From an uncultured Sphingomonas sp. (GTDB lineage Bacteria > Pseudomonadota > Alphaproteobacteria > Sphingomonadales > Sphingomonadaceae), in NCBI GenBank assembly GCA_913777325.1, contig CAJYSA010000096.1:1-40702 (forward strand): a stretch of DNA of 40,702 nucleotides, given 5' to 3'. Below the pieces are notes generated by a model. That model was not told the origin of the DNA, did not search any database, and was given only the letters and a program-made list of their open reading frames with translations. The position numbers were made by a program, and so were the translations under genes. Position 1 is the first letter of the stretch; each line of letters opens with the position of its first letter. Below are positions 1 through 40,702 of the stretch, piece by piece.

Positions 1-232
1 CATGGTCGAGCCGACCGCCTGCTCGCCGGCGTCGGGCTGGGAGAAAGGTCAGGTCGAGAACCAGGTGCAGACTGCACGCGGCCGCTTCTTCCAGCCACGC
101 CTGCGATTTACCAGCCTCGAGGAGCTGGACGGTTGGCTGGAGGCCGAGTGTCGGCGCTGGGCAGAGTTGCACCAGCATCCCGAGCAGAAGGAACTGACGG
201 TTGCTCAGGCCTGGGCTGCCGAGCGCAGCGTG
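1..232 (+). pseudogene. IS21-family transposase IstA, internal fragment
   Basis: The first ~76 codons of an open frame entering from the left carry the IstA signature: VEPTACSPASGWEKGQVEN, then RFFQPRLRF, a leucine-rich WLEAEC segment and a HPEQK...TVAQAWAAER segment. In intact IstA this region follows the DDE catalytic core, so only part of the C-terminal half is here. The reading frame then changes identity without a stop (see the next entry), so the transposase is truncated on its 3' side. No IstB helper ATPase gene follows, as it would in a complete IS21. This is a dead remnant. The assignment rests on remembered family motifs. The upstream part may exist outside the window. Confidence 0.75.
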
Positions 233-478
233 CTTGGAGAGACATATTCAGGGCGACATGGACTATCCCGCCGGCTGATCGGGCTTGATCCGACGAACAG
301 CAATGCGCAGGAGCGTGGCCTAGTCATACATGCCGCCGATTATGTTTCAGACGAATTGGCAAAGAGCACAGGCAAAATTGGTCGTAGCGAGGGCTGTCTG
401 GCCGTGTCGCCTGCTGATCTCAAGCTAGTGCTGGATCAACTGGGACCACGCTGTCTCATCTATGCCGACAGGATATGA
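233..478 (+). pseudogene. C-terminal fragment of a YkuD_2-type murein L,D-transpeptidase, fused in frame to IstA remnant
   Basis: From about residue 77 of the open frame the protein reads ETYSGRHGLSRRLIGLD, then VIHAADYVS, then GRSEGC and a final LIYADRI. This is the order of the YkuD_2 (murein L,D-transpeptidase catalytic domain) family, including the active-site His (H110 of the frame) and Cys (C132). The N-terminal half of the domain and any signal peptide are missing, replaced by transposase sequence. It therefore cannot be exported and is most likely inactive. An IS21 insertion or a deletion between an IS21 copy and the transpeptidase gene would give this structure. The boundary is placed where the resemblance switches and is uncertain by a few codons. 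Confidence 0.65.
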
Positions 479-702
479 TCCTGTCTCGGCGGATTGTATT
501 GGTATCGAACGACCACTTCCTGAATCCTGCCGTGTGCTCCCACCATGTGATATTTTAGCCGGTCTTCGCGGCGTTGAACATCACATCGGCACATCTGCAG
601 ATGGGCGGTGCATTGCTGAATCGAACTCTGGAACTTTGTCCGAACCCGGCAAAGATCACAGAATGAAGCCTGCCGAAAGGAACGTTGGCAAGGCTGTGAT
701 GC
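479..702. other. Gene-free stretch between the chimera and the phasin gene
   Basis: No convincing gene is visible. The open frames through here are antisense extensions of the phasin frame or have no recognisable composition. The phasin mRNA would end in this stretch, but I see no strong hairpin followed by a T-run. Confidence 0.4.
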
Positions 703-1083
703 TCACGCGGCCTGAAGCGCTGTCGCGCCGAATCCGGCTGCTTCCTTCTGTGCTGCGCGAACCGTTTCCAGGGCGCTTTGCGTGCTCCGCTCCAGAGCCG
801 ATTTGGCCTCGACGCTGTAATCTGTGAATGCCTGGCGTGCGAAGCCCGCATAGGCGGTGAAGAGATCGCTCGCGTTTGCCGCGTCACCCAGTTCGTGAGC
901 CAATGCCAGACCAGCCTTGCACCGCCGCTCACAGAATTGAAGGGTCTCCTGTTGCTGCTCCAGCGCCGCCGTGACCACGGCGGCCTGCATGTGCGGCAGA
1001 AACATAAACACCTTGGTCGCTTCGGGAAGAGTGATCGGAAATGGAGTGGTCACGTTCGTCCCACCAGGGGTTTCATCGGTCAT
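703..1083 (-). CDS. Phasin family protein (PHA granule-associated)
   Basis: A 126-residue protein with the size and composition of alphaproteobacterial phasins. A short N-terminus (TPFPITLPEATKVF) is followed by one long amphipathic Ala/Gln/Glu-rich helical region with ALEQQQETLQF, FARQAFTDYSVEAKSALE and a C-terminal AAQKEAAGFG. Phasins coat polyhydroxyalkanoate granules and limit their size. The ATG at 1083 has AAGGAG about 10 nt upstream. A PHA synthase (8881-10653) and an acetoacetyl-CoA reductase (17831-18565) are in the same island, which supports the call. A copy of the shared GGGGATTCTACG motif lies 50-75 nt upstream of the start, overlapping the end of the preceding regulator gene. 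Identification is from overall pattern, since phasins are poorly conserved in sequence. Confidence 0.75.
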   Translation of the reverse strand: MTDETPGGTNVTTPFPITLPEATKVFMFLPHMQAAVVTAALEQQQETLQFCERRCKAGLALAHELGDAANASDLFTAYAGFARQAFTDYSVEAKSALERSTQSALETVRAAQKEAAGFGATALQAA

Positions 1084-1130
1084 CGTTCGATCTCCTTCAT
1101 GTGGGCTAGATGACTTACGCTCCTGGACCT

Positions 1131-1157
1131 GGGCCGCTATGGGGGATTCTACGCAAG
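1131..1157. promoter_or_regulatory. Putative response-regulator binding site, copy A
   Basis: Plus-strand core CTATGGGGGATTCTACG (1137-1153). CTATG and CTACG are direct repeats 12 nt apart, about one helical turn. The same layout occurs at 4557-4583 and 20415-20441, with a degenerate reverse copy at 17807-17833. It lies upstream of the phasin start. That it binds FixJ or the split regulator is inference. Confidence 0.45.
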
Positions 1158-1415
1158 GGGCGGTTGCGTGCCACCGAGCGCGATCGCCTTCGCAACCAGG
1201 CTCGCGACGGAAGTTGCACCGAGCTTGCGCATGATCCGTGCCCGATGGATCTCGACAGTTCGATGACTGATTCCGAGCTCGATGCCGATCGCCTTGTTGC
1301 TGAGCCCCCTCAATATGCCTGTCAGCACTTCGCGCTCGCGTGGCGAGAGACGATCGAGGGAGGGCGGCTCAGTGCGTCGCGTCCGACGAGGCAGCGGATT
1401 TGCCGCGCCAGCCAT
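1149..1415 (-). CDS. LuxR/FixJ-type helix-turn-helix DNA-binding protein without receiver
   Basis: This 88-residue protein is almost entirely a GerE/LuxR-type HTH domain: LSPREREVLTGILRGLSNKAIG, then ELGISHRTVEIHRARIMRKLG, as in the effector half of FixJ. About 25 basic, Pro-rich residues precede it, like an interdomain linker. The ATG at 1415 overlaps the TGA of the receiver gene upstream (TGATG), so it is probably translated by termination-reinitiation. Together the two genes equal one FixJ-like response regulator split between linker and receiver. Either the split is functional, with two proteins that can interact, or an indel has broken a single gene. All key HTH positions look intact. 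It may act on the motif copies found in this island. Confidence 0.8.
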   Translation of the reverse strand: MAGAANPLPRRTRRTEPPSLDRLSPREREVLTGILRGLSNKAIGIELGISHRTVEIHRARIMRKLGATSVASLVAKAIALGGTQPPLA

Positions 1416-1822
1416 CAGTCGCTGCCGACGGACCGTGGGGCAAGGCTTGTCACCGTGTTGACCAGCATATGCTCCTTGAACGGCTTCTCAAGGAAAGCGC
1501 TGAATCCAGCCTCTGAGGCTAAACGCCGCAATTCTTCGGTTGGATAAGCAGTTATGAGGATAGCCGGCCCTCGCCATCCAAGATTGCGCAAGGTAGCGAG
1601 TACGCTGAATCCATCTCTGTCACCCAGAAGATAGTCAATGACCAGGCACACCGCTTCGGTCAATTGTTCATCCAGAAGCATCGGATCGGCGGCCGCATAG
1701 GCCCGGACATCGAAGCCGCGCCCCTGAAGCAGAAGTTGCATCGACCGGCGCATCCCAGCATCATCTTCGACGATGAGTATTCGCGGTCGCTTGCTGCTTT
1801 GTACCCCCGGGGTCATGGTCAC
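1415..1822 (-). CDS. Stand-alone receiver-domain response regulator (N-terminal half of a split FixJ-like regulator)
   Basis: A 135-residue CheY-like receiver with all expected residues: the acidic pair in ILIVEDD, phospho-acceptor D63 in LVIDYLL, the Thr of ILITAY, and the Lys of FLEKPFKE. It ends soon after the domain, and its TGA shares a base with the ATG of the HTH gene downstream. Annotated from the GTG at 1822, which has AAAGGA about 9 nt upstream. The ATG at 1816 is an alternative start. It follows fixJ (1899-2513) in the same direction with a 76-nt gap that contains CTACGTA (1879-1885). The cognate kinase could be FixL or the soluble kinase at 16973-17749. The sequence does not decide between them. 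Confidence 0.85.
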   Translation of the reverse strand: MTMTPGVQSSKRPRILIVEDDAGMRRSMQLLLQGRGFDVRAYAAADPMLLDEQLTEAVCLVIDYLLGDRDGFSVLATLRNLGWRGPAILITAYPTEELRRLASEAGFSAFLEKPFKEHMLVNTVTSLAPRSVGSD

Positions 1823-1898
1823 CTAGGACATCCTTTCGCTTGTCGCAAAATGGATGCCCGGTGATGCCTCTCGGGTCGCTACGTATTGATCCTAAGCG

Positions 1899-2513
1899 TC
1901 AGGCGCCCATGCCGGCGGCGAAGGCGATGCGCAGGGCATCGGACAGGCTTCGGACTTCCAGCTTCGCCATGACGTTGGCGCGGTGAACCTCGACGGTTCG
2001 CGGCGAAATACCAAGATCAAACGCGATCGTCTTGTTGGGAAGGCCCTGTGCGAGACCTTCGAGAACGTCACGTTCCCGGGGCGTGAGAATGCCCAGGATG
2101 ACATCGGCTTCTTCGGCCCGCGCCAGGACATCGTCCGCCCTGGCGATCCGATCGAAGGCAGACTCAACTGCTCCCAGTAGCGCCGCCTTCTCAAAGGGCT
2201 TTTCGAGAAAGTCGACGGCGCCCGCTTTCATCGCGCGAACGGCGATCCCGATATCACCATGGCCGGTCATGATGACGATCGGCATGGCGACGCCGCGTTC
2301 GGCGAGAATCTGCTGGACCTCGAGACCATCGATCTCCGGCATGCGGATGTCGAGGAGAATGCAGCCATGCTCTGCGTGCTTCACCTCTTTGAGGAAGGCC
2401 GTCCCGGTATTCCAGGTGGTAACGGCGTAGCCGCTCGTCTTGAGCGCGAAGCTGGTCGATCGTCGCATCGATTCATCATCTTCAACAATATGCACGAGTT
2501 TACTGCTCACCAT
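1899..2513 (-). CDS. fixJ: FixJ-family two-component response regulator
   Basis: A 204-residue protein with a receiver domain (residues ~5-120: IVEDDES, phospho-acceptor D55 in LLDIRMPEIDG, IVIMTGHGDIGIAV, DFLEKPFEK) and a C-terminal LuxR/GerE HTH (LTPRERDVLEGLAQGLPNKTIA, then DLGISPRTVEVHRANVMAKL). The MTGHGDI-A and EKPF signatures are typical of FixJ. The start is the ATG at 2513 because it opens directly into the receiver and overlaps the end of fixL by 14 nt. The open frame continues upstream, but only antisense to fixL. With FixL it forms a kinase/regulator pair. In rhizobia FixJ activates fixK and nifA under low oxygen. No fixK/FNR gene is visible in this window, so here it may act directly on the island's promoters (inference). 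Confidence 0.9.
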   Translation of the reverse strand: MVSSKLVHIVEDDESMRRSTSFALKTSGYAVTTWNTGTAFLKEVKHAEHGCILLDIRMPEIDGLEVQQILAERGVAMPIVIMTGHGDIGIAVRAMKAGAVDFLEKPFEKAALLGAVESAFDRIARADDVLARAEEADVILGILTPRERDVLEGLAQGLPNKTIAFDLGISPRTVEVHRANVMAKLEVRSLSDALRIAFAAGMGA

Positions 2514-4485
2514 GTCCGTCCTCCGTTTCTGCGAGCGGCAGCGTGAAATGGAAGCGGGTTCCCCCGGCCTCCCCGGGTTCCATCCATATGCGGCCCTCAT
2601 TGGCTTCGATGATCGTCCGGCAGATCGAAAGACCAAGACCCATGCCGTCCTGCTTGGTGCTGACAAATGCCGTAAAAAGCTGGTTTGCGATCTCGGGCGC
2701 GACGCCCGGCCCGGTATCGGCAACCGTGACCCTTGCAAAGCCGGGCCGGTCGAGCTGGCTTGTTACAGTCACTTGCCGCTCCTCCTGATCTCTCATCGCT
2801 TCGCAAGCATTGCGAATGAGATTGATCAGGACCTGCTGGATCTGGACCCTATCGACGAAAACCGGCGAGGCATAGGGGTCAAGATCGAAGCGCGCCTCTA
2901 TCCCGCGCTCCCGCGCCCCGATCAGTCCGAGGACAGATGCGTCGTTGATTAGCGCCGGCAATCGTACGACGGTTCGCGCCACCTCGCCACGCGCCACGAA
3001 CTCACGCAGGCGGCGCACGATGTCGCCGGCCCTCAACGCATCCTTGGCGGCATCGTCGAGCGCCTCGACGAGCATGGGGAGTTCTTCAGGATCAAGATTG
3101 GCGAGACGGTCGCGCACTGCTTCCACATAGTTGGCGATGGCGCCGATCGGCTGATTGAGCTCATGGGCGAGCGTCGATGCCATCGAGCCCATCGCGCTCA
3201 CCCGCGAAACATGGATCAGTTCCGACTGCAAATCCTCGAGCCGCGCTTCGGCTTGGCGTCGCTCGGTGAGGTCGCGGATGAAGCCGGTGAAGATGCGCTG
3301 ATCGCCGGTATTTGCTTCGCCGATCGACACTTCCATGGGGAAGGTCGATCCGTCCTTGCGTTCGGCGAAGACCACGCGGCCCTTGCCGATGATCCGCCGC
3401 TCGCCGGTTTCGAGATAGCGCGTGATATAACCGTCATGCCGCTCACGATCGGGTGACGGCATGAGCAGGCTGACATTGCGGCCGACGACTTCGTCTTCGC
3501 GATAGCCAAACAGCGCCTCAGCTGCGGCGCTGAAGGAGAGGATCACGCCATGTTCGTCAATCACGACCATGGCATCCGGCACGGTCGAGAGGATGGAGCT
3601 TAAATGGGTCTCTCGCGCGCGGATCGTATTTTCGGACGCCCGCTTGTCGGTGATGTCGGAAACGACCTTCGCGAACCCGCGCAGTTCGCCGGCCTCATCG
3701 ATCAGTGCGGTAATCGAGATAGCGGCGAGAAACTCACGGCCGTCCTTGCGGAGACGCCAGTCCTCCTCCTCGAAGCGTCCCTCGGCCCGGGCCCTAGCGA
3801 GATCCGCCTCCGGCTTTCCGGTTGCACGGGCATCGGGCGGATAGAACAGCGACGTATGTTTCCCGAGGATTTCGGTTTCGCTCCACCCCTTGAGGCGTTC
3901 GGCGCCCGTGTTCCAGATCGTCACATGGCCGGTCGTGTCGAGCATGTAGATCGCATGCCCCTGCGCCCCATCGATCAGGAGGTTAAGCTCCTCGATCACC
4001 TCTTGCGCTTCACGGGAGTGAGCATCTGCTTTCGCATCGCTCGCCGCCGCCCTGCATCGCGCGCGATTGATCAATTGTCCAAGCAGGATAATCCCTGCTG
4101 CCACGAACAGGAACGTCGCGGCTTCGACGATGTGAGCGGCATTGAAGCTCTCATAACCGGAGAAATACCAACCGAAGCCCAATGACATGAGCGTCGCCAA
4201 CGCGGCTGGAACCGATCCGCAAAGCGGAACCGAGCCCAGGATCACGAGCGCGAAGGGAAGATAGGCCCTGCGCTCGCCAAGCACAGGTTCAAGCGCGGCG
4301 CGAACAGCAGCGGCTACGAGCACACCAGCGATCGCGACGCCGAACCTGAACAACCGTGAACGTTCCCACCCCGGCATTGCTAATACGGTCTCCGCTCGCG
4401 CGATCAGACGATCCGCAGCGGATAGGGAATCATCCTCGCGCCTGAAGTTGTGTTCACTATAGTTGTTTTTGTCCCGCAACGACAT
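2500..4485 (-). CDS. fixL: FixL-like oxygen-sensing histidine kinase with haem PAS domain
   Basis: 661 residues. The N-terminal membrane module (residues ~45-140) has several hydrophobic helices resembling the DUF4118/KdpD type. A first PAS domain (~165-285) is followed by a second (~293-410) with the FixL haem-pocket signature, including LLMPSPDRERHDGYITRYL and IIGKGR. H350 matches the haem-ligating His and R370 the oxygen-sensing Arg, 20 residues apart as in Bradyrhizobium FixL (H200/R220). The HisKA motif is HELNQPIGAIANY (H441). The HATPase region has LIRNACEAM, DTGPGV and GMGLGLSICRTI. The ATG at 4485 has GGAG 9 nt upstream. It overlaps fixJ downstream. Ferrous haem should bind oxygen and inhibit the kinase, so signalling would occur under hypoxia (family knowledge). 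Its divergent promoter region holds a 24-bp palindrome and a motif copy. Confidence 0.92.
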   Translation of the reverse strand: MSLRDKNNYSEHNFRREDDSLSAADRLIARAETVLAMPGWERSRLFRFGVAIAGVLVAAAVRAALEPVLGERRAYLPFALVILGSVPLCGSVPAALATLMSLGFGWYFSGYESFNAAHIVEAATFLFVAAGIILLGQLINRARCRAAASDAKADAHSREAQEVIEELNLLIDGAQGHAIYMLDTTGHVTIWNTGAERLKGWSETEILGKHTSLFYPPDARATGKPEADLARARAEGRFEEEDWRLRKDGREFLAAISITALIDEAGELRGFAKVVSDITDKRASENTIRARETHLSSILSTVPDAMVVIDEHGVILSFSAAAEALFGYREDEVVGRNVSLLMPSPDRERHDGYITRYLETGERRIIGKGRVVFAERKDGSTFPMEVSIGEANTGDQRIFTGFIRDLTERRQAEARLEDLQSELIHVSRVSAMGSMASTLAHELNQPIGAIANYVEAVRDRLANLDPEELPMLVEALDDAAKDALRAGDIVRRLREFVARGEVARTVVRLPALINDASVLGLIGARERGIEARFDLDPYASPVFVDRVQIQQVLINLIRNACEAMRDQEERQVTVTSQLDRPGFARVTVADTGPGVAPEIANQLFTAFVSTKQDGMGLGLSICRTIIEANEGRIWMEPGEAGGTRFHFTLPLAETEDGHGEQ

Positions 4486-4500
4486 CGCTTCGATCTCCGC

Positions 4501-4524
4501 CCCTTACGCATTGCTCCGTAAGGG
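4501..4524. promoter_or_regulatory. Perfect 8-8-8 inverted repeat in the fixL/pat divergent region
   Basis: CCCTTACG (4501-4508), 8-nt spacer, CGTAAGGG (4517-4524). The arms match perfectly. It is 16 nt upstream of the fixL ATG, so it could be an operator overlapping the leader or a small mRNA hairpin. A related CCTTACGCAATG string is at 18620-18631 upstream of phaB. Confidence 0.5.
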
Positions 4525-4556
4525 CTTTGGCGATCGTGGCTACCGATACGGCTCTG

Positions 4557-4583
4557 GAGCCGACATCGGGGATTCTACGAATG
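4557..4583. promoter_or_regulatory. Putative response-regulator binding site, copy B
   Basis: Plus-strand core ACATCGGGGATTCTACGAATG (tail 4563-4583), sharing GGGGATTCTACG with copy A. It sits midway between the divergent fixL (ATG 4485) and the Pat-like gene (ATG 4659), about 75 nt from each, so it could serve either promoter. Confidence 0.45.
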
Positions 4584-4658
4584 CTCTCCAGCCCGTGCAT
4601 CGGACATTTTGGTGGGCGGGCCACAGACGGTTCCGGACACTCGTAGCGAGGCGCAGCC

Positions 4659-7340
4659 ATGTCGATCCGCAATCTTTCCCCCCTTTCCGAGGCAAAAAGC
4701 ATCGCCATCATCGGGGGCTCGGCCCGGCCGCATAGCCTGGGCGCGATCGTGCTCGACAACATCGTCCAAGGCGGATTTAGCGGCACCATATATGCGGTCA
4801 ATCCGCATCGCTTCGACTATCCGGGCGTCGGCTGGAGCGCCAATATCGCCGAGCTTCCCGAAGCGCCGGATTTGGCTGTGGTGGTAACGCCGGCCGAAAC
4901 GGTGCCCGGCATTATCGGAGAGCTTGGCGAGAAAGGGGCGCGCTGCGCCATCGTGGTCTCCGCGGGTCTCAACCAGGCCAATGGCCTCAAACAGGCGATG
5001 CTCGATGCTGCGCGGCCTTATTGTCTGCGCATCGTTGGACCGAACTGCCTTGGCTTCATCGCGCCGCGGCTCAACCTCAACGCCACCTTCGCGCGGACCA
5101 GGGCATCCGCCGGTGGGCTGGCGCTGCTGTCGCAAAGTGGTGCGCTCGTGACGGCGGTGCTCGACTGGGCTGAGGCACGCTCGATCGGCTTCTCGGCGAT
5201 TGCGTCGGTCGGCGACATGGCCGATGTCGATCTCGGTGATCTCATCGACCTCTATGCGACCGACCCAGCGACTAAGGCGATCCTGCTCTACGTCGAGGGG
5301 GTTACCAACACGGCGAAGTTCATGTCGGCCGCCGCCGCCGCGGCGCGGCTCAAGCCGGTCATCGCGATCAAGGCAGGCAAATCGGCTGTCGCGGCCAAAG
5401 CGACGATGTCGCATACCGGCGCGCTCGCCGGCAGCTACGACGTCTACCGGGCGGCGTTCACGCGCGCCGGCATCGTTCTGGTCGAGACGCTCACGGAACT
5501 GTTCGACGCCGCAGAGATCCTGTGTCTCGCGCATGAGCCCCGTGGGCCGCGGCTCGGCATCGTCACCAATGGCGGCGGTGCCGGCATCCTCGCGGTCGAC
5601 TCGCTGCAGGAGGCGGGCGCGAGCCTCGCGCCGCTTCGTGCCGAGACGCTCGCCTCGCTCGACGCCGTGCTTCCCCCCACCTGGTCTCGCGCAAATCCGG
5701 TCGACCTGATCGGTGACGCCCCTCCCGGCCGTTATCGCGAGGCGGTCTCAGCGCTCTTGCGCGACGATACGGTCGATGGCCTCATCGTCATGAATTGCCC
5801 CACGGGCCAGAACGAAGCCTCGGCGATCGCGGAGGCCGTTTGCGAAGTGGTGGGCATTGCGCGCGCGGCGCGCATCGACAAGCCGGTTCTTGGCTGCTGG
5901 CTCGGTGACAGCAATGCAGCGGCGGTCGAGTCGATGATGCTCGAAGCCGGTGTTCCGGTCTATACGACGCCCGACGATGCCGTCCGCGCGTTCGGCTATC
6001 TGCTTGCGAGCCGAGAGGCGCGCCTGGCTCTCACCGATTGTCCCGTCGAAACACGCGACCGGTCGTATGACAGAGCCGATGCGCGAAAAATCATTGCGGC
6101 CGCGCGCGCCGACTATCGCGAGACGTTGAGCCAGATGGAGGCCCAATCGCTGCTCGCTGCCTATGGGATCGAGGTGGTGCCAAGCCGGTTTGCTGCTGCC
6201 GTGGAAATGGTCGATGAGGTCTGTGGATGGCTGAAGCCTCCGTTCGCGGTGAAGGTCTCCTCACCGGATATTCAGCACAAGTCTGAAGCCGGCGGCGTGG
6301 TGCTCGGTCTCCATGACCGCAAGGCCGCGGCGGCCGCCGCCTGCGCCATGGAAATGCATATACGAGATGCGTTTCCCAAGGCGCGGATCGACGGCTATAT
6401 CGTCGAGGAGATGGTGACGCGGCATGATGCCCGCGAGATGATTGTCGGCATCGCGACCGATCCGACTTTCGGGCCGATCCTGCTGGCCGGAACCGGAGGA
6501 ACGGCGGTCGAGATCATCGCCGACAAGGCGATCGCCCTGCCCCCGCTCGATCATGCCAAGTCTCTGTCGCTGATCGGCGAGACGCGCATGAGCAGGTTGC
6601 TCGATGCCTATCGCAATGTTCCCGCCGCCAAGCGCGACGCGGTAGCCGACGTGCTTGACGCGCTCTCGGCGATGGCGGTCGATTTGCCCGATATCGTCGA
6701 GCTCGACATCAATCCCCTGCTGGTCGACCCCGAAGGGGCGCTCGCACTCGACGCGAGAGTCCGGATCACGGCGCAGGCGCCTGCGGGCTCGAACCTGGTC
6801 ATCCGTCCGGCACCAATGGAGTGGGCCTCGACGCTGGTCACACAAAGCGGGCTCAGCTTCTATGTCCGGCCGGTCCGCGGCGATGACGAACCGCTGTTGG
6901 CGGCTTTTTTCGACAAGGTCTCGCCCGAGGATCTGCGCTTCCGTTTCCTGAGCGGTGTCGCGCATGTCGAGCATGCCCGCCTGTCGATGATGACCCGGGT
7001 CGACTATCGCCGCACCATCACCTTCCTGGCCTTCGACGCGGCCCGCGAGAGCGTGATCGCCACGGCCATGCTCGCGGCCAACGCCGACCGCACCCGTGCC
7101 GAGGTGGCGCTCGCCACCCGCGCGGACACGAAGGGGCGCGGTGTGAGCTGGACATTGTTCGAATATGTGCTGCGCTACGCCAAGGCCGAGGGGATCGGCA
7201 GCGTCGAGGCGATCGAATGCGCCGGTCATGAAGCCGCGCTTCGCATGGAGCGAGAGATGGGCTTTGCGACTGTTACGGATCCCGACGATCCGACGATGCG
7301 GATCGTGCGCCGCACACTCGTTCCAACCGATGCCGCATGA
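4659..7340 (+). CDS. ADP-forming acyl-CoA synthetase / GNAT protein acetyltransferase fusion (Pat/YfiQ-like)
   Basis: 893 residues in the order of Salmonella Pat/E. coli YfiQ. First is an NDP-forming acyl-CoA synthetase alpha part: a CoA-binding Rossmann fold at ~1-130 with IAIIGGSARP, then flavodoxin-like ligase domains with the phospho-His motif TMSHTGALAG (H252). Next is an ATP-grasp beta part at ~490-710 (AVKVSSPDIQHKSEAGGVVLG, LLAGTGGTAVEI, DINPLLV). A C-terminal GNAT domain follows at ~725-890 (FYVRPVRGDDEPLL, ATRADTKGRGVSWTLFEYVL). Pat enzymes acetylate and inactivate acyl-CoA synthetases and other lysines. Because H252 is retained, an acetate-CoA ligase activity should also be considered. 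The ATG at 4659 has GAGG ~8 nt upstream. It diverges from fixL, and its TGA overlaps the ATG of the next gene. Low-oxygen control is likely from position (inference). Confidence 0.88.
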   Translation: MSIRNLSPLSEAKSIAIIGGSARPHSLGAIVLDNIVQGGFSGTIYAVNPHRFDYPGVGWSANIAELPEAPDLAVVVTPAETVPGIIGELGEKGARCAIVVSAGLNQANGLKQAMLDAARPYCLRIVGPNCLGFIAPRLNLNATFARTRASAGGLALLSQSGALVTAVLDWAEARSIGFSAIASVGDMADVDLGDLIDLYATDPATKAILLYVEGVTNTAKFMSAAAAAARLKPVIAIKAGKSAVAAKATMSHTGALAGSYDVYRAAFTRAGIVLVETLTELFDAAEILCLAHEPRGPRLGIVTNGGGAGILAVDSLQEAGASLAPLRAETLASLDAVLPPTWSRANPVDLIGDAPPGRYREAVSALLRDDTVDGLIVMNCPTGQNEASAIAEAVCEVVGIARAARIDKPVLGCWLGDSNAAAVESMMLEAGVPVYTTPDDAVRAFGYLLASREARLALTDCPVETRDRSYDRADARKIIAAARADYRETLSQMEAQSLLAAYGIEVVPSRFAAAVEMVDEVCGWLKPPFAVKVSSPDIQHKSEAGGVVLGLHDRKAAAAAACAMEMHIRDAFPKARIDGYIVEEMVTRHDAREMIVGIATDPTFGPILLAGTGGTAVEIIADKAIALPPLDHAKSLSLIGETRMSRLLDAYRNVPAAKRDAVADVLDALSAMAVDLPDIVELDINPLLVDPEGALALDARVRITAQAPAGSNLVIRPAPMEWASTLVTQSGLSFYVRPVRGDDEPLLAAFFDKVSPEDLRFRFLSGVAHVEHARLSMMTRVDYRRTITFLAFDAARESVIATAMLAANADRTRAEVALATRADTKGRGVSWTLFEYVLRYAKAEGIGSVEAIECAGHEAALRMEREMGFATVTDPDDPTMRIVRRTLVPTDAA

Positions 7341-7933
7341 GCGGACCGTCCCTGCGGAACATTGTCGTCATTGACGGCCACCCGGACAGCGACCCAAGCC
7401 GCTATGTTCACGCGCTCGCGCAGCGCTATGCTGCCGGCGCCGAAGAAAGCGGCCATGCAGTGCGTCGTCTGGCGGTCGGCGACATGGCGTTTCCGCTGAT
7501 CACGGACCGCAAGACATGGGAGGGCGAGGACTTGCCTCCCGCGATTCGCGAGGCTCAGGAGGCTATCACCTGGGCCGAACATCTGCTCATCATTTATCCC
7601 CTGTGGCTTGGCGACATGCCCGCGCAGCTCAAGGGCTTTTTTGAACAGGTTCTGCGCCCCGGCTTCGCCTTCGACCCAAATGCAAGTGACCGTTTTCCGC
7701 GCAAGCGCCTGAAAGGCCGCACCGCGCGGATCGTCGTGACCATGGGCATGCCCGCATTCGTCTATCGTGCATTCTACCACGCACACAGCGTCAGGAGCCT
7801 GGAGCGCAACATTCTCAGCTTCGTCGGGATCCGCCCCGTGCGCCGCGTTCTGATCGGGTCGGTCGAGGGTCGCCCTTCCGCGCGGGAGCGCTGGCTGGAT
7901 GCGCTCCATGCATGGGGCGTCGCGGGCGCCTGA
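7337..7933 (+). CDS. Flavodoxin-like NAD(P)H dehydrogenase (quinone)
   Basis: 198 residues of the NQO1/KefF-type flavodoxin-fold family: an N-terminal beta strand and FMN/FAD phosphate-binding loop (IVVIDGHPDSDPSRYV), then AEHLLIIYPLWLGDMPAQLKGFFEQVLRPGFAF, the family's active-site stretch, then TMGMPAFVYR. It would transfer electrons from NAD(P)H to quinones. The ATG at 7337 overlaps the TGA of the Pat-like gene by 4 nt (ATGA), so the two are translationally coupled in one operon. Its last 119 nt overlap the 3' end of the opposing membrane-protein gene. In a hypoxia context it could recycle NAD(P)H (inference). Confidence 0.85.
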   Translation: MSGPSLRNIVVIDGHPDSDPSRYVHALAQRYAAGAEESGHAVRRLAVGDMAFPLITDRKTWEGEDLPPAIREAQEAITWAEHLLIIYPLWLGDMPAQLKGFFEQVLRPGFAFDPNASDRFPRKRLKGRTARIVVTMGMPAFVYRAFYHAHSVRSLERNILSFVGIRPVRRVLIGSVEGRPSARERWLDALHAWGVAGA

Positions 7934-8897
7934 TCGCACCGCGCATCAATATCATTCCCGGGATCAGCGGTAGCCACAGGATGAGAAGCCGCAGGAGCAT
8001 CGTCCCGGCAAAAGCCGCCTCGAAGGAAATGCCGAGAAGGCGCAGCGTTGCTGTCGAAGTCGCCTCGAAGCTTCCGAGCCCAAGCGGGATTGGCCCCAGG
8101 GTCACGACAATCGAGGCCATGATCAGCGCGATGAAGGACGTTCCGAACGATGCGTCGGTCCCCAGTGCCCTCAGGCAGGCGAACAGGGTGCCAGCATCGG
8201 CCAGAAAGATGAGCGCGTTACAGGCCGCGACACGGGTGAGGAGCGAGCGGTCACGCAGCAACGCGCTCGGCGCTTCCGCGACATTGTCGAGAAGGGCGCG
8301 TACGACACCGATCTTCTCCAGCCAGTCGGGCAGCGGCTCACTGCCTCGATTGCGCAACCACAGAGCTAGGCTGGGGATGGCCAGCGCGACACAGAGAAAA
8401 AGCGTCACGAGCCCCGCCATCAGCGGTGTCGCGCGATCGTGGAACCAGAGCAGCACGAGCATGATGATGGCGAACAACGCATAGGCGGCATAGAATCCGA
8501 TCATCGAGATGATGAGCGCGGCGACGGCAGTGCCCCGCTCGACGCCGATGCCGCGCAGTTGGTCGACCAGCAGGACGTTGCCGCCCATACCGGCGCTTGG
8601 AAGGGCTTGGTCGGCGAACAGCTTCGTCACCGCGATACGGATGAGCGCCGCGAATTTGCGCGGTGTCCCGGCCCGCCGCAGGACCGCAGCCCAGCCGGCT
8701 GCTACACTGGCATAGGTCGAGAGCTGGAGCGCGATCGCGAGGCCCAGCCATTCGGGGCGCGCCCGCTCGACCAGCGCGGCGAAGCCCTTGACCTCACCCC
8801 AGTGAAGGACAGCGCCGATCAGCGCCGCAGCGAGGACGATGCCGAAGAACCAGTTGCGCCAGCCGCCGCCGGCGTGCCGCTCAGTTCGCGAGGACAT
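7815..8897 (-). CDS. Lysylphosphatidylglycerol synthase-type/YbhN (UPF0104) integral membrane protein
   Basis: About 360 residues with multiple hydrophobic helices and family hallmarks: FADQALPSAGMGGNVLLVDQL, where the SAGMGGN-like loop is typical of YbhN/AglD-type proteins, and later SIVVTLGPIPLGLGSFEATSTATL. It has only the membrane domain, without the cytosolic aminoacyl-transferase part of MprF, so a lipid flippase-like or transport role is possible but unproven. The start is taken at the ATG at 8897, which overlaps the phaC stop by 17 nt. The ATG at 8933 is an alternative. The basic, Pro/Arg-rich C-terminus (~35 residues) lies entirely over the antisense end of the quinone reductase gene and may be a recent extension. 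It is co-transcribed downstream of phaC. Confidence 0.75.
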   Translation of the reverse strand: MSSRTERHAGGGWRNWFFGIVLAAALIGAVLHWGEVKGFAALVERARPEWLGLAIALQLSTYASVAAGWAAVLRRAGTPRKFAALIRIAVTKLFADQALPSAGMGGNVLLVDQLRGIGVERGTAVAALIISMIGFYAAYALFAIIMLVLLWFHDRATPLMAGLVTLFLCVALAIPSLALWLRNRGSEPLPDWLEKIGVVRALLDNVAEAPSALLRDRSLLTRVAACNALIFLADAGTLFACLRALGTDASFGTSFIALIMASIVVTLGPIPLGLGSFEATSTATLRLLGISFEAAFAGTMLLRLLILWLPLIPGMILMRGAIRRPRRPMHGAHPASAPARKGDPRPTRSERGARGGSRRS

Positions 8898-10653
8898 AGC
8901 GGCCCGGTGCCGGTCCAAGCGGCGGCTCGCCATGCGCGGCGTTGCCGAGCGGAGGCAAAGGACCGGGCGCGCCTGAATGTTGCCCCAGCCATGAACTCCA
9001 GGCGGGCCACCAGCTCCCATCCCGCGCCACGGCCATCCCGACCCATGTATCAGGATCCACATGCGCGAGGTTTGCGCCGTGCGTCATGATCCGGAAATGC
9101 CGACCCGCATGGCCGGGTTCCGAAACGATCCCGGCATTGTGGCCACCGCTCGTCAGCAGGAAAGTCACTTCGGTCTCGCTGAGCATGTGGATCTTGTAGA
9201 CCGATCGCCACGGTGCGACATGATCCCACTCCGTGCCCACCGCGAAGATCGGGCAGCGTATGTCGCTGAGCGCCACGCTCCGGCCGTCCACCATATAGTG
9301 GCCTTCGGCGAGCGCGTCGTCGAGGAATAGCTCGCGCAGATATTGGGTGTGCATCGCCTGGGGTAGCCTTGTCCCGTCGGCATTCCACGCCATCAGGTCA
9401 TTCATCGGCTCGGCCTCACCCATCAGATAGCCATGGACGAGCCGCGACCAGATGAGGTCGTTCGAGCGCAAGAGCTGGAAGGCGCCGCCCATCTGGCGGC
9501 TATCGAGATAGCCCTGCGCCCACATAAGGTTCTCAAGGAAGTGAATCTGCGAGGCGTCGATGAACAGGCCGAGCTCGCCGGGTTCGCTGAACTCGGTCTG
9601 GGCCGCAAACAGGGTCATGCTGGCCAGGCGCTCGTCGCCGTCGCGTGCCATGGCGGCGGCCGTGATCGCGAGCATCGTACCGCCGAGGCAATAGCCGGCG
9701 GCATGGATCCTCGGCGCGCCCGTGATCGCCGAGATGGCGTCGAGCGCAGGCATGATGCCGAGCCGGCGATAGTCGTCGAACCCGATATCGCGGTCGGACG
9801 CATCGGGATTGCGCCAGCTGATCATGAAGACGGTGAAGCCCTGATCGACCAGCCAGCGGACCAGAGAGTTTGCAGGACTGAGGTCGAGAATATAATATTT
9901 CATGATCCAGGCCGGGACGATGAGCAGCGGCTCCGGACGCACCGTTTCGGTGGCCGGGCGATACTGGATCAGTTCGATGAGATGGTTGGAGAAGACCACT
10001 TCACCCGGCGTGGCGGCGACCTCGATGCCGGGCCGGTAGGCGTCGGCACCCTTGGGGCGTTCATGCAAGGCGCTTCGGGTCATATCGTCCAGCCAATTGA
10101 GCGTGCCGTCGATGAGGCACTGTCCGCCGGTTTCGGAGATTCGCCGCTGCACCACCGGATTGGTCGCGATGAAGTTGGTCGGGGCAAGCGTATCGAGGAA
10201 TTGGCGCACCGCGAAGCGCACCATGTCTTCGTGGCGTTGGGTGACGCCGCCGACCGAGCAGCAGGCTTTGTCCCACCAGTCTTCGCCGAGCAGGAATGCC
10301 TGTTCGATGACCGAGAAAGGCCAGGTACGCCACTCCGCACCTGCGAACCTGCGATCCTGGGGCGCCGGTTGAATGAGTGGAGCCGTTTCGCTGCCGACGA
10401 TGACGCTTTGGGCATGGTCGGCAAGCGCGATCGACTTGCGCAGGAGATCAGCCGACAACTCCGAGACCTTCCCCGGCGAGAGGGCGAGATGGCTTATCCA
10501 ATCACCGAAAGCGCCAAGGACCGAGGCGGGCGAGAGGCCGCCCGTCGCTTGCGCGAGCGATGCGCCGATCGTCCGGTCGATGAGCGTTGCTGCACTCGCG
10601 TGCGGGTCGCCCGGCTCGCAGCCACAAGGGCTGTCCCAGAGGCTTTGCGGCAT
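8881..10653 (-). CDS. phaC: Class I poly(3-hydroxyalkanoate) synthase
   Basis: 590 residues, the normal class I PhaC length. It has the N-terminal PhaC_N region (EWRTWPFSVIEQAFLLGEDWWDKA) and an alpha/beta-hydrolase core with the lipase-like box AGYCLGG carrying nucleophile C322. The catalytic Asp is in GTEWDHVAPW, the His in SGGHNAG, and PAWIMKYYILDLSPANSLVRWLV is the classic PhaC signature. It polymerises (R)-3-hydroxyacyl-CoA into PHA granules. The ATG at 10653 is preferred because GGAG lies 6 nt upstream. The open frame extends further without an SD. The YbhN-like gene overlaps its stop. A 12-bp palindrome (10719-10730) sits ~65 nt upstream. Partner genes in the island are a phasin and phaB. 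No phaA thiolase is present in the window. Confidence 0.95.
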   Translation of the reverse strand: MPQSLWDSPCGCEPGDPHASAATLIDRTIGASLAQATGGLSPASVLGAFGDWISHLALSPGKVSELSADLLRKSIALADHAQSVIVGSETAPLIQPAPQDRRFAGAEWRTWPFSVIEQAFLLGEDWWDKACCSVGGVTQRHEDMVRFAVRQFLDTLAPTNFIATNPVVQRRISETGGQCLIDGTLNWLDDMTRSALHERPKGADAYRPGIEVAATPGEVVFSNHLIELIQYRPATETVRPEPLLIVPAWIMKYYILDLSPANSLVRWLVDQGFTVFMISWRNPDASDRDIGFDDYRRLGIMPALDAISAITGAPRIHAAGYCLGGTMLAITAAAMARDGDERLASMTLFAAQTEFSEPGELGLFIDASQIHFLENLMWAQGYLDSRQMGGAFQLLRSNDLIWSRLVHGYLMGEAEPMNDLMAWNADGTRLPQAMHTQYLRELFLDDALAEGHYMVDGRSVALSDIRCPIFAVGTEWDHVAPWRSVYKIHMLSETEVTFLLTSGGHNAGIVSEPGHAGRHFRIMTHGANLAHVDPDTWVGMAVARDGSWWPAWSSWLGQHSGAPGPLPPLGNAAHGEPPLGPAPGRYVLAN

Positions 10654-10718
10654 GAGCATCTCCGATCGTTGGCATATGCTCTTGCCTACGCCTGCGATGC
10701 AGCGCGCGAACTTGGGAG

Positions 10719-10730
10719 TGCTACGTAGCA
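10719..10730. promoter_or_regulatory. 12-bp palindrome TGCTACGTAGCA between divergent phaC and Bax inhibitor genes
   Basis: A perfect palindrome containing CTACGTAG, the same CTACG/CGTAG half-site as the shared island motif, here back to back. It lies 65 nt upstream of the phaC ATG and 64 nt upstream of the opposing ATG at 10795, so it could control both. Confidence 0.45.
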
Positions 10731-10794
10731 TCACGGATTCGGATCGGGCCGGGATCGGCGCACCAAGAGGCCTCTCAGTTGAGGAGCATGTGCG

Positions 10795-11511
10795 ATGCGT
10801 CATCATGGCGGGATGTCTTTGCCCGATAGCGACTATGCGCGCCGTCCGGGTGGAATGAACAGCTTTCTGGGGTCGGTCTTTCTGCAGATGGCGGCAAGCG
10901 TAGCCTTGTCTGCGGCGGCCGCCGTTCTCGTCCTCAAGGTCGAGGCGCTGCAGGCCGCGCTCTTTGGTCCTGCGGGGCTCACGGTGCTGGGCTGGGTTGT
11001 GACGCTCGCGCCGCTGGGACTTGTGATTGTCATCGGTGCCGGGGTCGAGGGGCTGTCGGGCGCGGCCGCGCGTGGGTTGCTCGCTCTCTATGCCGTCCTC
11101 GTCGGCCTGTCGGTCGGCGTGATGTTCATCGGCCTGGCCGGCGCCAGCATCGTTGCCACCTTTCTCATCGCGGCCAGCGCCTTCATGGTGCTCGGCTTTA
11201 TCGGATTCACCACAGAGCGCGATCTGTCGGGGCTTGGCAGCTTCCTGACGATCGTGCTGGTCGGCCTCGTCGTCGCGATGCTCGTCAATCTCTTCCTTCG
11301 CTCGGCCGGGCTCGACCTCGTCGTCGCGGCCATCGGCATACTGCTCTTCGCCGGCCTTACCGCATATGACACACAGCGTCTCAAGCGCCTCTACGAGGAG
11401 CAGTCACCCATGTCCGGTAGCGCCAGCGCCAGCCTGGGGGCGCTCACCCTCTATCTCGACTTTCTCAACCTCTTCCTGTCGCTGCTGCGCTTTACGGGAA
11501 GGCGCCGGTGA
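10795..11511 (+). CDS. Bax inhibitor-1/YccA family membrane protein
   Basis: 238 residues, seven predicted transmembrane segments, an N-terminal cytosolic stretch and the BI-1 family C-terminal signature (ILLFAGLTAYDTQRLKRLYE, then LGALTLYLDFLNLFLSLLRF). The TAYDTQ Asp and the C-terminal Asp are the paired residues linked to proton/calcium sensing in bacterial BI-1 proteins such as YetJ. The ATG at 10795 has GAGGAG 8 nt upstream. The stop overlaps the start of the P-type ATPase gene (GTGA), so the two form an operon, suggesting a joint role in ion homeostasis or envelope stress. Confidence 0.88.
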   Translation: MRHHGGMSLPDSDYARRPGGMNSFLGSVFLQMAASVALSAAAAVLVLKVEALQAALFGPAGLTVLGWVVTLAPLGLVIVIGAGVEGLSGAAARGLLALYAVLVGLSVGVMFIGLAGASIVATFLIAASAFMVLGFIGFTTERDLSGLGSFLTIVLVGLVVAMLVNLFLRSAGLDLVVAAIGILLFAGLTAYDTQRLKRLYEEQSPMSGSASASLGALTLYLDFLNLFLSLLRFTGRRR

Positions 11512-14072
11512 ACATGATCTCCAGCGATTTCTGGCGTCAGCCGGCCGATGAAGTGCTCGGCGGCCTCGACGCCACGATTGACGGCATGTCGAGCGGCGAA
11601 GCGGCTCGGCGGCGCGAATTGTTCGGGCCAAATCGGATCATCGAGGCGAAGAAGCGTCATCTGCTTCTCGATATCGGCCGCCGGCTGGCGAACCCGCTGG
11701 TCGCCATCCTGCTCTTCGCATCGGCGATCGCCGGCATGACCGGCGATCTTGTGAGCTTCGTGATCATCGTTTCGGTGGTGTTGTTGTCGACGGGAATGGA
11801 CATCGTTCAGGAACGTCGCGCCGAAGCGACGGCCGAAGCTCTGAAGCACTCCATTGCCTTGCGCGTGCTGGCTCTGCGGGACGGCAAGCAGCAGGAAATC
11901 CCGGTCGAAGAGCTGGTTCCAGGCGATATCGTCACCGTCATGGCCGGCGACCTCGTTCCGGCCGATGGCATGGTGCTGGAGGCGAATGCTGCGCAGGTGA
12001 ACCAGGCCGCGCTGACCGGCGAGCCTTATCCGGTCGAAAAGCGGGCAGAGGTTGAACCTGGCGAGGTGATCGGCGACGCCCGCAATGTTCTTCTCCACGG
12101 CAGTTCGGTGATCGGCGGCACGGCGACGATGCTGGTCGTAGCGACTGGCTCGCACACCCAGTTCGGGCAGATCGCCAAGTCGCTCGTCAATGACCAGCCC
12201 CCGACGGCTTTCGAACGCGGTATCCATCATCTTGGCATCCTCATCGTGCGTTTGACGATGTTCCTCGTCCTGTTCGTACTCGTCACGCATCTCGCGCTCG
12301 GCCGGCCTCCGCTCGAATCCTTTCTCTTCGCGATGGCGCTCGCGGTGGGCTTGACCCCCGAGCTGCTGCCGATGATCGTGACAGTGTCGCTCGCGCGCGG
12401 CGCGCAGCGCATGGCCCGGGAAAAAGTGATCGTGAAACGGCTCTCGGCGATCCACGATTTCGGCCAGATGGACGTCCTATGCACCGACAAAACCGGGACG
12501 CTCACCGAAGCGCACATCACCATGGTTGCCCACCCGGGCATCGACGGAGAGGACAGTGAACGGGTCGCCGAGCTCGCCGCGGTCAACGCAACCTTCGAAA
12601 CGGGGCTCAAAAGTCCGCTCGACGATGCGTTGATCGCCCATGCGGCCGGCCATCCGCTCGATGGCTGGGTCAAGCTCGACGAGCGGCCGTTCGATTTCGA
12701 GCGGCGCCGCGTGTCGGTGCTCGCCGAGGCTGCGGGCGACAGGATCGAGATTATCAAGGGAGCTCCCGAAACCGTGCTTGCCCTGTGCGATCAGGCGGAA
12801 GACAGGTCGGGCAAGATCATACCGCTCGATGACGTGCTGCGAGCTCGCATCCAGTCGCTTCACGATAGCCATGCGGCCGAGGGTCTGCGCATGCTCGGGG
12901 TCGCCTGGAAGAAGGCGGCAGGCCGGACGAGGATCGACACGGACGATGATGAGGGCCTCATCTTCTCAGGACTGTGCGTCTTCATCGACCCGCCCAAGGC
13001 AAGCGCCACCGACGCTGTAGCCGCACTGGCAACGGCAGGTGTCAGGATCAAGGTCATCTCGGGTGACGCGGAGATCGTCGTCCGGCATCTGGTCGACAAG
13101 CTCAAATTGCCCGTCGAAGGCCTGCTCACCGGTAGCGAGATCGCGCAGCTCGATGATACGGCGCTTGCCGCCCGCGTCGGCGCGGTCGATCTCTATGCCC
13201 GGGTGACGCCCGACCAGAAATTGCGGATCGTGCGTGCGTTGCAGGCGCGCGGCGCCACCGTAGGGTTCATGGGAGACGGAATCAACGATGCCCCTGCGAT
13301 ACGGGCTGCGGATGTCGGGCTCTCCGTCGATGGCGCTACCGATGTCGCGCGTGAAGCCGCCGACATGATCTTGCTCGACCCGGACCTGAGCGTCCTCGCT
13401 GCCGGCGTTGAGGAAGGGCGGCGTACCTATGCGAACATCATGAAGTATATCCGCATGGGGACCAGTTCGAACTTCGGCAACATGCTGACCATGGCAATCG
13501 CCTCGGTATTTCTGCCGTTTCTCCCACTGACCGCGGTCCAGGTGCTCCTCAACAACATGCTCTACGATCTCTCGCAGATCGGCATCCCGTTCGATCGAGC
13601 GGATGCGAGCGATCTGGCGCGTCCGCGCGGTTGGGATATGGGCGCGCTGGTTCGATTCACCTTCATCATGGGCCCCCTTTCCTCCGTCTTCGACATCGCG
13701 ACCTTTGTCGCCCTTCAGAAAATCTTCCATGCCGATGTGGCGACATTTCGGGCGGCCTGGTTCATCGAGTCAATGGCGACGCAGATCCTTGTCGTCTTCA
13801 TCATTCGGACGGCGGCGCGCTTCTGGCAGGACCGTCCGCATCCCGTGCTCACCGCGACGGCGCTCCTCTGCCTCGCGATAGCGCTCATCCTGCCCTATTG
13901 GCCGATTGCGGCGCTGCTTGGCTTCGCCGGGCCCAATATGGCTGTGCTGGGCATGATCGCACTGCTGGTTTTCTTCTACCTTGCTGGCGCTGAGGCGCTC
14001 AAACGGGTCGCCATCCCAGAGCGGGCTCGCGAAATGAACCGCCCCGGGTTTGTCGGAGGCTCCAACTCCTGA
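11508..14072 (+). CDS. mgtA: MgtA-type magnesium-translocating P-type ATPase, 3' end replaced by IS3 sequence
   Basis: 854 residues of a P3B ATPase. In order they are an N-terminal cation-ATPase region, TM pairs, an actuator domain with [12 protein letters not shown], phosphorylation motif CTDKTGTLT (D327), [20 protein letters not shown] in the P domain, and six C-terminal TM helices with [19 protein letters not shown], an MgtA/MgtB hallmark. It imports Mg2+ at ATP cost. The GTG at 11508 overlaps the Bax inhibitor stop. The ATG at 11514 is an alternative. The last ~12 codons (from 14035) are the left inverted repeat and leader of the IS3 element, so the native C-terminus was cut just after the final helix. 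Function may survive because the domains are complete. Confidence 0.9.
14035..14060 (+). repeat. IS3 left terminal inverted repeat
   Basis: Begins TGAACCGCCCCGGGTTTG at 14035. It pairs with the right end with a single mismatch (T/C at the 19th base). It also encodes the foreign tail of the P-type ATPase. Confidence 0.9.
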
Positions 14073-14087
14073 GAAGGTGGAGCCTGT

Positions 14088-14414
14088 ATGAGCAAGACGA
14101 CGAACAAGTTTGCGCCGGAGGTCCGCGAGCGAGCGGTACGGATGGTGCTGGATCACGAGCACGACCATCCGTCGCGATGGGCGGCGGTAGTTTCGATTGC
14201 AGAGAAGATCGGCTGCGCGCCACAGACGCTGCATGAGTGGCTGAAGAAGACCGAGGTCGACAGTGGCAAGCGCGCCGGCGTGCCCACCGAGGTGGCGGAC
14301 AAGCTCAAGGCGCTGGAGCGGGAGAACCGGGAACTGCGCCAGGCCAACGAAATCCTGCGCAAGGCGTCAGCTTATTTTGCTCAGGCGGAGCTCGACCGCC
14401 CGTTCAAGCGATGA
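14088..14414 (+). CDS. IS3-family transposase OrfA
   Basis: 108 residues. An N-terminal helix-turn-helix ([17 protein letters not shown], then [21 protein letters not shown]) is followed by the leucine-zipper-like segment [19 protein letters not shown] and ends [17 protein letters not shown], the typical OrfA tail. It binds the IS ends and forms part of the OrfAB transposase. Its TGA overlaps the OrfB ATG (ATGA). The OrfB frame is open back to 14237, so a programmed -1 frameshift before the stop could make OrfAB. I could not pin the slippery site with certainty; the TTATTTT run near 14370 is one candidate. Confidence 0.93.
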
Positions 14415-15316
14415 CCGGCTTCATCGACGAGCATCGTGAAGCCTACGGGGTCGAGCCGATCTGCAAGGTGCTGCCGATCGCCCCATCCACCTATCATAAG
14501 CATGTCGCACAGCGGCAGGATGCTACGCGTCTGTCGGTTCGGGCGCGGGAAGATCTGGTCCTCAAGCCCGAGATAGCCCGTGTGTTCGCCGAAAACTTTG
14601 CGGTCTACGGCGTGCGCAAAGTCTGGCGGCAGATGATGCGCGAGGGCTTTGCGGTCGCGCGATGCACCGTGGAACGGTTGATGCGCGATATGGGTCTGGC
14701 AGGCGTGATCCGGGGCAAGCCAGTGCGCACGACCATCGGCGACAAGGCAGCACCATGCCCGCTCGACCACGTAAACCGTCAATTTCGTGCTCCGGCGCCG
14801 AACAGGCTGTGGGTGTCGGACTTTACCTACGTCGCAACCTGGGCGGGGTTCGTCTACGTCGCCTTCGTCATCGATGCCTATGCCCGCCGGATCGTTGGCT
14901 GGCGCGCCAGCAGGACTGCGCATGCCGGCTTCGTGCTGGATGCGCTCGAGCAGGCGCTACACGATCGCCGGCCGGTTCATCGTGGCGGCTTGGTTCACCA
15001 TAGCGACCGTGGGTCGCAATACGTGTCTATCAAGTACACCGAGCGCCTCGCCGAGGCCGGCATCGAGCCGTCGGTTGGCAGTGTCGGCGACAGCTACGAC
15101 AACGCTTTGGCCGAGACGATCAATGGCCTCTACAAGGCGGAGGTGATCCACCGGCGCGGACCTTGGCGCAGCTTCGAAGCCGTCGAGTACGCCACGCTCG
15201 AATGGGTCGACTGGTTCAATCATCGTCGGCTGCTGGAGCCCATCGGCAACATCCCGCCCGCCGAAGCCGAAGATCAATATTATGCTGCCGCGGACAGCAT
15301 CGATATGGCGGCGTGA
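14411..15316 (+). CDS. IS3-family transposase OrfB (DDE integrase core)
   Basis: 301 residues with the HTH_21 region ([26 protein letters not shown]) and an rve integrase core. The DDE triad is Asp in [11 protein letters not shown], Asp in [11 protein letters not shown], and Glu in [16 protein letters not shown]. The end [23 protein letters not shown] is typical of the family. It is probably expressed mostly as OrfAB by -1 frameshifting from OrfA. No stop or indel is visible. Confidence 0.95.
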
Positions 15317-15329
15317 CTCATAACCTATG

Positions 15330-15355
15330 GCCTCCGGCAAACCCGGGGCGGTTCA
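15330..15355 (-). repeat. IS3 right terminal inverted repeat
   Basis: Read on the minus strand it begins TGAACCGCCCCGGGTTTG from 15355 and matches the left end at 25 of 26 positions. The right flank begins aagggg. Confidence 0.9.
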
Positions 15356-15377
15356 AAGGGGAGAATCGCGTGAGAAG

Positions 15378-15402
15378 GAGGGCGCGTGTACAACCCGCCC
15401 TC
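15378..15402. terminator. Weak hairpin between the IS element and the convergent usp gene
   Basis: GAGGGCG (15378-15384) pairs with CGCCCTC (15396-15402) around an 11-nt loop. There is no T-run on either side, so it may be a bidirectional structure rather than a strong intrinsic terminator. It is 13 nt past the usp stop. Confidence 0.35.
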
Positions 15403-15414
15403 ATCCGGCGGTAC

Positions 15415-16223
15415 TCAGTGTCCAAGAATGAGCGGCAGCTTGGCGTTGCTGAGCATTCGCTTGGTTACGCCGCCGAACGTTTCCATGAGGCGCCCATGGC
15501 TATAGGCGCCCATCAGCACGTAGTCGGCATGGAATGTGGTCGCTTCGGCCTCAATCAACTGATCGGCGGCATGGAGACCATCCTCGAGGATACGCACGGT
15601 GGCATGCACACCGTGACGCGACAGATATTCAGCTGCAAACGTCGGTTCGACGTTCTCGGCGCCGTCCCGCGCCATGAAGATCTCGACCGCCTCGGCGCGC
15701 TGCAGGAGCGGCACGCAGGCACGCAGGCACGCAGTGTCGCTGCCGCCGACGCCTGGCCGTCCCAGGCGATCAGCGCCCGCTTGAGGTCGAGCCGTTTGCA
15801 GTCGTCGGGCATCGCGACGATGGGCGCACGGGCATGCATCAGGATGCGGCTCGCCACATCGCGCATGTCGGGATAGGGAAACTGGTCGAGCTTGCGATTG
15901 AGGACGATGATGTCCGAGAGCATTGCGACGTCGCAAACACCATCGACGAAATTGCCGGTGACATCCGTCCAGTCCCAGGAGACATCCTCATGCGCGAGGC
16001 GCGCTTCGAGGGCGGTCTTGTTCTTGCCTTCGCGTTCGCGCTCGTCGGTGAGCAGCATCGCTTCGGCAATGCCTGGCGAGTAGATATCGCCTACCATTGC
16101 AGGAAATAGTGCGACGTCGATGCAGCTCAGATGGCCGTCGAGCGCCCGCGTCAAATCCAGGGCCGCCTGCAGGCGGGCTTCCTGACCTTCATCGTCATGT
16201 ACCAAGAGAAGAACATTCTTCAT
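15415..16223 (-). pseudogene. Universal stress protein (two-domain UspA type), frameshifted by an 8-bp repeat expansion
   Basis: The first frame (from the ATG at 16223, SD GGAGG ~5 nt away) encodes MKNVLLLVHDDEGQEARLQAALDL through APIVAMPDDCKRLDLKRALIAWDGQASAAATLRACVP and then loses sense. The -1 frame continues from LRACVPLLQRAEAVEIF to GAYSHGRLMETFGGVTKRML, the C-terminal Usp ATP/phosphate-binding signature. The switch is at three copies of GCACGCAG (15711-15734). Removing one copy gives a 266-codon intact gene (809 minus 8 is divisible by three). As it stands, a C-terminally truncated protein would be made. It could be a true mutation, a phase-variable switch or an assembly error. It is transcribed opposite to mgtA and downstream of the BON gene terminator. 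Confidence 0.85.
15711..15734. repeat. Three perfect tandem copies of an 8-bp unit inside usp
   Basis: GCACGCAG x3. Since 8 is not a multiple of 3, copy number decides the reading frame. Two copies restore the full-length Usp, and three copies break it. Confidence 0.95.
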
Positions 16224-16299
16224 CATCGCCTCCATCGTAACTTCTCGAAACGCTATGGAGGGTCGTCCTGGTCGATATGCGGGATGGTACTTAGACGAA

Positions 16300-16328
16300 C
16301 ACGGCCGCCCGAGATGCGGGCGGCCGTG
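16300..16328 (-). terminator. Strong GC hairpin downstream of the BON-domain gene
   Basis: CACGGCCGCCCG (16300-16311) pairs perfectly with CGGGCGGCCGTG (16317-16328) around a 5-nt loop, 19 nt after the BON gene stop. On the minus strand it is followed by TTCGTCT, a poor T-tract. Likely an intrinsic terminator separating BON from usp. Confidence 0.65.
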
Positions 16329-16347
16329 CAAGGCTTTTGGCGTTCGA

Positions 16348-17004
16348 TCAGAAGGCGACGACGATATTGTCCTCGACCTTGTTGACGCCGGGGGCGGCCC
16401 AGGCGGCACGCTCGGCGATACCCCGCTCGTTCCAGTTCTTGACCTTGCCGCCGAGGCGCACGGTGCTGCCGTCGGTCACAACAATAACCGTTCCCGCGTC
16501 GAGATCCGCCTGGCGTTTGAACGCCGCCATGATGCGATCCTTGACGTCGCTGGCGACGGGCAGCTTCTTCACCTCGATGAGATTGCTGACACCGGTAACG
16601 CCGGTGACGCGGCCCGCCGCGACGCGGGCCTCGTTGCTCTGGTAGTGCCAGTCGACGATGCCGCTGAGTGTCACCCAGCCATGCTCGACCTTGACCTTGA
16701 TCTTGTCATCGGGGATCGAGACGTTCCAGGCGAACATGTCGATGATGCGCTTGGCGATCTCATGGTCAGCGGTCTTGGGGTCCGAAGCGAAGCGCACCTT
16801 GATCTCCTCGGCGATCGCGCGAACGCCCGCCACCCGGCGCGTCGCCTTCTCGGCCGCGACCTTCTGGGGATAGCTCTTCACATAACCCGACAGGGTGACG
16901 ACACCGTCATTCACGGCGACGCCGATGTCGGCATGATCGATGCTCGGCTCCCACTCGAGCTCGGCCATCACGTCATGCTGCAGCTGACTGTCTGACTTTT
17001 TCAT
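16348..17004 (-). CDS. Protein with three BON domains
   Basis: 218 residues made of three consecutive BON domains (~6-72, 75-142, 148-216). Each has the pattern of a helix, then VxVxxGxVTLxGxV (VAVNDGVVTLSGYVKSY, VKVEHGWVTLSGIVDW, VVTDGSTVRLGGKVKNW), then a helix ending in A..APGV..V.N. BON domains bind phospholipid or other membrane components and are common in OsmY-like envelope stress proteins. Unlike OsmY there is no signal peptide, so it is probably cytoplasmic or membrane-peripheral. The ATG at 17004 has AAGGAG 7 nt upstream and lies inside the end of the upstream kinase gene (32-nt overlap), so the two are coupled. A hairpin terminator follows. Confidence 0.9.
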   Translation of the reverse strand: MKKSDSQLQHDVMAELEWEPSIDHADIGVAVNDGVVTLSGYVKSYPQKVAAEKATRRVAGVRAIAEEIKVRFASDPKTADHEIAKRIIDMFAWNVSIPDDKIKVKVEHGWVTLSGIVDWHYQSNEARVAAGRVTGVTGVSNLIEVKKLPVASDVKDRIMAAFKRQADLDAGTVIVVTDGSTVRLGGKVKNWNERGIAERAAWAAPGVNKVEDNIVVAF

Positions 17005-17749
17005 GGATAGTCTCCTTGCGTTTCGGCTTTGGAAAAGCGCTCCGGGATGGAGTGCAACGATCCGCCAGGGTGACCGAAAGTACCGTTGGCAGGATGAGCG
17101 CGATGGCAGTGCCGCCATCGACCTGACTGCGGATGCGCAGATGTCCGTGACTCGCCCGGACGAAATCGTGAACACGGGACAGGCCGGCGCCATGCGCGCA
17201 GCCGGTATCTACGCCGCGCCGCGCGCGGGCGAGTGCTTGCGACGCCATCCCGCGCCCATCATCGCATATCAGGATCCAGAGCCGCGCGCCGACACGCGCG
17301 CTGCGCACCACGATGGTGCGGGCGTCGGCCGCACCGGCATTGGCGATGAGCTCGAGGATGCTCGCGTCGAAGGCTGCGGGATCGAGCCGCGCCCGCGACT
17401 CGGGCATGCCTATCTCCAGATCGAACTCGACTCTCGGCCCCGCGAGCGCGCTCATCATCGGCGGGAGGTCCGCAAGTCTCGCGCCCACATCGACGGTCTG
17501 AAGATTCTCAGAGCGAACACCGTTGCCAAGAAGGTCGCTGGTCAAGCGGCCACCTTGCATCGCGGCGTCCTCGATGGCTTCGAGCAGCGTGATCCGCTGG
17601 GTCTGGCCCGGGTCGCGCGCAAGGATGTTCTTGGCCGCCACGACGATGCCGAAGAGGTTGCGCAGGTCGTGAATCGTCTGCCGCTGCGGTAGCGACGGCA
17701 TGAAGGTGCACGGCGCAGTTTGGAGTTGGGTTTGTGTCTGGTGGTGCAT
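16973..17749 (-). CDS. Soluble orphan histidine kinase-like ATPase
   Basis: 258 residues, no transmembrane or sensory domain. The N-terminal dimerisation/phosphoacceptor region has QTIHDLRNLFGIVVAAKNIL (H27), a HisKA-like HDLRN motif. The GHKL ATPase follows: N-box-like LELIANAGAADA, G1 ICDDGRGM, G2 GAGLSRVHDFVRASHGHLRI, and the closing GGTAIALILP. About 35 extra residues follow and overlap the BON gene start. The ATG at 17749 has GGGAGG ~9 nt upstream. It could be an auxiliary phosphodonor for the stand-alone receiver at 1415-1822 (speculation). A degenerate copy of the island motif lies ~60-80 nt upstream. Confidence 0.75.
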   Translation of the reverse strand: MHHQTQTQLQTAPCTFMPSLPQRQTIHDLRNLFGIVVAAKNILARDPGQTQRITLLEAIEDAAMQGGRLTSDLLGNGVRSENLQTVDVGARLADLPPMMSALAGPRVEFDLEIGMPESRARLDPAAFDASILELIANAGAADARTIVVRSARVGARLWILICDDGRGMASQALARARRGVDTGCAHGAGLSRVHDFVRASHGHLRIRSQVDGGTAIALILPTVLSVTLADRCTPSRSAFPKPKRKETIHEKVRQSAAA

Positions 17750-17806
17750 CGTCGGGCCCTCCCGTATTTGGTCCGGGTCCCTTTGTGGGACAGCGTTTAC
17801 GCTCCC

Positions 17807-17833
17807 CCCATTCGCAATCCCCCGTAGGGGCTA
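17807..17833. promoter_or_regulatory. Putative response-regulator binding site, copy D (degenerate)
   Basis: Minus-strand CCTACGGGGGATT, then GCGAATG, aligned to GGGGATTCTACGAATG of copy B with the second half-site shortened by 2 nt. It lies upstream of the soluble kinase gene and touches the phaB stop codon. It is weaker than copies A-C. Confidence 0.35.
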
Positions 17834-18565
17834 GGCCATATATTGCCCGCCGTTCACATCGAACGTGGCGCCGGTGATGAAGCCGGCATCCTCGGCCACG
17901 AGGAAAAGGACGCAGCGCGCGATCTCGGCCGGCGTGGCAAGGCGACCGACAGGGATGCGTTCGACGATCTTCGCGAGGATATCCGCCGGTACGGCGCGCA
18001 CCATATCGGTGTCGGTATAGCCCGGCGCAATGGCATTCACCGTGACGCCGGCACGCGCGCCTTCAAGCGCGAGCGAGCGCGTAAAACCGAGGATGCCAGC
18101 CTTGGATGCCGCATAGTTGGCTTGGCCGAACTGGCCGGCCTCTCCGTTGATCGACGAGATGCTGACAATGCGGCCCCATTTGCGGGTACGCATCCCACCG
18201 AATACGGCCTGGGCCATGTTGAAGCATCCGGTGAGATTCGTATCGAGCACGGCAGCCCAGTCCTGCGGACTCATCTTGGCGAGGCTCGAGTCGCGCGTGA
18301 TGCCGGCATTGTTGACGAGGATGTCGATCGGGCCGAGCGCAGCCTCGATTGAGGCGACTCCGTCGATGCACGCCTGATGATCGGTGACCGACCATGCCCA
18401 GCTGCGCACGCCTGTGCGCTCGGAAAATGCGGCCGCCCGCTCGGCATTCCCGCAAAAATTGGCGGCGACGGTATAGCCTTGAGCGCGAAGCGCCTCACAG
18501 GTCGCTGTGCCGATCCCGGTCGTGCCTCCGGGGACGAGAGCAACGCGGGCAGACGAAAATGGCAT
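17831..18565 (-). CDS. phaB: Acetoacetyl-CoA reductase (SDR family)
   Basis: 244 residues of a classical short-chain dehydrogenase. It has a glycine-rich NADP(H) loop (VPGGTTGIGTA, with VP in place of the common VT), then NNAGITRD, the SSINGEAGQFGQANYAASKAG active site (Ser and YxxxK) and VNAIAPGYTDTDMV. GQFGQ.NY and RD.....M are characteristic of PhaB-type reductases, which make (R)-3-hydroxybutyryl-CoA for PhaC. The ATG at 18565 has AGGAG 7 nt upstream. The longer open frame upstream lacks SDR homology. FabG is the main alternative, but the phasin and phaC neighbours favour PhaB. It follows the Cys-rich membrane protein gene with a 56-nt gap. Confidence 0.88.
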   Translation of the reverse strand: MPFSSARVALVPGGTTGIGTATCEALRAQGYTVAANFCGNAERAAAFSERTGVRSWAWSVTDHQACIDGVASIEAALGPIDILVNNAGITRDSSLAKMSPQDWAAVLDTNLTGCFNMAQAVFGGMRTRKWGRIVSISSINGEAGQFGQANYAASKAGILGFTRSLALEGARAGVTVNAIAPGYTDTDMVRAVPADILAKIVERIPVGRLATPAEIARCVLFLVAEDAGFITGATFDVNGGQYMA

Positions 18566-18621
18566 GGCAGGTCTCCTGATGATTGCTGCCACAGCCATGA
18601 TCCGGTCCGCCTTGTCGGTCC

Positions 18622-19248
18622 TTACGCAATGTCGCCGATCACCGGTGACTGGGCGGTGTCGCCGCCCTCCTCGCGCAAGGCGGCACGGAAGGTTTCCAGA
18701 CGGTCGCGATAGCCTTCGGCATCGCCATATTCGAGGAAGGCCGCATAGCGCTCGTGTGGCGCACTGATCCGGATCGCGTGCTTGATCGGGCACCAATATT
18801 GCTCGGTTCGGCTCGCGATTTCGCGGACATAGGCGACGACGCCGTTGCCATAGCCGCAATAGAGACAATTGAGCGCCTCGATCCCATTGAGATAGGCAAG
18901 GCTGCCACGATCGAAGGCGACATAGTCGCGACGCCGCACTCTCGGGATTCGATAGGCCCTAAAGCAGATCGCCTGATAGAGGCTCGCCCACAGGTCGAGC
19001 AACAGGAGCGGGATGAGCATCGAATAGATGATCGGCGCCGTCACGACGACGACAAGCGAGGAACGTGCGAGAAAACTCGCGATGCCTTGGCGCAATTTGC
19101 GATGCTCGCTGACGATACCATGTTCGAACTGGACGAGGCGGTCCTTGACCGACCAGCCCAGCGCTTTGCGCCGGCGCTCGATCTCGCGGTCAAGTTCACC
19201 CTGCAGACGCACGATCTCGTGCGCGAGCTCCTCGAGTCGTCCGGTCAT
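18622..19248 (-). CDS. Conserved hypothetical membrane protein with CxxC-type cysteines
   Basis: 208 residues. In order they are a charged coiled-coil-like N-terminus (LEELAHEIVRLQGELDREIERR), one long hydrophobic region (~70-95), a basic segment (YRIPRVRRRDYVAFDRG), then LNCLYCGYGNGVVAYVREIA and YWCPIKHA. The three cysteines (CxxC plus WCP) with nearby His suggest a metal- or redox-active site. I recognise the block as recurring in uncharacterised proteobacterial proteins but know no function. The ATG at 19248 has AGGA upstream. It lies between adh and phaB on the same strand, probably in one operon, so it may belong to the low-oxygen response. Confidence 0.75.
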   Translation of the reverse strand: MTGRLEELAHEIVRLQGELDREIERRRKALGWSVKDRLVQFEHGIVSEHRKLRQGIASFLARSSLVVVVTAPIIYSMLIPLLLLDLWASLYQAICFRAYRIPRVRRRDYVAFDRGSLAYLNGIEALNCLYCGYGNGVVAYVREIASRTEQYWCPIKHAIRISAPHERYAAFLEYGDAEGYRDRLETFRAALREEGGDTAQSPVIGDIA

Positions 19249-19324
19249 CGGGTAGGATCCTCAGCGCGCTCGCACTTCCGAGCCAAGCGCCGATGGCAGG
19301 CAGATGACCTGTCTTCGGAGGAGG

Positions 19325-20362
19325 TCATGTCGTGATCAACACCTTGAGCGCATCGGTCTCGGCCGCGCGACCAAAGGTATCGTAGGCGTCGAGGATGGTA
19401 TCGAGCGTGAAGCGATGGGTGATGAGTTGCATGGGCTCGAGCTTGCCCGACGTCACCGTCTTGAGGAGCATCGGCGTGGTCACCGTATCGACGAGCCGGG
19501 TCGTGATCGCGATATTGGCCGCCCACAACCGCTCGAGATGCAGGTCAGCCTTGACGCCGTGGACGCCGACATTGGCGATAGTGCCACCCGGCGCGACCAG
19601 ATCCTGGCACAGCTCAAAGGTCGCCGGTACGCCCACTGCTTCGATCACGGTGTCGCAGCCGCGGCCCTCGGTCAGCGCCTTCACGGCCGCGACGGGGTCC
19701 GCCGTCCCGCTGTTGACGACATGCGTTGCGCCAAAGCGCAGCGCGACATCCAGACGGATTTGGTCGAGATCGATGAGAATGATCTCGGCCGGCGAATAGA
19801 ATTGCGCCGTCAGCAGGGCTGCGAGGCCGATCGGTCCAGCACCCACGATCGCGACGCTGCTGCCTGGTGCGACCCGACCGTTGAGGACACCGCATTCGAA
19901 TCCCGTGGGCAGGATATCGCTCAGCATGACGAGCGCCTCTTCCGATGCCCCGGCCGGCACATGATACAAGCTGGTATCCGCGTGGGGAATGCGGACGCGC
20001 TCAGCCTGGGTGCCGTCGATGGCGTTGCCGAGAATCCAACCGCCCGTGGCGCAATGCGAGTACATACCGCGCCGGCAATAGTCGCAGCGTCCGCATGCGG
20101 TGATACAGGATATGAGGACATGGTCGCCCGGCTTGAAGCTAGTGACGGCCGCGCCGACGTGCTCGACGATACCGACACCTTCATGACCCAGGATGCGACC
20201 GGGCACGCAGGTCGGCACATCGCCCTTGAGAATGTGGAGGTCGGTCCCGCAGATCGTCGTATGGGTAACCCGCACAATGGCGTCCCCAGGCTCGAGGATC
20301 GTGGGATCGGCATGCTCGTCCAGGCTCTTCTGGCCGGGCCCGTGATATACCAATGCCTTCAT
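19325..20362 (-). CDS. Zinc-dependent alcohol dehydrogenase (MDR family)
   Basis: 345 residues of the medium-chain dehydrogenase family. Catalytic-zinc ligands are in TTICGTDLHILKGD and GHEGVGIVEHVG, the structural zinc loop is CGRCDYCRRGMYSHC, and the NAD(P) Rossmann motif is VGAGPIGLAAL. It would interconvert alcohols and aldehydes or ketones, plausibly as a fermentative electron sink. The substrate cannot be read from sequence. The ATG at 20362 has GGAG 9 nt upstream; the 11 extra upstream codons lack homology. Motif copy C lies ~55-80 nt upstream. The Cys-rich membrane protein gene follows 76 nt downstream. Confidence 0.9.
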   Translation of the reverse strand: MKALVYHGPGQKSLDEHADPTILEPGDAIVRVTHTTICGTDLHILKGDVPTCVPGRILGHEGVGIVEHVGAAVTSFKPGDHVLISCITACGRCDYCRRGMYSHCATGGWILGNAIDGTQAERVRIPHADTSLYHVPAGASEEALVMLSDILPTGFECGVLNGRVAPGSSVAIVGAGPIGLAALLTAQFYSPAEIILIDLDQIRLDVALRFGATHVVNSGTADPVAAVKALTEGRGCDTVIEAVGVPATFELCQDLVAPGGTIANVGVHGVKADLHLERLWAANIAITTRLVDTVTTPMLLKTVTSGKLEPMQLITHRFTLDTILDAYDTFGRAAETDALKVLITT

Positions 20363-20414
20363 CGTCCGTTCTCCGCTGATTGGCGTCCACCTCATTGATC
20401 GGTCGAACGAGCGA

Positions 20415-20441
20415 TCGGCCCTATTGGGAAATCTACGGACA
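20415..20441. promoter_or_regulatory. Putative response-regulator binding site, copy C
   Basis: Plus-strand CTATTGGGAAATCTACG (20421-20437), with the same CTAY-N7-8-CTACG direct-repeat spacing (12 nt) as copy A. It lies between the divergent adh (ATG 20362) and lipoprotein (ATG 20532) genes. Confidence 0.42.
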
Positions 20442-20531
20442 GAACGTGCAGGCCCATGACCCTAATCTGATGTCAGGCTGCCGGATTGCGAGGTCGCGGT
20501 TCGGAAGATGCCGGATATGAAAGGACGGGCC

Positions 20532-20861
20532 ATGCGCGGACGCTGGATCTGGATCATTCCCCTCGCGGCACTTGCATCGTGCGGGCCGCGCGCAAGCAAG
20601 CAGCCCGAGCAGGAAAAGGCGCAGGCACCCGTCAATCAGGCAGCGACAGTCGCTGCCCTGCCGCCGGGCCAGCGTGACGGCGTCTTCTTCCGTGCGATCC
20701 GCGATGCGGGCCTCGACTGCCAGGACATCAAGACGGCCGAGCATCTCGCGCCGCACGGCGCGGACGAGCAATGGCGGGTGACGTGCGAGGACCATGTCCC
20801 GCACCTCATATCAATCCCGCCGAAGGGTCCGGTGATCGTCGCGAGTCGCATCAATCCCTAG
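20532..20861 (+). CDS. Small putative lipoprotein of unknown function
   Basis: 109 residues. The start at 20532 has AAAGGA ~8 nt upstream and opens directly into a lipoprotein signal: basic RGR, hydrophobic WIWIIPLAA and the lipobox LASC. A low-complexity Gln/Ala/Lys linker follows, then a compact domain with two cysteines (LDCQD and VTCEDH). No family recognised. It would be anchored in the envelope. It is divergent from adh and followed 70 nt later by the HdeD-type gene. Confidence 0.65.
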   Translation: MRGRWIWIIPLAALASCGPRASKQPEQEKAQAPVNQAATVAALPPGQRDGVFFRAIRDAGLDCQDIKTAEHLAPHGADEQWRVTCEDHVPHLISIPPKGPVIVASRINP

Positions 20862-20931
20862 TCTCGATCGTCGGCACGCGCTGGCACGCATGGTCTGCGG
20901 AAATGCCAATCGCGGAATATAGGAGGACCAT

Positions 20932-21498
20932 ATGGCAACGAATGCATTCGAGGCGCAGCTGCGTATAAGATGGCTCGATACAGAAAGCTGGGGCTGGTTC
21001 GTCGGAATTGGCGCGGCGCTCGCTCTGCTTGGTCTTATCGCCTCGGCAAATCTGCTTCTGGCGGCGATCGCAGCGACCTATATGGTGGGAGCGGCGATGT
21101 TTGCAGGCGGCATTCTGATGCTCGTTCACGCTTTCGGCGTGCGACGTTGGGGCTGGGCTGCATTCTGGGCGCTGTCGGGTCTGCTTTATCTCGCCGCTGC
21201 CGCTGCGGTTCTCTATGAACCGCTGTTTGCCGCACGGCTGATCGTCCTCATACTGGCCGCTTCGGTCGGCGCCTCCGGCCTCGTCCGGATCGGCATCGCG
21301 CTGGGCGCCCGGGTCCATGGCTGGGGATGGATGCTGACCTCCGGCCTGATCAGCATCGCGGCGGCGGTCCTTATCGCAATCGGCTGGCCCGCCAACGCGA
21401 TCTGGGTGCTGGGCTTCATCCTCGCGATCGATCTGCTCTTCCAGGGAACGATGCTGATGTTCATCGGCTTCACGCTGAAGAGCCGACGGGTAATCTGA
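20932..21498 (+). CDS. HdeD/DUF308-family membrane protein
   Basis: 188 residues with six hydrophobic helices arranged as two-helix repeats, as in HdeD acid-resistance membrane proteins (WGWFVGIGAALALLGLIA, then WGWMLTSGLISIAAAVLI). In enterics HdeD contributes to acid resistance at high cell density. Here it would be one more envelope-stress gene. The ATG at 20932 has AGGAGG 5 nt upstream, a very strong SD. The second adh follows 29 nt downstream in the same direction. Confidence 0.85.
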   Translation: MATNAFEAQLRIRWLDTESWGWFVGIGAALALLGLIASANLLLAAIAATYMVGAAMFAGGILMLVHAFGVRRWGWAAFWALSGLLYLAAAAAVLYEPLFAARLIVLILAASVGASGLVRIGIALGARVHGWGWMLTSGLISIAAAVLIAIGWPANAIWVLGFILAIDLLFQGTMLMFIGFTLKSRRVI

Positions 21499-21527
21499 CG
21501 GGCGATTTGCGCGCGAGGAGTAGAGTA

Positions 21528-22541
21528 ATGCCGGCTATGCACGCCATGGTGTTCGATGGCCCGGGCCAGCCGCTTCATTCGCGGGAAAGCGACATTCCGG
21601 AACCCGGTCCGGGCCAATTGCTCCTCGAGGTGAAAGCGTGCGGCGTCTGCCGCACGGACCTTCATGTCGCCGACGGCGAGATCGCCGCGCATTATCCGGT
21701 CGTTCCCGGCCATGAGATCGTTGGTCATGTGATCGCACTGGGGCCGGGCGTTACGGGCTTCGCGCTCAATGATCGGGTCGGCGTTCCATGGCTCGGCTCA
21801 GCATGCGGCCGTTGTCCCTACTGCCGCGCCGGCCGCGAGAATCTCTGCGACCATCCGGAGTTCACGGGTGCGACACGCGATGGCGGCTATGCAACCCATG
21901 TCGTCGCCGACGCGCACTTCTGCTTCTCGCTGCCCGCTCGTTATTCCGATATCGAGGCAGCGCCATTGCTCTGCGCAGGCTTGATCGGCTGGCGCGCGCT
22001 TCGGCTCGCCGGACAAGGCCGCAGCATCGGTCTGTATGGCTTTGGCGCTGCCGCCCATCTCCTCGCGCAGGTAGCGATCGCGCAGGGACGTCAAGTCTAT
22101 GCCTTCACGCGTGATGGCGACACGGATGAACAAGCTTTCGCCCGCTCGCTCGGCTGCGCCTGGGCCGGTGGATCCTCGGAGCCCACGCCTGTCCTGCTTG
22201 ACGCCGCCCTGATTTTCGCTCCTGTGGGGGCGCTCGTGCCGCTTGCCCTGAAAGCCGTGAAGAAGGGCGGCCGCGTAGTCTGCGCCGGAATCCATATGAG
22301 CGACATCCCGAGCTTTCCCTATGCCGATCTTTGGGAAGAACGGGAAATCCTCTCGGTTGCCAATCTCACCCGCGAAGACGGCGAGACGTTCTTCTCTGCA
22401 ATCGAATCCATGCCGCTCAGGATCGTCACCGAGACGTTCGCGCTTGCCGACGCCAACCTTGCGCTCGAGCGGCTGCGCGCAGGGTCGATTGCCGGCGCCG
22501 CGGTGATTTTGCCCGACCCCTACGGAACATCACCGATATAG
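21528..22541 (+). CDS. Zinc-dependent alcohol dehydrogenase (AdhA-like)
   Basis: 337 residues. Catalytic-zinc Cys in CGVCRTDLHVADGE and GHEIVGHV, structural-zinc cysteines CGRCPYCRAGRENLC, and a Rossmann segment IGLYGFGAAAHLLAQVA with Ala replacing the last glycines of the usual GxGxxG. FTGATRDGGYATH and IHMSDIPSFPYADLW are typical of the AdhA/AdhP bacterial ethanol dehydrogenases used in microaerobic metabolism. The ATG at 21528 has GAGGAG 7 nt upstream; earlier codons in frame overlap the HdeD gene and lack homology. It has a different architecture from the adh at 19325, so the two are paralogous subfamilies rather than a duplication. Confidence 0.9.
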   Translation: MPAMHAMVFDGPGQPLHSRESDIPEPGPGQLLLEVKACGVCRTDLHVADGEIAAHYPVVPGHEIVGHVIALGPGVTGFALNDRVGVPWLGSACGRCPYCRAGRENLCDHPEFTGATRDGGYATHVVADAHFCFSLPARYSDIEAAPLLCAGLIGWRALRLAGQGRSIGLYGFGAAAHLLAQVAIAQGRQVYAFTRDGDTDEQAFARSLGCAWAGGSSEPTPVLLDAALIFAPVGALVPLALKAVKKGGRVVCAGIHMSDIPSFPYADLWEEREILSVANLTREDGETFFSAIESMPLRIVTETFALADANLALERLRAGSIAGAAVILPDPYGTSPI

Positions 22542-22590
22542 CCCGGTACCGGTCGTTCCTAAGCTGCCACGACGCGAGAAGGAGGCGACC

Positions 22591-22725
22591 ATGGCCAGCG
22601 CGGCAATTCCAGCGAAAAGCAACGATCAGGAGAACTGGCTGACCCTCGTTGGGGCCTGCGAAACCTCATGGTTGCTTGCACTATACTCGTGGATGGCCTG
22701 TCTGCAGACCGCTTCTCGTCATTAA
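22591..22725 (+). CDS. Very short ORF with a strong ribosome binding site, possibly a truncated gene
   Basis: 44 codons beginning MASAAIPAKSNDQENWL and ending in a TAA. AAGGAGG lies 5 nt before the ATG, one of the best SDs in the window, and the gene follows the AdhA-like gene by 49 nt. No family recognised. The N-terminal ~24 residues look like a normal protein start, while the rest is Cys/Trp/Leu-rich and may be out-of-context sequence. The natural gene could therefore have been cut here by the event that brought in the integrase. Confidence 0.4.
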   Translation: MASAAIPAKSNDQENWLTLVGACETSWLLALYSWMACLQTASRH

Positions 22726-22980
22726 GCACATGTACCACGGCATCGCTGCCAATCATATCGTGGGGCTGTCGACATTTGCCGACGCTCACATGATCTTCGC
22801 GGGCAATTTGTCAGGCCGGGTCATTGTTACTGACTGTGCTGTTCGACAAGAGCGCAATGGCCGCCGCCAGTCTGGTTCACTGGCGCGTTCCAATCCAGAC
22901 ATCGTGACTCGACAGCGTGCGCATGGTACAACAGCCTTGGCCAAAGCTGCCAAGTTGCCGGCTGAAAATTAGTTCTGAGC
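22726..22980. other. Gene-poor stretch before the integrase stop
   Basis: An open frame crosses it (22649-22972, plus) but has no SD or recognisable domains. No clear terminator and no tRNA fragment are visible. It is probably junction debris between cargo and integrase. Confidence 0.4.
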
Positions 22981-24906
22981 CTAAGCGCCACCTTTGGTGA
23001 TACCAAGGCGGATGAGGCGTTTCTGGGCACAGGCGACGACGTCGTCCCACGCTACACTTCGAAACTCCAGGCGATCGAGGTCGGCCTTTAGCGTTTCGGT
23101 GGATGACCCTTGTCCGTAGCGGCCCCCCACCGACACCGGAGCATGGCCGGCAAGTTGGTCGAGGCTTTGATGGTCGATCCTGAGCCGCCTTCCCTCACGC
23201 TTCATGGTATGGCGGGTAGAGTAAAAGGACTTATCGGGTTCATGGATGCCGAGCTTGCGCAAGGCGTCGTTGATCCGGCGTGACAGGTACTTGTATCGGT
23301 CGCCATACTTGTCGGCCTCGAGATCGTCGAACAGCCACTCCGCGCCACGATCCCGCTGCCGTCGTGCGAAATCAACAAAGCCCGCTTCGAGCAGGATCCA
23401 GTGGATCGGCACATCGCGGACCGAGCTGCGTGTCTTCTGTCGCCGCGGGCGCGTTTCATTGTTTGTGGCAGCGGTGGGGCGGATGCGGCGGTCGCGGCGG
23501 AACCGCATGACCCATTCGCCATCGTCCTGCACGATCTCGCTCGGCTTGAGCTTGCAATGCTCGCCTGGGCGCGAGCCATGGAACGGTGCCAAGAACAGGA
23601 TCCAGAACATCGTGTCGTCGCAGGCATCGGGATCGGTCATCAGCGGCGAGGCATAGATCCGCTGCATGTCCTCATCCGAGAAGTGGTCGCGTTCGTCACC
23701 CTCCCAGGCGGCTCCCTCGACGGAGATGCCTTGCGCTGGATTGCCGGTAATCCACTCTGCATCCTTGGCCACGCTCAGGATCGCTCGGAGGGCGGTTAGC
23801 TGCTTTCCGACGGTCGGTGGCGACAGCGTCGGCAACGCTTTTGCATGCGCCACTGCGATCTGCTCGCTCAGCGGCAGCGCGCTGACGGCTCTCTTCGGGC
23901 GGAACGGCAGTTGCTCTACCAGCGAGATGAACGTCCGCACCATCGCTGGCGTGATCGCTTCGACCATGCTGGTGCCGGTCAATTCCTCGAAGCGTGCGAT
24001 CGCCTTGGCGAACTCGTCGCCGGTCTTGTCCTTGCCGGTGATTCGCTTGCGCCTACGCCAGAGACTGAAGGCTTCGGACAACGGGTGATGATGCGCTGGG
24101 GCAGGGCAGGGTGGTGCTGCGGAAAACGCCGGTGGCGTCGCCGCTATTGCTGGCGCGGCAACGCCGTTCGTAGTTGACGTGACGACGGGGCGAAGCGCTT
24201 CACGGATGCCGATCGGCCAGGAGCCGAACGCATGCTCGGCCAAGCGCGTCAGATATGCATGCGCGACGCGGTCGTAGGCAGCCTTGGTGGAGAGATCGAT
24301 GGCCGGGACCAGATAGGGCAGGTAGCTGATGGCGAAGTACAGCGGTTCGTACACGCCGCGCGCGAGTAACTCGCGAGCGAGTTCCTGGTAGACGATACCG
24401 CTGGTCGCAGCGTTGCTTTCGAGGATTTCGGCGCGCAGCTGGAACCGGCGGCGCTCCTCATCGTCGTCGATCGACGGGATCGACGCTGGTTCCGGGTCGA
24501 GCAGGCTGGTCCAGGCCTCGCCGAGATGCTGCCGTTCCACGGCTCGAGCATGCGCATTGCTCCACGACGACCGGACGATCGATGCAAGCTTCTGCAATTC
24601 GCCGGCGATGGCCAAATCCATCGAGCAGGTGAATTGAGCCAGCTTATTAAAGGCCTGATCGACGAGCGCGTCGGTGGATTGTTGTGCCTCATGCACCGCA
24701 AGCATCCGCAGCCGGATCACCTCGCCCTTGTAGTGCGCGCTCCAGGCAGCGCGGCGCTGTGCGGCGAGGTTGGGCTCTGCGGTGTGCAAGGAATGCTGCC
24801 AAGACGTCTTGCCGGCAAGATGACGAATGTCTTTGGGGACATCCATCCGGAACCATGCATTTCGCGAGTTCGCGCGCTTGTGCGAGTGACTCATTCGACG
24901 CCCCAT
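22981..24906 (-). CDS. int: Tyrosine recombinase/phage-type integrase of the tRNA-Glu island
   Basis: About 641 residues, long for an integrase. The N-terminus (NAWFRMDVPKDIRHLAGKTSWQHSLHT) resembles the DUF6538 arm-type domain. A long helical middle and a Pro/Ala linker precede a core-binding domain (~275-380) and the catalytic domain. Catalytic residues are Arg in HGSRPGEHCKL, STRHTMKREG (the usual HxxR His is replaced by Tyr), GH in LAGHAP and the nucleophile Tyr in GGRYGQG. The ATG at 24906 is preferred (AAAGGG ~9 nt upstream); GTG 24915 and ATG 24894 are possible. It starts 87 bp from the tRNA-Glu 3' end and reads away from it, the usual layout for an island integrase beside its attachment site. 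Confidence 0.9.
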   Translation of the reverse strand: MGRRMSHSHKRANSRNAWFRMDVPKDIRHLAGKTSWQHSLHTAEPNLAAQRRAAWSAHYKGEVIRLRMLAVHEAQQSTDALVDQAFNKLAQFTCSMDLAIAGELQKLASIVRSSWSNAHARAVERQHLGEAWTSLLDPEPASIPSIDDDEERRRFQLRAEILESNAATSGIVYQELARELLARGVYEPLYFAISYLPYLVPAIDLSTKAAYDRVAHAYLTRLAEHAFGSWPIGIREALRPVVTSTTNGVAAPAIAATPPAFSAAPPCPAPAHHHPLSEAFSLWRRRKRITGKDKTGDEFAKAIARFEELTGTSMVEAITPAMVRTFISLVEQLPFRPKRAVSALPLSEQIAVAHAKALPTLSPPTVGKQLTALRAILSVAKDAEWITGNPAQGISVEGAAWEGDERDHFSDEDMQRIYASPLMTDPDACDDTMFWILFLAPFHGSRPGEHCKLKPSEIVQDDGEWVMRFRRDRRIRPTAATNNETRPRRQKTRSSVRDVPIHWILLEAGFVDFARRQRDRGAEWLFDDLEADKYGDRYKYLSRRINDALRKLGIHEPDKSFYSTRHTMKREGRRLRIDHQSLDQLAGHAPVSVGGRYGQGSSTETLKADLDRLEFRSVAWDDVVACAQKRLIRLGITKGGA

Positions 24907-24927
24907 TCGTAGCACCCTTTCGTAGCA
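24906..24927. repeat. Direct repeat TTCGTAGCA x2 at the integrase start
   Basis: TTCGTAGCA at 24906-24914 and 24919-24927, 13-nt period, overlapping the integrase translation start. It could be an operator for int autoregulation or an arm-type recombinase site. It also contains CGTAG, as in the island motif. Confidence 0.4.
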
Positions 24928-24992
24928 TCGGGCACCTAATGAAGCGTTGATATCCGCCGTTTTCCGTCAAACTCCGCGACTTATCGCTGGAA

Positions 24993-25067
24993 TGGTGACC
25001 CCTACGGGAATCGAACCCGTGCTTCAGCCGTGAAAGGGCCGCGTCCTAACCGCTAGACGAAGGGGCC
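24993..25067 (-). tRNA. tRNA-Glu (anticodon TTC), with encoded CCA
   Basis: The minus strand reads GGCCCCTTCGTCTAGCGG at the 5' end. The anticodon loop is CCTTTCACG (TTC), the T-arm is GGTTCGATTCCC, and the acceptor 3' strand AGGGGTCACCA pairs with GGCCCCT, including one G-U. It is complete at 75 nt. The integrase lies on its 3' side, so the 3' half is the likely attachment site and the island has rebuilt it. The partner att copy must lie left, probably outside the window. Confidence 0.97.
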
Positions 25068-25126
25068 GTGCTGCGGTGCCGAGCCGCCTAGGCGCATCGG
25101 CGGGCGCGGTCAAGCGCTTCGCGTCA

Positions 25127-26923
25127 TCAATTTACCCAAGCGGCGTCGTCCAGGTGCAGTTCCGCTACGTCGCGGCCGCTCCAGTCGTCGCGCTTGGCGC
25201 GTCCCGCCAGCCACAGGCGGCGCGTCGGCCCCGCCGCCAGCAACGCCTGGCCCAGCGCGGTGTCCGCGGCGCGGAACGCCATCGCCTTGAGGCTGCGCCC
25301 GTCATCGCCGGCCACGATCGCGCGGACATGGCCGTTGCCGACCACGTCCACCTTCACCGCGCGGACCGGGCCGACCGCCACGCGCGGCGCCGGCCAGCCG
25401 GTGCCATAGGGGCCGCCGGCCTCCAGCGCGTCGACCAGCGACGGCGTGACCCCGCCGGGCGCCACCACCGAATCGAACAACAAGGCGCGCGCCGCCATCG
25501 CGGTGGCGACGGGTTCGGCCAGCCGCTCGTCCAGCCAGTCGGCGAAATCGCGCACCCGGTCGGCGGCGATCGTCAGCCCGGCGGCCATCGCGTGGCCACC
25601 CCCGGCGATCAGCAGGCCTTGCTCGCGCGCCGCCAGCACCGCCGCGCCGAGATCGACCCCGGTGATCGAACGCCCGGAGCCCTTGCCGATGCCGTCCTCG
25701 TCCAGCGCGATCACGATCGCCGGGCGCCCCAGCTTCTCCTTCAGTCGCCCCGCGACGATCCCGATGACGCCGGCGTGCCAGCCCTTCCCCGCCACGACAC
25801 AAACCGCACGATCGTGACACAGCAGCGCCTCGGCGCCTTCCTGCACCATCGCCTCGATCGCGCGCCGTTCCTCGTTCAGCCGGTCGAGCTCGGTCGCGAT
25901 CGCGCGCGCCTCGACGGGATCCTGCGTCGTCAACAGCCGGACGCCCAGATCGGCGCGCCCCACGCGCCCGCCGGCGTTGATGCGCGGACCCAGCGCAAAG
26001 CCCAGGTCGCTGGCGGTCGGCGCGCGCGTCAGGCGTGCCGCCTCGGTCAGCGCGGCGAGGCCGACGTTCCGCCGCTGCGCCATCACCTTCAACCCCTGCG
26101 CCACGAACGCGCGATTCAGCCCGCGCAGTTGCGCGACGTCCGCAACGGTGCCCAGCGCGACCAGATCGAGCAGGTCGAGCAGGCGCGGCTCGGGCCGGCT
26201 CGCGAAATACTCCCGCCGCCGTAGCTCGCGGATCACCGCCGCGCCGAGCAGGAAGCAGACGCCGACCGCCGCCAGATGGCCGTGCGCGGCGCCTTGGGTC
26301 TCATCGCGGCGGTTCGGGTTCACCACCGCCACCGCACGCGGCAATTGCGTGGCGCATTGGTGATGGTCGGCAACGATGACGTCGCACCGCGCCGCCGCCA
26401 GCGCCTCGAACGCCTGCGCGCCGCAATCCACGGTGACGATCAGCGTCGCGCCATCGGCGGCCAGCCGCTCCAGCGCCGCGGCATTCGGCCCGTAACCCTC
26501 GGCAAGCCGGTCGGGGATATAGACCCGCGCCTCGCGACCCAGCGCCCGCAGCAGCAGCACGAGCAAGGCGGACGAGGTCGCGCCGTCGACGTCGTAATCG
26601 CCGAAGATCGCGATCGATTCGGCGCGCTCCACCGCATCGGCGAGGCGCGCGGCGGCGACATCCATGTCGCGGAAGATCGACGGATCGGGCATGAAGCCAC
26701 GGATCGACGGCAGCTTGTGCGCATCGAGCGCTTCACGCGGGGCGCCGCGAGCGAGCAGCAACTGGGTGAGCAGGTCGTCCGGCACGAATCCGTCGCGCTG
26801 GTCGGCGGCCAGCGCACGCCAGCGCCAGGGCTGGCCGAGGATCGAGCGCTCGACATCGAGGACATGGCGCATCTCCGTGCGGTAGCCGAGCGGGGCGCCC
26901 CCGTCACGCGACAAGGCCGTCAC
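25127..26923 (-). CDS. recJ: Single-stranded-DNA-specific exonuclease RecJ
   Basis: 598 residues of the DHH superfamily: motif I FGDYDVDGATSSALL, VTVDCG, DHH motif VIVADHHQC, LVALGTVADVA, and GPRINAGGRVGRADLGVRLL. DHHA1 motifs include GKGWHAGVIGIVAGRLKEKLGRP and GGGHAMAAGLT, and a C-terminal OB-like region follows. RecJ degrades ssDNA 5' to 3' in recombination and mismatch repair. The open frame begins at GTG 26923; an internal ATG at 26872 (MRHVLDVERSILGQPWRWR) fits the family start better but lacks a spaced SD. It is the first core gene right of the tRNA and diverges from merC-zur. Confidence 0.95.
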   Translation of the reverse strand: MTALSRDGGAPLGYRTEMRHVLDVERSILGQPWRWRALAADQRDGFVPDDLLTQLLLARGAPREALDAHKLPSIRGFMPDPSIFRDMDVAAARLADAVERAESIAIFGDYDVDGATSSALLVLLLRALGREARVYIPDRLAEGYGPNAAALERLAADGATLIVTVDCGAQAFEALAAARCDVIVADHHQCATQLPRAVAVVNPNRRDETQGAAHGHLAAVGVCFLLGAAVIRELRRREYFASRPEPRLLDLLDLVALGTVADVAQLRGLNRAFVAQGLKVMAQRRNVGLAALTEAARLTRAPTASDLGFALGPRINAGGRVGRADLGVRLLTTQDPVEARAIATELDRLNEERRAIEAMVQEGAEALLCHDRAVCVVAGKGWHAGVIGIVAGRLKEKLGRPAIVIALDEDGIGKGSGRSITGVDLGAAVLAAREQGLLIAGGGHAMAAGLTIAADRVRDFADWLDERLAEPVATAMAARALLFDSVVAPGGVTPSLVDALEAGGPYGTGWPAPRVAVGPVRAVKVDVVGNGHVRAIVAGDDGRSLKAMAFRAADTALGQALLAAGPTRRLWLAGRAKRDDWSGRDVAELHLDDAAWVN

Positions 26924-26953
26924 GCGGCAAGAATGTGCATGCGGCCCAGAATG

Positions 26954-26969
26954 AGATATTGTAACATCT
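26954..26969. promoter_or_regulatory. Putative Zur box
   Basis: AGATATTGTAACATCT, an imperfect palindrome of the form AGATrTTryAAyATCT resembling Fur/Zur-family operators. It is 29 nt upstream of the MerC-like gene and 31 nt upstream of the recJ GTG. The zur-like regulator is the second gene of the operon, which supports autoregulation (inference). Confidence 0.5.
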
Positions 26970-26997
26970 TTCCGGAGCGCCTAATTGCGGCGGCGTG

Positions 26998-27384
26998 ATG
27001 GCGCGCGACATGATCGACGACAGGAAAACGGGCCGGCTGGATCGCGTGGCGATGTGGCTGTCGGCGATGTGCGTGGTGCATTGCCTCGCGACCACGATCC
27101 TGCTGGCGGTGCTGTCCACGGCGGGCGGGATCCTGGGCAGCCCGTTGATTCACGAGAGCGGGCTGGCGATCGCGATCGTGCTGGGTTGCGTCGCGTTCGG
27201 TCGCGGCATCCTTTCGCATCGCCGGGTGCTGCCGATCGCGCTGGGCGCCACCGGGCTGCTGCTGATGGCGGCGGCCTTGTTCGTGGCGCACGAGGGCGCG
27301 CATCTCGCTGAATCGCTGCTTACGATCCTGGGCGTCGCGGTGCTGGCGGCCGGGCATGCGATCAACCATCGGCGGCACGGCTGA
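26998..27384 (+). CDS. MerC-domain membrane protein
   Basis: 128 residues (ATG at 26998; GTG 26995 is equally possible) with four hydrophobic helices. The first contains the metal-binding pair CVVHC typical of MerC. The C-terminal part is His-rich (HAINHRRHG). MerC was defined as a mercury uptake protein, but chromosomal copies beside a Zur gene more likely handle zinc. No mer genes are near. It lies directly before the Fur/Zur-family gene (29-nt gap), so the two are probably an operon under the operator at 26954. Confidence 0.85.
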   Translation: MARDMIDDRKTGRLDRVAMWLSAMCVVHCLATTILLAVLSTAGGILGSPLIHESGLAIAIVLGCVAFGRGILSHRRVLPIALGATGLLLMAAALFVAHEGAHLAESLLTILGVAVLAAGHAINHRRHG

Positions 27385-27413
27385 AACTTGCCGCCATCCC
27401 GGGGCACGACTAC

Positions 27414-27917
27414 ATGCCGGATATGGCGGGACATCGACATCACGAACCCCACGGTGACGATCTGCTCGCCGCGGCCAAGGCGACGCTGGAGCGGTCGGGC
27501 GAACAATGGACCGCGATGCGGGCCAATGTGTTCGCCACCCTGTCGGGATTCGACAAGCCGGCCTCGGCCTATGATATCGCCGAAGCGGTGTCGCGCGCGG
27601 AGGGGCGGCGCGTCGCGGCGAACAGCATCTACCGCATTCTCGACCTGTTCGTGGCCGCCAATCTGGCGCTGCGCGTCGAAAGCGCGAACGCCTATGTCGC
27701 CAACGCGCATCCCGGTTGCCGGCACGACTGCATCTTCCTGGTGTGCGACGGGTGCGGGAGCACCACGCACTTCGACGATGATTCGCTGACCGGCGGGCTG
27801 CGCAGCGCGGCGAGTGCCTCGGGCTTCGTGGTGGAGCGTCCGGTGGTCGAGGTGCGCGGGCGCTGCGCCGAGTGTGCGGCGGCCGGAATGGCGCAAAGCG
27901 GGCAATCGACACACTGA
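27414..27917 (+). CDS. zur: Fur-family transcriptional regulator, probably Zur
   Basis: 167 residues. An N-terminal His-rich stretch (GHRHHEPHG) is followed by winged helix [28 protein letters not shown] and [25 protein letters not shown], then a dimerisation/metal domain with [25 protein letters not shown] and RGRCAECA. The two CxxC pairs form the structural zinc site of Zur-type members. It would repress zinc-uptake genes when zinc is replete. The MerC neighbour and upstream palindrome favour Zur over Fur. dxs starts 23 nt downstream. Confidence 0.88.
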
Positions 27918-27940
27918 TCCGGCTCAGCTATTCCGGCCGG

Positions 27941-29860
27941 ATGGCCGAAGCCCCGAACACTCCATTGCTCGACACCGTCGATACGCCCGCTGACCTGCGT
28001 CGCCTGAAGCCCGAGCAATTACGGCAACTTGCCGACGAGCTGCGGCAGGAGACGATTTCCGCGGTCGGCGTCACCGGCGGGCATCTCGGCTCCGGGTTGG
28101 GGGTGGTCGAGCTGACCGTCGCGATCCACTATGTCTTCGATACGCCGACCGATCGATTGATCTGGGACGTCGGCCATCAATGCTATCCGCACAAGATCCT
28201 GACCGGGCGCCGCGACCGCATCCGCACGCTGCGTCAGGGTGGTGGCCTGTCGGGCTTCACCAAGCGGAGCGAGAGCGAGTACGATCCGTTCGGCGCGGCG
28301 CACAGCTCGACGTCGATTTCTGCCGCGCTCGGCTTTGCGACTGCCAGCAAATTGTCCGGCACGTCGGGCAAGGGGATCGCGGTGATCGGCGACGGCGCGA
28401 TGTCGGCGGGCATGGCTTATGAGGCGATGAACAACGCCGAGGCGGCGGGCAACCGGCTGGTCGTGATCCTGAACGACAACGACATGTCGATCGCGCCGCC
28501 GGTCGGCGGGCTGTCGGCCTATCTGTCGCGCATGGTGTCGAGCCGCGAGTTCCTGGGCGTACGCGAGATCATGAAGCGCGTCGCCAAGCGGCTGCCGCGC
28601 CGGTTGCAGTCCGCCGCGCGCAAGACCGACGAATATGCGCGTGGCCTGACGATGGGCGGCACCTTGTTCGAGGAGCTGGGTTTCTATTACGTCGGCCCGA
28701 TCGATGGCCATAATCTCGACCATCTGATCCCGGTGCTCGAAAACGTCCGCGATGCCGAGGAAGGCCCGATCCTGGTCCATGTCGTGACCAAGAAGGGCAA
28801 GGGCTATGCGCCCGCCGAGAAGGCCGCAGACAAATATCATGGCGTGCAGAAGTTCGACGTCATCACCGGCACACAGGCGAAGGCGCCGCCGGGGCCGCCC
28901 GCGTATCAGAACGTTTTCGGCGAGGCGCTGAGCAAGGCCGCCGATCACGACGACCGCATCTGCGCGATCACCGCCGCGATGCCGTCGGGCACCGGGCTCG
29001 ACCGGTTCGCGACCGCGCACCCGGATCGCTTCTTCGACGTCGGCATCGCCGAGCAGCACGCCGTCACCTTCGCCGCCGGGCTGGCCGCGCAGGGGATGCG
29101 CCCGTTCTGCGCGATCTACTCGACGTTCCTGCAACGCGCCTACGACCAGGTCGTCCATGACGTGGCGATCCAGAATCTGCCGGTGCGCTTCGCGATCGAT
29201 CGCGCCGGGCTGGTCGGCGCGGACGGGGCCACGCACGCGGGCAGCTTCGATGTCACCTATCTGGCGACGCTCCCCAATTTTGTCGTGATGGCCGCCGCCG
29301 ACGAGGCGGAGCTGGTCCATATGGTGCAGACCTGCATCGAACATGATTCGGGGCCGATCGCGGTGCGCTATCCCCGCGGCAACGGCACCGGCGTCGCGCT
29401 GCCCGAGACGCCGACCGCGCTGGAGATCGGCAAGGGCCGCATCGTGCGCGAGGGCAAGAAGGTCGCGATCCTCTCGCTGGGCACCCGGCTGGCCGAGGCG
29501 CTGAAGGCGGCCGACACGCTCGATGCCAAGGGGCTGAGCACGACGGTCGCCGACCTGCGCTTCGCCAAGCCGCTGGACGAGGCGCTGATCCGCCGGCTGC
29601 TGACCACGCATGAGGTCGCGATCACGATCGAGGAGAATGCGGTCGGCGGGCTGGGCGCGCACGTGCTCACCATGGCCTCCGACGAGGGGCTGACCGACGC
29701 CGGGCTGCGCATCCGCACGATGCGACTGCCCGATCTGTTCCAGGATCAGGACAAGCCCGAGCTGCAATATGCGCAGGCGCGGCTCGATGCCGATGCGATC
29801 GTCGACACCGTGCTGAAGGCGCTCCGCTACAACGAAGCGGGCGTCATCGCCCGCGCGTGA
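27941..29860 (+). CDS. dxs: 1-deoxy-D-xylulose-5-phosphate synthase
   Basis: 639 residues, full length. It has TPP-enzyme motifs: [57 protein letters not shown] with the NDNDMSI TPP/Mg site, the catalytic Glu in [17 protein letters not shown], and the transketolase C domain VGGLGAHVL. It condenses pyruvate and glyceraldehyde 3-phosphate in the first step of the MEP isoprenoid pathway, also feeding thiamine and pyridoxine. The ATG at 27941 is chosen because the 23 preceding codons overlap zur and lack homology. The stop overlaps the GTG of the next gene. Confidence 0.97.
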
Positions 29861-30279
29861 CCGGCTGGCAGAAGGTCGCGGTGCTGGCGGCGCTGTACGT
29901 CGTCGGCATGTTATGGGTGAATTGGACGATGGTCCGGCGGGTGCGCGGCGCGGTGGCCGCGCGCGCCGCCTGGACCGCTTCTGACTTCGACGCGGTCTTC
30001 GCCGATCTCGGTCCACGGATCGCGCCCGCCGTGCGCGCGGCGATCGCGCCCTGGTATGGCGACGGCGTGGTGCCGCGCCCCGAGGATACGCTGAAGCGCT
30101 TCCTGAAAATGGATCGTGGCGCGGTCGACGATCTGGTCGCCGACGCTGCGGCACGCCTCGACCTCGCGCCGCCGGGCCCGGCGCGACCCGACCTGCCGGA
30201 TGTTGCCGCGGTCGTGCGCTACATCGCATCGGTAGGCGCTGCGAGTCGCGTCGACGTCACACACCCGCGTTCGTCCTGA
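29857..30279 (+). CDS. Hypothetical single-pass membrane protein
   Basis: 140 residues beginning at a GTG that overlaps the dxs stop (GTGA). One N-terminal hydrophobic segment ([18 protein letters not shown]) is followed by a basic RRVRG stop-transfer and an Ala/Asp-rich cytoplasmic domain. No family recognised. The last codons (RSS and the TGA) are encoded by a repeat element that begins at 30268, so the original 3' end may have been altered. Confidence 0.6.
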
Positions 30280-30334
30280 GCCTGTCGAAGGGCGTGTTCA
30301 GAACGCACGTGCTTCGACAGGCTCAGCGCGAACG
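30268..30334. repeat. Sphingomonad-type palindromic repeat (REP-like), copy 1
   Basis: Inverted arms containing GAGCCTGTCGAAG and CTTCGACAGGCTCAG, with outer CGTTCG and CGAACG, around a ~21-nt centre. Same family as 36078-36144. It lies between the hypothetical gene and the toxin-antitoxin pair and may act as a terminator. Confidence 0.85.
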
Positions 30335-30440
30335 GAGTGCGGGGGCAGGGCGCGTGGCAAGGCACGCCCACCCCGACCATAAACCCGCTTGCGCCAACTC
30401 GCGACACACCCTACGTTGAACGCGTTAAACGGAGGGGCTA

Positions 30441-30677
30441 GTGCTCGGCGTCAGGCTCGACACGGAATTGGAAGAACGGCTCGCCAATGTCGCGCGCACC
30501 CAGGGGCGCAGCAAGAGCGACATCGCACGCGAGGCGGTGCGCCGCTATGTCGAGCTGCATGACGAGGCGTTCCGCCGCGAGGCACGCCGCCAGTCGCAGC
30601 GCGCCTCGCGCCGCGACACGCAGGAAGATTACGCGTTCTGGGAACGGGCCGAGCGGGAGGATGCCGCATGGCGCTGA
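30441..30677 (+). CDS. Ribbon-helix-helix antitoxin-like protein
   Basis: 78 residues. The N-terminal RHH fold has VRLDTELEERLANVARTQGRSKSDIAREAVRRYVE, and a highly charged helical tail rich in Arg/Glu suits toxin wrapping. GTG start with GGAGG ~7 nt upstream. It overlaps the MazF/PemK-like gene downstream by 10 nt, the standard antitoxin-first arrangement. It would bind its own promoter and neutralise the toxin. Confidence 0.82.
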   Translation: MLGVRLDTELEERLANVARTQGRSKSDIAREAVRRYVELHDEAFRREARRQSQRASRRDTQEDYAFWERAEREDAAWR

Positions 30678-31024
30678 CCGAGCTCGCCGCAATCGACATC
30701 CGCCACGGTGCGATCGTGCTGGTCGCCGCGCCGGACGATGCCAGCGGCGGCCCGCGCGCCTGTGTCGTCGTACAGGCCGACCTGTTCAACGACAGCCACG
30801 CCACCGTCACCGTCTGTCCGCTGACGACGGTGGTGGGGGGCGAGGTGCTGTTTCGCGTCGCGATCTCGCCGCAGGAACACACCGGGCTGACCGTCGAGTG
30901 CGAGGTGCAGGTGGACCGCATCACCAGCATCCGCCGTCATCGCATCGTCAAGCTGCTGGGCCATGCCTCGGCCACCCGCATGGAGCAGGTCGATCAGGCG
31001 CTTCGGCGCTGGCTCGCTTTGTAA
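30668..31024 (+). CDS. MazF/PemK-family endoribonuclease toxin-like protein
   Basis: 118 residues with a beta-barrel pattern of the MazF/PemK/CcdB superfamily: RHGAIVLVAAPDD, RACVVVQADLFNDSHATVTVCPLTT, ECEVQVDRITSIRRHRIVKLLG. QADLFN.S..TV.VCPLT matches the family's conserved strand and Ser/Thr region. MazF members cleave single-stranded RNA. The start at 30668 lies within the antitoxin gene. As a chromosomal pair beside a REP-like element it may be a recent local acquisition, but nothing in base composition stands out by eye. Confidence 0.8.
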   Translation: MALTELAAIDIRHGAIVLVAAPDDASGGPRACVVVQADLFNDSHATVTVCPLTTVVGGEVLFRVAISPQEHTGLTVECEVQVDRITSIRRHRIVKLLGHASATRMEQVDQALRRWLAL

Positions 31025-31046
31025 TTCAACTAGGTAGGAAGAAAAC

Positions 31047-31955
31047 ATGACGCCGATCGTCAAGTCGATTCTGGACAAATACGAAGCGACCAGCCCGGCG
31101 GTGAAGGCCAATTTGGCCCGCATCCTGATGCAGGGAAAGCTGGGCGGTACTGGCAAGCTCATCATCCTGCCGGTCGATCAGGGGTTCGAACATGGCCCGG
31201 CGCGCAGCTTCGCGGTCAACCCGCCGGCCTATGACCCGCACTACCATTATCAGCTTGCGATCGACGCCGGCCTGTCGGCCTATGCCGCGCCGCTCGGGAT
31301 GCTGGAGGCAGGCGCCGACACCTTCGCCGGACAGATCCCGACGATCCTGAAGCTCAACAGCTCGAACAGCTGGGCGACCTCGATCGCGCAGGCGCAGACC
31401 GGCAGCGTCGAGGATGCGCTGCGGCTTGGCTGCGCGGCGATCGGCTTCACCATCTATCCGGGCGCGGACGACATCTTCGCCGCGATGGAGCAGATCCGCG
31501 CACTGCGCGAAGAGGCGGCGGCAGCCGGGCTGGCGACCGTGATCTGGAGCTATCCGCGCGGCGGGAAGCTGTCGAAGGACGGTGAGCTCGCGCTCGACGT
31601 CGGCGCCTATGCCGCGCACATGGCGGCTTTGCTCGGCGCACACATCATCAAGGTGAAGCTGCCCAGCGCGCATATCGAGCAGAAGGATGCGCAGAAGAGC
31701 TACAAGGGCACCGACTGGTCGAACCAGGCCGATCGCGTGCGCCACGTCGTGCAGTCCAGCTTCGCCGGGCGCCGCATCGTGGTGTTCTCGGGCGGCGCGG
31801 CCAAGGGGACGGACGCGGTCTATCAGGACGCGCGCGACATTCTGGCGGGCGGCGGCAACGGCTCGATCATCGGCCGCAACACCTTCCAGCGCGAGCGCGG
31901 CGAGGCGCTGGCGATGCTCGAGAAGCTGGTGTCGATCTACAAGGGCGCCGAATGA
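31047..31955 (+). CDS. Class I fructose-bisphosphate aldolase (DhnA/FbaB type)
   Basis: 302 residues of the archaeal-type class I aldolase family: LIILPVDQGFEHGPARSF, LKLNSSNSW, GFTIYPGAD, the Schiff-base region HIIKVKLPS, then VVFSGGAAKGTD and GNGSIIGRNTFQR, the phosphate-binding end of the TIM barrel. It cleaves or forms fructose 1,6-bisphosphate in glycolysis and gluconeogenesis. AGGAAG lies ~6 nt before the ATG. Preceded by the TA pair (22-nt gap), followed by thiE after a 127-nt gap without clear signals. Confidence 0.93.
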   Translation: MTPIVKSILDKYEATSPAVKANLARILMQGKLGGTGKLIILPVDQGFEHGPARSFAVNPPAYDPHYHYQLAIDAGLSAYAAPLGMLEAGADTFAGQIPTILKLNSSNSWATSIAQAQTGSVEDALRLGCAAIGFTIYPGADDIFAAMEQIRALREEAAAAGLATVIWSYPRGGKLSKDGELALDVGAYAAHMAALLGAHIIKVKLPSAHIEQKDAQKSYKGTDWSNQADRVRHVVQSSFAGRRIVVFSGGAAKGTDAVYQDARDILAGGGNGSIIGRNTFQRERGEALAMLEKLVSIYKGAE

Positions 31956-32082
31956 GGTGGTGAGGGCGGGCGGCTGCCGGTCGCTCGCTCCTCCGCGCCT
32001 CCGCGTGAATCAATTTCATCCAGCGTTGCCCGCCGACCTGAACCAACTTCCGTCTCCGTGTCGAACGCGCTAGGCGGGCGGG

Positions 32083-32763
32083 ATGACTGACGACCCGCTC
32101 GGCCCGCTCGACCCCGATTTCGGCGCCAACTTCAAGCGCGACGATCGCCGCCCGCCGTGCCAGCTCTACCTGATCTCGCCGCTGGATATGACCGGTACGT
32201 TCCCCGATCGGCTCAAGAGCGCGCTCGACGCTGGCCCGATCGCCGCCTTCCAGTTTCGCGTCAAGGACGTGGATCAGCATACCGCCGCCCGCCTCGCCGA
32301 GCCGCTCCAGCAGATTTGCGCCGATCGTGAGGTGGCCTTCCTCGTCAATGATTCGATCAGCCTGGCCAAGCGGCTGGGCGCGGACGGCGTCCACCTCGGG
32401 CAGGAGGATGGCGACCCACGCGAGGCACGCACCGCGCTCGGCCCGGCGGCGCAGATCGGCGTCACCTGTCACGACAGCCGCCATCTGGCGATGGAGGCCG
32501 GCGAGGCGGGGGCGGATTACGTCGCGTTCGGCAGCTTCTATCCGACCACCACCAAGCAGGTGGAGCATCGGCCGGAACCGGTGATCCTGTCCTGGTGGCA
32601 TGCGCTGTTCGAGCTGCCGTCGGTCGCGATCGGCGGGATCGCCCCCGACAACGCCGCGCCGCTGATCGCTGCCGGCGCGGACTTCATCGCGGCCAGCCAT
32701 GCGGTATGGGGCGGCGACGAGGCGGCGGCGATCAAGGCGTTCGATGCGGTGTTGAAGGGATAA
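32083..32763 (+). CDS. thiE: Thiamine-phosphate synthase
   Basis: 226 residues of a ThiE TIM barrel. After a ~30-residue N-terminal extension (GANFKRDDRR) come LYLISPLD, FQFRVKDVD (in place of the usual LR.K), FLVNDSISLAKRLGADGVHLGQEDGD, GVTCHDS, GADYVAFGSFYPT and IGGIAPDNAAPLIAAGADFIA. It joins HMP-PP and THZ-P to thiamine phosphate. No TPP riboswitch was found upstream (31956-32082). The extension and unusual FRVK leave a small chance of a ThiE-like paralogue. Confidence 0.9.
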   Translation: MTDDPLGPLDPDFGANFKRDDRRPPCQLYLISPLDMTGTFPDRLKSALDAGPIAAFQFRVKDVDQHTAARLAEPLQQICADREVAFLVNDSISLAKRLGADGVHLGQEDGDPREARTALGPAAQIGVTCHDSRHLAMEAGEAGADYVAFGSFYPTTTKQVEHRPEPVILSWWHALFELPSVAIGGIAPDNAAPLIAAGADFIAASHAVWGGDEAAAIKAFDAVLKG

Positions 32764-32867
32764 GTCGCGCGTCACGTCATCGCGTCGCGACGCGCGCGAA
32801 GACGGGCAGGCATGGACCCGTACGTCACTGACGGCGTTGTTACGGCACCGAAATACGAGAGGTGCCC

Positions 32868-33854
32868 GTGAAGCGTATCGCAGCCGCCGCCCTGATCCTC
32901 GCCACGGCCCCCGCATGGGCACAGAGTGGGCGTCCGCCGCTCGATCCGGCCGTGCTCCGGATGCAGGTCGTGCTCGACAAGCTGGGCTTCGGACCCGGCA
33001 TCCTGGACGGGCGTGGCGGACAATCGCTGACCAACGCGATCAAGGGCTTTCAGGAAAGTCGTGGCCTGCGCGTCACGGGGACGCCCGACGCGGCGACGCT
33101 CGACGCGCTGCGGCGCTATGCCAACGTGCGCCCAACGATGGAGGTGACGCTCGACGCCGCCGCGATGCGCGGGCCGTACGTCCCGGTGATGCCAGAGGAC
33201 TATGCCGAAAAGGCCAAATTGCAGTCGATGGCGTACAGCCGCCCGCTCGAAAAACTGGCCGAGCGGTTCCACACCACGCCGCAGGTGCTGGCGGAGTTGA
33301 ACCCCGGCGTGACGACGATCGCGGTGGGATCGAAGATCACGGTGCCCAACACCTTCCCGACCTCGCGCGCCTATCCCGCCGATGCGACCCCCGCATGGCG
33401 CGCGACGCTCGCCTCGCTGAACGTCGAGGCGGCGGTACCGCAGGCGGCGAAGATCGTCGTCGACAAGTCGGACGGCATCCTCGGGGTGCTGGACGCGAAC
33501 GGGAAGCTGCTCGCGCAATATACCGCGACGATCGGCTCGTCGCGCGATCCATTGCCGCTCGGCAATTGGAAGGTGCTGCACGTCTCGCCCAATCCCGATT
33601 GGAAGATGAACCCCAAGATCCTGAAGGGGGTGCCCGATGACAAGCAGGCGCAGATCATCCCGCCCGGCCCCAACAACCCGGTGGGCGTGGTGTGGATCGA
33701 CCTGAGCAAGGAACATTACGGCATCCACGGCACCAGCGAGCCGCAGCAGATCGGCCGCGCCCAATCGAATGGCTGCGTGCGGCTGACCAATTGGGATGCG
33801 GCGCGCGTGGCATTGATGGTGAAGGGGGGAACCCCGGTGCTGTTCCAGGCCTGA
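32868..33854 (+). CDS. Exported L,D-transpeptidase with peptidoglycan-binding domain
   Basis: 328 residues from GTG 32868 (GAGAGG 6 nt upstream); GTG 32862 is an alternative. A Sec signal peptide (KRIAAAALILATAPAWAQ) precedes a PG_binding_1 domain (LRMQVVLDKLGFGPGILDGRGG, TNAIKGFQESRGL). A central LysM-like segment (LAERFHTTPQVLAELNPG, VGSKITVPN) and a YkuD catalytic domain follow, with HGTSEPQQIGRAQSNGCVRLTNWDA (His and Cys). It would make 3-3 crosslinks or attach proteins to periplasmic peptidoglycan. Next to an M23 peptidase gene one base later, a cell-wall remodelling pair. Confidence 0.92.
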   Translation: MKRIAAAALILATAPAWAQSGRPPLDPAVLRMQVVLDKLGFGPGILDGRGGQSLTNAIKGFQESRGLRVTGTPDAATLDALRRYANVRPTMEVTLDAAAMRGPYVPVMPEDYAEKAKLQSMAYSRPLEKLAERFHTTPQVLAELNPGVTTIAVGSKITVPNTFPTSRAYPADATPAWRATLASLNVEAAVPQAAKIVVDKSDGILGVLDANGKLLAQYTATIGSSRDPLPLGNWKVLHVSPNPDWKMNPKILKGVPDDKQAQIIPPGPNNPVGVVWIDLSKEHYGIHGTSEPQQIGRAQSNGCVRLTNWDAARVALMVKGGTPVLFQA

Positions 33855-33855
33855 C

Positions 33856-34449
33856 GTGACCAAGCTCGGCTGGTCGATCCTCGCGCTGATCGTGCTGCTG
33901 GGCGCGGGATTCGCTTCGCTGGTGTCGCTCGGATCGTCGCCGCCCGTGGCGACGCCGCCGACAAACGTGGAGCCGGCCCGTCCAGAGCCCGCGATCGCGG
34001 CGAATGGGCCGTTGCTGGTTCCCGTCGCGGGGGTCGCGCGCGCCGCGCTCGTCGATACGTTCGGTCAGCCACGCGACGGCGGTGCGCGCCATCACGAGGC
34101 GATCGACATCATGGCGCCGCGCGGCACGCCCGTGCTCGCCGCAGCCGATGGGCGGGTCGAGAAGCTGTTCGACAGCGTGGCGGGCGGGCGCACCATTTAT
34201 CAACGATCGGCGGATGGCGGCACGATCTATTATTACGCGCATCTCGACGGCTATCGCGACGGCTTGGCCGAAGGGCAGACGCTGCGACGCGGCGAGCCGA
34301 TCGCAACGGTCGGCGCCACCGGGAACGCCGATCCGGGCGCACCGCACCTGCATTTCTCCGTCCTGCGGATGCAGCCGGGGCAGGGCTGGTCGGAGGGGCA
34401 AGCGGTCGATCCGTATCCGCTTCTTGCCGAACCGCGCGCCAATCGCTAA
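33856..34449 (+). CDS. M23-family metallopeptidase (peptidoglycan endopeptidase), membrane-anchored
   Basis: 197 residues. One N-terminal TM segment ([20 protein letters not shown]), a Pro-rich linker, then the LytM domain: [23 protein letters not shown] (zinc His and Asp), YYYAHLDGY, and HLHFSV carrying the last zinc-ligand/catalytic His pair. All core residues are present, so it is probably active on peptide crossbridges rather than an EnvC-like activator. GTG start one base after the transpeptidase stop, so the two are almost certainly co-translated. Confidence 0.9.
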
Positions 34450-34529
34450 GCCGCCGCGATCGGCGCCCGTGGGTCACCCCCGGTGATCCAGCAGTGGCGC
34501 CGCGGCTCTTTTTACACAGGCGAAGCCCC

Positions 34530-35093
34530 ATGAAGATCAGCGGCGTGGACATCCGTCCCGGCAACATCATCGAGTACGAAGGCGGCATCTGGCGCGCGGT
34601 CAAGATCCAGCACACGCAGCCCGGCAAGGGCGGCGCGTACATGCAGGTCGAACTCAAGAACCTGCGCGACGGCCGCAAGAACAACGTCCGCTTCCGCTCC
34701 GCCGAGACGGTCGAACGCGTCCGCCTCGACACCAAGGACTTCCAGTTCCTGTTCGCCGAGGGCGACGGGCTGGTCTTCATGGACAAGGAAACCTACGACC
34801 AGGTGACGCTGCCGCGCGACCTGCTCGGCGACGCCGCCGCCTTCCTTCAGGACGGCATGGACGTCGTGATGGAGCTCTACGACGAAGAGCCGATCAGCGT
34901 GCAGTTGCCCGATACGATCGAGGCGACGATCGTCGAGGCCGACGCGGTGGTGAAGGGGCAGACCGCCTCGTCCAGCTACAAGCCCGCGATCCTCGACAAC
35001 GGCGTGCGCGTGATGGTGCCGCCGCACATTTCGTCGGGCACGCGGATCGTGGTTGACGTCTATGAGCAGACGTACGTGCGGCGCGCCGACTGA
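34530..35093 (+). CDS. efp: Elongation factor P
   Basis: 187 residues, exact family length, with KOW-like N-domain [38 protein letters not shown], followed by two OB domains and the C-terminal [15 protein letters not shown]33 in the PGKGGA loop is the position modified in Lys-type EF-Ps. It relieves ribosome stalling at polyproline. The ATG at 34530 is chosen by homology; the 12 preceding in-frame codons are non-coding leader. Repeat hairpins follow the stop. Confidence 0.97.
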
Positions 35094-35099
35094 CCGGCT

Positions 35100-35199
35100 C
35101 CCTCTCCCCTAGGGGGAGAGGGTTGGGGTGAGGGGCGGCCCCAAACGCTACCGCCCGATGACTGCCCCTCACCCAAGCCTCTCCCCGGAGGGGAGAGGG
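35100..35199. repeat. Pair of inverted GGGGAGAGGG-type hairpin repeats between efp and the IMPase gene
   Basis: Hairpin 1 at 35100-35122 (CCCTCTCCCC / GGGGGAGAGGG) is followed by TTGGGGTGAGGGG. The second unit (35165-35199) has the mirrored CCCCTCACCCAAG and then CTCTCCCC GG AGGGGAGAG. The two units are inverted copies ~40 nt apart. This is a common proteobacterial interspersed palindrome and may serve as the efp terminator. Confidence 0.75.
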
Positions 35200-35213
35200 C
35201 TTAAAGGTTCCTT

Positions 35214-36026
35214 ATGCCATCCCATTCCGGCCTGTTCACCGTCATCGAACGCGCGGCGCGCAAGGCCGCACCCCGGCTGCGCCGCGACTTCAACGAGGTC
35301 CAGCATTTGCAGGTCAGCCGCAAGGGGCCGGCCGATTTCGTCAGCCAGGCCGACCAGCGCTGCGAGCGGACGCTCTACGACGAATTGTCGAAGGCGCGTC
35401 CCGACTGGGGCTTCGTGATGGAAGAGGGTGGCACGATCGAGGGCGATCCGACCAAGCCGCGCTTCATCATCGATCCGCTCGACGGCACGTCGAACTTCCT
35501 CCACGGCATCCCGCACTTCTGCATCTCGATCGCGGTCGAGGAGCCGCTGCCGAACGGCAAGCGCGACATCACGACCGCGCTCGTCTATCAGCCGTTGACC
35601 GACGAGAGCTTCTGGGCCGAAAAGGGGCGCGGGGCGTGGTTGCAGGACCAGCGGCTGCGCGTCTCGTCGCGCCGCGAACCGTCCGAGGCGCTGATCGCGA
35701 CCGGCATCCCGTTCATGGGCCATGGCGATTTCGTTCAGTGGACGCGTATCTTCGGCGCGGTGGCGCCGCAGGTCGCGGGCATTCGCCGGCTGGGTGCCGC
35801 CGCGCTCGATCTCGCATGGGTCGCGGCGGGCCGCTTCGACGGCTATTGGGAAAGCGACCTGAAGCTGTGGGACGTGGCGGCGGGGATGCTGCTGGTCAAG
35901 GAAGCCGGCGGCTACGTCACCGACTTCCGCGGCGGCGACAAGCCGATCGAACGCAACGAATTCCTTGCCGCGAACGACGGGCTGCATAACAAGCTGCACA
36001 AGATGGTCGCGCAGGCGCTGCGGTAA
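35214..36026 (+). CDS. Inositol monophosphatase family protein (SuhB-like)
   Basis: 270 residues with the FIG-superfamily metal/phosphate motifs: GPADFVSQADQRCERTL, GFVMEEGG, PRFIIDPLDGTSNFLHGIPHFCISIAVEE (the DPLDGTxN motif), and ESDLKLWDVAAGMLLVKEAGG near the C-terminus (WDxAAG). It would dephosphorylate inositol 1-phosphate or a similar sugar phosphate. SuhB homologues also act with the transcription machinery in enterics. ATG at 35214 just after the repeat block, with AAGG ~8 nt upstream. A REP-like repeat follows the gene. Confidence 0.92.
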   Translation: MPSHSGLFTVIERAARKAAPRLRRDFNEVQHLQVSRKGPADFVSQADQRCERTLYDELSKARPDWGFVMEEGGTIEGDPTKPRFIIDPLDGTSNFLHGIPHFCISIAVEEPLPNGKRDITTALVYQPLTDESFWAEKGRGAWLQDQRLRVSSRREPSEALIATGIPFMGHGDFVQWTRIFGAVAPQVAGIRRLGAAALDLAWVAAGRFDGYWESDLKLWDVAAGMLLVKEAGGYVTDFRGGDKPIERNEFLAANDGLHNKLHKMVAQALR

Positions 36027-36077
36027 CCTCTGCCACGGGATGGGAATGACCTGTCCCGGACGGGTATGACCCATCAC

Positions 36078-36144
36078 CCGTTCGTGCTGAGCCTGTCGAA
36101 GCACGTGCCGCGCGCACGCCCTTCGACAAGCTTAGGGTGAACGG
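36078..36144. repeat. Sphingomonad-type palindromic repeat (REP-like), copy 2
   Basis: Left arm CCGTTCGTGCTGAGCCTGTC, then GAAG. The imperfect right arm reads CTTCGACAAGCTTAGGGTGA, then ACGG. Same element family as 30268-30334. It lies between the convergent ends of the IMPase gene and the sensor kinase gene. Confidence 0.82.
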
Positions 36145-36186
36145 ACGGTGGTTGTGCAGCCGGCTGGCGGGACGAGGCTGCGGAAC

Positions 36187-37539
36187 CTACCCCCGTGGCA
36201 GCGTGATCGTCGCCACCAGCCCGCCGCCCTCGCGCGGGGCCAGGACGATCCGCCCGCCGGCTTCCTCGACGATCGCGCGTGCCAGCGCCAGGCCAAGCCC
36301 GATCCCCCCGGTATGCCGGTTGCGCGAGCTTTCCAGCCGGAAGAACGGGTCGAACACCTGATCCAGCCGTTCGGTCGGAATGCCGGGTCCGCGATCCGCC
36401 ACCACGATCGCCGCCATGTGCGCGTCGGACGCCAGCGACACCTCCGCGGCCCCTGCATATTTCACCGCATTCTCGATCAGGTTGCGCAGCGCGCGGCGGA
36501 TCAGCGACGGGCGCAGCCGCATCCGCAGCCGCTCGGCTTCCTCGAACGTCACCGGCTCGCCCAGGTCACGGAAGTCCTCCACCACCGCATCGACCAGCGC
36601 GGCGAGATCGACCTCGGTCTCCGGCTCGCTCGGGCGCCCCAGCCGCGCCAGCGAGAGGATGTCGTCGAGGGTGCGGTTCATCTCCGCGATCGTGTCGGCC
36701 ATCCGCGCGCGGTCCTGATCGTCTTCCACCGATTCGATCCGCACGCGCAGCGCGGCGAGCGGGGTCCGCAGATCGTGCCCGATCGCACCGAGCATCCGGT
36801 CCTTTTCGTCGAGCATCGCGGTGACGCGCAGCCGCAGCGCGTTGAACGCGGCGGTCACCGCGCGCACGTCGGGCGGTCCGCTCTCTTCCAGCGGATCGGG
36901 CGCGGCGGCGGGCGAATAGCCGCGCGCCGCCGCCGCCAGTTCGCGCAAGGGGCGCGAGATACGCCGCGCCACCCACAACACCGGCACCAGCACCACGACA
37001 TACAGGATCAGCGTCTGTCCCAGCAGTCGCCAGAACAGCCGCAAGTCGTCGCGCGGCAACCCGCCCGACAGCGCCATCCAGCGTCCGTCGGTGCGCTTCA
37101 CCGCGACGACGATCGAATCACGCGGGCCATCGTCACGCGCGGCACGCATCGCCATTCGCCGTTCGAAGCGGCTCAGCGGCATCCGATATTGCCACGGCCT
37201 GGCGACCGCGACGTCCACCGCCGCCACGCGCACGCCCATGTCGTTCAACTGGCTGGCCAGTTCGCGCGCCACGGCGGGCTGCGCCTCCATCGCACGCGTG
37301 ATCGGGTCGCGCGGCACCAGCCGCACACGCCCGCGATCCGCGACCACCGGGCGCCCCGCCGCCTCCTGATCCAGCGCGTCGGCGATGCGATAGGCGGCGG
37401 GCCGCGTGATCTGCGCCATCCGCACCGCCGCCCGCTCGCGCAGCAGCAGCGCCAGGTTGACCGCCTGCGCCAGGAACAGCGCCAGCGCGACCAGCAACGC
37501 CATCTGCCCCGCCAGGCTGCGCGGCCCCGAAATCCTCAC
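36187..37539 (-). CDS. EnvZ-type membrane sensor histidine kinase
   Basis: 450 residues: TM1 (~11-33), a periplasmic domain of ~135 residues, TM2 (~172-192), HAMP (RRISRPLRELAAAARG), HisKA with IGHDLRTPLAALRVRIE (H255), and HATPase with LIENAVKYA, ADRGPGIP, FDPFFRLE and GIGLGLALARAIVEEAGG. GTG start, 10 nt after the response regulator stop, so regulator and kinase form one operon. The HDLRTPLAALR box groups it with EnvZ/RstB-like kinases. The ligand is unknown. Confidence 0.93.
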   Translation of the reverse strand: MRISGPRSLAGQMALLVALALFLAQAVNLALLLRERAAVRMAQITRPAAYRIADALDQEAAGRPVVADRGRVRLVPRDPITRAMEAQPAVARELASQLNDMGVRVAAVDVAVARPWQYRMPLSRFERRMAMRAARDDGPRDSIVVAVKRTDGRWMALSGGLPRDDLRLFWRLLGQTLILYVVVLVPVLWVARRISRPLRELAAAARGYSPAAAPDPLEESGPPDVRAVTAAFNALRLRVTAMLDEKDRMLGAIGHDLRTPLAALRVRIESVEDDQDRARMADTIAEMNRTLDDILSLARLGRPSEPETEVDLAALVDAVVEDFRDLGEPVTFEEAERLRMRLRPSLIRRALRNLIENAVKYAGAAEVSLASDAHMAAIVVADRGPGIPTERLDQVFDPFFRLESSRNRHTGGIGLGLALARAIVEEAGGRIVLAPREGGGLVATITLPRG

Positions 37540-37549
37540 GCGACGATCG

Positions 37550-38275
37550 TCACAGCCGGGTGACGTCCGTCGACAGCGCGTAGCCGCCGCCCCACACCGT
37601 CTTGATGATCTCCGGGTTCTTGGGATCCGGCTCGATCTTGCGGCGCAGACGGCTGACCTGATTGTCGATCGCCCGGTCGAAGGCTGCCGCCTCGCGTCCC
37701 TGCGTCAGGTCGAGCAGTTGATCGCGCGTCAGAACCTGTCGCGGACGGTGCACCAGCGCGAGCAGCAGGTTGTATTCTCCGGTCGACAGCGGCACCGACA
37801 CGCCCTCGCGGTCGATCAACGCGCGCTCGCCGGTCTTCAACACCCAGCCCGCAAAGGCATAGGAGCCGCTTTCGGGCGCATGATGCCGCACCCCGCCGCC
37901 GGCGGTGCGCCGCAGGACGGTCTTGATCCGCGCCGCCAGTTCGCGCGGGGAGAAGGGCTTCACGACATAATCGTCCGCGCCCATCTCCAGCCCGACGATC
38001 CGGTCGGTCTCCTCGCTCTTGGCGGTCAGCAGGATCACCGGCGTCTCGCCGGTCGCGCGGACGTGGCGGCACAGCGACAGCCCGTCCTCGCCCGGCATCA
38101 TGATGTCGAGCACGATCAGGTCGATCGCATAGGCCGCCAGCCGGGTGCGCGCCGCCTCCGCATCGCCGGCCTGCGTCACCCGGAAACCCTGCTTCGTCAA
38201 ATAGGTGGCCAGCGGTTCGCGGATCGACCGTTCGTCATCCACCAGCAGGAGGTGCGGCGTGTCGCCCATGGTCAT
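37550..38275 (-). CDS. OmpR-family response regulator
   Basis: 241 residues. Receiver with LLLVDDERS, phospho-acceptor D57 in IVLDIMMPGEDG, ILLTAKSEE and ADDYVVKPFSPRELAARI, then a winged-helix Trans_reg_C domain (LSTGEYNLLLALVHRPRQVLTRDQLLD, and DRAIDNQVSRLRRKIE, IKTVWGGGY). ATG 38275 is preferred with AGG 5 nt upstream; GTG 38287 is possible. Encoded just upstream of its kinase. The divergent-looking gap to the EF-hand gene is only ~35 nt, so that gene, on the same strand, may share its transcript. Confidence 0.95.
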   Translation of the reverse strand: MTMGDTPHLLLVDDERSIREPLATYLTKQGFRVTQAGDAEAARTRLAAYAIDLIVLDIMMPGEDGLSLCRHVRATGETPVILLTAKSEETDRIVGLEMGADDYVVKPFSPRELAARIKTVLRRTAGGGVRHHAPESGSYAFAGWVLKTGERALIDREGVSVPLSTGEYNLLLALVHRPRQVLTRDQLLDLTQGREAAAFDRAIDNQVSRLRRKIEPDPKNPEIIKTVWGGGYALSTDVTRL

Positions 38276-38310
38276 GGCACCTGACACAATCTTTCGTGCG
38301 CGAAAAGAGC

Positions 38311-38793
38311 TCAGCCGACCGGGGCCGGATCGACGTCGCCCTCGACGGGGGCGACGCCGCGCGCATGGCCGACATGGCGGGCGCGCATCATCAACATCAT
38401 CGCCTCCCGCTCGCGCGCGTCGATGCGACCGTCATGATTGGTGTCGATCCGGTCGAACCGACGCAGCGCGCGATCGCGAAACTGCGCCTGGCTCTGGTCG
38501 GCGTCGCGCCGCTCGCGCATCCGGGGCGGTGAGCGGTGCTGCGCCCGCCAGCTCCGCCGCTCGTCGACGGTCAGCTTGCCGTCGTGATTGGCGTCCATCG
38601 CCGCGAAGCGTCGGTCGGCATCGGCGGCGGCTTCCTCGCGGGTGACGATCCCGTCGCCGTCCTGATCGGTGGCGTTCGGCGGGGCGGGAGCGGGGGCGGC
38701 GGGCGCTGTCGGCGCCTGTGCCTGCACCCCGGCGCCGGCGAAGCCGCCCAGCACGGCGGCACCCAAAGCGGCGGCGGTGATCCACGTCCTCAT
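38311..38793 (-). CDS. Exported EF-hand calcium-binding protein
   Basis: 160 residues from ATG 38793 (AAAGGG 7 nt upstream). A signal peptide (RTWITAAALGAAVLGGFAGAGVQAQA) and an Ala/Pro linker precede three EF-hand loops: DQDGDGIVTREEA, DANHDGKLTVDE and DTNHDGRIDARE. It is likely a periplasmic calcium-binding or sensor protein. It sits 35 nt upstream of the response regulator gene on the same strand, so calcium or envelope signalling through that two-component pair is conceivable (inference). Confidence 0.9.
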   Translation of the reverse strand: MRTWITAAALGAAVLGGFAGAGVQAQAPTAPAAPAPAPPNATDQDGDGIVTREEAAADADRRFAAMDANHDGKLTVDERRSWRAQHRSPPRMRERRDADQSQAQFRDRALRRFDRIDTNHDGRIDAREREAMMLMMRARHVGHARGVAPVEGDVDPAPVG

Positions 38794-38902
38794 CGCAATC
38801 CCTTTCGATCCTGAAGCGGGCGGAGCGTCCCGCGCCATGCCTTTTGCGCGCTCCGCGTCGCCGGATCGTGTCGGCGGAGTGCCGATTTTGTCGCGATATG
38901 TG

Positions 38903-39673
38903 TCAGCCGAAGATCGCCGCCGCCTGCATCTGCTCGGCCATTTTGCGTCCCCGCGCGTTCCAGATCGCCATCTCCTGCGATGTGGCGCCGCCGCGCGCAT
39001 GATCGGTGCGCGTCTCGACCAGCCACCAGCCGTCATCGGTGTCCGGCGCGGGATCGAGCAGGTTGACCATCCACGTCAGCGAGCTGAGCGGTGCGGGGCG
39101 CGTCAGCAGCCGCATCGCCGCCGGCGGCAGCGCGTCGCCGATCGCCAGCAACTCGACCGCCGGAGCCAAGCCGCCACGCTCCACCAACCGCACCCAGCGG
39201 CGCCAGCCGACGCCGTCGATCGTGCGCTCCACCGTCTCGAACCGCTCGGTGAAGGCGATCGCGGGCAGCCCGCGCAGGATCGTATCGCCGGGGCCGGGGG
39301 GCGGGCAGGGTGCGGTGGCGGTACGGTCGTGATCGACCACGCTGTCCATCGCGCGCATGAACACGAAGGTACAGCGCACGCCCAGCCCCGTCGCTCCGCC
39401 GACATCGGCCTGCACGAAGGCGGCGTTGCGTCCGCGCCGCAACAGCGTGACCGTCACCTCCACCTCGTCGGCCAACGGTCCGACGAAGGCGACTTGCGCG
39501 GACCGCAGCGGCGGCAGGTCGGGCAGCGCGTTCAGCACCGCGTCGAGCGCCAGCGCGGCCGACAGCCCGCCATAAGCGGTGCGTCCCTGCAACCATGCCG
39601 CCGGGATCGTCACCCGCCGTCGTCCGTCGCCGGCGTCATGCACCGCCGCGAGGATGTCGTGCAGCGCGCTCAC
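38903..39673 (-). CDS. Acyl-CoA thioesterase-like hotdog protein
   Basis: 256 residues resembling the TesB-like double-hotdog thioesterase family: WLQGRTAYGGLSAALALDAVLNALPDLPPLRSAQVAFVGPL (first hotdog helix and strand), VGGATGLGVRCTFVFMRA, and LSSLTWMVNLLD, TDHARGGATSQEMAIWNARGRKMAEQMQ near the end (second hotdog). It would hydrolyse acyl-CoA. GTG start overlaps the TGA of the glutathione S-transferase gene (GTGA), so it is translated in coupling with it. Confidence 0.88.
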   Translation of the reverse strand: MSALHDILAAVHDAGDGRRRVTIPAAWLQGRTAYGGLSAALALDAVLNALPDLPPLRSAQVAFVGPLADEVEVTVTLLRRGRNAAFVQADVGGATGLGVRCTFVFMRAMDSVVDHDRTATAPCPPPGPGDTILRGLPAIAFTERFETVERTIDGVGWRRWVRLVERGGLAPAVELLAIGDALPPAAMRLLTRPAPLSSLTWMVNLLDPAPDTDDGWWLVETRTDHARGGATSQEMAIWNARGRKMAEQMQAAAIFG

Positions 39674-40305
39674 TTGGCGGCGAGCGCCTTGCCACGTTCA
39701 TAGGCACGCGCCACCGCCGGGCGCTCCGCCACCGCCGCGTGCCAGCGCGCGACGTTCGGGAACCGCGCGAGGTCCTGGCCCTGCGCCTCGGGCAGGATCC
39801 ACGGATGGCACGCCATGTCGGCCACCGTGTAATCGTCGCCGATGATGAACGCCCGTCCCTCCAGTTGGCGATCGAGCACGCCGTACAGCCGCTCGGTCTC
39901 CTTGAGGTAGCGGTCGATGGCATAGGGCACCTTTTCCGGCGCGTAGCGCGTGAAATGGTGGTTCTGCCCCAGCATCGGCCCCAGGCCGCCGACCTGCCAC
40001 ATCAGCCACTGCAGCACCGCGACATGCGAACGCGGATCGCCGCCGCCGAACTGCCGGGTCTTGTGCGCGAGGTACAACAGGATGGCGCCGCTTTCGAACA
40101 CGCTGATCGGCGCGCCGCCATCGGTGGGCGCATGATCGACGATCGCGGGCATCTTGTTGTTCGGAGAGATCTTCAAAAAGTCGGGCTGGAACTGCGCGCC
40201 CGCGCCAATATCGACCAGGTGGATCGTATGATCGAGCGCCGCCTCCTCAAGGAAGATCAGCACTTTGTGCCCATTCGGCGTGGGCCAGTAATGAAGGTCG
40301 ATCAT
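39670..40305 (-). CDS. Glutathione S-transferase family protein (YghU/YfcG-like)
   Basis: 211 residues. An N-terminal thioredoxin-fold domain (IDLHYWPTPNGHKVLIFLEEA, SPNNKMPAIVDH, SVFESGAILLYLA, the last being the glutathione-binding ES motif) is followed by an all-helical C-domain (FIIGDDYTVADMACHPW, FPNVARWHAAVAERPAV). PTPNGHKV and KISPNNKMPAI fit the Nu-class YghU/YfcG disulphide-bond reductases. ATG 40305 with GGGAG 9 nt upstream. Upstream in-frame codons lack homology. Operon with the thioesterase. Confidence 0.92.
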   Translation of the reverse strand: MIDLHYWPTPNGHKVLIFLEEAALDHTIHLVDIGAGAQFQPDFLKISPNNKMPAIVDHAPTDGGAPISVFESGAILLYLAHKTRQFGGGDPRSHVAVLQWLMWQVGGLGPMLGQNHHFTRYAPEKVPYAIDRYLKETERLYGVLDRQLEGRAFIIGDDYTVADMACHPWILPEAQGQDLARFPNVARWHAAVAERPAVARAYERGKALAAK

Positions 40306-40448
40306 CGCGTCCGTCTCCCATGCGCGTCCCGCACGGTCTTCACTTAAGCCGCTCTCGCCGAACCGCAACGCCGCATACGCGCCACATCTGCTTGCAGCGG
40401 CGTGGCAAAAGATTATTAAGCGCTGCTACGAAGTTGCTGGGGGGCGAC

Positions 40449-40702
40449 GTGACGGTGAAGGACGATGCGGTGGCGGGCGTGGACGTGCGTTACGTGCCGG
40501 CGGGGGATCGGCTGGCCCGCTACGTGACCGGTTTCCATCGCTTCGCCGCGCCGATTACGTCGCATGCGCTGTCCGATGCCTTCTTTCCCAGCGTCGCCAC
40601 GATCCGCATCTCGTTGCGCGACAGCCCGGCATGGTCGCTGAAAATCGGCAGCCGGCTGATCGATCCGATGCCGCGCGTCGCGCTGACCGGGCCGACCAGC
40701 TA
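40449..40702 (+). CDS. AraC-family regulator N-terminal domain (DUF6597), cut by window end
   Basis: 84 codons are visible from GTG 40449, preceded by a GGGGGG-rich SD; the frame is open to the window edge. The sequence VRYVPAGDRLARYVTGFHRF, FFPSVATIRIS, WSLKIGSRL and VALTGPTS matches the DUF6597 sensory domain in front of AraC-type HTH domains in Alphaproteobacteria. The DNA-binding part would lie outside. It is divergent from the glutathione S-transferase gene. Confidence 0.78.
   Translation, partial: MTVKDDAVAGVDVRYVPAGDRLARYVTGFHRFAAPITSHALSDAFFPSVATIRISLRDSPAWSLKIGSRLIDPMPRVALTGPTS

Follow-up and report, generated by a model that had tools for sequence, protein, structure and literature searches.

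Which regulator, if any, is served by a short sequence that recurs before genes of an island carrying its own fixL and fixJ? We addressed this question in the window, the 40,702-nt contig CAJYSA010000096.1 of an uncultured Sphingomonas sp. (assembly GCA_913777325.1; genome of 3,598,063 bases), where an initial annotation had noticed four such sites and proposed a FixJ-type regulon across the island. The computational evidence supports this proposal: the motif is recovered de novo, is like published FixJ sites and is concentrated near FixLJ. Judging from sequence, we consider it very likely that the motif is the predicted FixJ box of the island's FixLJ oxygen-sensing system and marks a regulon over the island cargo.

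Exact copies and variants of the motif

The 12-mer GGGGATTCTACG is present exactly at 1142–1153 and 4568–4579, as had been reported, and these are its only two copies in the whole genome; their flanking sequences differ. With one mismatch it occurs at four places in the genome, two of them elsewhere (reversed pattern, 2). The variant third site is also real (GGGAAATCTACG, two mismatches, at 20426–20437). When three mismatches are allowed, the window shows no excess of the 12-mer (19 observed versus 33.9 expected), so the signal resides in the strong matches and their conservation. The fourth proposed site, at 17807–17833, is background: its position weight matrix (PWM) score is 3.8, while box 3, box 1 and box 6 below, which hold the other three sites, score 25.8, 20.2 and 13.1 on a PWM built from sites outside the window, and the reversed window reaches 6.2. 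Nor does the de novo PWM rank it among its top 12 places in the window, and we rejected it as a site.

The sites had been read as CTAYK and CTACG direct repeats. The 12-nt spacing of the two elements does hold at the first site and at the third, but 4557–4583 has CATC, not CTAY, and a CTAY half-site is not conserved in the motif learned from orthologues. We rejected the direct repeat in favor of the 16-bp pseudo-palindrome learned from those orthologues.

Consensus and predicted FixJ boxes

The de novo run on orthologous upstream regions returned the same motif. Near-identical regions had been removed from the dyad, over-representation and de novo sets; an over-representation ranking was used in place of raw dyad counts, which were dominated by GC-rich words, and the results exclude an EM run in which the regions were unmasked and conserved coding sequence had taken over. 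Learned without the window, the motif is TnCGTAnnnTCCCGnA, a 16-bp pseudo-palindrome with 11 specified positions; when it is aligned in register with the FixJ site of S. meliloti fixK, 9 of these agree. On the opposite strand GGGGATTCTACG reads CGTAGAATCCC, which is like the FixJ SELEX consensus GTAGTTTCCC, as quoted in PMC4999443, at 8 of 10 bases. A FixJ-type binding site is thus predicted before target genes in six window regions, given here with de novo PWM scores:

1140–1155, minus strand: predicted FixJ box 1, upstream of the phasin-like gene and overlapping the stop codon of the HTH-only gene; 17.8
1880–1895, minus strand: predicted FixJ box 2, TACGTA type, upstream of the receiver-only/HTH-only pair; 16.6
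4566–4581, unstranded: predicted FixJ box 3, midway between the divergent fixL and pat genes; 18.4
10712–10737, unstranded: predicted FixJ boxes 4a and 4b, overlapping, between phaC and the Bax1-I/ATPase genes; 14.9 and 16.8
16278–16293, minus strand: predicted FixJ box 5, the weakest (TAAGTACCATCCCGCA), upstream of the usp-like gene; 14.4
20424–20439, unstranded: predicted FixJ box 6, between adh1 and the small lipoprotein-like gene; 20.4

The window-free motif recovers three of the four earlier sites. It adds boxes at 1880–1895, 10712–10737 and, more weakly, 16278–16293, all outside the original claim. The window boxes match 8 to 10 of the 11 specified consensus positions, and the 16-mer consensus is nowhere matched exactly in the genome from which the window comes. 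Box 5 only just exceeds the reversed-window maximum of 13.0. It equals the S. meliloti fixK site at 11 of 16 bases, and boxes are similarly spaced upstream of usp-like genes in three compared loci (L036, L037 and L060). A place at 22521–22536 scores equal to box 5 but sits at the end of adh2. Box 2 has an equivalent position in locus L054, as do boxes 4a and 4b (at 13893 and 13903), and TACGTA also precedes receiver genes in L037, L041 and L056. For box 1, no orthologous phasin promoter was found among the loci compared.

Conservation and association with FixL

Matches scoring at least 14 are concentrated in FixLJ-bearing clusters and are at or near zero in control loci, as a regulon motif had been expected to be. 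Forward and reversed counts are 70 and 2 in the training clusters, 7 and 0 in window positions 1–22,500, 0 and 3 in 22 loci of other alphaproteobacteria, and 1 and 0 in 24 unrelated loci of the same family. FixL loci held out of training give 34 box matches versus 2 in reversed sequence. Of 65 exact matches to the consensus in FixL genomes, 14 fall no farther than 20 kb from FixL, where 1.05 are expected; across 199 genomes, the exact patterns are not commoner than reversed controls. GTAMGTAG as written is likewise not enriched (1 versus 60 reversed). Its TACGTA core is: it occurs 35 times across 24 cluster loci, 4 times across 21 loci from other alphaproteobacteria and not at all in 24 unrelated loci.

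With P of at most 0.004 as the limit, the box upstream of pat is conserved in 12 cluster loci out of 18 and in none of 21 others; the remaining 6 of the 18 have no convincing pat box. This count leaves out the duplicate loci L052 and L057, and the L036 row was dropped as a locus-edge artefact (distance above 5000). At adh1, five of six compared loci exceed all 4000 null segments and the sixth stands at P 0.009, with adh1-like genes below 60% identity (L039) left out.

Promoter phasing

Measured from box centre to likely start, the boxes lie about 65 nt from phasin (64.5 nt for box 1), 88 nt from fixL, 85 nt from pat and 70 nt from adh1, close to the ~80 nt first claimed. Counting onward from the box, the 25th base is an A in 35 of the 47 promoters, and this A is seen again in the held-out FixL loci; among pat promoters it is found in only 6 of 14. 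The phased A fits a putative –10 element, with the box centred near –43.

Could the repeat reflect chance or a recent duplication without regulatory role? The shortfall of loose 12-mer matches and the background score of 17807–17833 point that way, yet three window sites stand out on a PWM built from sites elsewhere, the motif is conserved upstream of orthologues, clusters near FixL and carries the phased A, and the two exact copies differ in their flanks. We regard this explanation as scarcely credible.

Candidate regulators

Four neighboring genes encode FixL, FixJ and the receiver/HTH pair:

2500–4485, minus strand: fixL, haem-PAS sensor kinase (Pfam PAS, HisKA, HATPase_c)
1899–2516, minus strand: fixJ, receiver plus GerE response regulator, overlapping fixL; best solved match FixJ 5xso, E 8.6e-52
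1415–1822, minus strand: receiver-only protein (Pfam Response_reg), overlapping the start of the HTH-only gene
1149–1415, minus strand: free-standing HTH protein (Pfam GerE)

FixL is predicted to carry a FixL-type haem PAS. The best matches of its PAS region are FixL chains (8js5, 2.5e-55; B. japonicum 1dp6, E 3.8e-50), with the next family at 3.1e-14, and the alignment keeps the RHD and GR segments, whose His and Arg have roles in haem and oxygen binding. The recognition helix of the island FixJ, ISPRTVEVHRANVMAK, is identical to that of S. meliloti FixJ (1x3u).

The HTH-only protein offers another binder, by itself or combined with the receiver-only protein into a split regulator, with FixJ secondary. 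This GerE protein comes closest to the DNA-binding domain of FixJ (best solved match the C-terminal domain of S. meliloti FixJ, 1x3u, E 1.6e-13), and free-standing HTH genes recur in L054, L058, L061 and L035. Its recognition helix, however, is less like that of S. meliloti FixJ than the island FixJ's is, and FixJ (1899–2516) is therefore the better candidate on sequence grounds. Moreover, in many boxed FixLJ loci no HTH-only gene was seen, and the gene's own pair seems to be a target, through box 2. We consider it improbable that the HTH protein is the main binder.

FNR/FixK, EcfG and sigma-54-type regulators are usual in alphaproteobacteria, and one of these could control the island genes and leave the motif incidental. 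The genome has six HTH_Crp_2 matches above cut-off, one inside a second FixLJ cluster (C19), but the conserved motif is of FixJ type by sequence. The window has no FNR-type box with at most one mismatch (1.78 expected by chance) and no EcfG-type promoter (0.87 expected), absences that are weak evidence because fewer than two chance matches are expected; sigma-54-like sites, scanned with a generic pattern, are at chance level (14 versus 16). We rejected control by all three, which we judge very unlikely, and retain FixJ as the predicted binder.

Predicted target genes

The boxes would serve the following genes and units, whose limits are predicted:

703–1083, minus strand: phasin-like gene (Pfam Phasin_2, E 9.5e-4, below the curated cut-off)
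4659–7340, plus strand: pat, acyl-CoA-synthetase-like plus acetyltransferase (Pfam CoA_binding_2, Succ_CoA_lig, ATP-grasp_5, Acetyltransf_1)
8881–10653, minus strand: phaC (Pfam PhaC_N), start picked by inspection among candidates
10795–14072, plus strand: unit of a Bax1-I family gene and a P-type ATPase (Pfam Bax1-I, E1-E2_ATPase)
15415–16221, minus strand: usp-like gene, broken by a frame change into two frames
16348–20362, minus strand: box 6 unit of adh1, the 18622 gene, a phaB-like reductase, a soluble kinase and a BON gene (identified by Pfam; gene gaps 76, 62, 81 and –29 nt)
20532–22541, plus strand: box 6 unit of the lipoprotein-like gene, a DUF308 gene (Pfam DUF308) and adh2 (ADH_N)

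The 18622 and lipoprotein-like genes have no Pfam match. Neither piece of 15415–16221 has one at 1e-3, and we take the gene to be usp-like from resemblance. No nitrogen-fixation genes were seen among the island cargo, and no 15-nt stretch of the tRNA-Glu region was found repeated elsewhere in the window.

Proposed regulon

With a box each, nine putative cargo units would have promoters under FixJ, from six regions: phasin, the receiver/HTH pair, fixL–fixJ, pat, phaC, Bax1-I/ATPase, usp-like, the adh1 unit and the lipoprotein unit. On a drop in oxygen, FixL without bound oxygen would phosphorylate FixJ, and FixJ dimers would occupy the boxes, whose centres are near –43, and bring RNA polymerase to the –10 element at its fixed distance, presumably activating rather than repressing. 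The fixL box would give positive feedback, and the box before the receiver/HTH pair would make the pair a co-induced modulator. The island thus probably carries a low-oxygen survival kit together with its own switch. There is about an even chance that the island amounts to a transferable regulon for persistence at low oxygen, complete in itself, with sensor, regulator, a receiver/HTH pair as natural split FixJ modulator, a box at every cargo unit and FixJ driving effectors directly rather than via FixK, and that related FixJ-box regulons exist across sphingomonads.

Comparison with known systems

The mycobacterial DosR regulon has different sensors and a different box, and it is not known to lie on an integrase-flanked island. 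By description, it is alike in that a NarL/FixJ-family regulator directly controls a hypoxia gene set with many universal stress proteins (PMC3029386, PMC6127331). Likened by description only, the Burkholderia lxa locus is a low-oxygen-induced cluster with universal stress proteins; unlike our proposal, control there is put down to the CRP-family BCAM0049/FixK (PMC6127331). The accessible parts of PMC6127331 and PMC4603805 give no lxa promoter motif. Caulobacter FixLJ–FixT likewise adds a single-domain receiver protein to FixLJ, and FixT has a four-cysteine Fe–S motif (PMC7078487), whereas the island receiver-only protein, by inspection, has one cysteine and is paired with an HTH-only gene.

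According to PMC4999443, in its accessible part, the lack of a common consensus hampers finding further FixJ targets, and that comparative study built no FixJ profile for sphingomonads. Our search of titles and abstracts, in mainly open literature, found no description of a sphingomonad FixJ regulon among its best matches. Here sphingomonad loci yielded, with no input beforehand, a consensus with fixed promoter phasing. Predicting FixJ targets thereby turns into a scan that can be tested, and the consensus also points to an island bringing an oxygen switch of its own. FixJ sites are not freely interchangeable between groups, because Burkholderia FixLJ did not induce the S. meliloti fixK promoter, as related in PMC5234846. 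In Sphingopyxis granuli, some anaerobically regulated genes are described as unchanged in an fnrN fixK double mutant (PMC7713065), and FixJ boxes may bear on these.

The rhizobial FixLJ regulon (S. meliloti, B. japonicum, R. palustris) shares a FixL-type haem PAS kinase with FixJ, and the island box resembles TAAGTAATTTCCCTTA and GTAGTTTCCC; its centre near –43 falls within the range of the S. meliloti FixJ footprints (–69/–44 and –57/–31; PMC4999443). The same source, in the part available, calls fixK the only known conserved FixJ target. In contrast, the window contig has no HTH_Crp_2 match, hence no fixK as FixJ target as in the classical FixLJ–FixK cascade, and the island boxes precede effector genes. 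In the second FixLJ cluster, C19, the HTH_Crp_2 match is an ORF at 11827–12573 on the minus strand, with a box at 12573–12588.

A probable FixJ box in island promoters

The motif shared by island promoters is very probably a FixJ box, a 16-bp pseudo-palindrome marking out an island FixJ regulon, with FixJ binding, activation and an oxygen response predicted from sequence. The initial annotation had proposed a FixJ-type regulon across the island from four sites, and this is the best reading in view of motif conservation, linkage to FixL and likeness to TAAGTAATTTCCCTTA, the S. meliloti site cited in PMC4999443. A FixLJ system with FixJ-type sites is of a known kind; what differs is its island setting in a sphingomonad, the predicted direct effector targets, the receiver/HTH pair, and a window contig on which no Crp-family gene was found. 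The regulators and pat are encoded as follows.

1149–1415, minus strand, HTH-only (GerE) gene
1415–1822, minus strand, receiver-only gene
1899–2516, minus strand, fixJ
2500–4485, minus strand, fixL
4659–7340, plus strand, pat (acyl-CoA-synthetase-like and acetyltransferase)

Sequence search of the window bears out the initially annotated copies of GGGGATTCTACG (opposite strand, CGTAGAATCCC), exact at 1142–1153 and 4568–4579 and with two mismatches at 20426–20437. The two exact copies are the only ones in the whole 3.6 Mb genome, in which CGTAGWWTYCC has nine places, three of them inside the island (reversed pattern, five). On a PWM of 11 non-window sites, the three window sites score 25.8, 20.2 and 13.1, the next window place 7.9 and the reversed window at most 6.2; these training sites were picked by a degenerate core, so the unbiased tests weigh more. 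A de novo EM PWM finds window places at 1140, 1880, 4566, 10712, 10722, 16278 and 20424, and an extra one within the final part of adh2, at 22521 (reversed window maximum, 13.0). The fourth site proposed, 17807–17833, is at background level on both PWMs and sits within the predicted adh1–BON unit, where a promoter would not be needed. A weaker second box-like place lies closer to fixL at window 4505–4520 (10.6) and at 9851–9866 (14.5) in L054, the nearest named cluster, from Sphingomonas sp. NFR15 (pat 88% identical). The inverted repeat CCTTACG/CGTAAGG spans window 4500–4522.

The motif discovery that the initial annotation had suggested, run on upstream regions of related loci, yields a FixJ-like motif, TnCGTAnnnTCCCGnA, equal to TAAGTAATTTCCCTTA at 9 of 11 specified positions. 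EM on 51 masked upstream regions, with the window and L054 left out, gave it in all eight refinements printed. Gapped-word ranking of 93 upstream regions placed GGGA-N2-CTAC (9 regions versus 0.33 expected, ~10^-10 per word) and CGTA-N3-TCCC (10 versus 0.6, ~10^-9 per word) at the top; the best control word reached 10^-6.7 in 58 coding segments and at most 10^-4.3 in five shuffles. GTAGWWTCCC occurs 17 times in 46 loci (830,066 bases), versus 0 for its reversed form. The SELEX classes for FixJ cited in PMC4999443 are GTAGTTTCCC and GTAMGTAG.

Specificity and linkage to FixL

Table. Places scoring at least 14 on the de novo EM PWM
Training clusters: 70 versus 2 reversed
Window 1–22,500: 7 versus 0 reversed
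Window 22,501–40,702: 1 (the adh2 place) versus 0 reversed
L054: 5 versus 0 reversed
22 loci of other alphaproteobacteria: 0 versus 3 reversed
24 unrelated same-family loci: 1 versus 0 reversed

The initial annotation held that equal frequency in core intergenic DNA would speak against a regulon; the window has 7 places in 1–22,500 versus 1 in the rest, and the unrelated loci have 1. With leave-one-group-out scoring, a site upstream of pat reaches P 0.004 or better at 12 of 18 cluster loci, all sphingomonads save that L053 is labelled only as an uncultured bacterium, and at 0 of 21 other alphaproteobacterial loci. Upstream of adh1, the site lies beyond all 4000 null segments at five of six loci (the sixth, P 0.009). 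Since the box-free alphaproteobacterial pat loci mostly show no FixL or have FixL matches of only 26–28%, the box tracks FixLJ rather than Pat; the exception, L073, has a FixL fragment (54%) and FixJ (45%), yet no box at pat.

Across the 199 same-family genomes surveyed, there are 121 FixL loci in 89 genomes and 127 exact consensus matches, 65 of them in FixL genomes and none in the window's own genome. If a genome is taken as 3.45 Mb, chance would put 0.13 of the 65 within 2 kb of FixL and 1.05 within 20 kb; the counts are 7 and 14, with 3 of the 14 from training genomes. Genome-wide, the exact consensus is no commoner than its reversed form in these 199 genomes, as a small regulon would predict. 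Twelve FixL loci outside training (237,843 bases) hold 34 places versus 2 reversed; six (L099–L104, 25 places) had been selected for exact matches, and the six picked by FixL alone (L105–L110) hold 9, with no place at one of these six.

Promoter geometry

The base 25 past the box, gene-ward, is A in 35 of 47 promoters (binomial 1.3e-15 for a single test out of 160). As some of the promoters are orthologues of each other, this P value makes them look more independent than they are. The sole other strong column is a T immediately past the box (32/47). On the side facing away from the gene, A occurs in 24 of 47, and many sites are divergent. The phased A is always present at adh1, adh2 and receiver genes, and at 6 of 14 pat, 1 of 3 flavodoxin and 0 of 1 phaC promoters. 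At held-out loci, the pooled A count is 39 at offset 25 versus 5–18 at other offsets from 16 to 33, and 31 of 34 sites have the phased A on at least one side (random positions, 0.33). Taking this A for the -11 base of a -10 element would put the box centre near -43.5, within the S. meliloti FixJ footprint of -57 to -31 (cited in PMC4999443). Window box centres lie 64.5–88.5 nt from likely starts chosen by inspection (lipoprotein-like gene, 100.5 nt).

The regulators

FixL chains are by far the best matches of the island FixL PAS region (1dp6, E 3.8e-50; next family, 3.1e-14), and among solved structures island FixJ comes closest to full-length FixJ (5xso, E 8.6e-52). The stretch ISPRTVEVHRANVMAK is identical between island and S. 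meliloti FixJ; the HTH-only protein, whose closest solved match is the S. meliloti FixJ domain on its own, differs inside it. Comparison loci L054, L058, L061 and L035 likewise have a free-standing FixJ-like HTH gene, and a relative in L039 has an N-terminal stretch resembling a degenerate receiver.

Island setting and cargo

GC content is 60–65% up to 24 kb and 67–71% thereafter. Two genes lie at this step.

22981–24915, recombinase-like gene (DUF6538 above cut-off, Phage_integrase below)
24993–25067, tRNA-Glu, at the island border

Together (22981–25067) they appear to form the right island edge, as expected for an integrated and presumably mobile island; no tRNA-Glu repeat was found elsewhere in the window. 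The window genome and comparison genome G155 are of the same genus.

By Pfam, the cargo comprises phasin-like (below cut-off), receiver-only, GerE-only, FixJ, FixL, Pat, flavodoxin-fold, LPG_TM membrane, PhaC, Bax1-I, P-type ATPase, transposase, BON, soluble kinase, short-chain reductase, two alcohol dehydrogenase and DUF308 proteins. The gene that we take, by resemblance, to be usp-like (15415–16409) is split across two reading frames, by either a real break or a sequencing error, and Pfam gave no match at 1e-3 for either piece. A two-gene transposase unit (14088–15316; HTH_Tnp_1, then HTH_21 with rve) lies between the ATPase and usp-like genes; an insertion sequence has thus invaded the island.

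Drawn from strands and gaps between genes, the cargo would form nine units, each served by a box.

1, fixL–fixJ
2, receiver/HTH
3, phasin
4, pat–flavodoxin
5, phaC with the LPG_TM gene
6, Bax1-I/ATPase
7, usp-like
8, adh1 to BON
9, lipoprotein-like to adh2

The window genome has a second FixLJ–Pat cluster (C19; FixJ 66%, Pat 51–52%), in which a box (12573–12588) coincides with the earliest potential start of a Crp-family ORF (11827–12573). C19 is possibly a resident FixLJ–FixK version beside the island copy; because its Crp-family ORF carries a box and the island contig shows no such gene, both wirings may occur in one cell. In another comparison genome, G011 (L039, 15728–18384), Pat is encoded as two abutting pieces, one synthetase-like and one acetyltransferase-bearing.
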